Program-made: the position numbers and the translations under genes
Virus record (IMG/VR): IMGVR_UViG_3300020182_000084
Location: 1 to 37,264 of that record
Source of the DNA: a virus
DNA: 37,264 nt
Direction: 5' to 3' (one strand)
In this document: positions 1-37,264 of the stretch, piece by piece
Position numbering within the stretch: position 1 is the first letter of the stretch
Layout: each line of letters opens with the position of its first letter
Notes under the pieces: generated by a model
Databases searched by the model: none
Told to the model about the DNA's origin: nothing
What the model saw: only the letters and a program-made list of their open reading frames with translations

Positions 1-39
1 AAGCCAAGCTATTTTGCAAATTAGGGGTGAGTAAAATTT

Positions 40-528
40 TTAGAAATTTAATACACAATAATCAGGTTGAACTGTCATTGTAATTTCTTGAGCAGCATTT
101 TCAGTATCCCAGTTATAATCTCCAAATGAAGCTTCTGTAATCATTGCTCCTTTGATGATCCATTCTGAAACTACATCACCTACAGGTCCTAATACATTGA
201 TTGTAAGATCTTTCTTATAGAAATCACTATAACCATCTCTACCAGTTACTGATTCGTGGTGTAATCTAACCCATTCCATTACTGATTGTGCACCAGATGG
301 TGTAATTGGATCAAATAGTGTAAACTGAATAGTTCCCCAAGTTGTTTTACCTTTTACAAAACGTTGAACATTAATATGATTTAATGGTACTGTTCCTTGT
401 GATACAGTTACGGCTCCTACACCTTTCATGATGTATGCTGGAAATCCGTCTACAAAAGCTATAAATCTATTCTTTTGTTTTGGCTCGAAAGCTGTGAAAA
501 ATATTTCGTTTGGGTTTAATACTGCCAT
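40..528 (-). CDS. gp19: T4 gp19-like tail tube protein
   Basis: Structural subunit that would polymerise into the inner tail tube through which DNA passes. The 162-aa length is almost that of T4 gp19 (163 aa). The N-terminus (AFEPKQKNRFIAFVDGFPAY), the central segment around residues 60-75 (KGKTTWGTIQFTLFDP) and the C-terminal segment with WIIKGAMITEASFGDYNWD fit myovirus tube proteins. It lies directly downstream of the sheath gene, the usual sheath-then-tube order. The start is the ATG at 528; its leader is A-rich with no Shine-Dalgarno, and the recurrent late motif lies 13-28 bp upstream. The 39 bases beyond its stop contain no further start on this strand. Confidence 0.93.
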   Translation of the reverse strand: MAVLNPNEIFFTAFEPKQKNRFIAFVDGFPAYIMKGVGAVTVSQGTVPLNHINVQRFVKGKTTWGTIQFTLFDPITPSGAQSVMEWVRLHHESVTGRDGYSDFYKKDLTINVLGPVGDVVSEWIIKGAMITEASFGDYNWDTENAAQEITMTVQPDYCVLNF

Positions 529-540
529 TTTATTTTCTTA

Positions 541-556
541 TTTTATTATAAATATT
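541..556 (-). promoter_or_regulatory. Candidate late-promoter motif upstream of gp19
   Basis: The sense strand reads AATATTTATAATAAAA in the 42-bp gap between the gp18 stop and the gp19 start. The same motif recurs before about a dozen other late genes in this window. Promoter function is inferred. Confidence 0.5.
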
Positions 557-570
557 CGGTTTTTTTCTTT

Positions 571-2925
571 TTATGCTGGAAATGTTGCTCCAGTTGGTAA
601 TACGTTGAAATCAAGTATAATAAATTCAGCTGTTTTAGTTGGTTGTAAGAAAATCTGACCGATTAACTCATTTCTATCAATAACATCTGGTGTATTGTTT
701 GTTTCATCCATTACTACTTTAAAAGCATATAATCCCTGTCTTTGTTGAACACTTTCTAAATATGGATTTACTTGTGTTAAAAAGTTTTGTCTAGTTGCAA
801 TAGTATTTTGTTCAAATACTAAATTATCTGCAATTTGAGAAATATATCCTTTAAGTGTAATTAACAATCTACGTACATTTACTCTATCTAAAGCAGTTGC
901 TGCTTTTTGTAATGTTTTCTGTCCAAATACTACAACTCCTTGTTGTGGGAATGTAGCGATTGGGTTTACATTAGCTTCATATAATGTATCTCTATTTGCA
1001 GATGTTAATTTTCTTTCAGCTCTTACTACAGAACCTAATCCTCCTCTAGTAATACCTGCTGGTGCGAACCATGGGTCTGAAGAAGCATCTGTAAAAGCAT
1101 ATACTCCTGGAATCATTGTAGAAGCTGGTACATATACTAATAATCCAGAATTTGGATCAATAGTTTGTAACCATGGCCAATAAGCTGCTGCATAACTAGA
1201 ATCTATTGCTGCTGCATTTTGGTTTACAGTTGCGATTGCTGTGTTGTAAGGAACTAAATCCATCACATAAATTGCATCTCCTCTTGAAATACACATATTC
1301 TTAATTAAATTACACTGTACAGCATAATTTGAATAATATAAACCTGGAGCTGAAATTACATTGTATTGATATTCGTCCTGATTTGCTAATAAGTTAATTG
1401 CATTTGTATAATCTGTTCCAATTACACCTTGAGTATTTACTGAACTTATATTTTCATAAAATAAATTTGCACTTGTACTATTTAAATTAGATCCTACTGC
1501 TTCATCAAATGAACCAGATCCTAATTGAGGTAAAGATGCTGTAAATTCAGATTTTGCAATACCATTATTATCAAAGTAATAAGGTGTGTTTGCATTTACT
1601 TGTTTTACTCTTATATAATTAGATATATTTGGGTAAGAACCTGATTCTTGTAAATATGTTCCTGAACCATCTGCTGCTACTACAACATTTGAAGTATTAT
1701 CACCAATTGCTCTTGAAATATAATTTGGAGAGAAAGGATCTAAAGAGATATTATTAAATGATTCTAGAATAACTTTTTGGTTATTATTATCATTACCACG
1801 TCTAACAAATAATGAGAATACACCGGATGATGTATTTACAGCTCCAATTTCCCATCTTAGGTTATCAGCAGAACCACTTGCTAAAGCTCCGTTTGCTAAT
1901 TCTGTTCCTCCTTGATCTGCTCCTACAGGAGATGTATTATTCATAATCACTCCTTCTGAAAGTGTTTCTAATACAAAAGCTGCTTGGTTTACAATTGAAC
2001 TGTCAGTTAAAGTTATTACTAAATCGGCTGTTGGAGTTCCAACATCAGCGGCAGCTATTGTTAATGTATCACCTGCGGAATATCCAGCTCCATCACTAGT
2101 TACATTAATAGCAGTTGGTCCATTTAATAAATTAGCGTCAACTAAAGTAACTGTTATATTTTTGTCACAAGCTATAAATCCAGCATCTACTAAATCTGAA
2201 GCTGTTACTGTTAATACATTTCCTGCAACATATCCAGATCCAGCTGCTGCTACTACTATTGAAGTTATAACACCAGCTGCTCCTCCACCATCGGTTGTGA
2301 TAGTAAGTGTTGCTCCTGTTCCAACTTGAGTAGTTCCTCCTGATGTTGTTATTTTGTCAGCGGCTATTGTGAATGGACCTGTTACAGCACCAATTGTAGT
2401 ACCACCTACTAAAGCACTTTGTGCTGTTACGTTTTGGGTTGCTATTAAATTAGTTAATTCACCTATTACTACAGAAAGAGTTGCTCCATTATTAGGGGCT
2501 ATTTCACCTGCTGTTATTGCATAAGTACCTTTTGTACCCCCGGTACCACCTGAACTTAAGTCTCCGACAATATCTCCTGCTATTCCTGCACTTGCTGCTT
2601 CAACATTATTTTGAATTGTAGTAGATAAAGCGGGATCAAAAGAACCACTTGTAACTCTTGTTACTAATAAAGAAGTTCCACCTTGAGAAAAATAGTTATT
2701 AGCTGCAATTGAAGTTAAATAAGTATAATCTTGTGAACCACTTAATAAAGTTGAACCAAAAATTGTTTGGAAAGAACTAAAAGAACTAACTAAAGTTGGT
2801 TTTTCAACCGGTCCTTTAACTGTTGGTCCTATAATTGCTGCTCCTCTAGTTAAGGGTTGAGCTGTAACTAGAGATTGATCGTTTTCTCTTGCTAATACTC
2901 CTGGAGATATTAATGTTTCTGCCAT
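571..2925 (-). CDS. gp18: T4 gp18-like contractile tail sheath protein
   Basis: Sheath subunit that contracts around the tail tube during infection. The N-terminus (MAETLISPGVLARENDQS) and the last ~250 residues are typical of phage sheath proteins: the segment with YWPWLQTIDP, the R-rich GGLGSVVRAERKL region, and the end with NTIATRQNFLTQVNPYLESV and FIILDFNVLPTGATFPA. At 784 aa it is longer than T4 gp18 (659 aa). The extra length is mainly a Gly/Ala/Thr/Val-rich segment at about residues 115-330, containing two related units, GSGYVAGNVLTVTASDL (229-245) and GAGYSAGDTLTIAAADV (279-295). This segment is probably surface-exposed, by analogy with variable outer sheath domains. gp19 follows immediately. 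Confidence 0.95.
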   Translation of the reverse strand: MAETLISPGVLARENDQSLVTAQPLTRGAAIIGPTVKGPVEKPTLVSSFSSFQTIFGSTLLSGSQDYTYLTSIAANNYFSQGGTSLLVTRVTSGSFDPALSTTIQNNVEAASAGIAGDIVGDLSSGGTGGTKGTYAITAGEIAPNNGATLSVVIGELTNLIATQNVTAQSALVGGTTIGAVTGPFTIAADKITTSGGTTQVGTGATLTITTDGGGAAGVITSIVVAAAGSGYVAGNVLTVTASDLVDAGFIACDKNITVTLVDANLLNGPTAINVTSDGAGYSAGDTLTIAAADVGTPTADLVITLTDSSIVNQAAFVLETLSEGVIMNNTSPVGADQGGTELANGALASGSADNLRWEIGAVNTSSGVFSLFVRRGNDNNNQKVILESFNNISLDPFSPNYISRAIGDNTSNVVVAADGSGTYLQESGSYPNISNYIRVKQVNANTPYYFDNNGIAKSEFTASLPQLGSGSFDEAVGSNLNSTSANLFYENISSVNTQGVIGTDYTNAINLLANQDEYQYNVISAPGLYYSNYAVQCNLIKNMCISRGDAIYVMDLVPYNTAIATVNQNAAAIDSSYAAAYWPWLQTIDPNSGLLVYVPASTMIPGVYAFTDASSDPWFAPAGITRGGLGSVVRAERKLTSANRDTLYEANVNPIATFPQQGVVVFGQKTLQKAATALDRVNVRRLLITLKGYISQIADNLVFEQNTIATRQNFLTQVNPYLESVQQRQGLYAFKVVMDETNNTPDVIDRNELIGQIFLQPTKTAEFIILDFNVLPTGATFPA

Positions 2926-2949
2926 TTTGTTATATTATTTTTAATATTG

Positions 2950-2965
2950 TTTTATTATAAATATT
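2950..2965 (-). promoter_or_regulatory. Candidate late-promoter motif upstream of gp18
   Basis: The sense strand reads AATATTTATAATAAAA, 25 bp before the gp18 ATG. It is identical to the copy in front of gp19. Promoter function is inferred from recurrence. Confidence 0.5.
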
Positions 2966-2983
2966 AGGAAGAGATTCAAAAAC

Positions 2984-3238
2984 TTATTCTGTTGTAGTAA
3001 ATTCCCCAGATTCTAAATCAATGTTTCCATCCCCATATTTTTCTTGTAATTCTTTAGCCGTTTTATTAGTTTTTTCTTGTAAATCACCTAGTTTATCCAA
3101 AACAGATGCTCTTTGGCCTTCTAATATTGCCCTATTAATGTCAACTTGTCCTAATTCAAAAGTAATTGAATTTTGTTGTTGTTGATAACCTTTAAGAATT
3201 TCTAATTCTTCTTTTGATAACTTAATTTTTTTACTCAT
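2984..3238 (-). CDS. Small coiled-coil protein of unknown function
   Basis: An 84-aa highly charged protein, MSKKIKLSKEELEILKGYQQ at its N-terminus, predicted to be almost entirely helical. Heptad-like spacing of Leu/Ile runs through residues 8-65, with an acidic tail (GDGNIDLESGEFTTTE). It has no signal peptide or membrane segment. Small proteins of this kind are common in the structural regions of marine T4-like phages, but I know of no established function. It stands alone between the glycan cassette and gp18. The A-rich leader (AAATAAATAAAAA before ATG) supports the start, and a one-base variant of the late motif lies upstream. A structural or chaperone role is only a guess. Confidence 0.7.
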   Translation of the reverse strand: MSKKIKLSKEELEILKGYQQQQNSITFELGQVDINRAILEGQRASVLDKLGDLQEKTNKTAKELQEKYGDGNIDLESGEFTTTE

Positions 3239-3250
3239 TTTTTATTTATT

Positions 3251-3266
3251 TAATTATACATATTTA
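3251..3266 (-). promoter_or_regulatory. Variant of the recurrent late motif
   Basis: The sense strand reads TAAATATGTATAATTA, matching the common ATATTTATAATAAA motif with a central T-to-G change. It sits 13-28 bp before the ATG of the 84-aa coiled-coil gene. It is a weaker match than the other copies. Confidence 0.3.
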
Positions 3267-3270
3267 ATTT

Positions 3271-4242
3271 TTATTGAAAATCTATAGTAGCAAAAATAGA
3301 TTTATGATATTTTTCTGTTAAATCGTAATATTTGTCTTTTACTATATATCCAATTTTTGTTATTGTTTCTGGGAGTTCTAGACACACATTTGTTCCTTCA
3401 ATTGCCGTTTCTAAAGAATTCACTACTAATTTTAATTCTGAGGTATTATTATCATAAACAATTATTCTTGGTGTCCAATCTTCTGTATGTATCCTTTCAT
3501 GTGTGTCAGAGTTTTGAAAAAATATTTTAAAATTTTCATCATTACTAAAATTAAATAGACCATCTGTGTTTTCAAATGATATTTGATCCCAAATGGGTTC
3601 TATGTGAGTAAGATATTCAAAGTTTTTAATTAATTGCTCCCAATATTCTTCTGCATCTCTAAATTTCCCATCCTTTTTCCATGGGTGTTGATCACTCATA
3701 TAATACTTTTTATTAATTATAGGTAATAAGGATTTTAAATTTTCTTTTGATAAGACATTTAACATAAAACTCGGGAATCTATAACCTATATCTTGTAATC
3801 TTAAATCCCTTACTTTAGATACTAAAAAAGGAACAGGGTTGTTTAAATCATGAATAATGTTATCCGTTAATTTAACGTCATAATTAATAAAACTAAAATA
3901 ATCATAATCAAGTGATATTCCTAAATTCCCAGCTAATAATATTTGATTAAATGCCGTCCAACCATAATCATCTAATATATTTTGTAGTTTAATTTTTTTA
4001 TCTTTAAATTTTAAGTTTCTCCAAAATACCATTCCCCTATAAGGGTATGTAATTGTTGGGTTGCTTTTATCATATATAAAATAATCAACTTTATTTTGTA
4101 TGGAATTTGATACAGGGATATGAGATAATACCATTATATCAAACCCTTCGGATTTGATTTTATCTATATTTTTATTTAATGTCTTTTTTTTAATATCATT
4201 ATCACAATGACACATTATTATTACTAAATTTTTATTTTTCAT
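3271..4242 (-). CDS. Putative GT-A fold glycosyltransferase
   Basis: Probably transfers a sugar from a nucleotide donor. The N-terminus (LVIIMCHCDND, then IMVLSHIPVSNSIQNKVDYF at about residues 36-55) is the pattern of a GT2-like family found in bacterial and phage glycan clusters. The segment around residues 114-125 (DYFSFINYDVKL) takes the place of the usual metal-binding DxD region but has only one clear Asp, so the catalytic assignment is uncertain. The C-terminal ~90 residues look like a separate beta-rich domain. The gene overlaps the end of the 1247-aa enzyme gene by 11 bp, so the two are translationally linked and probably act on the same glycan. Last gene of the cassette. Confidence 0.68.
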   Translation of the reverse strand: MKNKNLVIIMCHCDNDIKKKTLNKNIDKIKSEGFDIMVLSHIPVSNSIQNKVDYFIYDKSNPTITYPYRGMVFWRNLKFKDKKIKLQNILDDYGWTAFNQILLAGNLGISLDYDYFSFINYDVKLTDNIIHDLNNPVPFLVSKVRDLRLQDIGYRFPSFMLNVLSKENLKSLLPIINKKYYMSDQHPWKKDGKFRDAEEYWEQLIKNFEYLTHIEPIWDQISFENTDGLFNFSNDENFKIFFQNSDTHERIHTEDWTPRIIVYDNNTSELKLVVNSLETAIEGTNVCLELPETITKIGYIVKDKYYDLTEKYHKSIFATIDFQ

Positions 4243-7200
4243 AACATGCTATATAGTTATTTTTATTTTTATTTTCTTCATACTTTTCTAAAGACTCGTA
4301 TTCTATATAATTAGTATTATCATTATTACTTTTAAACCAATCCCCTTTATTATTTAATATTTGGTTAATAATAGATTGTTCAGACTTATATAATGTAAGT
4401 AAATTTTTCTTAGTATCCACAATATTTTTATCTAGTTTAGCACTGGATTTTCCAAATACATATAATATGTCTTCTAAAATAATTTTATCAACATACTCTT
4501 TAATAAAATTAAACACAGCTTTATGTTGTGGGTGTCCATATTCACCTATAGGGTTATGTGTTACTATTTTTTCCCATTGTCTATTTAATAATATAGATTC
4601 AATATCGTATCTTTCAGGTGGATTATGTAAATCATCTTTATGATCAAACATTTCCCAAGACCCCACATTTAATTTTGTCATTACTTGTTCAAATTCTTTA
4701 CTTCTAATTTTATTTGATTTATTAGTAAGACAAATAACTTTATATTCCGGACCATGTTTTATTAATTCCGCGCCACCAAATATTAATTCATCATCAGGAT
4801 GAGATACTACCATTAATTTTTTTATTTGGTGATCTTGATACATTAAATCTAAAGTTTTACTATTTTTAGGAACAACTGATGGGTCGGGACCATGTACAAA
4901 ATAAGGTTCTTTGTTTGTTATATCAAACATAACATCAAATCCTTTATCTAATGTATTTTGATCTACAACAACTTTTTCTTTAGGGGAATAATAATTATTC
5001 CATGTAATAGGTAAATAATTAGTTTTATTTTCTTTCCAAAGTAAGGCATTAGTCACTCTTTCTTCTGAGAATGCATTATCGTCGGCAAATATTTGAAGGT
5101 TTTGGGTATTTAATTGTTTATTTAAGTCTAAACATCTTTGAAAAAATGATTCCGAATCTTTATTATAAAAATAAAAACCAGTTGCTATAATAACACTATT
5201 TGGGTTTCTTTTAATATTTAAAATATTAGATACTTCAGCTCCATAATGTCCTTCTAATTTTATGTTTTTATATTTTCTCCAATGAACCATATCTTCATCA
5301 AAATATCTCATAAATAAGGGGTAATCCTTTAAATTTAAAAGATATTTTAAAGAACCATCAATATTTTCGGTAGCAAAAGCATCACCATCTATCCAAGCAA
5401 AGTTTTTATATTCAGTTTTTAAAGAATCTATACTAGTTAAATACTTAGCAAAATATATAGAATAGTCTTTGTCTATCAAATCAAATTCCGTATTAATATA
5501 TCTTATGGGTTTAGGATCAAAGTTAATTCTTTTATTTATTACATTAGGTAAATTAATTTTAGAATCACAATTAAACCCATATACTATTAGTTTATATTTT
5601 GAATGTTTTAATAAACTTTTTGCCAAAACTTCTATCATAGATAGATATTTTTCATCTCCTCCTGTTACCCAAACAAATTCATAATTTTCTTTAGGTTCTA
5701 ATAAGTTTAAACATTCTAAATAAACCTGATCTACTGTAATTGATTTTTGACATATATGTTGTTTTGGGGTTCCTTCATTTTTAGGACACCAATCCCAATT
5801 ACCTGGATCAAATGTAAAATCTTTATTAACCCAACAATTATTACATACAGTATTATTTTCTACTTTAGTTAAATTATTTGTAAATTCGTAACCAAATGGA
5901 ATGAAATTATTAACCATTAAAGTTGGTTTATTTAAAGCCCAATTTGCCCATGATAAACCAGATCCTAAACCAATAAATAATTCTGCGTGGTAAAGGTAGT
6001 TAAAAGTTTTTTCCCAATTAAGTTTATTTTTATTTATTATATTAGTTCCCGAAAATCCCTCATAGGATAAATTAACTACTTTATACCCTTTTTTATGTAA
6101 TTTTTTAGCTAAATTTCTCCACCTATCATGAGGCCATTCTTTTAACCCCGAGGTTGCTCTAGGACCTATACAGATATATTTTCCTTTAATTGGTCTTTTA
6201 CCTATTTTAAAATCTACTCCATGGTTAATTTCTTTATAAGGAAGACCTAAAGCATCTGTTGCGGTTTGGATTAGAGGAATTGTGTTTACTTGGTTTTTAT
6301 TTTTTATACCTTTATCCCATTTTCCATTGGTTTTAAACCACCCTATTTTATAATGAGCGTATGAAGAAATATCTTTGTTAGGTTCTATAAATAATATATC
6401 TTTATATTCTGGGTTGTTAGCAAACCACTCATTATGGAAAGTACTAACTACAACTTTACAGTTATGTTTTCTTTGAAATTCTAAAACTTGAGGAGTCCAT
6501 GCTAATGTATCTCCTATAGATTTTGAATCTAATGATATTTTAACTATTCTATTGGTTACATCAAAAGTATGAATTATTTCCCCATTTACTTTAATAACCC
6601 AAGGGATATAGTATTCATGGTTACATTTAGTCCACATATTATTTTTAATAGTACTAGAATGTATTACTTTATTAGTATCAGAATTTATAAATTCTACAAA
6701 GTATTCTTCCTTATTAGAACCAAATACTTCTAACTTAACTCCTTGGTTAAAACTAAGTTCAATTTTGTTTTTAGGTGGGTTTTTTATAAAAGAATTGATT
6801 TCTTTATTAGCTATTTCAGCCATATTTTCCCAAGTAAACTTTTTTCTTAATTCTTTAGATTCTTCTAAAGCTATTTTTTTATGGTAATCGTAATTATCAT
6901 AAGCATCTCTCATTACTTCCTTAAGATGATTAAAATCTGGGACGTAAAATTCCCCTGATAGCTCTGATTGTGAGTATGTGCTGTATTCTCCTCTAATAGC
7001 GGGTTGTGTGCCTATTATATCTACAGGTAATCCTTTACCTTCAGCAAATTCTAGTTGTGCACTACAATTAGAATAAATAGAAGGTGTACCACAAGCCATA
7101 GCTTCTATTAAAGGCAAGTTCCACCCTTCAGATCGAGCACAAGATAAAAATACATGACCTTTTTGGAGGTATTTTATATATTCTTCTCTGGTAGGAAAAT

Positions 7201-7975
7201 GTTTTATTTTAATTCTTGGGTCTATTAAATTATAATGTTTTAACCTTTTTTCAGTTGTTTCAAATCCATCTTTAGCGAACATATTATCTATAGATATAAT
7301 TAAATCTACAGGTTCATCTTTATCAAATTCTTTTAAAAAACTTTCAATTATTTCTTTTGTTGATTTTCTATAATCCCATCTACCAAAATGGATAAATTTA
7401 AATCTTCCATCATCATATTCGGGTAAAGTAGATTTAGAATTAGGTTTAAAAATTTCCCCATCGACCGCTTCAGGAACTACTTTAATTTTGCTTTCAGGTA
7501 TTCCCTGCAATATGTTACAGTCTTTTTGCCATTGAGAGGGTACCCATATTTGATCAAATTCTTTTATTCGATTGTAAAAATTCTTAGGATATTCTGTTGT
7601 TTCCCATACAAGATAAGCAATTTTAGGCCCATCATATGTCTGGTAGAAATAATGGTGGTTTACTTCTGCTAAAACTATATTTAAATTGTGGTTAAAATTA
7701 TTAGGGTAATTCTTATAAATTTCTGTATCATTTAAAGTTTTATCATTTTTAAATGAAGTTTGTGATGATAAGAGTTTTTTATCTAAATCTAATATATAAG
7801 GTTCTTCATTAAAGGGTTCATCTTTTATACCATTCCAATATTTAGGAACAGTAAAGTTTCTAATTTTTAAAGGGTAATGTTTTGATAGCTTTCTAAAAAA
7901 ATCACGTGAATGGTTATTAAAACCCGTTGTTCCTATATAACAACTAGAAACTAAAATTTTAGGTGAATCTGACAT
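4232..7975 (-). CDS. Four-module glycan enzyme: GT4 + TibC-like heptosyltransferase + GT-A + PIG-L deacetylase
   Basis: One 1247-aa polypeptide with four recognisable modules. Residues 1-400: GT-B/GT4 glycosyltransferase, with FIHFGRWDYRKS (194-205) and the EX7E motif in SEGWNLPLIEAMACG (E283, E291). Residues ~405-760: a GT9-like domain resembling the autotransporter O-heptosyltransferases TibC/Aah. It has SLDSKSIGDTLAW (481-493), GPRATSGLKEWP (604-615) and a four-Cys finger, C711-x2-C714-W, C730-P and C742, of the type that binds metal in TibC. Residues ~765-1048: GT-A module with a D863-G-D865 metal site. Residues ~1051-1247: PIG-L N-acetylglucosamine deacetylase-like, with HPDDE at H1059 and HPQH at H1148/H1151. 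The gene starts 1 bp after the GT9-like gene ends and overlaps the next GT by 11 bp. Substrates cannot be read from sequence; sequential sugar transfer and deacetylation by one megaenzyme is inference. No frameshift or internal stop is seen. Confidence 0.85.
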   Translation of the reverse strand: MSDSPKILVSSCYIGTTGFNNHSRDFFRKLSKHYPLKIRNFTVPKYWNGIKDEPFNEEPYILDLDKKLLSSQTSFKNDKTLNDTEIYKNYPNNFNHNLNIVLAEVNHHYFYQTYDGPKIAYLVWETTEYPKNFYNRIKEFDQIWVPSQWQKDCNILQGIPESKIKVVPEAVDGEIFKPNSKSTLPEYDDGRFKFIHFGRWDYRKSTKEIIESFLKEFDKDEPVDLIISIDNMFAKDGFETTEKRLKHYNLIDPRIKIKHFPTREEYIKYLQKGHVFLSCARSEGWNLPLIEAMACGTPSIYSNCSAQLEFAEGKGLPVDIIGTQPAIRGEYSTYSQSELSGEFYVPDFNHLKEVMRDAYDNYDYHKKIALEESKELRKKFTWENMAEIANKEINSFIKNPPKNKIELSFNQGVKLEVFGSNKEEYFVEFINSDTNKVIHSSTIKNNMWTKCNHEYYIPWVIKVNGEIIHTFDVTNRIVKISLDSKSIGDTLAWTPQVLEFQRKHNCKVVVSTFHNEWFANNPEYKDILFIEPNKDISSYAHYKIGWFKTNGKWDKGIKNKNQVNTIPLIQTATDALGLPYKEINHGVDFKIGKRPIKGKYICIGPRATSGLKEWPHDRWRNLAKKLHKKGYKVVNLSYEGFSGTNIINKNKLNWEKTFNYLYHAELFIGLGSGLSWANWALNKPTLMVNNFIPFGYEFTNNLTKVENNTVCNNCWVNKDFTFDPGNWDWCPKNEGTPKQHICQKSITVDQVYLECLNLLEPKENYEFVWVTGGDEKYLSMIEVLAKSLLKHSKYKLIVYGFNCDSKINLPNVINKRINFDPKPIRYINTEFDLIDKDYSIYFAKYLTSIDSLKTEYKNFAWIDGDAFATENIDGSLKYLLNLKDYPLFMRYFDEDMVHWRKYKNIKLEGHYGAEVSNILNIKRNPNSVIIATGFYFYNKDSESFFQRCLDLNKQLNTQNLQIFADDNAFSEERVTNALLWKENKTNYLPITWNNYYSPKEKVVVDQNTLDKGFDVMFDITNKEPYFVHGPDPSVVPKNSKTLDLMYQDHQIKKLMVVSHPDDELIFGGAELIKHGPEYKVICLTNKSNKIRSKEFEQVMTKLNVGSWEMFDHKDDLHNPPERYDIESILLNRQWEKIVTHNPIGEYGHPQHKAVFNFIKEYVDKIILEDILYVFGKSSAKLDKNIVDTKKNLLTLYKSEQSIINQILNNKGDWFKSNNDNTNYIEYESLEKYEENKNKNNYIACYEK

Positions 7976-8854
7976 TTATTGTTTGTTTAATGATGCAGTT
8001 ATTTTGTTTATATCAAATATCTCATTTAAGTCATTATAGGGAAGAGTTTTTATTTCCTCAACTAAACTAAAAGGAGTATAAGATACATTATGCAAAGGGA
8101 TGTCTTTTGTATAAGGGTTTGCTTTAATATTATTATGGAAGTTATAACCAAATATTTCTGGTTTAGTATCTACCCAACATACTGTAGATTTTAGATTTAA
8201 TGCCCTTGCCATATGTTGACTAAAACTATCTATTAATAATCTTTTACTAGATTTTTGAAGGAGGATTGCTATGCTTCGGTATCCATCTAAAGCTTGTAAA
8301 CTGTCGGGGTATGTAATTTGATCTTCTCTTTTAATATGAATTATAGTATAATCCTGTTTGTAATAATCAATTAATTCTTTTACTACAATTGGGGGTATAT
8401 CTCTAGTCCATGAATATTGTTGAGATACACCAGGAGGTCCTCCATTTGGTTGAATAGCCATAATAGGTTTATCTGTAGAGTAGTATGGAGAAAAATAATC
8501 TATTTCAGGTTGTGATAAGTAAAGTTGTGGTTGTTCATTATTATATCTTAACCCAAAAAGTTCACACCAAGTTTTTAATAATGAAACAGGTTTATTAGTA
8601 ATAAAATCAGATGTTTTATAAGGTTCAGACGCAAATATTTTACATTTTTGGTCTTTAATATACTTTAGATATAACCCATTTGCTTGGTTGATATCATAAG
8701 TTTCATGTATATGAGGATTGTTTAAAAAGACGTCAGTATAGCCGGTTACTACTATTAGTTTTGCGTTTTTATAACGTGTTTTAATGGCAATTACTACAGC
8801 TGTTGCCATGATAGACTTACCAAGTCCACCTTCAATTTGAAAGATTATATTCAT
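7976..8854 (-). CDS. GT9-like (ADP-heptose-type) glycosyltransferase
   Basis: A 292-aa GT-B-type protein. The N-terminal EGGLGKSIMATAVV (8-21) is the glycine-rich loop of GT9/heptosyltransferase-like proteins. Residues 133-141 (AIQPNGGPP) and LLIDSFSQHMARAL (206-219; D209, S210, H214) match the family's nucleotide-sugar-binding DSxxxH block. It lacks clear membrane segments and is probably cytoplasmic. First gene of an apparent three-gene unit with the 1247-aa and 323-aa enzymes (1-bp junction downstream). A terminator-like hairpin and a sense-strand TATAAATA lie just upstream. The donor is unknown; ADP-heptose is suggested by family resemblance only. Confidence 0.72.
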   Translation of the reverse strand: MNIIFQIEGGLGKSIMATAVVIAIKTRYKNAKLIVVTGYTDVFLNNPHIHETYDINQANGLYLKYIKDQKCKIFASEPYKTSDFITNKPVSLLKTWCELFGLRYNNEQPQLYLSQPEIDYFSPYYSTDKPIMAIQPNGGPPGVSQQYSWTRDIPPIVVKELIDYYKQDYTIIHIKREDQITYPDSLQALDGYRSIAILLQKSSKRLLIDSFSQHMARALNLKSTVCWVDTKPEIFGYNFHNNIKANPYTKDIPLHNVSYTPFSLVEEIKTLPYNDLNEIFDINKITASLNKQ

Positions 8855-8881
8855 TTATAACTTAATTTATTTATAACTTAA
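8853..8881 (-). promoter_or_regulatory. Two 13-bp direct repeats with sense-strand TATAAATA
   Basis: The 13-mer ATTTATAACTTAA (plus strand) occurs at 8853-8865 and again at 8869-8881, 16 bp apart. On the coding strand the pair reads TTAAGTTATAAAT twice and creates a T4-late-type TATAAATA at 8875-8868, 14 bp before the ATG at 8854. The first repeat overlaps the start codon. It lies directly after a terminator-like hairpin and may be the promoter or operator of the three-gene GT unit. Confidence 0.4.
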
Positions 8882-8888
8882 ATATACG

Positions 8889-8916
8889 AAAAAAATTTAG
8901 TATTTCCTAACTAAAT
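8889..8916 (-). terminator. Terminator-like hairpin after the 103-aa gene
   Basis: On the minus strand ATTTAGT (8916-8910) and ACTAAAT (8901-8895) form a 7-bp stem with an 8-nt loop, followed by a run of T (to about 8889). The stem is AT-rich, so termination would be weak, but its position between two transcription units fits. Confidence 0.45.
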
Positions 8917-8930
8917 CGTATTTTTTATTA

Positions 8931-9242
8931 TTAATTCTCCCAAGGAAAACCAGTACCATTAATAGCAGGAGGAGTGGATATCATATTAGCTATTGAAGCT
9001 GAATTTTCTTGTTCTATAAGAGCTGTATCAACTAGAGATGTAATCCAACTTAAAACATTTTCTTGAGTTAGGTTTTCAAATTCAATAAAACCTGGGGTAT
9101 CTATTGATCCTGTTACTTCTATCTCCCCATTATATCTTTCTCCAACTTCTTCATGAAGAGAATCAACTATGAATGAAATTCTATTTATTATTCCAGTACT
9201 TATTTCTCTTTCAAGTTCTGTAATTCTATAATTATGTACCAT
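8931..9242 (-). CDS. Small protein ending in PWEN, possibly structural
   Basis: A 103-aa protein with no signal peptide or membrane segment. It begins MVHNYRITELEREISTGI, has a beta-rich centre (ISFIVDSLHEE, YNGEIEVTGSIDTPGF), then an acidic helix with Trp (LTQENVLSWITSLVDTALIEQ) and ends GTGFPWEN. The overall plan (beta strands, an ENV-x-x-W helix, a final Pro-Trp) recalls small hypothetical proteins found among structural genes of cyanomyoviruses and other marine T4-like phages. I know of no proven function. It has its own upstream late motif and a terminator-like hairpin downstream, so it appears to be a separate unit interrupting the glycan cassette. Confidence 0.65.
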   Translation of the reverse strand: MVHNYRITELEREISTGIINRISFIVDSLHEEVGERYNGEIEVTGSIDTPGFIEFENLTQENVLSWITSLVDTALIEQENSASIANMISTPPAINGTGFPWEN

Positions 9243-9253
9243 GTTTATTGTTA

Positions 9254-9269
9254 TTTTGTTATAAATATA
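9254..9269 (-). promoter_or_regulatory. Candidate late-promoter motif upstream of the 103-aa gene
   Basis: The sense strand reads ATATATTTATAACAAAA, ending 12 bp before the ATG at 9242. It matches the motif seen before gp13, gp18, gp19, gp20 and others. Confidence 0.45.
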
Positions 9270-9279
9270 TAATTTTTAT

Positions 9280-9846
9280 TTAATGTATTGGTTTTATCCA
9301 ACTATCATCAAGGTATGTTTTAAATGGTTCTTGAAATGCTTCATTTACCGCACGTACTACACCAGGCCATTCTTTTTGGTAATCGTGTCCACCTATTAAT
9401 TGTTTAGTTTTGGGTGTGTATAATTTTATATCTTTTTTTACCGATTCGTAATCATGGGCACCATCTATATAAATAAAATCAAAGTAACCATCTGGAAAGA
9501 TGTTTGATATATTGTAACTATATTCTTTGTGGTGAGTGATATTACTAAAATGGCGAGTATTAAGTTTAAATTCTTCTTTTACATTATCCCATGTTTCGTT
9601 AAATACCAAATTAGATTCTTCTTTTTCTTCGTGAGGGTCTATACAATGAATTTCACTAAATATTCCTAACGAGGCAAACATAAAAGTAGATTCACCTTTA
9701 TATGACCCAATTTCTAACATTTTTAAATTAGATTTATTGTTTAATGTAGAATATATATCATACATTAATTGGTTTAAACCTAAATAAAACCTATTACCCC
9801 ACATATTATTCCATTCAGGATTAGGGTTAAATCTTAATGAACTCAT
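9280..9846 (-). CDS. Class I SAM-dependent methyltransferase (Methyltransf_24 type)
   Basis: A 188-aa Rossmann-fold methyltransferase. SAM motif I is MLEIGSYKGESTFMFAS (43-59), the acidic motif II end is IHCIDPHEE (67-75), and the later FDFIYIDGAHDYESVKKD (122-139) is characteristic of Methyltransf_24-like enzymes that often act on sugars or small hydroxylated substrates. In this context O-methylation of a glycan is plausible but unproven. It starts 1 bp after the dioxygenase gene ends (on the coding strand), so it belongs to the unit running down from the giant fibre. A degenerate copy of this domain is fused to the GT25 protein two genes upstream. Confidence 0.82.
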   Translation of the reverse strand: MSSLRFNPNPEWNNMWGNRFYLGLNQLMYDIYSTLNNKSNLKMLEIGSYKGESTFMFASLGIFSEIHCIDPHEEKEESNLVFNETWDNVKEEFKLNTRHFSNITHHKEYSYNISNIFPDGYFDFIYIDGAHDYESVKKDIKLYTPKTKQLIGGHDYQKEWPGVVRAVNEAFQEPFKTYLDDSWIKPIH

Positions 9847-9847
9847 A

Positions 9848-10567
9848 TTATCCTACTAAGTTTCTATCACACCAATTGTTTTTTGATGATGCTACGTTAT
9901 TATTATTCGATTCTATGTATTCCCAGGCTAAACTAAACCGAGTATTATTTGAAGTATTTGGATAACACCCATGTATCATATTAATATTAAAAAACACAGC
10001 ATAAGGTGCATCTAATTCTAAGTCTAATATCCAATTAGGATTTAATTTTGTTTCATCTATCCATTGTATTCCTTCTATATGGGATATAACATCATGTGGT
10101 ATTATTCCTATTTTATGAGATCCAGGTATAATTCTTAAACATCCATTTTCTTTATTTGTATTTTGAAAATATAGAGCACAACTAATTATATTATCAGGAT
10201 CACCATTAAAATAAAAGTTATCTTGGTGTAAAAATGTTGATACTCCTACTTTGGGTTTCATTGGAAAAAATTTAGATATATAAACATCTAATGTTTCTTC
10301 TGTATTTATTAATTGTTTGGCTGTATTTACAAGGATTTTATTCTTTGCTATTTTTAAAAACTCAGGTTCATACTCGCATGCCCCTTCTATTTTATTTAGG
10401 TTAGTAGGACTATTTAATCTATAGTTACCTTCATGTTCCGTTAAATTAAGAGAATATTTATAGTGTTTTTGGGATATTTTTAATAGATCCTTTAATTCAT
10501 CTTCGGATAAAAAGTCTTTTATTATTACATATCCTAACTCATTAAATTTATTTATATTAAAGTTCAT
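9848..10567 (-). CDS. PhyH-family Fe(II)/2-oxoglutarate dioxygenase
   Basis: A 239-aa phytanoyl-CoA-dioxygenase-like oxygenase. The N-terminus GYVIIKDFLSEDELKDL (12-28) is the usual PhyH opening. The iron facial triad is visible as H114-x-D116 in FLHQDNFYF and distal H199 in MIHGCYPNTS. R210, 11 residues later, suits 2-oxoglutarate binding. RIIPGSHKIG (145-154) is the family's conserved loop. It would use O2 and 2-oxoglutarate to hydroxylate a substrate, here perhaps a sugar or a fibre residue. It overlaps the GT25 gene by 11 bp and is followed 1 bp later by a methyltransferase, which suggests sequential hydroxylation and methylation. Confidence 0.87.
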   Translation of the reverse strand: MNFNINKFNELGYVIIKDFLSEDELKDLLKISQKHYKYSLNLTEHEGNYRLNSPTNLNKIEGACEYEPEFLKIAKNKILVNTAKQLINTEETLDVYISKFFPMKPKVGVSTFLHQDNFYFNGDPDNIISCALYFQNTNKENGCLRIIPGSHKIGIIPHDVISHIEGIQWIDETKLNPNWILDLELDAPYAVFFNINMIHGCYPNTSNNTRFSLAWEYIESNNNNVASSKNNWCDRNLVG

Positions 10568-11897
10568 AATTTTCTTTTTTAATTACCCAACTATTATCAA
10601 ATATTATAGCTTTAGGGGGAGCGTCTTGTATATTGTTACCACCTATAAAACCCTTTTTAGAAATTTTAGGAAAATACCTTTTAATTAAAGGTTTAATATT
10701 TTCTTGTTTTCTATTATTAATATAAAGAAATAATAAATCATCAAAAGATTCAGAAATTAAAGTGGGGTCTTGATTTATATGGTTGATATTTTTATGGAAA
10801 TAATTGTTATTATTAAATCCTATTTTTATATCTTCCCAAGTTAAATTATGTTTAATATTAAATTCATCTTCTCCCTTAAGGGGATCAATAGCATATATAT
10901 TAGAAAATAAACCACTAGAACCAAAATAAAAAGTATTTTCTCCTAAATGGCTGTTTATTTCTACCATTTTTCCTCTTTGATTCAAATTTTTAGATAAAAA
11001 ATCTATTAATCTAATTATACTAAAAAAGTTAAGGTTTAGTTTATCCTTGCTAGAAAAATTTTGAATCCCAAATTTAGGTTCTGATAAGACAATTTCTGTG
11101 TATTCATCTACTTCTTTTGGATGTTTTATATATTTAGCTATGTTTTTATTTAAGATATTACCATTTTCATCAAAAGAAATACCAACCCTTCCCCCTCCTT
11201 TTCTAAATTCATTGAAAAAGGTGTCTGAATCAGATACACTTGAATGGGAAAGATCGGATATTTGGAGAAAAATACTATTTTTTAATGTAAAAGAATTATG
11301 AGTATTATAAAATTGTTCTAGGTACACATCCGCTGCGTTTTTAATAGGTAAGACCTTATTAGTTAAAACTTTGAGCATATGATTAGTTGCAATATAAGAA
11401 TGGGCTCCTTCCCAATTTGAACTAGGGGTTGGGAGAGTTAAATATTTTCCAACATTTAAACCCTCAGTATTTTGATTTTTTTTACCTAAATGAATTAAAT
11501 CGTAATTAGAATTTTCAATTTCATTAATAATTTTAGAGTATTCATCAGTAAAAGTATTGTCGGTATTTAGTATTGGTTTATGTAAAATAATATCATCTTC
11601 TAAAAATAAAGCATTTTTTACACCATCAGATAAAGCCTGATCCCATGCCTTTTTATGGGATAGAGCACAAGCAAATACTCCCATAGTTACCATACCATTA
11701 GGATCAAAAAAAGAGGAATTTAATATTTTATCTTTTAACAATTGTTCTTGGTTAAGGTCTTTACCATCTATTGCTTCTATAAAAGTAAAATCAATATTAG
11801 GAAAATTATCTATTAAAGTTTTTTTTCTGTCTAGTCTGCGTTTTAGGTTTATAACATAGATTTTATCAAAACCAAGTGTAGAGTATTTTGTATTCAT
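10557..11897 (-). CDS. GT25 glycosyltransferase fused to a degenerate methyltransferase domain
   Basis: A 446-aa two-domain protein. Residues ~10-225 are GT25 (LOS/procollagen-type glycosyltransferase): DKIYVINLKRRLDRK (11-25), FIEAIDGKDL (39-48), GVFACALSHKKAWDQAL (73-89) and the metal-binding LEDD (99-102). Residues ~308-441 align with the neighbouring 188-aa methyltransferase: MVEINSHLGENTFYFGSSGL, YAIDPL, NLTWEDIK, FIGGNN and DNSWVIK all have counterparts. The SAM-binding Gly in motif I is Asn315, and the IDGAHDY block has become INNRKQE (393-399), so this domain is probably inactive. It lies 1 bp after the 349-aa GT gene and overlaps the dioxygenase gene by 11 bp. The GT25 call is firm; the substrate is unknown. 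Confidence 0.85.
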   Translation of the reverse strand: MNTKYSTLGFDKIYVINLKRRLDRKKTLIDNFPNIDFTFIEAIDGKDLNQEQLLKDKILNSSFFDPNGMVTMGVFACALSHKKAWDQALSDGVKNALFLEDDIILHKPILNTDNTFTDEYSKIINEIENSNYDLIHLGKKNQNTEGLNVGKYLTLPTPSSNWEGAHSYIATNHMLKVLTNKVLPIKNAADVYLEQFYNTHNSFTLKNSIFLQISDLSHSSVSDSDTFFNEFRKGGGRVGISFDENGNILNKNIAKYIKHPKEVDEYTEIVLSEPKFGIQNFSSKDKLNLNFFSIIRLIDFLSKNLNQRGKMVEINSHLGENTFYFGSSGLFSNIYAIDPLKGEDEFNIKHNLTWEDIKIGFNNNNYFHKNINHINQDPTLISESFDDLLFLYINNRKQENIKPLIKRYFPKISKKGFIGGNNIQDAPPKAIIFDNSWVIKKENYEL

Positions 11898-11898
11898 A

Positions 11899-12948
11899 TT
11901 ATAAGGAATCTAAGAAAAAATGGTATTTTTCTTTTAAAAAATTATCATTTAAAAACTTTATATTATTAACTTCTTGGTACAATATATCCTTTAAATCACT
12001 ATCAGAAGTATTTTTAATTTGTATAATAGTTTTTGTTATTTCATTGTAATTACACTTAGATATAAAGGGGTAATTTGGTAAAAATTCGGATATTGGCAAA
12101 TTTGGGGATATTATAGGTACCATACCATTTACCATACTATATAATGTTTGTAAATCAAAAGAATTATAAAGTCCTATATTAGCATATATATGGTTAGTTT
12201 TATAAAAATTACTGAAGTTTCTTAATTGACCTTTAAAACTGATATTAGAATGTAATGCCGTTGCATTATTTATTAAAGGTTGAGTTGTAAATGGACTTCT
12301 TCCATGTTTCCCATATATTTTCAAATTATAGTCAGATAAAGAGGCTAATGAAGGAATTAAATGCCCAAACCCATTATTAAATGAAGGTATACCATTAAAT
12401 CCTATATTATTATTAGGTTTAAAATAGGAAGGATTAAAGGTAATAGATTTTTCTTTTCCTAAAGAAGGGGGAATTATTGTTACTTTTTTATTACTTTGGA
12501 TTTCGTAATAGTTTGTAAAAAGATTAAAGTCTAAATTACTATAAAAAATTAAGGCATCAGCATAATCGTTGTATAATGTATTTTGGGAATTTTTTGATAA
12601 AGAGTTATATGATGAATCAGATTTAAAATTATAATGTTTTAAAATATCAACATCTATATTTTTATGTATTTCAGGAATAGTATCAATTACAAAAATTTTA
12701 GGGATAGAAATATTATCTAAAAAGGGAGTAAGGGATAGTAAAGAAGTTACTTTAAAATCTAATAATACTAAAACATGAGTATAGTTTTTGTTTATACTAT
12801 ATGATAAATTTACATCAGATATTGAATATATATCTTTTTGTTGAAGGTTTAATGTAGAAATTAAATTATCTAAAATAAATAATTCATTCACATACCCCCT
12901 ATCAATATAGTTTGTAATTATACATATCTTCATAGGGGGAATATACAA
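11899..12948 (-). CDS. Putative GT-B glycosyltransferase, degenerate
   Basis: A 349-aa protein with the outline of a GT4-like GT-B enzyme. It has an N-terminal Rossmann start (MKICIITNYIDRGYVNELF), a mid-protein linker VTIIPPSLGKEKS (about 156-168), then a second-domain start NNIGFNGIPSFNNGFGHLIP in place of the usual GRL-x-x-KG. Residues near 255-290 (YANIGLYNSFDLQTLYSMVN, then GMVPIISPNLP) align with the donor-binding EX7E region, but both Glu are missing. It may therefore be a divergent, non-retaining or non-catalytic partner. First gene of the cassette, only 7 bp downstream of the giant fibre gene, and 1 bp from the GT25 gene. An ATG five codons downstream (MKIC) could be the true start. 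Confidence 0.68.
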   Translation of the reverse strand: MYIPPMKICIITNYIDRGYVNELFILDNLISTLNLQQKDIYSISDVNLSYSINKNYTHVLVLLDFKVTSLLSLTPFLDNISIPKIFVIDTIPEIHKNIDVDILKHYNFKSDSSYNSLSKNSQNTLYNDYADALIFYSNLDFNLFTNYYEIQSNKKVTIIPPSLGKEKSITFNPSYFKPNNNIGFNGIPSFNNGFGHLIPSLASLSDYNLKIYGKHGRSPFTTQPLINNATALHSNISFKGQLRNFSNFYKTNHIYANIGLYNSFDLQTLYSMVNGMVPIISPNLPISEFLPNYPFISKCNYNEITKTIIQIKNTSDSDLKDILYQEVNNIKFLNDNFLKEKYHFFLDSL

Positions 12949-12955
12949 AAATATT

Positions 12956-15900
12956 TTAGATATCCCTACTTATTTTTAATTCTAATTCTTCTACTTTAAC
13001 TGTTAAGTCTTTAATTGCTTCAATTAATAAAGGTACAATTTTTTCATAGTTAACGGCTTTATATCCACTATCTCTAGTTGTAACAGCTTCTGGTAGTATT
13101 GCTTCTATTTCTTGTGCAATTACTCCTACATCTTTACCTGTATTACCGTGTATAGTTTTTGTTTCTTCTTTAGTTAATTCTTTCCAATCAAATGTATTAC
13201 CACTTACTCCAATTACTTTACATAAAGAATTTTCTATAGGTTTAATATTACATTTTAATCTTTTATCAGAAGTAGCATAAGCTACAATATCATTTGTTGC
13301 ATCAATTCTACCTGTAGTTGTATTACAAGCATTTCCAGTACCCCCTACATTTAAATGATTTCTAACATGAGAACATTGAGTATAAAAGGTACAATTTTGA
13401 TTTGAAGATAAGTTATAACCAGCAAGAAAGGAATAATCATGACCATTAATGTAATTGCTATACCCACCTAATATAGCACTACAATTAGCACCATTACATA
13501 TACAATTTAGTCTACCTCCTAAGATAGCAGAGGTGTTAGAATTATAAATTTTATTCGTAGTACCTCCAACAATAGAACTCTTAGGTGAACTTACACAAAT
13601 TACATTGAAATCTCCTGCACCTATAAAACTACAATTTGTACCTGTTTGACAGATGCAGTTGTTACATCCTGCAACTATAGCACTATTACCAACACAAGTA
13701 TTAATTTTATTGGCACCTCCTGCTCCTATAAAATTTCCTGAACAAGCAGTATTATTATTGACTATACAATTTACTGATCCTCCTGCTATTACACTAGTTT
13801 TACCACTGGATATATAATTTCTACAACCACCACCAATAAAACTTTCAGTTGAACTTGAACCTGTGTTTTTTAATCCACCAGCTATAGAAAATCTAGTAGC
13901 TGAATTTGTTTGGCTACTTCCTATAGTTATTTGCATAGCCCTAATTTGAGCTAATGCATCTCCATCACCCTCTGTAAAGACATGACATTCACCAGGAGTA
14001 GCATAAACGTTTTGGGCACCATAACCAGCTAAATTATTTAAATCATAAGATATGTTTCCAAAACTATCTCCATCATAATCAAGTATGAATTTCTGGCCTT
14101 CATTAATGGCTATATTTTGGGAATCGTTATGTAATATGTTACCATCAAATGTTAAACTACCTTCAGCATTTAATTGGCCTTGTGTACCTGTTGAAGTTGT
14201 AACTCTGTTGTTACCTAAATTTGTTATAGTAGCTGTTCCGCTTGTTCCTGAAGAACCTGAAGAACCTGAGTTACCTGATGTTCCTGAAGAACCTGAAGAA
14301 CCTGAGTTACCACTTGATCCTGAACTACCTGAAGTACCAGAGTTACCGCTTGTTCCTGATGAACCACTAGAACCTGAGTTACCACTTGATCCTGAACTAC
14401 CTGAAGTACCAGAGTTACCGCTTGTTCCTGATGAACCACTAGAACCACTTGTACCACTTGATCCTGAACTACCTGAAGTACCAGAGTTACCGCTTGTTCC
14501 TGATGAACCACTAGAACCACTTGTACCACTTGATCCTGATGAACCACTTGAACCTGAGTTACCACTTGATCCTGAACTACCTGAAGTACCAGAGTTACCG
14601 CTTGTTCCTGATGAACCACTAGAACCTGAGGTTCCTGATGAACCACTAGAACCTGATGTTCCTGGGGTACCTGTTCCACCACTTGTTCCTGAAGAACCTG
14701 AACTACCCGATGAACCTGAACTACCGGATGAACCCGAAGTTCCTGAATTTCCTGATGAACCAGATGTACCACTTGATCCAGATGAACCTGAAGTTCCAGA
14801 TGAACCACTTGATCCTGAGTTTCCTGAAGAACCACTTGTTCCTGAAGATCCTGATGATCCACTTGTTCCTGAAGAACCTGATGAACCAGATGAACCACTT
14901 GAGCCTGATGTACCACTTGAGCCTGAACTACCACTTGAGCCTGAACTACCACTTGAGCCTGAACTACCTGAGGTTCCACTTGAAGCGGCATTTGTTTCAT
15001 ATCCTACATTACCACTTGAATCTACAACTAATACATCATTACTAGTTGTTATATTAGGTAAATTAGGGGCATTTAAAGTACCATCAATCATTGTTAAACC
15101 TGAACCACTTACAGATAAGATTGGAACACCTGATATATCAGATGCTGCAAATACTATCCCTGTCAAATCATCTGTTACTGAAAATAATTGACCTTGAGAT
15201 CCTTGTACATCTAAAATTGTGCTACCTGATCCTGATACTGTAAGTTTAGTACCATCAAATGTAAAATTAGCTTCAGCATTTAATGCACCTTGAGTTCCTG
15301 TTGATGTAGTTACTCTATTGTTACCTAAATTTGTTATTGTTGCTGTACCACTTGTTCCTGATGAACCAGATGTTCCTGATGAACCACTTGAACCTGAGGA
15401 ACCACTTGAACCTGAAGTTCCAGATGAACCACTTGAACCTGAAGAGCCTGAAGAGCCTGAAGAACCAGATGAACCACTTGAACCAGATGTTCCTGAGGAA
15501 CCTGAAGAGCCTGAATTTCCTGATGAACCTGATGTACCTGATGATCCACTTGAACCTGAAGTTCCAGATGAACCACTTGATCCTGAGTTTCCTGAAGAAC
15601 CACTTGTTCCTGAAGAACCACTTGAACCTGAAGAACCTGAAGTACCACTATTACCTGAACTACCTGATGAACCCGAAGTTCCACTTGAACCAGATGTTCC
15701 TGATGTACCATCATCTCCTCTATCACCTACTAAGGCGAAAGAAACAATTACATCTTCATTATTAGTAAATGGGGATGCAGCTGATGATGCTTGTTCACTT
15801 ATGTTTATTGTCCAATATACACCTAAGTCTGTTAGGTTTGATATTGAAAACAATATAAAATTTTCTGGAGCGAATTTATCCGCTATTCTCATATGACCCT

Positions 15901-17866
15901 TTACTGCTGATGTAGAGGCATCAATACTCTCTAAAAATGACTGTATATTATCACCATCTTCTGTAGTCTGACTAATAATGGATAATGTAGATGCGTTTTG
16001 TGTAGTGTTATTTAATCTTATATCTCCATTACCTGGATCAGCAGTACCTGTTGCTGTGTCAAATGTATAATTAAAAGTAGCACCACCAAAATTACCATCT
16101 TGTCCTGATGTACCACTTGACCCAGATGAACCTGAAGTTCCCGATGAACCTGAAGTACCACTTGAGCCTGAAGAACCACTTGAGCCTGAACTACCTGAAG
16201 TACCAGATGACCCTGATGAGCCACTTGTTCCTGATGAACCTGATGAGCCTGAAGTTCCTGATGTACCACTTGATCCTGTATTTCCTGAAGTTCCAGATGA
16301 ACCACTTGATCCTGAGTTTCCTGAAGAACCTGAAGAACCTGAAGTACCAGAGTTACCGCTTGTTCCTGATGAACCCGATGAGCCGGAGTTACCACTTGTT
16401 CCAGAGGAACCTGATGAACCATCTGAACCTGAAGTTCCTGAAGTACCAGATGACCCTGAAGAACCACTTGTGCCTGATGAGCCTGAAGAACCACTTGTTC
16501 CAGGATTACCTTGGACACCACTTGTTCCTGATGAACCACTTGAACCACTTGTTCCTGATGAACCTGAAGAACCGTTTGAACCTGAAGTTCCTGAAGTTCC
16601 TGAAGAACCGGTATTACCTGAAGTACCTGATGTACCGGATGAACCAGATGAACCTGAGTTACCACTTGTTCCTGAAGAACCAGATGAACCATCTGAACCT
16701 GAAGTTCCTGAAGTTCCGGATGAACCTGAACTACCTGATGTTCCTGAAGTTCCTGAAGAACCTGTATTACCTGAAGTTCCTGAAGAACCACTTGATCCTG
16801 ATGAACCTGATGTACCACTTGTTCCTGGGTTACCTTGGACACCACTTGTTCCTGATGAACCACTAGAACCACTTGTTCCTGAAGAACCTGAACTACCTGA
16901 TGTTCCTGAAGTTCCCGAAGAACCAGTATTACCTGAAGTTCCTGAAGATCCACTTGAGCCTGATGTACCTGATGAGCCCGAACTTCCTGAAGTACCTGAT
17001 GAGCCTGATGAACCTGAAGTGCCTGAAGAGCCTGAGCTACCGCTTGTACCTGATGAACCTGAGCTACCTTTATCACCTATAAGTTCAATAGCCATAAAGG
17101 TAGCATCGCTATTACCTACATTATTCCAACCACTTTTATCAATATGAGTGATATCTAATGTTCTCCAACCACCATTATCTGTTTGGGCAGTAACATATGC
17201 TGAATCATAATATATTTGATTTGATTCTAATCTAAATGTTATAACAGATTTATTATTATTTGTAGAATCTGTTAGAGTACCTAATATTGGGTCTATACCT
17301 AATCCATCTAAATCAGTCTCACTAATATAAACTTCAGTAGCTGCAGCCGGGTCAGCGGCGTTAAATCTAAATTTACCTGAGCCTGGGTCTGCTGATGTTG
17401 TAGATGTAGAGTATTCTATACGGAATCCATAAGTGGAAACACCTGAAGTACCAGATGTACCTGAACTACCTGATGAACCACTTGTTCCTGAAGAACCAGA
17501 TGAACCATCTGAACCTGAAGTTCCTGATGTACCCGAAGAACCTGAAGAACCTGATGTGCCTGAAGAACCAGATGAACCATCTGAACCTGAAGTACCTGAT
17601 GTACCGGATGAACCAGATGAACCACTTGTTCCTGAAGAACCACTAGAACCACTTGAACCTGATGAGCCACTTGAACCTGAACTACCATTTGAACCAGAAG
17701 TACCAGAAGTACCACTAGATGCAGCATTTTCTCTGGTACCTACAGTACCATCACTATTTATTACAAGCGTTGTGTTTTCAGATCCTTGAGTTGAAAGACC
17801 TGTTAATTTAATTTCATTTAACTCAGCATTACTACCACTAAGTATTACTTTTTTCCAATTTGGCAT
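12956..17866 (-). CDS. Giant collagen-like fibre with C-terminal S74 chaperone domain
   Basis: A 1636-aa virion fibre. Residues 1-50 form an N-terminal module (PNWKKVILSGSNAEL) shared with the 409-aa protein. Four blocks of Gly-x-x triplets (GSSGTS-type, at about 51-142, 266-588, 717-838 and 960-1210) alternate with globular modules. Two of these (about 145-265 and 590-716) are related, and two carry NLGNNRVTTSTGTQG (about 841 and 1213). About 1340-1510 is a YadA-head-like beta-helical repeat (GG-x-x-N-x-I units) with roughly 15 Cys. The end is a peptidase S74 intramolecular chaperone, with SDKRLK containing the expected Ser1533/Lys1538 pair for self-cleavage. By position next to gp13-gp15 genes it could be a neck/whisker, head or tail fibre. 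The repeat blocks contain almost no Lys and very little Pro but dense Ser/Thr. Confidence 0.9.
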   Translation of the reverse strand: MPNWKKVILSGSNAELNEIKLTGLSTQGSENTTLVINSDGTVGTRENAASSGTSGTSGSNGSSGSSGSSGSSGSSGSSGTSGSSGSSGTSGTSGSDGSSGSSGTSGSSGSSGTSGTSGSDGSSGSSGTSGSSGSSGTSGTSGVSTYGFRIEYSTSTTSADPGSGKFRFNAADPAAATEVYISETDLDGLGIDPILGTLTDSTNNNKSVITFRLESNQIYYDSAYVTAQTDNGGWRTLDITHIDKSGWNNVGNSDATFMAIELIGDKGSSGSSGTSGSSGSSGTSGSSGSSGTSGSSGSSGTSGSSGSSGTSGNTGSSGTSGTSGSSGSSGTSGSSGSSGTSGVQGNPGTSGTSGSSGSSGSSGTSGNTGSSGTSGTSGSSGSSGTSGTSGSDGSSGSSGTSGNSGSSGSSGTSGTSGNTGSSGTSGTSGSNGSSGSSGTSGSSGSSGTSGVQGNPGTSGSSGSSGTSGSSGSSGTSGTSGSDGSSGSSGTSGNSGSSGSSGTSGNSGTSGSSGSSGNSGSSGSSGTSGNTGSSGTSGTSGSSGSSGTSGSSGSSGTSGSSGSSGSSGSSGTSGSSGTSGSSGSSGTSGQDGNFGGATFNYTFDTATGTADPGNGDIRLNNTTQNASTLSIISQTTEDGDNIQSFLESIDASTSAVKGHMRIADKFAPENFILFSISNLTDLGVYWTINISEQASSAASPFTNNEDVIVSFALVGDRGDDGTSGTSGSSGTSGSSGSSGNSGTSGSSGSSGSSGTSGSSGNSGSSGSSGTSGSSGSSGTSGSSGNSGSSGSSGTSGSSGSSGSSGSSGSSGSSGSSGTSGSSGSSGSSGSSGTSGSSGTSGTATITNLGNNRVTTSTGTQGALNAEANFTFDGTKLTVSGSGSTILDVQGSQGQLFSVTDDLTGIVFAASDISGVPILSVSGSGLTMIDGTLNAPNLPNITTSNDVLVVDSSGNVGYETNAASSGTSGSSGSSGSSGSSGSSGSSGTSGSSGSSGSSGSSGTSGSSGSSGTSGSSGNSGSSGSSGTSGSSGSSGTSGSSGNSGTSGSSGSSGSSGSSGSSGTSGGTGTPGTSGSSGSSGTSGSSGSSGTSGNSGTSGSSGSSGNSGSSGSSGSSGTSGSSGSSGTSGNSGTSGSSGSSGTSGSSGSSGTSGNSGTSGSSGSSGNSGSSGSSGTSGNSGTSGSSGSSGNSGSSGSSGTSGNSGSSGSSGTSGTATITNLGNNRVTTSTGTQGQLNAEGSLTFDGNILHNDSQNIAINEGQKFILDYDGDSFGNISYDLNNLAGYGAQNVYATPGECHVFTEGDGDALAQIRAMQITIGSSQTNSATRFSIAGGLKNTGSSSTESFIGGGCRNYISSGKTSVIAGGSVNCIVNNNTACSGNFIGAGGANKINTCVGNSAIVAGCNNCICQTGTNCSFIGAGDFNVICVSSPKSSIVGGTTNKIYNSNTSAILGGRLNCICNGANCSAILGGYSNYINGHDYSFLAGYNLSSNQNCTFYTQCSHVRNHLNVGGTGNACNTTTGRIDATNDIVAYATSDKRLKCNIKPIENSLCKVIGVSGNTFDWKELTKEETKTIHGNTGKDVGVIAQEIEAILPEAVTTRDSGYKAVNYEKIVPLLIEAIKDLTVKVEELELKISRDI
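12990..13290 (-). other. S74 intramolecular chaperone domain of the giant fibre
   Basis: Codes for about residues 1526-1626. The sequence SDKRLK, then DVGVIAQEIEAILPEAV and YEKIVPLLIEAIKDL, is the standard endosialidase-type chaperone signature. The Ser-Lys spacing of five residues matches the known self-cleavage dyad. The domain trimerises the fibre and is then normally released, cutting just before Ser1533 (family knowledge). Confidence 0.88.
14309..14626 (-). repeat. Four identical 66-bp repeat copies inside the giant fibre gene
   Basis: A 66-bp block beginning ACCACTTGATCCTGAACTAC (plus strand) occurs without mismatch at 14309-14374, 14381-14446, 14453-14518 and 14561-14626. Spacing is 72, 72 and 108 bp, all multiples of 9 and 36. 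It encodes GSSGTSGNSGTSGSSG-type triplets. Identity at DNA level, including synonymous positions, points to recent duplication or gene conversion rather than selection on protein alone. Confidence 0.85.
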
Positions 17867-17891
17867 ATCATTCTTATTAGGTTGGTTACTG

Positions 17892-17918
17892 ACTGTTCAG
17901 TCCACTTCCCTTGCGGGC
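17892..17918 (-). promoter_or_regulatory. GC-rich palindromic leader of the giant fibre gene
   Basis: The 89-bp leader contains a near-perfect 12-bp palindrome, GACTGTTCAGTC (17892-17903). On the sense strand it also contains CCCGCAAGGG (17918-17909), a small stem with a GCAA tetraloop. Both stand out in otherwise very AT-rich spacers. They may be an mRNA structure or protein-binding site. Confidence 0.35.
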
Positions 17919-17925
17919 CGTAATA

Positions 17926-17941
17926 TAGTTATAAATATGGT
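17926..17941 (-). promoter_or_regulatory. Candidate late motif upstream of the giant fibre
   Basis: The sense strand reads ACCATATTTATAACTATA, about 60-75 bp before the ATG at 17866. The core ATATTTATAAC matches the other copies; the A-run after it is interrupted. Confidence 0.4.
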
Positions 17942-17955
17942 TTTAATATTCCCTA

Positions 17956-18141
17956 TTAACTAGGAGGGGGAGGTATTTTTTCTTCTTCTAATTGTTGTTC
18001 AATACTTTCAATTTTTTGATTTAATTTTACTTGTATTGTACCTATAAAGATAGCATCGATACCTGTAATTGGAATGTAATCAGTTGATTTTCTAAGAGCA
18101 CGTAATTCTCTTAGAGATAAACCTGTTAGATTGTAAGACAT
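17956..18141 (-). CDS. Small hypothetical protein (61 aa)
   Basis: MSYNLTGLSLRELRALRKST opens a 61-aa, mostly helical protein. It has a middle hydrophobic stretch (IPITGIDAIFIGTIQVKL), then a charged helix (QKIESIEQQLEEEK) and a PPPP tail. Short proteins beginning with this NLTGLSLRELR-type phrase occur beside collagen-like fibre genes in marine phage contigs as far as I recall, but no function is known to me. It starts 2 bp after the 76-aa gene ends, so the two are probably co-transcribed and precede the giant fibre. A fibre assembly or trimerisation helper is a guess. Confidence 0.65.
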   Translation of the reverse strand: MSYNLTGLSLRELRALRKSTDYIPITGIDAIFIGTIQVKLNQKIESIEQQLEEEKIPPPPS

Positions 18142-18143
18142 AA

Positions 18144-18374
18144 CTATATATTTTTATATTTTTCTTGAATTTTTAAAGTTAAATTATAAAGTATCTCTAC
18201 ATATTCTCCTTTAAATAACCCATTTTTAATAGTAAGTAATATTAATTCAATTTCTTTTTCTGTTAATTCTATATTGTGAGTTAAAGGAGTACCCACTTTT
18301 TCAGTAGGTACTCCTTTTATTTCAACTTTATTAGATTTAAATCCCATAAACCTTTTTATTTTTTTTAAAAACAA
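18144..18374 (-). CDS. Small hypothetical protein (76 aa)
   Basis: A basic N-terminus (MFLKKIKRFMGFKSNKVEIK) leads into a helical C-terminal half, with IELTEKEIELILLTIKNGLF followed by KGEYVEILYNLTLKIQEKY. The second half resembles small conserved proteins of marine T4-like phages with the pattern E-I-x-x-I-L-x-x-I-K-x-x-x-F-x-G-E-x-x-E-x-x-Y-N-x-x-x-K-x-Q; their role is unknown. The gene lies 10 bp downstream of the 409-aa fibre gene and 2 bp before the 61-aa gene, within the fibre block. The A/T-rich leader (TTTTTAAAAAAAATAAAAAG) has only a weak purine run. Confidence 0.66.
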   Translation of the reverse strand: MFLKKIKRFMGFKSNKVEIKGVPTEKVGTPLTHNIELTEKEIELILLTIKNGLFKGEYVEILYNLTLKIQEKYKNI

Positions 18375-18384
18375 TTTTTATATA

Positions 18385-19614
18385 TTAAGAATAGATATAA
18401 ATATCTTGTGATGAAGATACAAATATATTTCCTTTAGCCGTATATCTTGATACTACAGTTGATGTAGTATCATTAGCATCGGCACCTATTACAACAGTTG
18501 ACATAAAAGCATCTGGAGTAAATCCTGAACCACTTGCATGGAATGAACTTGTTACACCCCATCTTAATGATGATAATCCATCATAAGCAAAGGCATCACC
18601 ATAATCCTGATCTGTTTGTTGTATTACAATACCACCATCTCCAGCAGAAGTAGAACCAGAAGCTAATAATATAAATCTATCTTTTATTAGTAAATTTTCT
18701 GAATTTTGGAATGATGCTGTACCTTGTACTGTTAAATCATGGCTAATTACAACATCACCGGTTACTGTTAATAAACCACCTACTGTAGAACCACCATTAC
18801 TTATAAAAGTTAAATTAGATTCTGCTTCAGCACTTGATCCATCAATATCAGTTAATACTCTATTATTACCAGAATTATTAACATTAATTACACCACTTGT
18901 TCCTGAAGAGCCACTTGAACCATCTGAACCTGAAGAACCTGATGTACCACTTGAACCTGAAGAGCCTGATGTACCTGAGGAACCGGACGAACCATCTGAA
19001 CCTGAAGTTCCTGATGTTCCACTTGAACCAGAAGAACCAGAAGAACCATCTGAACCTGAAGTACCTGAAGAACCACTTGAACCATCTGAACCTGAAGTTC
19101 CTGATGTTCCGCTTGATCCTGAACTTCCAACAGCACCATCTGCACCACTTGTTCCTGAAGTACCTGAAGAACCACTTGAGCCTGATTCACCAGAAGTTCC
19201 TGATGAGCCACTTGATCCACCAGCACCGTCAGCACCACTTGTACCTGATGTACCTGAAGAACCTGAAGAACCTCCTGCACCATCTGCACCACTTGTTCCT
19301 GATGTACCTGAAGAACCTGAAGAACCGTCAGAACCACTTGTTCCTGAAGAACCTGAAGAACCTCCTGCACCATCTGCACCACTTGTTCCACTTGAGCCAC
19401 TTGAGCCACTAGTTCCACTTGAACCTGAGGAACCATCTGAACCTGAAGTACCACTTGAGCCTGAACTTGATGCATTTTCTCGTGTCCCAACTACCCCTGC
19501 AGGGCTGATTACCAATACTGTCTCTTCACTTCCTTGTACCGATAAATCTGATAAGGACAACTGCGCTAGTTCTGCGTTCGAGCCACTAACAATTACTTTT
19601 TTCCAATCTGCCAT
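18385..19614 (-). CDS. Collagen-like fibre protein (409 aa)
   Basis: Structural fibre protein. Residues 1-50 (ADWKKVIVSGSNAEL, then VVGTRENASSSG) are a close match to the N-terminus of the 1636-aa fibre and probably a shared anchor. About 50-245 are Gly-x-x triplets (GSSGTS, plus GADGAGG units). These are followed by NNSGNNRVLTDIDGSSAEAE, the same NNRV module type as in the other fibres, and a beta-rich C-terminus with HDLTVQGTASFQNSENLL and a final IFVSSSQDIYIYS. It has no S74 domain. It may form a heteromeric fibre with the giant protein or a shorter alternative. A variant late motif lies upstream. Confidence 0.87.
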   Translation of the reverse strand: MADWKKVIVSGSNAELAQLSLSDLSVQGSEETVLVISPAGVVGTRENASSSGSSGTSGSDGSSGSSGTSGSSGSSGTSGADGAGGSSGSSGTSGSDGSSGSSGTSGTSGADGAGGSSGSSGTSGTSGADGAGGSSGSSGTSGESGSSGSSGTSGTSGADGAVGSSGSSGTSGTSGSDGSSGSSGTSGSDGSSGSSGSSGTSGTSGSDGSSGSSGTSGSSGSSGTSGSSGSDGSSGSSGTSGVINVNNSGNNRVLTDIDGSSAEAESNLTFISNGGSTVGGLLTVTGDVVISHDLTVQGTASFQNSENLLIKDRFILLASGSTSAGDGGIVIQQTDQDYGDAFAYDGLSSLRWGVTSSFHASGSGFTPDAFMSTVVIGADANDTTSTVVSRYTAKGNIFVSSSQDIYIYS

Positions 19615-19629
19615 TTTATATTAATTAAA

Positions 19630-19645
19630 TTTTATTATACATATT
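19630..19645 (-). promoter_or_regulatory. Variant late motif upstream of the 409-aa fibre
   Basis: The sense strand reads TAATATGTATAATAAAA, the recurrent motif with T changed to G in the middle (TATACATA on the plus strand). It is 15-30 bp before the ATG at 19614. Confidence 0.38.
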
Positions 19646-19661
19646 AAACTTTATTCTTAAG

Positions 19662-20039
19662 TTAATAACCTAAAAAGAATTCATTAGAAGAAAAAACAAT
19701 TCCTCCTTCTACTGCTGTGGGTAATGAACTAAATTCTAATAATTGTAATACCCCACTATTTTTTATTTTTATACCTTGATTACTAGAGTTTTTAATTAAT
19801 AGTAAATCATTTGAAGTATTATCATTTATTTCAAATCTAGCACCATTTGAAGGACCACCTATTCCTAAGTTTACCCCATCAAATTGAAGGTTGGCGTTAC
19901 CATCTATTTCTTGGTTACCCGTAGCAGTTAGAACATAATTATCAATATTATTATTAATGGTTATACCACTACCTCCAGTATTTTGGGTATTATATGCTCC
20001 TACTTTTAAGGAATCGACAAATCTTATATTATTAGCCAT
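19662..20039 (-). CDS. Small beta-rich fibre-like structural protein
   Basis: A 125-aa protein starting MANNIRFVDSLKVGAYNTQN and ending GGIVFSSNEFFLGY. The segment NNIDNYVLTATGNQEIDGNANLQFDGVNLGIGG (about 29-62) corresponds to the NNRV-T-TGTQG-x-LNAE-x-x-x-FDG module found in both collagen-like fibres. It probably belongs to the same virion appendage, perhaps as a cap or adaptor lacking the triplet repeats. It begins 4 bp after the gp15-like gene ends, so it is translated from the neck/tail-completion transcript. No catalytic motif is seen. Confidence 0.72.
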   Translation of the reverse strand: MANNIRFVDSLKVGAYNTQNTGGSGITINNNIDNYVLTATGNQEIDGNANLQFDGVNLGIGGPSNGARFEINDNTSNDLLLIKNSSNQGIKIKNSGVLQLLEFSSLPTAVEGGIVFSSNEFFLGY

Positions 20040-20043
20040 TAAT

Positions 20044-21027
20044 CTATTGTTTTAATTCTTTACCACTCTTCACATCATAAATACCAGTAAGTCCTCCTTC
20101 ATTTTCACTACTTTTTCTAGTTCTACCATCTCTTGTTTTAGTTACACCTTCTTTAAATATTTCAGAATTAGAAGTTGTTTCCATTGAAATAATAAATTTA
20201 GATTTAGAATTGTATTTAGAAATAGAATTCATATCTTTTTGTACTGTATCAGGAATAATGTATCCTCTTAATCTTATATTAAATGTACCTTTTACTAATC
20301 TATCTTTTCCATTAGTTAAAGAAGTTTCAGTAGTAAAGGAATCAATAAAAGATCTAAATTTAAACCTTTCTGGATTACCCCAATAAGCATCAGAAGCATA
20401 TTCACATGCTTCAATGATTTTATTTAATTGTTCCATATAGTAAGTTTGGATTAAACAACTATATTCTATATTAACAAAGTCCGGGACAGCTACAGCATAA
20501 AATTGTTTTGCTGGGATTGCGTTATTAATAGCATCAAAATTATTGTAAAAGGTTTTAGGATTATAAGCACGTTGAAAACTACCATATAAATTAGGACTAT
20601 TAGCATCCAGTTTATTATATACTGTTCTATCTTTAGTGATTGAATTTCTTTTAAGTACTATAATGGGTAACATAATAGCACCATTTTTATCCCTATAATA
20701 ATTATCTTTTTGGAATGATTTCCACCTTTCAGGAGAACCATAAATAATAGGTACTTCTCTTCTTTCACCATTTTGATAAACAAAAGGTTTTATCACATTT
20801 TGAAAATAATAAAATACAGCTTCATCTAAATCCTTTATTCCAATTGAAAAGGGTTTAGTTGTATCTCCTGTCCAAGATAGTTTTTCTGATCTATTAAAGG
20901 GAATACCTGTTTCACTTTCATTAGATGCAAGTGGGATATTGGGATTACCATATCTAGCTGAAGAAGGTCTTTGTTGATCTATGCTTAACTCTTTTTGAGT
21001 TTTTGGTATTGGTTTTCTTATAGCCAT
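20044..21027 (-). CDS. gp15: gp15-like tail terminator/completion protein
   Basis: A 327-aa protein that would cap the tail tube and sheath at the head-proximal end. IKDLDEAVFYYFQNVIKPFV and EVPIIYGSPERWKSFQK (about 92-108) fit the gp15/gp3-type tail terminators of T4-like phages (FYY near the N-terminus, then VPIIYG-x-x-RW). MLPIIVLKRNSI and a later KGTFNIRLRGYIIPD beta segment also fit. Its place right after the gp13- and gp14-like genes is the T4 order 13-14-15. Its ATG overlaps the stop of the gp14-like gene by one base. T4 gp15 is 272 aa; the extra length is a charged N-terminus and tail. Confidence 0.8.
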   Translation of the reverse strand: MAIRKPIPKTQKELSIDQQRPSSARYGNPNIPLASNESETGIPFNRSEKLSWTGDTTKPFSIGIKDLDEAVFYYFQNVIKPFVYQNGERREVPIIYGSPERWKSFQKDNYYRDKNGAIMLPIIVLKRNSITKDRTVYNKLDANSPNLYGSFQRAYNPKTFYNNFDAINNAIPAKQFYAVAVPDFVNIEYSCLIQTYYMEQLNKIIEACEYASDAYWGNPERFKFRSFIDSFTTETSLTNGKDRLVKGTFNIRLRGYIIPDTVQKDMNSISKYNSKSKFIISMETTSNSEIFKEGVTKTRDGRTRKSSENEGGLTGIYDVKSGKELKQ

Positions 21028-21557
21028 TAAAATCTTTCTTTATATGGTGAAATAGCAACTTTATCTGCTGGTATATAATATGTTGATACTAATACTGATA
21101 CACTTTCTCCAAATTTATCTAAACCTGGATTTAATGGGTTTGGTTCCCCATCTGAATCATTATTTGGGTATGCAGGGTTTTTTCCACCCCAATATTGGTT
21201 TCCTACTGTGCCTTGTACCCCGTAATATCCTTCTTGGTATAAGATAATATCACCTACTTCAGGTACAACATTAGCTACTTTTAAATCATCTCTAAGGAAA
21301 TAAAAATCAATAGCTTGATTAAATTGTATTCCTTCTTCATCTTCTCCATATTGTTGATCTGATCTATTTATTAAAACATTAAATAAAAAAGGACCATTAT
21401 AAAACTTTTCACCAGCAGCTTCACCATATATATTAACTTTAGTTTCTTCTAGTTTAAATTGATATATAGCACATTGTTGGGTAATAATATTACCCATTAA
21501 CTCTCTATTTAAATGTCTCAGAAGAGATACATCTCTGAGTCCTGTATACATTGCCAT
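21027..21557 (-). CDS. gp14: gp14-like neck protein
   Basis: A 176-aa protein with the phrases expected of T4-like gp14 neck proteins: an early VNIYGEAAGEKFYNG, NVLINRSDQQYGEDEEG, the VPEVGDIILYQEGYYGV segment (about 100-116) and a C-terminal VLVSTYYIPADKVAI. gp14 with gp13 forms the collar that closes the portal after packaging (family knowledge). It is shorter than T4 gp14 (256 aa), so the assignment rests on motif order and on position: it is 3 bp after the gp13-like gene and overlaps the gp15-like gene by 1 bp. A weak AGGAT purine run precedes the ATG, one of few in this window. Confidence 0.78.
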   Translation of the reverse strand: MAMYTGLRDVSLLRHLNRELMGNIITQQCAIYQFKLEETKVNIYGEAAGEKFYNGPFLFNVLINRSDQQYGEDEEGIQFNQAIDFYFLRDDLKVANVVPEVGDIILYQEGYYGVQGTVGNQYWGGKNPAYPNNDSDGEPNPLNPGLDKFGESVSVLVSTYYIPADKVAISPYKERF

Positions 21558-21560
21558 ATG

Positions 21561-22751
21561 CTATCCTATATAAATAAAATTTGGAACACCTTCTAATTCT
21601 CTATCTCTACTTTCTTTTTCATTTGCTCTTCTTTCTAATAAAGAGGCTCGTGAAGTTTCATCAAAATATGCTCTTAATCTTTCTAATAATGCTGTTTTTT
21701 CAGCAGTTGCTGCAGCTAATAAATCAGCTTGATTTAAAGTCATATTAGCATTAGGTATAGGGATTGTAGAATATTTTCCTCTTACATACCCTAAAATTTC
21801 TTTTACTAATGCTAAAGTATACTCAAAAATCCATTGTCTACCAATTGAATTAATTAAGGTATAATCAGGATTAGTATAGGGCATATTAGAGGCATTTGTT
21901 ACCTGCCCACATGCTGGGTCTACACTTCCGCTAGTTCTATCATTTACTTTAATATATTCAAACCACATATTTCCTACACATGAACCACTAATCATTTCAT
22001 CATCATTAGTATGAGTAAAGGGTCCAGGGATTGGAAATACTCTTAAAATATTATTGTGCATTTCAAAGCTATAATTAGATCTTCTGACCATATCATTCAT
22101 TTCAATAGCTTGAATAACTTGCATATCATAATTAAGGGGCATCATTAAATAACCCATTCCACCTCCAAAACCACCAAGTCCAGTTACTCCAGCAGCTGCT
22201 GCTCCTCCAAATCCAAAACCATCAAAAGGTGCTAGATATCTAGCTGATGCAGGGGTTGGTTCTTGATAAAATACTCTTTTTATTTCTATACTACCTGTTA
22301 TATTTTTTTCTTTTGCCCATGCTTTTAAATCATAATCTTGAACACTGGATGTTAAGGGTATACTACCTTTATACCAAGGCACATTACCACCAGTACCTGC
22401 TTCTGCTCCATACTGCTCTGACATTCTAATTACTGCTCCTAAATTAGGAGTAATAATACTTTCATTTAAAAATATAAAATCATCTATAGCAAACCCTTCT
22501 AAAGTTAACATATTATCCCTAACAAGGTAAGCATATAATTCATTTCCATATACGGTAATTGCTTCTTCAAATGCTGTAAAGAAGGAACTAGATTGTAATT
22601 CTATATCAACTAAAGGATAACCTAATCTGGTAGCACAAAATTCTGCTACTTTTACACAATCAGTTTGAAAATCTATACTATTATTGTAAAAGCCAAAAGG
22701 TACTGAATTTGGGTTCCAAATTGGGTCACCATTATATATAGGTACATTCAT
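21561..22751 (-). CDS. gp13: gp13-like neck protein
   Basis: A 396-aa head-completion/neck protein. The N-terminal part, with FCATRLGYPLVDIELQSSSF then AFEEAITVYGNELY (about 37-73), is the signature of gp13 in cyanophages and other T4-like phages. Residues ~190-205 form a Gly-rich loop (FGFGGAAAAGVTGLGG) that is unusual and may be an insertion. The C-terminal ALVKEILGYVRGKYSTIPIP and ERLRAYFDETSR also fit. It starts the three-gene gp13-gp14-gp15 unit and is preceded by a late motif and a strong terminator hairpin, so this unit should have its own promoter. T4 gp13 is 309 aa. Confidence 0.85.
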   Translation of the reverse strand: MNVPIYNGDPIWNPNSVPFGFYNNSIDFQTDCVKVAEFCATRLGYPLVDIELQSSSFFTAFEEAITVYGNELYAYLVRDNMLTLEGFAIDDFIFLNESIITPNLGAVIRMSEQYGAEAGTGGNVPWYKGSIPLTSSVQDYDLKAWAKEKNITGSIEIKRVFYQEPTPASARYLAPFDGFGFGGAAAAGVTGLGGFGGGMGYLMMPLNYDMQVIQAIEMNDMVRRSNYSFEMHNNILRVFPIPGPFTHTNDDEMISGSCVGNMWFEYIKVNDRTSGSVDPACGQVTNASNMPYTNPDYTLINSIGRQWIFEYTLALVKEILGYVRGKYSTIPIPNANMTLNQADLLAAATAEKTALLERLRAYFDETSRASLLERRANEKESRDRELEGVPNFIYIG

Positions 22752-22762
22752 AATCTAATTAG

Positions 22763-22778
22763 TTTTATTATAAATATG
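22763..22778 (-). promoter_or_regulatory. Candidate late-promoter motif upstream of gp13
   Basis: The sense strand reads TCATATTTATAATAAAAC, starting right after a terminator T-tract and ending about 12 bp before the gp13 ATG. The terminator-motif-gene arrangement is good positional support for a promoter. Confidence 0.55.
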
Positions 22779-22805
22779 AAAAAAGAGGACTCAAATTGAG
22801 TCCTC
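22779..22805 (-). terminator. Rho-independent-type terminator after the 78-aa gene
   Basis: On the minus strand GAGGACTCAA and TTGAGTCCTC form a perfect inverted repeat of 10 bp (22805-22785), with a tiny loop, followed by TTTTTT (22784-22779). It separates the 78-aa gene from the gp13 unit. Confidence 0.85.
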
Positions 22806-22846
22806 CGGAATTTTATTTTAAATTAAGTGTAATTTTTAAGTACTAA

Positions 22847-23083
22847 TTATATTGATACTTTTAAAGTCCCAGCATCATTCCAAAGTTGACCTACTACTGA
22901 GGGGTCTGATGTTGGTAATGCTGCTAATGAAACTACTGATCCTTCAACTGTTAAATTAGTTGATACTGTAAGAGACCCAGTAATTGCGTGTGATCCAGTA
23001 AAATGTCTAAAGTTGTTATCTAATTCATTAATTGTTAATGCTGAATCTTTACCGTCTGATCCTGTTCTGTATGTTAATGCCAT
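22847..23083 (-). CDS. Small fibre-like structural protein (78 aa)
   Basis: MALTYRTGSDGKDSALTINELDNNFRHF, in two parts, is followed by beta-type repeats (HAITGSLTVSTNLTVEGSVV) and a C-terminus with SVVGQLWNDAGTLKVSI. The phrases LT-x-x-ELD-x-NF and VGQLW-x-DAGTLKVS are common in fibre-associated phage proteins. It is probably a short virion decoration or fibre-base protein. It has its own late motif upstream and a strong terminator 42 bp downstream. No enzymatic feature is seen. Confidence 0.72.
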   Translation of the reverse strand: MALTYRTGSDGKDSALTINELDNNFRHFTGSHAITGSLTVSTNLTVEGSVVSLAALPTSDPSVVGQLWNDAGTLKVSI

Positions 23084-23099
23084 TTTTTATTAAATTTAA

Positions 23100-23115
23100 T
23101 TTTGTTATAAATATT
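23100..23115 (-). promoter_or_regulatory. Candidate late-promoter motif upstream of the 78-aa gene
   Basis: The sense strand reads AATATTTATAACAAAA, 17-32 bp before the ATG at 23083. It overlaps the stop codon of the preceding 180-aa gene. Confidence 0.5.
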
Positions 23116-23656
23116 ATGAAGATGCTACAAAATACTCTATCTGAACACTTGCTGTATCTGCTTTTGCTTTAATCGATGATAAAGTAGCAAATGAAGAAAA
23201 ATATTGAATATCAACATATCCTTCTACTACATAATCATAATAATCAGTTCCTTGAAATTGGGCATTTGAAAACACCATTGATTTTCCGGCATCTAATTTA
23301 AATAAAGATTCATCTCCTGATCCTACATTACCAGTATTAGGGTTTTGTGCTTCTGGGCTATCTTGGATTAAATATAAGGATACAAAATTAGTTGAACATA
23401 AATTTGTAAATCTCATATATTTAACTGTATCTCTTACAAAGGAACCTGCTGTTTGTTGTTCTTCAGAATCTACAAACCTTAAAATTTCAATTCCACTTCC
23501 ACTAAAGGTAGGAGCTATAGTATCAGTTCTTTTCATTATCTGATTAACATCCTTAATAACCTCGGTATTGATAGATTGCTCCATATTACCATTAGGTAAT
23601 CTTATTTCTTCTCTGATTGTTACTGATAATGAACCAGTAGGGTTACATATTGCCAT
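23114..23656 (-). CDS. Hypothetical structural protein (180 aa)
   Basis: A beta-rich protein beginning MAICNPTGSLSVTIREEIRL and ending ADTASVQIEYFVASS. It carries the phrases KRTDTIAPTFSGSGIEILRF and KYMRFTNLCSTNFVSLYLIQ, with no signal peptide or membrane segment. The composition and position, between PhoH and the neck genes and flanked by two late motifs, suggest a virion component such as a head or collar decoration protein. I do not recognise a named family. It has three Cys residues (C4, about C87 and none in a paired motif), so no metal site is evident. Confidence 0.68.
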   Translation of the reverse strand: MAICNPTGSLSVTIREEIRLPNGNMEQSINTEVIKDVNQIMKRTDTIAPTFSGSGIEILRFVDSEEQQTAGSFVRDTVKYMRFTNLCSTNFVSLYLIQDSPEAQNPNTGNVGSGDESLFKLDAGKSMVFSNAQFQGTDYYDYVVEGYVDIQYFSSFATLSSIKAKADTASVQIEYFVASS

Positions 23657-23663
23657 TAGATAA

Positions 23664-23679
23664 TTTTATTATAAATATG
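23664..23679 (-). promoter_or_regulatory. Candidate late-promoter motif upstream of the 180-aa gene
   Basis: The sense strand reads CCATATTTATAATAAAATT and ends about 8 bp before the ATG at 23656. If this is the -10 region the leader would be very short. Confidence 0.45.
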
Positions 23680-23682
23680 GTA

Positions 23683-24420
23683 CTAATTTTTATTATTATA
23701 ATTGTATGAACCAGAAGTAGTAATACTTACACCTTTGTCAATAGCTTCTTTATAATAGTCTAATAAATCTTCTACAATTTCATTTCTATGATTAGTATTT
23801 AAAGTAATAGCTTCTAGATTTTTAATCCTTCTAGCAGCTGAGTAGAGAAACTTAAAACCAGAATCCGATTTCTTTTTTAAATCTGTCTGATGGGCATCAC
23901 CACATATCATCATTTTACTTCTTAAACCTATTCTAGATGTAATCATTTCCATTTGTTCATGAGTAACATTTTGTGCTTCATCTACTATTATCATAGCATC
24001 TAAAAATGTTCTACCTCTCATAAATGATACTGGTACTATTTCTATTTTACCATCTTCAATAAGTTTTTCTATTTTAACTTTATCATACAATTGAAAGAAA
24101 TTTTGGTAAATAGGTTGTACCCAGGGATCCATTTTTTCTCTTAAATCACCAGGTAAAAAACCTATTTCTTCTTTTGATACCGTAGGTCTGGTGATTATAA
24201 TTTTGTCGTATTGTCTACGTAATAGTCCATCTAATGCAACATTACATGCAAGTAATGTTTTTCCACTACCTGCACCCCCTCCAAGGAGAGTAATTGTATT
24301 TTCCAGGATGTGTTTTTTAGCGTCTTTTTGTTCTTCATTAAGTTGGAGTTTGAACTTAATTGGGTTTTTAGGAATTCTTTTAGACCGAAATACTTCGTCT
24401 GTATGGTGTTTACTTGCCAT
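23683..24420 (-). CDS. phoH: PhoH-like P-loop ATPase
   Basis: A 245-aa PhoH/PhoL-type NTPase, related to the N-terminal part of superfamily I helicases and common in marine phages. Walker A is GGGAGSGKT (47-55) and Walker B is MIIVDEAQN (143-151; D147, E148). Further family marks are TRPTVSKEEIGFLPGD (78-92), FMRGRTF (133-139) and ICGDAHQTDL (172-181). It may act in RNA or nucleic-acid metabolism; the role in phage is unsettled. An in-frame stop a few codons before the ATG at 24420 fixes this start. The gene sits between the capsid and neck genes with a 125-bp leader of its own. Confidence 0.93.
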   Translation of the reverse strand: MASKHHTDEVFRSKRIPKNPIKFKLQLNEEQKDAKKHILENTITLLGGGAGSGKTLLACNVALDGLLRRQYDKIIITRPTVSKEEIGFLPGDLREKMDPWVQPIYQNFFQLYDKVKIEKLIEDGKIEIVPVSFMRGRTFLDAMIIVDEAQNVTHEQMEMITSRIGLRSKMMICGDAHQTDLKKKSDSGFKFLYSAARRIKNLEAITLNTNHRNEIVEDLLDYYKEAIDKGVSITTSGSYNYNNKN

Positions 24421-24539
24421 AAATTCTTTAAATTAGGGATTGTGTTATCAGTGAATACAACTGTTGTAAATACGTTAAGAAACAGTAAATTATTGATATA
24501 ATTATATAATAAGATAAATATAGTTTGTGTATAACGCAT
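24421..24539 (-). other. AT-rich leader of the phoH gene
   Basis: About 119 bases between a late motif and the PhoH start. It is one of the longer leaders in the window. An alternative reading frame opens at 24539 and runs into phoH out of frame; its first 28 residues are hydrophobic. I see no clear hairpin or Shine-Dalgarno. It could encode a short leader peptide, or nothing. Confidence 0.4.
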
Positions 24540-24553
24540 TTTGTTATAAATAT
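24540..24553 (-). promoter_or_regulatory. Candidate late-promoter motif upstream of phoH
   Basis: The sense strand reads TATATTTATAACAAAAT and lies directly downstream of the gp23 terminator hairpin. This placement supports it as the promoter for the phoH leader. Confidence 0.52.
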
Positions 24554-24554
24554 A

Positions 24555-24587
24555 AAAAAGAAAAAAAAACCCGGCCTAAGCCGGGTT
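24555..24587 (-). terminator. Strong terminator after gp23
   Basis: On the minus strand AACCCGGC and GCCGGGTT form a perfect 8-bp GC-rich stem (24587-24568) with a 4-nt loop, followed by a run of nine T and further T-rich sequence. This is the clearest Rho-independent terminator here, as expected after the most highly expressed gene. Confidence 0.93.
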
Positions 24588-24616
24588 AATTTTATTAAGA
24601 TTTAATTAATCTTCTA

Positions 24617-26308
24617 CTATAGAAGGTCTAAACCTGATACATTGATTTTTCCATAAAATTCTGGACGAACCATTTTCTTAGCATATCTAGTTAATAGACC
24701 TTTTCTTGGTACGAACGTATCTGGATCGTATACAAGTGGAGTCATGATTAACGGAATGTAAGGAGCAAATACAGCACCACTTTCTAGGAACTGAGTACCA
24801 CGGTATCCTAATAGGATTGTGTTAGCAGTCATGTAAGGGTTTTTGTATACTTTTTGGCGGCTATTTAAAGCACCAACTTTTTGTACACCAAATGCATAGC
24901 TCATTTTAGCAGCATCACCATCTGTATCAGCAGCAAATCCTGGAATTGATTCCAAAATTGTTGCTACTTGTGGAGAAACAACCATAAAGTTAGCACCACC
25001 ACGTAGAGTTTTCTGGTGAATGATGTTACTTAATTTCTGAATTTTAGTTCCTAATGTTTGGAACCATTGTCCTTGAGAATTGTAAAATCCAAGATTAGTA
25101 TCTGTGATACCAGCACCTGTTCCTGAAAGTTGTTGGTTATTTTTAACCGACCATGTTTCAGTTCCTGCAGCAGCAGAATCAATTAACATACTTAAGATCT
25201 CTAAGTCAATTTCTAATGAAATGTACTCACTTAAGATTGAAGTTAATTCAGCTTCAGCATCTAGTGCATGATATGCATTTAAATCTTGTGCAAATTCTGG
25301 TGTCCATACAGCTTTCAGTTTTCTAGTTTTAGCAACAATTGCAGATGATTGCATCTGGATGTTGATTTCTGGAATTACTTGGTCTGGGCAACAGTTAGCT
25401 CCTGATTCATCGTTAAATGCATTTGGATGTGGGTTACCTGCTTCAAAATCACCTCTGTTATTATCAGTTGGTTGAATTTGGTAGTTTACATTTACATCAT
25501 TAACTGTAATAGCAGTATCTAAAGCATAGAAATATACTTTTCCAGCTGCTGCATCGTATTCTGTAAATTCAGATACTTGTACACCAGCTACAGATCCATC
25601 AGATCCTGTTGGTACAACACCAGTTAAAGATCCAGTAAATAATTGGAATCCTTTAACAGCTTCGAAATCAGCAAATCCTAGGTCACTAGCATCAACAGCA
25701 ACTCTTTGGTAATCACCAGCTGCAACAGATGCAGAATAATCACTGTTAAAGTTAAATTGATCCCAAGAAGCATTTGTTCTTGCAGAAGTTAATGCTAAAG
25801 ACTGAGTATTTTGGATAGAATATCCAAAACGACCTGATCCATAAAGACCACCTGTGTTAGTGTTACCGAAAGGTTCATTACCACCTTTGTCACCATATAA
25901 TGACCCACCAGCAGTAAATGGAGATTTGTTAGATCCATATTGGAAATCTAAGAAAAATACAAGTCCTGAAGGTAAATTCATTGGTTGTACTGATACAAAT
26001 TCTTGTGCAGCAATTTGTCCGAATACTTTACGTACTAATGGTAAAGCAACTCCAGCCCACTGTCCACCAACGTTTACGCTAGTTTGAGATGAAAAAGTAC
26101 CACCTGTTCCTACACCACCACTAGTTTGTGATGATTCTACTACAAGTTGTTTAGCTTGGTTTTCAAGAATAAGACCCATATTGTTTTTGTGGGCACCATT
26201 CAAACCTTCTAATAAACCTGTCTTTTCCCATTTGCTAGCTAATCTAGCCGCGTCAGACTGTAAAGACTGATATGGGTTCGCGCTTTCTAATAGAGTATTT
26301 AAGCTCAT
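24617..26308 (-). CDS. gp23: T4 gp23-like major capsid protein
   Basis: The 563-aa precursor of the capsid hexamer subunit (T4 gp23 is 521 aa). Recognisable segments include the N-terminal LASKWEKTGLLEGL, then VRKVFGQIAAQEFVSVQPMN, QSSAIVAKTRKLKAVWTPEF, AYHALDAEAELTSILSEYIS, LRGGANFMVVSPQVATILES and the C-terminal VPRKGLLTRYAKKMVRPEFY. The N-terminal ~60 residues contain (L/I)-x-E sites (LLE 6-8, LLE 32-34, ILE 47-49), the type of site cut by gp21-family proteases, so maturation cleavage is likely. It follows the gp22-like scaffold gene by 32 bp. The leader AAAAAACTAAAAAA before ATG has no Shine-Dalgarno. Confidence 0.96.
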   Translation of the reverse strand: MSLNTLLESANPYQSLQSDAARLASKWEKTGLLEGLNGAHKNNMGLILENQAKQLVVESSQTSGGVGTGGTFSSQTSVNVGGQWAGVALPLVRKVFGQIAAQEFVSVQPMNLPSGLVFFLDFQYGSNKSPFTAGGSLYGDKGGNEPFGNTNTGGLYGSGRFGYSIQNTQSLALTSARTNASWDQFNFNSDYSASVAAGDYQRVAVDASDLGFADFEAVKGFQLFTGSLTGVVPTGSDGSVAGVQVSEFTEYDAAAGKVYFYALDTAITVNDVNVNYQIQPTDNNRGDFEAGNPHPNAFNDESGANCCPDQVIPEINIQMQSSAIVAKTRKLKAVWTPEFAQDLNAYHALDAEAELTSILSEYISLEIDLEILSMLIDSAAAGTETWSVKNNQQLSGTGAGITDTNLGFYNSQGQWFQTLGTKIQKLSNIIHQKTLRGGANFMVVSPQVATILESIPGFAADTDGDAAKMSYAFGVQKVGALNSRQKVYKNPYMTANTILLGYRGTQFLESGAVFAPYIPLIMTPLVYDPDTFVPRKGLLTRYAKKMVRPEFYGKINVSGLDLL

Positions 26309-26340
26309 TTTTTTAGTTTTTTAAGGGTTATTTTAATAAT

Positions 26341-27432
26341 TTAAATTAATCCAGCAAGTTTACGCATACGATTGTATACATCATTGCTTTCAATAATCGG
26401 TTTTTTAGCTTCAGTTATTGTTCCAGTTGCTTTAGATGCAGCACCTTTTGGTCTTACAATAGCTTCTGTTTTTGATACTAAACCTTCGTTTAATGTTTCA
26501 AAAATAACTTTAGCTTCTTTTACTGTTGACGCTTTGTCAAATGCTTTAAGCACTTTAACTTTTTTGTCTTCAGATAAGTTTTTAGATTTAAAAACTTTGT
26601 TTGTGTAGAGTAATTTAGCGTTAAGCAAATTAACTTCGTTTAATTCAACTTTAAGAGCTTCGATTTCATCTAATGCTTCTTTAAATCTCATTTTTTCAGT
26701 TTCTTTCTCGATTTTAGTGTCATCTTTGTCACCATCTTCGTTTCCAGCACCTTTTTCTCCGTCAACTGCTTCATCAATTTCTACATCAACATCAACGTCT
26801 TCAACGTCTTCAACGTCTTCAACGTCTTCAACATCTACAATGTCTTCTTCATCTTCCATTGCTTCCTCACCTGCTTCAATTGTTCCGTCTGCTACTAAAT
26901 CTTTAATAACATCCTCAATGAATCCTTTTAAGTCATCTTCTGACATATCTTCAAGGTCAATTTCCTTGTCGTCTTTGTCTTCCATGTCTTCTTTTTCGTC
27001 TTTTTCGCCATCTAAATAGCCTTCTTCCTCAGCATCCGTACGTTCGTCCTCTTTCAAGTCCTCTTTTTCGTCCTTCATACCGTCTTTGTAGCCTTCTTCT
27101 TCAGCGTCTGTTCGAGCGTCTTCATCCAATTCAAGTTCAGCAAGTAACTCGTCAAGGTTAATTTCATCAAGCTCTTCTTTAGCTTCATCCATATCTTCTT
27201 TCTTTTCTTCTACTGTATCTTCAGAAACTTCTTCTTTAACGTCGTCTTCTTCATACTTATCGTATCCTTCGTCAACGTCTTCGTTGTCCATTTCTTCTAA
27301 TTTTGCAGAAAGCATAGATTTCAAATGTGGTGTGAATGCTTCTTCAAGAGCAAGTTTTGCGTTTGCAATAGCAGTTTCTTTAACAGCTTTAGCATCAGCG
27401 ATTGCTTCTTTTAACAAATCATTGTTTGCCAT
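26341..27432 (-). CDS. gp22: gp22-like prohead core scaffold protein
   Basis: A 363-aa, extremely acidic protein that would form the internal core on which the capsid assembles, then be degraded. The N-terminus NDLLKEAIADAKAVKETAI and LALEEAFTPHLKSMLSAKLE (about 27-46) and the C-terminus VYNRMRKLAGLI are typical of gp22-like scaffolds in marine T4-like phages. The middle holds two copies of a 25-residue unit (ARTDAEEEGYKDGMKDEKED and ERTDAEEEGYLDGEKDEKED) and a run of EDV triplets. The last third is a predicted coiled coil (EALKVELNEVNLLNAKLLY). It lies between gp21 and gp23, the T4 order. Length exceeds T4 gp22 (269 aa) because of the acidic repeats. Confidence 0.88.
   Translation of the reverse strand: MANNDLLKEAIADAKAVKETAIANAKLALEEAFTPHLKSMLSAKLEEMDNEDVDEGYDKYEEDDVKEEVSEDTVEEKKEDMDEAKEELDEINLDELLAELELDEDARTDAEEEGYKDGMKDEKEDLKEDERTDAEEEGYLDGEKDEKEDMEDKDDKEIDLEDMSEDDLKGFIEDVIKDLVADGTIEAGEEAMEDEEDIVDVEDVEDVEDVEDVDVDVEIDEAVDGEKGAGNEDGDKDDTKIEKETEKMRFKEALDEIEALKVELNEVNLLNAKLLYTNKVFKSKNLSEDKKVKVLKAFDKASTVKEAKVIFETLNEGLVSKTEAIVRPKGAASKATGTITEAKKPIIESNDVYNRMRKLAGLI
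26797..26830 (-). repeat. 9-bp tandem repeat in the scaffold gene
   Basis: The unit AACGTCTTC (plus strand) is repeated in tandem four times with flanking near copies (AACATC). It encodes the Glu-Asp-Val run of the gp22-like scaffold. Such an in-frame array can change length by slippage without breaking the gene. Confidence 0.8.
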
Positions 27433-27622
27433 AATCTCAAAATTTTTTTTGTGAAATACGATTATTAAGAATCGTAATAGGGAATAATATATATCGGTGC
27501 CATATCTAAGTATTCATGACACATTGCGGTCATACGTATGTAAAAATATCTTAAGACACAAGAAGCGCTCAAAAGAGCGCTTTATGCATAAAATCCGTCG
27601 GTAGCGTCCGAAGAAATATTAT
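27433..27622 (-). other. gp21-gp22 intergenic region with two hairpins
   Basis: At 190 bases this is the longest non-coding gap in the head cluster. Sense-strand hairpin 1 is AAGCGCTC-TTTT-GAGCGCTT (27582-27563), with only a weak T-rich tail, so it may be a terminator for the upstream unit or an mRNA processing site. Hairpin 2 is ACGATT-CTTAAT-AATCGT (27475-27458) in the gp22 leader, followed by a poly-A run. The usual late motif is absent here, so scaffold and capsid may be driven by a different promoter in this gap. Confidence 0.6.
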
Positions 27623-28228
27623 TTATGTTATAGGACATGAACCTTTTGAACAAAGAATTTCATGTATTACTTTATTAACATTTGTATAATCATATGTGAT
27701 TATATTTTTTCCTTCATTTAAGGTATGCATAAAAGAACCAGGATTTGATGGGGTTGAAACAAAATCCCAACATAATAATTCAAAATCATCTTGTACTTCC
27801 ATTACACCACCTTTATCTTCTAAAGAACCCATACCACGAGAAGACACACCTACGGTAACTCCACTTTTAATTAGTTCTTTAAGAATATTTCCTGAAGGAG
27901 TAGGTAAAATTTCTATCTTACCTATACAATTATCACCATCCCACCAATATTCGGATATTAAATGTGATACGTTTTTTAAATTGATAACAGTTGATTCTGG
28001 GTGGTCAAGTTCTCCCATTGAACGTCTTTGTTCAATTAATTCAGAATATTTGTCCATTTCTCTATCCCACAGACCTTTTGAGTAGTAACGACCATTTCCG
28101 TTTTTTACTTCAGCCGTAGCTAAAATACCTTCTACCATTAAATTTCCACTCTCCTTATTAACATTTTCAGTTAATTGGGAGGGGGAGATTTTTACAGTAT
28201 GAGTTTCTATTAATAGCTTTTTGCTCAT
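27623..28228 (-). CDS. gp21: T4 gp21-like prohead maturation protease
   Basis: A 201-aa serine protease of the herpesvirus-assemblin-like fold that cleaves scaffold and capsid proteins during head maturation. The family marks are VEGILATAEVKNGNGRYYSK (32-51), the catalytic His in GELDHPEST (H76), the nucleophile in GVTVGVSSRGMGSL (S129 or S130) and the late DFELLCWDFVSTPSNPGS (148-165) with D155. Length is close to T4 gp21 (212 aa). It is directly upstream of the gp22- and gp23-like genes, as in T4. The stop is followed by the hairpin-bearing gap; the start at 28228 is 3 bp after the upstream gene ends. Confidence 0.93.
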   Translation of the reverse strand: MSKKLLIETHTVKISPSQLTENVNKESGNLMVEGILATAEVKNGNGRYYSKGLWDREMDKYSELIEQRRSMGELDHPESTVINLKNVSHLISEYWWDGDNCIGKIEILPTPSGNILKELIKSGVTVGVSSRGMGSLEDKGGVMEVQDDFELLCWDFVSTPSNPGSFMHTLNEGKNIITYDYTNVNKVIHEILCSKGSCPIT

Positions 28229-28231
28229 GTT

Positions 28232-29542
28232 CTATTTGTTTACAGCATAAGCAGAAACTGATTGTCCTACTTGTTTAGGATCTCTTTCACCTGCAGCACC
28301 ACGAGTTGGGTTATTTTTTTCATTCCAACTTACCTCATCCATTTCATCTACCATTTCTTTTTTGGAATATTTTGATCCACAAGATTTTTCATAGATTCTT
28401 TCCATTTTCATTTTCTTTCTTTCCAAATCTTTGATTTCTCTCTGCATTTGTTTCATTTTCGTCTTGTCAATTAATTCACTAAGATTTTCATCTTCTTGGA
28501 TTGAACTAACTCTATCTACTTTTTCTTGAATATGATCATGTAAGAAGTCTAATTGAGCTTCCATTTTTACTTTTTCAGCTTCTTTTCCTATTTCCGCTAA
28601 TTTACTATCTATAGATTCTTTTTTCACTTTTTTCTTTTTATCTTTAGCTGCTTGTTTCATTGATTCTTTTTTATCTCCGTCTCCGTCGATATCTGCAAAA
28701 TCAGGTTTTGCAGCTTCTGATGTAGTATCTGAATAAGATACTGCTGTACCTTCATCTTCCATTTCATCCATTGGTAATTTTTTCTCTTCTTCTTTTTCAG
28801 CCATCATCTGACGAATAATATTTCCTGATTGTGCTGCTAATGAGTTTGGATTACCTGATGTTACTACTTGTCCAAATGCCTCTAAAACTAATTCTTTAGA
28901 TTCTTTTACTAATTCCATAGAATCACCACCATCTTTTAATTTAGTACTAAATCCACTACCACCATAACTTTCGCCATCGTTTTGTTGTTGTTTTCCTTCT
29001 TTATATCCTAAACCTTGAACTCCAAATTGTCCTTCTTTTACATAATGTAATGGGTCTTTAGCTAAGTTTTTAACAGCTAATTCCATTGCTTCATCTAAAG
29101 ATAATTCTTTATTGTAGTTAATTTCTAATTGAACACCACTTAATACTTCTTGAGCATTAACATTATTAATATTCTCTACTTTAGGATCGTAGTCATAATT
29201 ATGGGAATCAATATTTTCTACACCATCTGATATTTTGTATGACCCAGCTAATTTGCTATCCATTTCATACTTTAATTTAGAATCAGCTTTAACTTTTTCG
29301 TCTTGTTCTTTAGAATTATATTTAACTTTATCTTCATTATTTACAATAGGCTCTAATGTACCACCTTCTGCTAAGAAATTTTCAAATTTAGTCCAGAATG
29401 GGTCTTTAGCACTTGCCTCAATAGTATTAATTGGTTTTAAAGTTACTATTTGACCTAATTCTTCATTAATTAGTTCTTTATCTTTTTTAGAACTAAATTC
29501 TTTTGAAAGTTGTTTGAATAATTGATTTGGTGTTTGTTTCAT
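28232..29542 (-). CDS. Putative head core/structural protein with EF-hand-like loop
   Basis: A 436-aa, highly charged, mostly helical protein. The N-terminus is MKQTPNQLFKQLSKEFSSKK. About residues 287-297 contain FADIDGDGDKKESM, an acidic D-x-D-x-D-x-D loop like an EF-hand or dockerin calcium loop, followed by a Lys-rich helix (KQAAKDKKKKVKKE). A later segment is coiled coil (MKQMQREIKDLERKKMKMER). Short copies of this DxDGDxxKE-x-MKKAAKD pattern are common in head-region proteins of marine T4-like phages. It probably belongs to the prohead core with the gp22-like scaffold, but I cannot match it to a named T4 gene. It lies between the 78-aa gene and gp21. Confidence 0.7.
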   Translation of the reverse strand: MKQTPNQLFKQLSKEFSSKKDKELINEELGQIVTLKPINTIEASAKDPFWTKFENFLAEGGTLEPIVNNEDKVKYNSKEQDEKVKADSKLKYEMDSKLAGSYKISDGVENIDSHNYDYDPKVENINNVNAQEVLSGVQLEINYNKELSLDEAMELAVKNLAKDPLHYVKEGQFGVQGLGYKEGKQQQNDGESYGGSGFSTKLKDGGDSMELVKESKELVLEAFGQVVTSGNPNSLAAQSGNIIRQMMAEKEEEKKLPMDEMEDEGTAVSYSDTTSEAAKPDFADIDGDGDKKESMKQAAKDKKKKVKKESIDSKLAEIGKEAEKVKMEAQLDFLHDHIQEKVDRVSSIQEDENLSELIDKTKMKQMQREIKDLERKKMKMERIYEKSCGSKYSKKEMVDEMDEVSWNEKNNPTRGAAGERDPKQVGQSVSAYAVNK

Positions 29543-29546
29543 AATG

Positions 29547-29783
29547 TTATTTATCTAGTAATATTTCAATATCTTTTATATAGTCTCCTATTATGTCTGT
29601 AGGTTTTATTACAGCAAAAGTATTAGGTTGTTCTCTGTAAGCTTTTATAGTTTCTATTTTTGCTAAACGTAATAATTTTTTTACTACATCTAATCTATTT
29701 TCTAAAACATCAAAAGCTTCAATACGTTCTTTTTGGTATTGTGCTGCTTTAGATTCTTGTTCATTAATACTTCGGTTATACAT
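29547..29783 (-). CDS. Small helical protein in the head cluster
   Basis: A 78-aa helical, charged protein: YNRSINEQESKAAQYQKERI at the N-terminus, then FDVLENRLDVVKKLLRLAKI and a final DIIGDYIKDIEILLDK. It has no membrane segment or signal peptide. It sits 1 bp after the 216-aa gene and 4 bp before the 436-aa gene, so it is co-transcribed with them and probably has a role in head assembly. In T4 the equivalent interval holds the small core proteins gp67 and gp68; position makes such a role possible, but there is no recognisable sequence match. Confidence 0.66.
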   Translation of the reverse strand: MYNRSINEQESKAAQYQKERIEAFDVLENRLDVVKKLLRLAKIETIKAYREQPNTFAVIKPTDIIGDYIKDIEILLDK

Positions 29784-29784
29784 A

Positions 29785-30435
29785 TTAATAAAGTTTTTTA
29801 ACTATCATTCCTGCTCCCTTTTGTACATAAGTACCATCTTTATTTTTAGGAACTAATTTATATTTAAATTGTTTTGTATAAGCGCTATTAGTGACTCCAT
29901 CAGGACCTGCTTTGGGGCCAGGACCTAAATCTGCTCCATCACCTAATTTACCCTCACCCATTGTATAACCTAAAGAACTTACCATACCCGATGGCATTTT
30001 CATTTTATATTTAGATTTTTTATTTTTTTTCTTTTTACCTGGTTGTAATTTTTTTCTTACAAAAGCATATGGTGTATTATAAGCACCTGCGGCACCAGAG
30101 GTTGAAATTTCATCTACATCTTCTTCTCTGATTGCTTTTTTATAATCGGAAGGGTAATTATTTCTAACATGAGTACGAATTACATTTCTTAATTGTTTTG
30201 CCTGTTCGTATATGTCTAAGAATTTTTTATCATCTTTAGCTTTTTGATATACACCTTTTGCTGTAGATGCTAATTCCATAGAATCTTCAACTAGCTTAGA
30301 TAAATTAGGAACATAATCAATAGACCAGGATATAGCACCAGTTTCGGGATCTTTATCTGTAACTACAGATTTTACACCTCCAGTAACCTTAGTATCACCT
30401 ACCTCTATTTCTTTAAGTTTATATTTGTACGCCAT
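29785..30435 (-). CDS. Head-cluster protein with STSGAAGAYNTPYAF motif
   Basis: A 216-aa protein. The first ~100 residues are mixed beta/helical (KLVEDSMELASTAKGVYQKA). DEISTSGAAGAYNTPYAF (about 109-126) is a phrase that recurs in structural or scaffold proteins of marine T4-like phages (STS/T-G-x-x-GAY-x-TPYAF). A very basic stretch follows (RKKLQPGKKKKNKKSKYKMK, 127-146), then a Gly-rich tail and a C-terminal AGMIVKKLY. The basic patch might contact the acidic scaffold or DNA. It overlaps the 288-aa gene by 17 bp and is followed 1 bp later by the 78-aa gene. It is a probable prohead core protein of unknown exact role. Confidence 0.68.
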   Translation of the reverse strand: MAYKYKLKEIEVGDTKVTGGVKSVVTDKDPETGAISWSIDYVPNLSKLVEDSMELASTAKGVYQKAKDDKKFLDIYEQAKQLRNVIRTHVRNNYPSDYKKAIREEDVDEISTSGAAGAYNTPYAFVRKKLQPGKKKKNKKSKYKMKMPSGMVSSLGYTMGEGKLGDGADLGPGPKAGPDGVTNSAYTKQFKYKLVPKNKDGTYVQKGAGMIVKKLY

Positions 30436-31285
30436 TTGCTATTTGTATTTCGTTTACTAATTGGTAATAACGTAACAAATCAACTAAATTATTATCTCCA
30501 ACTTTATCTGTTTTCTTTAATTCAGTTAAAAATTTAGCTACTTCAGTAATTTTAACTTTTGTAGCTTTATCTTTAATATTTTTTGTTTCTTTAACTAAAA
30601 TACTTTTTAATTCATTAATTTTAACATTGTAGAAATTTCTTAAATCTGGTGTTGAATCTACTGAATTAATGTATTCTTTAAGTACTTGTTTTTGATCATT
30701 AGTTAATATGTCGTACTTATTATTAAACTTTTCTAATAATACCTTATAAGTAAGAGTTCTTATATCACTATCATATGTAGAAAATTCTTCAATTACTGTT
30801 TGTTTTGAATCTTGAGTAACTTCCTTTTTAGTTAAATGTTCTAATAAAGTTACTTTATTATCTACTAATTGTGTTGGGTTAGATATAGACTTTGAATTAA
30901 CATTTTCTACTAAAGTGTATAAAGCCGCTAATTCTTTATAATTTGTTATTTTAGAACCAAAAAAGGATTCTAGATTATAATGTTTTTTAATTTCATTAAT
31001 CAAATTATATTTTTGTTTTTTTAAAGACTTTCTATTAAACTTAGTAGAGGCCTCTAATATAGTATCAATTACTAATGTAGCCCTACCCTCAGTTACTACT
31101 TTAGATTTAAGTATAGATTCATATAATTTATACTCTTTACCTAAAGAAGTATTTACGAAATATTCTTTTAAAATATCTATAGCTGGTGAATTACCACCTT
31201 TAAGTGTGTCAGCGGTGATTTGGCGTACTAACAGTTCAAATAATATGCCTGTGTTTTTGTACTTTGAGTGTTTAATTTTCATCAA
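30419..31285 (-). CDS. Hypothetical head-cluster protein after the portal (288 aa)
   Basis: A 288-aa helical protein opening with MKIKHSKYKNTGILFELLVR, then ITADTLKGGNSPAIDILKEY and FVNTSLGKEYKLYESILKSK. The H-S-K-Y-K-N-TGILFELLVRQ-x-TAD phrase is conserved, as far as I recall, in marine T4-like phages directly after gp20, but without an assigned function. The rest is Lys/Leu/Glu-rich, with several Asn-Ser-linked helices and no catalytic motif. It starts 32 bp after the gp20 stop, behind a late motif. Two adjacent ATG codons (31285 and 31282) could serve as start. Confidence 0.72.
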   Translation of the reverse strand: MMKIKHSKYKNTGILFELLVRQITADTLKGGNSPAIDILKEYFVNTSLGKEYKLYESILKSKVVTEGRATLVIDTILEASTKFNRKSLKKQKYNLINEIKKHYNLESFFGSKITNYKELAALYTLVENVNSKSISNPTQLVDNKVTLLEHLTKKEVTQDSKQTVIEEFSTYDSDIRTLTYKVLLEKFNNKYDILTNDQKQVLKEYINSVDSTPDLRNFYNVKINELKSILVKETKNIKDKATKVKITEVAKFLTELKKTDKVGDNNLVDLLRYYQLVNEIQIANGVQI

Positions 31286-31293
31286 GAATATAT

Positions 31294-31309
31294 TTATTTA
31301 TAAATATGT
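31294..31309 (-). promoter_or_regulatory. Palindromic late motif upstream of the 288-aa gene
   Basis: The sense strand reads CATATTTATAAATAAATATA. Because ATTTATAAAT is palindromic, both TATTTATA and TATAAATA are present on the coding strand here. It is 10-25 bp before the ATG. Confidence 0.48.
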
Positions 31310-31317
31310 GGAGTATT

Positions 31318-33240
31318 TTACTTCTTTAATTGTTTTTCATCTAATAATGAAGAATCGTCTTTATCCTCTTCAAATATTAATACCTTTTTATCTAAATCCT
31401 TAAACATATTTAAATTTTTCATATATGAAGACCGAGCACTTTCTAAAGCTAATGGACTTCCTCCTTTGAATTTATTTTTAATACTATTAGAATCATTTTT
31501 ATCTGTATCTTTCATACGTTTAACTCCTAATCTATCTTTCCCAAAATTATCACCTTGTGTATTACGTTTTACATTAGTATCTTTTGGTCTACCTAATTTA
31601 GGATCATCAGCTGCATATTCTTCTGGTTTTGGTACTGCTCCTGGGTTAGTGTACATTCTACCACTTCCATATAATGAGGCTAAATCATGAGGTGTACCAT
31701 ATGATTTACCAGTTTCAACAGGATCATTTCCTTCTGCTTCTATTTGTGCCATTCTAAACTTACGTTTAGCATCTTCTCTAGATAAATCTCTATATTCATC
31801 ATATTGGTCTTCGCTAAAATGGTAAACATGATCATAAATCCAATCAGAGGGTACTAAACCTTGTTCTAATAAAGTACCAGCTAATTCGGTTTTAGATTTA
31901 AGTAATTCAATTTTTTCTTGTTCTAAGATAATAGAAGGACTAGACATTTCTAAAGTAAAATTAGTTAATGTTTCATCAGTATATCCTTGGGTATATAAAT
32001 GAACTAATGCAATTTTATTTAATTCAGAAACTAATATTCTTTGTATTCTTTCAATTGTGCGTGCAAATCTAATATCTTGTTGTGCTAGTGTAGCTTTACC
32101 TTCAACTCCTTCTTCGTATCCTAAGAAAGCTTTTGGAATTTTAAGTGCGGCAAATAATTTACCTCTTAAATATTCAACATCGGCAATCCCATCATATTGT
32201 AATCCTGGTGTGGTTTCTATTTTAGTTGTTTGGTCATTACCACGAACAGGGATATAAAAATCTTCCAACATATTTTGCATGTTGTATTTAAGGTTGTATT
32301 CTCCTGTTTTATTATCTTGGAAAGGTGTACGTTTTAAATTACCAATTGTTTTTTGCATAAATGCATCTATTTCATTTGGTGGGATAGAACCAACATTCAT
32401 ATAAAATATACGTTTTTCTGGGGCACGAGCAATTCTATGAATTAACATTGCATCTTCCATTAAAACATATTGTTTATATAATTTACGAGCGGGTTCAATA
32501 TAAGCCCTACCATAAGGTAAATAATTAACATCTGAAAGAAGTCTAAAGTGAGCCATTTCATAATTGTCAAAGAAAATACCTTGTTCATCGTTTAAATTCC
32601 CAGCGGTTGAACCTGGTACAGGATACATACCTGAACTTAGATTATCCATTCCATCAGGAGCGTATCTAAACCTAATAGCAGAAGGATTCTGTGGGTTATA
32701 ACCTTCTTGTCTTTCTATGTGATAAGCAGTATAAGGAATTACATTGTAAACCCCATACTTTTCAGCAATTTCTAATTTTAAGAAAAAATCACCATATTTA
32801 CACATTTGTCTAACCCACATCCATAAGTTAAACTCAACATTTAATACATCGTAAAATAGGTTATACAACAATTTCTGGATATCTTCATTAGCACTTCTAA
32901 TTTGAAGTACTTCACCCATATCATTTTTTAAAGTTGATTCATCTGCTAAGACATCAAGAGCAGATGCTATAATAGCATCATTATCCATTAAATCATATTC
33001 AGAATATAATTGAGGTCTTAAATATTGGTAATTCATATTGAATTGAGCACCATATAAAGAAGAAGGGCTTGTAGAAAAAACCCTATTATATCTATCCATT
33101 AATGAATTAGTTTCTAATTCACCTGTAGATTGTATTTTAGCACTATCAATTACTTTTATTTGGTTTCCACCTACATTTCTTATTACTACGTCAGTAGAAA
33201 ATAATCTTTTTAGTCTTGAAAATACGCTTTTATCAGCCAT
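31318..33240 (-). CDS. gp20: T4 gp20-like portal protein
   Basis: The 640-aa portal subunit forming the dodecameric DNA channel at the unique vertex (T4 gp20 is 524 aa). Clear family segments are YQYLRPQLYSEYDLMDNDAI, ASALDVLADESTLKNDMGE, WVRQMCKYGDFFLKLEI, LPYGRAYIEPARKLYKQYVL, MEDAMLIHRIARAPEKRIFY and ALKIPKAFLGYEEGVEGKAT. The last ~130 residues are a charged, poorly structured extension with KRNTQGDNFGKDRLGVKRMK. It follows gp17 directly; in T4 the sheath and tube genes lie between these two. A late motif overlaps the short gp17-gp20 gap. Confidence 0.95.
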   Translation of the reverse strand: MADKSVFSRLKRLFSTDVVIRNVGGNQIKVIDSAKIQSTGELETNSLMDRYNRVFSTSPSSLYGAQFNMNYQYLRPQLYSEYDLMDNDAIIASALDVLADESTLKNDMGEVLQIRSANEDIQKLLYNLFYDVLNVEFNLWMWVRQMCKYGDFFLKLEIAEKYGVYNVIPYTAYHIERQEGYNPQNPSAIRFRYAPDGMDNLSSGMYPVPGSTAGNLNDEQGIFFDNYEMAHFRLLSDVNYLPYGRAYIEPARKLYKQYVLMEDAMLIHRIARAPEKRIFYMNVGSIPPNEIDAFMQKTIGNLKRTPFQDNKTGEYNLKYNMQNMLEDFYIPVRGNDQTTKIETTPGLQYDGIADVEYLRGKLFAALKIPKAFLGYEEGVEGKATLAQQDIRFARTIERIQRILVSELNKIALVHLYTQGYTDETLTNFTLEMSSPSIILEQEKIELLKSKTELAGTLLEQGLVPSDWIYDHVYHFSEDQYDEYRDLSREDAKRKFRMAQIEAEGNDPVETGKSYGTPHDLASLYGSGRMYTNPGAVPKPEEYAADDPKLGRPKDTNVKRNTQGDNFGKDRLGVKRMKDTDKNDSNSIKNKFKGGSPLALESARSSYMKNLNMFKDLDKKVLIFEEDKDDSSLLDEKQLKK

Positions 33241-33251
33241 AGTATGTTATT

Positions 33252-33267
33252 ATTGTTATAAATATTA
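33252..33267 (-). promoter_or_regulatory. Candidate late-promoter motif upstream of gp20
   Basis: The sense strand reads TAATATTTATAACAATAA, filling most of the 27-bp gap between the gp17 stop and the gp20 ATG. The last A-run has one T interruption. Confidence 0.48.
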
Positions 33268-34839
33268 TTAAAGAAGCCATTTAATGTCTTCCTTACCATC
33301 GGGTGTGTTTATGTGATAGGGATTATCTGAGCCTTGTGAAAAACCATATCCACCTTGGTACGAAGTCCTATCTACAGACATATTACCTAAAGCATTTTTA
33401 GTTGCTTGTAGTCCTTGTTGTCTTAATTTTAGCGCTGTATCTCTAATATACATAGCTATACCAAAGGACATTACTAAATCATCATTATACCCACTTTGAG
33501 CTTCTGCCCTATTATTTTTCCATATAAAGGTTTTCATTTCTTCTAGCAATCTTTTTGATTGTATTGTTACTCCTTTATCACTAATATATTCCTGAAATTT
33601 ACCTATTACCATAGGTCTAGTTCTAGAAGACATTGTAAAACCGGCTACCATTTTTGAATGGTCCTGGTATTTGTCAAAATACGAACTAGCATTTGGGGAA
33701 TCACTCTTTTGTGAATAGTAAAGGTTAGGATATTGTCTATCTAAAGCAACTTGTATTGTTGCCCAACCTATATTAGCATTCTCTATTACTAACATTGCTT
33801 CATTATATTCAGTAGCTAAACCAACTAATAAATGCCCGTATTCTTTTGTACCTAATTGTCCTTTATATTCAGCAACTTGTACATTATTGGCTACATCAAT
33901 TACATGACATGCGGAATAATCTTTTCCATCTCCACGAGCAACGTCTGCTACTACCACATAATCTCTTGTGTAATCAGGTGATTCCCAAACCCATAAGTTT
34001 TGGTCTGCTCCTCTTCTTTCCATAGGATCTTTTATATAAGTTTTTTCATAAAAGTCTATATATTCAGGATAAAATACAATATCACCAGAGGTACTAAAAT
34101 CACAATCACATTCTTGTGCAGCCATTCTAGGATCACCTAATAATTCATCTTGTGTATCCCTCCATTTTTGATCTCTTTCTGGGTGGACATACCAGGGGAG
34201 TTTTATAGGTAAAAATTGATTTTCTCTATTTTCTGCTCTAACCCATGTTTGATGAAACCAATTTCCAGTACCATAAGGGGTAGATAATGCTATACAACCA
34301 CCACCAGTTGCTAATGTTTGTTGTGCTGAGGCCCATATTTCTCCAATATTATCAATAAAAGCTGCCTCATCAATTAGTAGTAAAGATACTGCTTCGGATC
34401 TACCTGCATCACTTGAAGCCGATGTTGCTTTAATTTGTGATCCATTTGCTAATCGTAAAGTTAATTTATTATTTTCAGGAGCATCTATTTTAAGCCATGA
34501 AGGTAAGTTTTCATACATGAATTTTACCTTTGTTACCATGTTTTTAGCTGTTTCTTGCTTAGTTGCAATACAAAGAATATTTTTATCCTTATGGAATGTC
34601 ATTAACCACAATGAATAACCAGCACCTAAAGTAGATATACCTAACTGTCTAGATTTTAATACTACACTATAGGGATTTTCTTGAAATAACGTTAATACTT
34701 TTTCTTGGAATGGGTATAGATTAAACTGTATACGCCCACGTTGTGGGTGCTGTATATAACAGTATTTACGCATAAAGTGTACTGGGTCTTGAGCACATTT
34801 TAAGTATTCTTGGCGTATTACTTTTTTTAAATCAGACAT
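33268..34839 (-). CDS. gp17: T4 gp17-like large terminase subunit
   Basis: The ATPase-nuclease motor that packages DNA into proheads (523 aa; T4 gp17 is 610 aa). ATPase: adenine/Q-type lead-in LYPFQEKVL (41-49), a variant Walker A SRQLGIST (63-70), Walker B LLLIDEA (153-159; D157, E158) and coupling motif STPYGTGNWF (186-195). Nuclease: D299 in VVVADVARGDGKDYSA, E353 in MLVIENANIGW and D453/D454 in YNDDLVMSFG, the expected acidic triad. No small terminase gene is seen next to it. It starts 1 bp after the 134-aa membrane protein gene ends. Confidence 0.96.
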   Translation of the reverse strand: MSDLKKVIRQEYLKCAQDPVHFMRKYCYIQHPQRGRIQFNLYPFQEKVLTLFQENPYSVVLKSRQLGISTLGAGYSLWLMTFHKDKNILCIATKQETAKNMVTKVKFMYENLPSWLKIDAPENNKLTLRLANGSQIKATSASSDAGRSEAVSLLLIDEAAFIDNIGEIWASAQQTLATGGGCIALSTPYGTGNWFHQTWVRAENRENQFLPIKLPWYVHPERDQKWRDTQDELLGDPRMAAQECDCDFSTSGDIVFYPEYIDFYEKTYIKDPMERRGADQNLWVWESPDYTRDYVVVADVARGDGKDYSACHVIDVANNVQVAEYKGQLGTKEYGHLLVGLATEYNEAMLVIENANIGWATIQVALDRQYPNLYYSQKSDSPNASSYFDKYQDHSKMVAGFTMSSRTRPMVIGKFQEYISDKGVTIQSKRLLEEMKTFIWKNNRAEAQSGYNDDLVMSFGIAMYIRDTALKLRQQGLQATKNALGNMSVDRTSYQGGYGFSQGSDNPYHINTPDGKEDIKWLL

Positions 34840-34840
34840 A

Positions 34841-35245
34841 CTATTTTACTAAAAGTACAGCAGCTAATACTGCTACTACTCCAGCCCCTGCTGTTAATTT
34901 ATTTTTAAACTTTTGTTTTTTTACTTCAAGTTTTAACTTTTCATTTAACTGTTGGGAAAGTATAAGTTGTGACCCCTTTGTATCTAATATAGAATTAAAA
35001 TTATTGATTTGAAAATTAAGGTTATTAATAACACTATCTTTTAATATAATTTTATTTTTTAATAAAGAGTACTTTGTATTGATTAAACTTAATTCTTGTT
35101 TAAAACTATCTCCAGTTATTAAATCCTTAATTACTAGTCTGACTATTGGTTTTTTTAATTGAATCGAAGTACTGTCTATAACGTTCTGTGAAAAACCGTT
35201 CAAGCTCATCATCCCCAAAAGAATCAACATTATTAACTTTCTCAT
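34841..35245 (-). CDS. Signal-peptide coiled-coil protein with C-terminal membrane segment
   Basis: A 134-aa protein. The N-terminal MRKLIMLILLGMMSLNGFSQ is a good signal peptide or signal anchor with an FSQ end; there is no lipobox Cys. The middle (about 45-110) is a coiled coil (YSLLKNKIILKDSVINNLNF), and LTAGAGVVAVLAAVLLVK (about 116-133) is a hydrophobic segment at the extreme C-terminus. It overlaps the preceding 127-aa gene by 119 bp in another frame, which resembles the nested arrangement of Rz/Rz1 spanins. It could therefore span the envelope during lysis. The lack of a lipidation Cys and the second membrane segment differ from classical Rz1, so the role is tentative. Confidence 0.62.
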   Translation of the reverse strand: MRKLIMLILLGMMSLNGFSQNVIDSTSIQLKKPIVRLVIKDLITGDSFKQELSLINTKYSLLKNKIILKDSVINNLNFQINNFNSILDTKGSQLILSQQLNEKLKLEVKKQKFKNKLTAGAGVVAVLAAVLLVK

Positions 35246-35510
35246 TTGTTTGTCTTTTTAATATAACTATTTTATTATCTTGTTTACTAATTTCTTGGTC
35301 TAATTTTGTTATTTGACCATTTAAGGTATCAATTTCCAAGGTTAATTCTTCATTTATGTTATGTAAAGAATTAATTTTATTTTCTAATGCCTCTATTTTA
35401 CTATTATACTCATTGATATATTCATCTTCATTTGAAGAGTACATATTAATTAGGTAGTAAGCACCAAAAAATACTATAGCAATATATAAAAACCTTTCCT
35501 TAGATGACAT
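35127..35510 (-). CDS. Putative i-spanin-like membrane coiled-coil protein
   Basis: A 127-aa protein. Residues 6-24 (RFLYIAIVFFGAYYLINMY) form one N-terminal membrane segment. Residues ~28-92 are a long coiled coil (NKINSLHNINEELTLEIDTL), and the tail has FGDDELERFFTERYRQYF. One N-terminal anchor plus a periplasmic coiled coil is the plan of Rz-type inner-membrane spanins. The last 119 bp overlap the start of the 134-aa secreted protein gene in a different frame. Its ATG overlaps the stop of the upstream gene (TAATG). No holin or endolysin is seen in the window to support lysis function directly. Confidence 0.62.
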   Translation of the reverse strand: MSSKERFLYIAIVFFGAYYLINMYSSNEDEYINEYNSKIEALENKINSLHNINEELTLEIDTLNGQITKLDQEISKQDNKIVILKRQTNEKVNNVDSFGDDELERFFTERYRQYFDSIKKTNSQTSN

Positions 35511-36259
35511 TATATCTTCTTATTATCTAGAATACTTTCTAGTTCTTTTTTTAGTTTAGTTTTATCTTTTAAGATTTTAACTAATTTTTCTTTTTCTTCA
35601 CCTTCAGCTTTAGAATATTTTTTAGCTAATGATTTCATCTCACGAGTTAATAGTGCCAATTCTTCTTTTGCTTTAGCTAAACCTTTAGTTTTTTTAATAT
35701 CGGATTTAGTTGGTTCTGCATCTTCGTTTTCATTTAAACCCATAGAACTAGCTATATCAGAGAGCCCTCGCATAAGTCCCTTTTGAAAGTAACGAAAATC
35801 TATTTGAGAATTAAGGTATGATTTTCTTATTATTGTAAAAACTTCATCAGCAGCATTATACCCCATTTCTTCTATTTCATCTAAACCCACATTTGCATTT
35901 TCTTTTATATCGTAAGGGTTTTTATGGGGATTTACAACGGCATCATATGCTTTACCAATATCACCACCATATAAATTATCAGTGATTTTTTTGCCTAACA
36001 TTTTTAACTGGTCATTATTTAGGGTATGTTTTTTTCCAAATCCTTCTAAATAGAATTGACCTATATCTTCATAGTCATAAGTAAAATCTTTCATTAATGG
36101 TGTTGCATCTTCTTCTATACCAGCTTCTTTTTTAGCTGATTCTAGATCCTTAATAGCGGCAGTTAATTCTTTAGTTTTTTCAATTTCTGCTTCAGTATCT
36201 TCAGATAATGTAGAGATAATATTTTCTCTAATATAATTTTTTAATTCAGATTTTTTCAT
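35510..36259 (-). CDS. Charged coiled-coil protein of unknown function (249 aa)
   Basis: It begins MKKSELKNYIRENIISTLSE, a K-K-x-E-L-K-x-x-IRE-x-I opening shared by many structural proteins of marine T4-like phages. The N-terminal and C-terminal thirds are helical and charged (AEIEKTKELTAAIKDLESAK; KAKEELALLTREMKSLAKKY). The middle has NLYGGDIGKAYDAVVNPHKN and a segment GYNAADEVFTIIRKSYLNSQ. I see no catalytic or membrane features. It is preceded by a late motif, which argues for expression with the virion genes, and it is linked by a TAATG overlap to the putative spanin gene. Confidence 0.7.
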   Translation of the reverse strand: MKKSELKNYIRENIISTLSEDTEAEIEKTKELTAAIKDLESAKKEAGIEEDATPLMKDFTYDYEDIGQFYLEGFGKKHTLNNDQLKMLGKKITDNLYGGDIGKAYDAVVNPHKNPYDIKENANVGLDEIEEMGYNAADEVFTIIRKSYLNSQIDFRYFQKGLMRGLSDIASSMGLNENEDAEPTKSDIKKTKGLAKAKEELALLTREMKSLAKKYSKAEGEEKEKLVKILKDKTKLKKELESILDNKKI

Positions 36260-36269
36260 TATAATAAGG

Positions 36270-36285
36270 TTTTATTATAAATATG
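36270..36285 (-). promoter_or_regulatory. Candidate late-promoter motif upstream of the 249-aa gene
   Basis: The sense strand reads ACATATTTATAATAAAACC, 11-26 bp before the ATG at 36259 and directly after the kinase stop codon at 36286. It may be the start of the late transcript carrying gp17. Confidence 0.5.
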
Positions 36286-36816
36286 TTAAAGATTAGTAAA
36301 CTTTAATATTTGTTGGATTCGTTCCTCTGTAGATCCAGATATCTTTTCTATTTTACCTGCTTTATGACCATGTCTTTTAATAAGTGTGGTAATAGTAAAA
36401 TCAATTAAATCTCTATAGTGCTCATCTGTTTCACGTACTCCATTATCTTCAATATCTATTCCATAAGGAGATATGTAAAAAATATAATCATATTCTCTAA
36501 CAAATTCACTAGCATATGTTTCAAATGCTTCTTTATCCTGGTGAGGTATTGATTTTGCATTTAAAGTAAATGCCATAACATCAAGAACTGTTCTATCTGT
36601 AATAATATCTGTTTGAATTAATTCAGCACAACGTTCAGCCAAGAATATGGTTTGACCCTTTAATGTTGAATCTGTATTAAGTGGAATACCTTGCTCCATC
36701 AAGTATTTAGAACGTTCTGTTCTAAACATATAATCTTTAAATTGCCTTGTTTCTTTTAAAGCATTTACTAATGTAGTTTTACCTACACTCATTGTACCAC
36801 ATAAACCTATTTTCAT
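36286..36816 (-). CDS. NadR-like P-loop kinase/ATPase (AAA_28 type)
   Basis: A 176-aa single-domain P-loop protein. MKIGLCGTMSVGKTTLVNAL contains Walker A GTMSVGKT (7-14). DIITDRTVLDVMAFT (71-85) has the D-R-T/S-x-x-D pattern of the ribosylnicotinamide-kinase domain of NadR and related AAA_28 proteins, and YDYIFYISPYGID (103-115) is their second strand. It may phosphorylate a nucleoside such as nicotinamide riboside, supporting NAD supply, but the family is broad. It lies 3 bp after the 88-aa gene ends. It looks like a metabolic gene at the edge of the structural region. Confidence 0.78.
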   Translation of the reverse strand: MKIGLCGTMSVGKTTLVNALKETRQFKDYMFRTERSKYLMEQGIPLNTDSTLKGQTIFLAERCAELIQTDIITDRTVLDVMAFTLNAKSIPHQDKEAFETYASEFVREYDYIFYISPYGIDIEDNGVRETDEHYRDLIDFTITTLIKRHGHKAGKIEKISGSTEERIQQILKFTNL

Positions 36817-36819
36817 ATC

Positions 36820-37086
36820 TTAGTTTCTATAATCTGAAAGGTGTGCTTTCATTGATTGATTTTTATAATAAGGTAAACCTTCTCTTTGTTGTCTTGCTTC
36901 ATTCCATTCCTCTTTGGTATGTTTAATACCATATAAATGATATTCTCCTAATTTTTCTTTACCTTCAGGAATTAAAGCATGTCCCTCCCAATTGTGGAGT
37001 TTATTATCCCATACATAAGCGATAGTACCATCTGCTTTTTTTAATCTTTTACTTTGTGGAAACGGTGTTTTTGTTGATTTTGCCAT
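36820..37086 (-). CDS. Hypothetical small protein (88 aa)
   Basis: A basic protein, rich in Trp/Tyr/His: MAKSTKTPFPQSKRLKKADG, then AYVWDNKLHNWEGHALIPEG, YHLYGIKHTKEEWNEARQQR and a final SMKAHLSDYRN. It has no membrane segment or signal peptide. The W-x-NWEGHALIP and YG-x-x-x-x-x-EEW-x-x-AR phrases suggest a compact globular fold, but I do not recognise the family. It precedes the NadR-like kinase gene by 3 bp and so may work with it. The leader has only a one-base variant of the late motif (TATCAATA on the plus strand at 37100-37107). Confidence 0.68.
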   Translation of the reverse strand: MAKSTKTPFPQSKRLKKADGTIAYVWDNKLHNWEGHALIPEGKEKLGEYHLYGIKHTKEEWNEARQQREGLPYYKNQSMKAHLSDYRN

Positions 37087-37120
37087 AATTTTTATTTGTT
37101 ATCAATATACGAAATTTATT

Positions 37121-37264
37121 TTAATTTTCCAAAAGTGATTCAGCAACATATGTCCCTTGTGCACCACTTACCGTTATACCTCTAGCTGATAAAGCATCGC
37201 CTACGAAGTGTACGTTAGGATACTTAGTGAGTGCTAAATTGGCATAATCGACAAGTGGCTCAGG
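37121..37264 (-). CDS. C-terminal end of a possible FAD-dependent oxidoreductase (partial)
   Basis: An open frame enters from the window edge and ends at TAA (37121-37123), giving the last 47 residues. The sequence includes YPNVHFVGDALSARGITVSG and AQGTYVAESLLEN. The hydrophobic strand, then GD, then a Gly-rich turn and a helix (VHFVGDALSARG) is the pattern of the C-terminal FAD-binding motif of Rossmann-type flavoproteins. The following G-A-Q-G-T-x-V-A-E-S helix fits the same fold. Only the tail is visible, so the family is uncertain; it could be another nucleotide-binding enzyme. Confidence 0.5.
   Translation of the reverse strand, partial: PEPLVDYANLALTKYPNVHFVGDALSARGITVSGAQGTYVAESLLEN

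What the first reader, a model, noticed from the sequence alone, without database searches (positions are those of the whole stretch)
3271..17866. Possible self-glycosylation system: a giant Ser/Thr triplet fibre followed by seven glycan-modifying genes
Seen: the 1636-aa fibre (dense GSSGTS repeats) is followed after 7 bp by a GT-B protein, GT25, dioxygenase and methyltransferase, then a GT9-like, a four-module GT/deacetylase and another GT, mostly with 1-bp gaps or 11-bp overlaps. Known: TibC-type enzymes glycosylate Ser/Thr in repetitive secreted adhesins, and phage structural proteins can carry glycans. Inference: the cassette builds an elaborated O-glycan on the fibre repeats. That could shield the virion from recognition, tune adsorption or stiffen the triplet fibre. 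The cassette sits inside the tail gene cluster, so it would be expressed with the virion genes. Alternative: the enzymes remodel host surface polysaccharide.
Basis: partly seen in the sequence, partly recalled or inferred. Interest (0 to 1): 0.87.

Follow-up and report, generated by a model that had tools for sequence, protein, structure and literature searches.

The report
Phage enzymes that sugar-coat tail fibres
This phage seems to carry its own kit for attaching sugars to the serine-rich, collagen-like repeats of its giant tail fibre, built around an enzyme type known from bacteria that sugar-coat their surface adhesins, and the same pairing turns up in many other phages and in some bacteria.

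Summary
The gene order is confirmed. A 1636-aa collagen-like fibre (268 Gly-X-Y triplets, 484 Ser/Thr, 3 Pro) is followed by seven glycan-type genes and one missed DUF7936 gene, inside the tail cluster of a T4-like myovirus. The key part is module 2 of the four-module protein: a full-length homologue of TibC, the bacterial autotransporter heptosyltransferase (BAHT; PDB E 2.5e-30), which O-glycosylates Ser-rich repeats. The catalytic Asp and four-Cys iron finger are kept.

Viral contigs sampled only for Ser/Thr triplets carry a BAHT in 28 of 80 (14 of 19 at 80 kb or more); Ser/Thr-poor triplet contigs in 0 of 50, random low-GC contigs in 0 of 31. In reverse, 14 of 29 BAHT contigs of 20 kb or more have triplets, against 3 of 31 random ones. 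Among bacterial BAHT loci, the 19 nearest the phage ones have a Ser/Thr triplet ORF nearby in 16; the other 61 in none.

Best reading: a BAHT-type enzyme O-glycosylates fibre triplet serines and the others elaborate the sugar. Against: about half of BAHT contigs (fragments up to 53.7 kb) show no triplets; TibC's adenine-contact Arg286 is Thr here, so the donor is open; nothing is biochemically shown. New variant of a known kind.

The parts
12956..17866 (-). Giant collagen-like tail fibre, 1636 aa: 268 Gly-X-Y triplets (GSS 144, GTS 82), C-terminal S74 chaperone; proposed glycan acceptor
   Evidence: Pfam Collagen 350 bits, 12 stretches; Peptidase_S74 5.9e-14; PHROG tail fibre; triplet counts and shuffles
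18385..19614 (-). Short triplet fibre, 409 aa, 64 triplets; possible second acceptor
   Evidence: PHROG tail fibre hits; triplet count
4232..7975 (-). Four-module protein, 1247 aa: GT4 (about aa 1-400), BAHT/TibC module (403-753), DGD-containing part without a Pfam match (about 765-1045), PIG-L deacetylase (1054-1161)
   Evidence: Pfam; TIGR04414 195.8 bits; PDB TibC 2.5e-30; motifs
5690..6775 (-). BAHT module: D489 (= TibC D110), T608, K612 and W676 kept; iron-finger Cys 711/714/730/742 with TibC spacing; Arg286 replaced by Thr657
11899..12948 (-). Putative GT-B glycosyltransferase, 349 aa, TTG start (weak evidence)
   Evidence: Glyco_trans_1_4 E 0.08, below cut-off; no useful PDB profile hit
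10557..11897 (-). GT25 glycosyltransferase with a methyltransferase-like part
   Evidence: PF01755 2.3e-22; best PDB matches procollagen galactosyltransferase 1 (6e-12) and mimivirus R655; similarity to the 9280 methyltransferase
9848..10567 (-). PhyH-type Fe(II)/2-oxoglutarate dioxygenase, HQD motif at aa 114-116
   Evidence: PF05721 1.4e-22
9280..9846 (-). SAM methyltransferase (Methyltransf_24)
   Evidence: PF13578 2.3e-14
8931..9242 (-). DUF7936 / phrog_7802 protein inside the cassette, function unknown
7976..8854 (-). GT9-fold glycosyltransferase, 292 aa
   Evidence: AlphaFold model pLDDT 82; best PDB folds ADP-heptose heptosyltransferase II 1psw (4.8e-11), GT9 3tov, WaaC, TibC
3271..4242 (-). 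Putative GT-A-fold glycosyltransferase, 323 aa
   Evidence: AlphaFold model pLDDT 90.6; best PDB folds are nucleotidyl- and GT-A enzymes, E about 2e-5, TM up to about 0.5

Best explanation
The cassette is a virion-protein O-glycosylation system. The BAHT-type module of the 1247-aa protein transfers a first sugar from a nucleotide donor onto Ser (possibly Thr) side chains of the Gly-Ser/Thr-Ser triplets of the collagen-like tail fibres, in the host cytoplasm before or during fibre assembly. The donor is ADP-heptose or a relative. The GT4, GT25, GT9-fold and GT-A-like enzymes, the deacetylase, methyltransferase and dioxygenase then extend and decorate that sugar, in combinations that differ between related phages. 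The result would be a hydrated, sugar-coated triplet rod. The likely pay-offs are stability of a triple-helix-like fibre that has almost no proline, protection from proteases or binding proteins, and altered adsorption. Shown here: gene content, homology, conserved catalytic residues and the specific co-occurrence of BAHT with Ser/Thr triplets. Inferred: the reaction on the fibre, the donor, the order of the later steps and the benefit.
For: Module 2 matches TIGR04414 along nearly its whole length (E 1e-57, 195.8 bits) and TibC 4rap (2.5e-30). D110, K230, W305 and all four iron-finger Cys are identical in 26 of 26 aligned phage modules and T226 is T in 20 and S in 6; the window has C-x2-C-x15-C-x11-C, TibC's own spacing (TibC facts from PMC4358343). 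Phage relatives score up to 379.7 bits on TIGR04414. Contigs fetched only for a Gly-[Ser/Thr]-[Ser/Thr] pattern: BAHT in 28 of 80, 14 of 19 at 80 kb or more. Ser/Thr-poor triplet control 0 of 50 (Fisher p 2.6e-7); with 50 or more triplets on both sides 26 of 65 against 0 of 26 (p 5e-5). Random low-GC contigs of 20 kb or more 0 of 31, against 25 of 63 triplet contigs of that size (p 9e-6). Reverse: of the 29 listed BAHT contigs of 20 kb or more, 14 have triplets, against 3 of 31 random ones (p 0.0013; 0.006 with one near-identical trio counted once). In 17 contigs of 60 kb or more the two genes lie a median 8.6 kb apart against 37 kb expected (p 0.00025). Bacteria: 16 of the first 19 loci of the list, those whose BAHT is nearest the phage ones, have a Ser/Thr triplet ORF in their flanks of up to 8 kb (about 0.2 kb away in Methylobacter luteus); 0 of the other 61. 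TibC and AAH modify Ser in repeats (PMC4358343 passage). The fibre has 394 Ser in its triplets, 244 of 268 Y positions being Ser.
Against: No glycan has been detected on any of these fibres. The window module misses the TIGR04414 equivalog cut-off by 4 bits. The exact TibC Cys spacing is met in 53 of 68 phage BAHT ORFs. TibC's adenine-contacting Arg286 is Thr in the window and Arg in 9 of 26 aligned phage modules, so ADP-heptose is unsure. HldE-like genes are not enriched with BAHT (7 of 30 against 4 of 20). 19 of 61 complete neck-to-sheath intervals hold a BAHT but no triplet fibre; 17 of those are on 8-36 kb contigs without any triplet, 15 of 29 BAHT contigs of 20 kb or more have none, and one of these is 53.7 kb. 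22 of 41 Ser/Thr-triplet contigs of 40 kb or more lack a BAHT. In 8 of 28 contigs BAHT and triplet match are on opposite strands. In L214 and L251, both BAHT-positive, the largest triplet ORF of the fetched locus is Ser/Thr-poor. GT9-fold and DUF7936 cassette genes occur in L059 and L060 without BAHT or triplets. The Ser/Thr-poor control has higher GC (locus median 0.55 against 0.38) and shorter tracts (median 51 against 130 triplets); at GC below 0.5 the contrast is 28 of 78 against 0 of 19 (p 0.0012), below 0.40 it is not significant (18 of 53 against 0 of 4).
Confidence: 0.75

Rival explanations
1. The BAHT and its partners glycosylate another virion protein, for example the sheath, the tube or a Ser/Thr-rich insert, and the triplet fibre only travels in the same tail cluster.
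For: In most loci of this T4-like group in which both are visible, BAHT lies upstream of a small gene, the sheath and the tube, with none to several genes between; L001 and L031-L034 differ. 19 of 61 complete neck-to-sheath intervals have a BAHT without a triplet fibre in the interval. A 53.7 kb contig has BAHT and no triplets.
Against: Outside this group BAHT still tracks Ser/Thr triplets and is not seen with Ser/Thr-poor triplets. Bacterial homologues sit beside triplet proteins. 39 of 61 complete intervals have neither a triplet fibre nor a BAHT although neck and sheath genes are there, and none has triplets without BAHT.
Confidence: 0.12
2. The enzymes remodel host surface polysaccharide or LPS, for superinfection exclusion or receptor change.
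For: GT4, GT25, GT9 and PIG-L families also act on LPS, polysaccharide or glycolipids (family names; established knowledge of these families). Glycosyltransferases of temperate phages change host serotypes (passage in PMC12619734).
Against: The module matches BAHT along nearly its whole length at 195.8 bits but LPS heptosyltransferase I at only 24. The cassette starts 7 bp after the fibre gene and its first four genes have no promoter-like motif of the kind seen before the fibre, sheath and tube. Specific linkage with Ser/Thr triplets.
Confidence: 0.06
3. Common cause: large aquatic phages tend to carry both collagen-like fibres and many glycosyltransferases, with no enzyme-substrate link.
For: Both sets come from viral contigs of one collection; relatedness and GC were only partly controlled.
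Against: Ser/Thr-poor triplet contigs of similar size show BAHT in 0 of 50. Random low-GC contigs 0 of 31. The genes cluster within large contigs. The pairing also holds in bacteria, where about half of 12 inspected loci without triplets have instead a long repeat ORF that looks like an autotransporter (by eye).
Confidence: 0.06
4. The glycosyltransferases hypermodify phage DNA.
For: T-even phages glucosylate their DNA (passage in PMC9614988); one PHROG hit of the methyltransferase is named DNA methyltransferase.
Against: Placed among tail genes; most families are protein- or glycan-type; known BAHT substrates are proteins.
Confidence: 0.01

Closest known systems
BAHT family (TibC/AAH) with TibA/AIDA-I autotransporters (PMC4358343: abstract, passages and sections 11-12 read)
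   Same: Near full-length homology, catalytic Asp, Lys and Trp, four-Cys iron finger, enzyme encoded near a Ser-rich repetitive surface protein
   Different: Phage-encoded; fused to GT4, a DGD-containing part and PIG-L modules; linked with Gly-X-Y triplets and not autotransporter repeats; Arg286 lost in the window; extra GT25, dioxygenase and methyltransferase genes
Mimivirus collagen modification, L230 lysyl hydroxylase/glucosyltransferase (passages in PMC9614988)
   Same: A virus with enzymes for glycosylating its own low-proline collagen-like proteins; a GT25-type enzyme; an Fe(II)/2-oxoglutarate dioxygenase in the window cassette
   Different: Mimivirus modifies hydroxylysine; the window triplets have one Lys, so modification there must be mainly on Ser/Thr
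Mycobacteriophage virion glycosylation (Freeman et al. 2023; not held, known here only from the passage in PMC12619734; the abstract of PMC11256854 seen in the listing)
   Same: Phage virion proteins that carry glycans
   Different: Capsid and tail tube there, not triplet fibres; no BAHT mentioned in what was seen
BclA-type glycosylated bacterial collagen-like proteins (passages in PMC8968730)
   Same: Glycosylated collagen-like proteins, thought to gain hydration
   Different: A spore protein of bacteria; whether its enzymes are related was not tested

Membership tests
BAHT (TIGR04414 hepto_Aah_TibC) | Curated equivalog cut-off of 200 bits | tested here: not met
   Window protein 195.8 bits. 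Relatives: 14 of 17 hit records over the cut-off, 27 of 28. So it is filed as a BAHT homologue that works like a BAHT, not as the same-function equivalog.
BAHT (TIGR04414 hepto_Aah_TibC) | Full-length match including the N-terminal barrel and catalytic lobes of TibC | tested here: met
   aa 406-751 against TibC 25-379, 2.5e-30; TIGR04414 positions 10-369 of 374
BAHT (TIGR04414 hepto_Aah_TibC) | Iron-finger Cys 339/342/358/370 | tested here: met
   C711/714/730/742, same spacing; four Cys in 26 of 26 aligned phage rows; exact spacing in 53 of 68 phage ORFs
BAHT (TIGR04414 hepto_Aah_TibC) | Catalytic D110 and donor residues T226, K230, R286, W305 | tested here: inconclusive
   D, T, K and W kept; R286 is T657 in the window
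BAHT (TIGR04414 hepto_Aah_TibC) | Dodecamer and transfer of heptose from ADP-heptose to Ser | not testable with these tools
   needs biochemistry
BAHT (TIGR04414 hepto_Aah_TibC) | Neighbouring autotransporter substrate | tested here: not met
   The neighbours are collagen-like tail fibres, glycan-type enzymes and tail genes
Collagen-like proteins (PF01391) | Long uninterrupted Gly-X-Y repeats | tested here: met
   350 bits, 12 stretches; longest run 111 triplets
Collagen-like proteins (PF01391) | Forms a triple helix | not testable with these tools
   Only 3 Pro in 268 triplets; the S74 chaperone suggests trimers (recalled)
GT25 collagen galactosyltransferase | GT25 domain; acts on hydroxylysine of collagen | tested here: inconclusive
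   Domain met; the triplets have 1 Lys, so the collagen hydroxylysine role is unlikely
GT9 (gene 7976-8854) | GT9 GT-B fold | tested here: met
   Model best matches 1psw, 3tov, WaaC and TibC; no GT9 sequence-family hit

The most novel reading that the evidence does not exclude
There is a substrate-switched part of the BAHT family, spread across very different phages and several bacterial groups, that O-glycosylates serine-rich collagen-like triplet proteins. Its donor may no longer be limited to ADP-heptose, because the adenine-contacting arginine is often lost. Many environmental phages would thus build 'glyco-collagen' tail fibres with enzymes they encode themselves.
Probability: 0.58. Interest if true: 0.9.

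Novelty: new variant of a known kind. Interest (0 to 1): 0.8.

Why it matters
Ser/Thr triplet proteins occur in many viral contigs (the capped scan stopped at 120 stretches), and what holds a nearly proline-free triplet rod together or protects it is open. A dedicated protein O-glycosyltransferase beside them gives a direct, testable answer, extends BAHT enzymes from autotransporters to collagen-like proteins, and offers a compact system for making glycosylated collagen-like rods. It also means that host-range predictions from fibre sequence alone may miss a sugar coat.

Tried and rejected
The GT25 gene had no relative in the cultured-phage collection at E 1e-5. Profile searches of the PDB with the three unannotated genes gave nothing useful; fold search gave a fold for two of them, the third was not modelled. 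Phage-encoded ADP-heptose supply (HldE halves beside BAHT in L029; members of the same two clusters near BAHT in L032 and L034) looked decisive at first but is not enriched with BAHT overall, so it is kept only as a hint. Sheath inserts as acceptor: the insert is short or absent in several BAHT-positive relatives, so rejected as a general acceptor. Host-polysaccharide and DNA targets: see rivals. No paper on phage BAHTs or on BAHT with collagen-like triplets appeared in the listings of the ten searches of the held library; subscription papers and preprints are not held, so this does not show absence from print. Confidence was lowered from 0.78 to 0.75 and the novel case from 0.60 to 0.58 for this.

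Full report
WHAT IS THERE. The window is a 37,264-base virus record, 31% GC, holding the structural cluster of a T4-like myovirus on the minus strand: terminase, portal, protease, capsid, PhoH, neck proteins, two triplet fibres, the cassette, sheath and tube. The first-listed relative of its sheath is that of Flavobacterium phage immuto (54% identity, 73% of the query), which with the low GC hints at a Bacteroidota host (inference).

THE FIBRE. The 1636-aa protein has 268 Gly-X-Y triplets in four uninterrupted runs (31, 111, 43, 83). X is Ser 150, Thr 85; Y is Ser 244, Thr 5; the triplets hold 484 Ser/Thr, 3 Pro and 1 Lys. The longest run in 1000 shuffles was 9. Pfam finds Collagen (350 bits) and a C-terminal S74 chaperone. 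A second fibre upstream has 64 triplets.

THE KEY ENZYME. The 1247-aa protein has GT4, TibC-type, DGD-containing and PIG-L parts. The second module matches TIGR04414 (autotransporter O-heptosyltransferase) over 360 of 374 positions at 195.8 bits, cut-off 200, and TibC in the PDB at 2.5e-30. In TibC, D110 is the candidate catalytic base, T226, K230, R286 and W305 bind the donor, and Cys 339/342/358/370 form an iron finger needed for the dodecamer; serines but not threonines were found modified in the peptides tested (PMC4358343: passages and sections 11-12). In the window D, T, K and W and the four Cys with identical spacing are kept. D, K, W and the four Cys are identical in 26 of 26 aligned phage modules; the exact Cys spacing is met in 53 of 68 phage ORFs. 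R286, which reads adenine, is Thr in the window and Arg in 9 of those 26. In the 130-row set it is Arg in 16 of 50 phage rows (some repeated), 7 of 16 triplet-linked bacterial rows and 61 of 64 other bacterial rows. The enzyme should be active on protein Ser, but the donor is open.

THE OTHER GENES. GT25 is closest in the PDB to human procollagen galactosyltransferase and mimivirus R655; with one Lys in the triplets the animal hydroxylysine reaction can hardly be its role there. The 7976 gene has the GT9 fold; the 3271 gene is GT-A-like, weakly; PhyH and methyltransferase are clear by Pfam; 11899 stays uncertain. In loci chosen for BAHT, the GT25, PhyH, methyltransferase, GTB and GT9-fold genes come and go, as expected if decorations vary; since these loci were chosen for BAHT, this does not show that BAHT is the most constant part. 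GT9-fold and DUF7936 genes occur without BAHT in L059 and L060.

CO-OCCURRENCE IN THE FAMILY. Of 61 loci with a neck and a sheath gene (not de-duplicated, window included), 3 have BAHT and triplet fibre between them, 19 BAHT alone, 39 neither, and 0 triplets alone. The 19 look like a problem, so whole records were searched: the two longer than 100 kb (L129, L131) carry triplet ORFs elsewhere; the other 17 are 8-36 kb fragments without any. Among the 16 records of 48 kb or more examined for both: both 6, neither 9, triplets only 1 (L069), BAHT only 0 (p 0.0009; 0.002 without the one found through BAHT). A later BAHT-selected contig of 53.7 kb (L696/G197) has BAHT and no Collagen match, and none of the ORFs printed for 35 kb of it, from before the capsid gene to well past the tube gene, is Ser/Thr-rich; this is a real counter-case unless the fibre lies in the unseen part.

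CO-OCCURRENCE AT LARGE. A scan of viral contigs for 14 successive Gly-[Ser/Thr]-[Ser/Thr] codon triplets gave 80 listed contigs (capped). Whole-record search found BAHT in 17 of 40 and 11 of 40, i.e. 28 of 80, 27 over the curated cut-off, rising to 19 of 41 at 40 kb or more and 14 of 19 at 80 kb or more. The same kind of scan for Ser/Thr-poor triplets gave 0 of 50 (p 2.6e-7). The control differs in GC (locus median 0.55 against 0.38) and tract length (51 against 130 triplets); at GC below 0.5 the contrast is 28 of 78 against 0 of 19 (p 0.0012), below 0.40 there are too few controls (18 of 53 against 0 of 4), and with 50 or more triplets it is 26 of 65 against 0 of 26. A random low-GC control (31 contigs of 20 kb or more, median GC 0.35) has BAHT in 0 and Collagen in 3. 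In reverse, of the 29 listed BAHT-selected contigs of 20 kb or more, 14 have triplets (11 of 18, 2 of 10, and L682/L040 by its ORFs), against 3 of 31 (p 0.0013; 0.006 if one near-identical trio counts once). In 17 contigs of 60 kb or more the two genes are a median 8.6 kb apart against 37 kb for random placement (p 0.00025); strands agree in 20 of 28 contigs. BAHT-positive contigs of 40 kb or more also have more triplets in the fetched ORF (median 164 against 106.5; p 0.017).

BACTERIA. The 80 best bacterial relatives (capped) were checked for triplet ORFs in flanks of up to 8 kb: 16 have one, Ser/Thr-rich in each case, all among the first 19 loci of the list, 0 of the other 61. Several are a few hundred bases away (Methylobacter luteus about 0.2 kb); three of the six read look like short exported proteins with GTSGTSGTSG-type runs (by eye). 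A quick tree (130 rows, no bootstrap, midpoint root) puts all 16 on one side with 41 of 50 phage rows and 3 other bacterial rows, and the remaining 61 bacterial and 9 phage rows on the other; the label needs 3 changes among bacteria. Some triplet-positive 'bacterial' loci may be phage contigs in metagenome-assembled genomes (L479 is 74% identical to the window module). Of 12 loci without triplets that were inspected, about half have a long repeat ORF nearby that looks like an autotransporter (by eye; no family search). The split of 19 and 61 follows the rank in the list and was seen after the fact; the tree is the better statement.

MECHANISM. TibC-type enzymes act in the cytosol on repetitive proteins before export (established knowledge of the family). 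Phage fibres are also made in the cytosol, so no export problem arises. The first four cassette genes have no promoter-like motif of their own and follow the fibre closely, while the fibre, sheath, tube, portal and DUF7936 genes share an upstream TATTTATA-type motif, so they are probably made together. Triplets without proline are poor triple-helix formers (recalled); sugars on Ser/Thr could supply stability and hydration, as proposed for BclA (passage in PMC8968730). This last step is inference.

VERDICT. It is a new variant of a known kind: BAHT-like chemistry on collagen-like phage fibres. No paper on it turned up in the ten library searches, which do not cover subscription papers or preprints.

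Noticed in passing
window 547, 2956, 9260, 17930, 22769, 23106, 23670, 24545, 31299, 33257, 36276: A TATTTATA-type motif on the coding strand lies in gaps before tube, sheath, DUF7936, giant fibre, neck, portal and other genes: 11 of 15 matches of this orientation are fully intergenic although only 2183 of 37264 bases are. Looks like a late promoter, reverse complement of the T4 late box (recalled).
   Followed up: partly
L001 2-3052 (PP395634.1, Microcystis phage Mel-JY01): The triplet fibre ORF runs off the start of the record and is not annotated as one gene: a minus-strand hypothetical CDS covers about half of it, and the BAHT gene is named methyltransferase FkbM.
   Followed up: partly
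L059 12233-16428 and L060 15842-20037: Two consecutive tail-sheath genes (787 and 570 aa) near a GT9-fold gene and DUF7936, with no BAHT and no triplets.
   Followed up: no
L029 2592-4414; L032 and L034 (clusters C24, C25): Split HldE-like genes (heptose kinase and adenylyltransferase halves) beside the phage BAHT in L029, with members of the same two clusters near BAHT in L032 and L034; not enriched overall.
   Followed up: yes
window aa 657 of the 4232-7975 protein; alignment: Arg286 of TibC (adenine contact) is kept in 61 of 64 bacterial rows without triplets but in 16 of 50 phage and 7 of 16 triplet-linked bacterial rows: a possible donor switch.
   Followed up: partly
window 571-2925: The sheath carries a long variable Gly/Thr-rich insert (about aa 100-310) that is short or missing in several relatives.
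   Followed up: no
window 8931-9242: The DUF7936 / phrog_7802 gene recurs in 16 BAHT loci (the window and near-identical copies included); function unknown.
   Followed up: no
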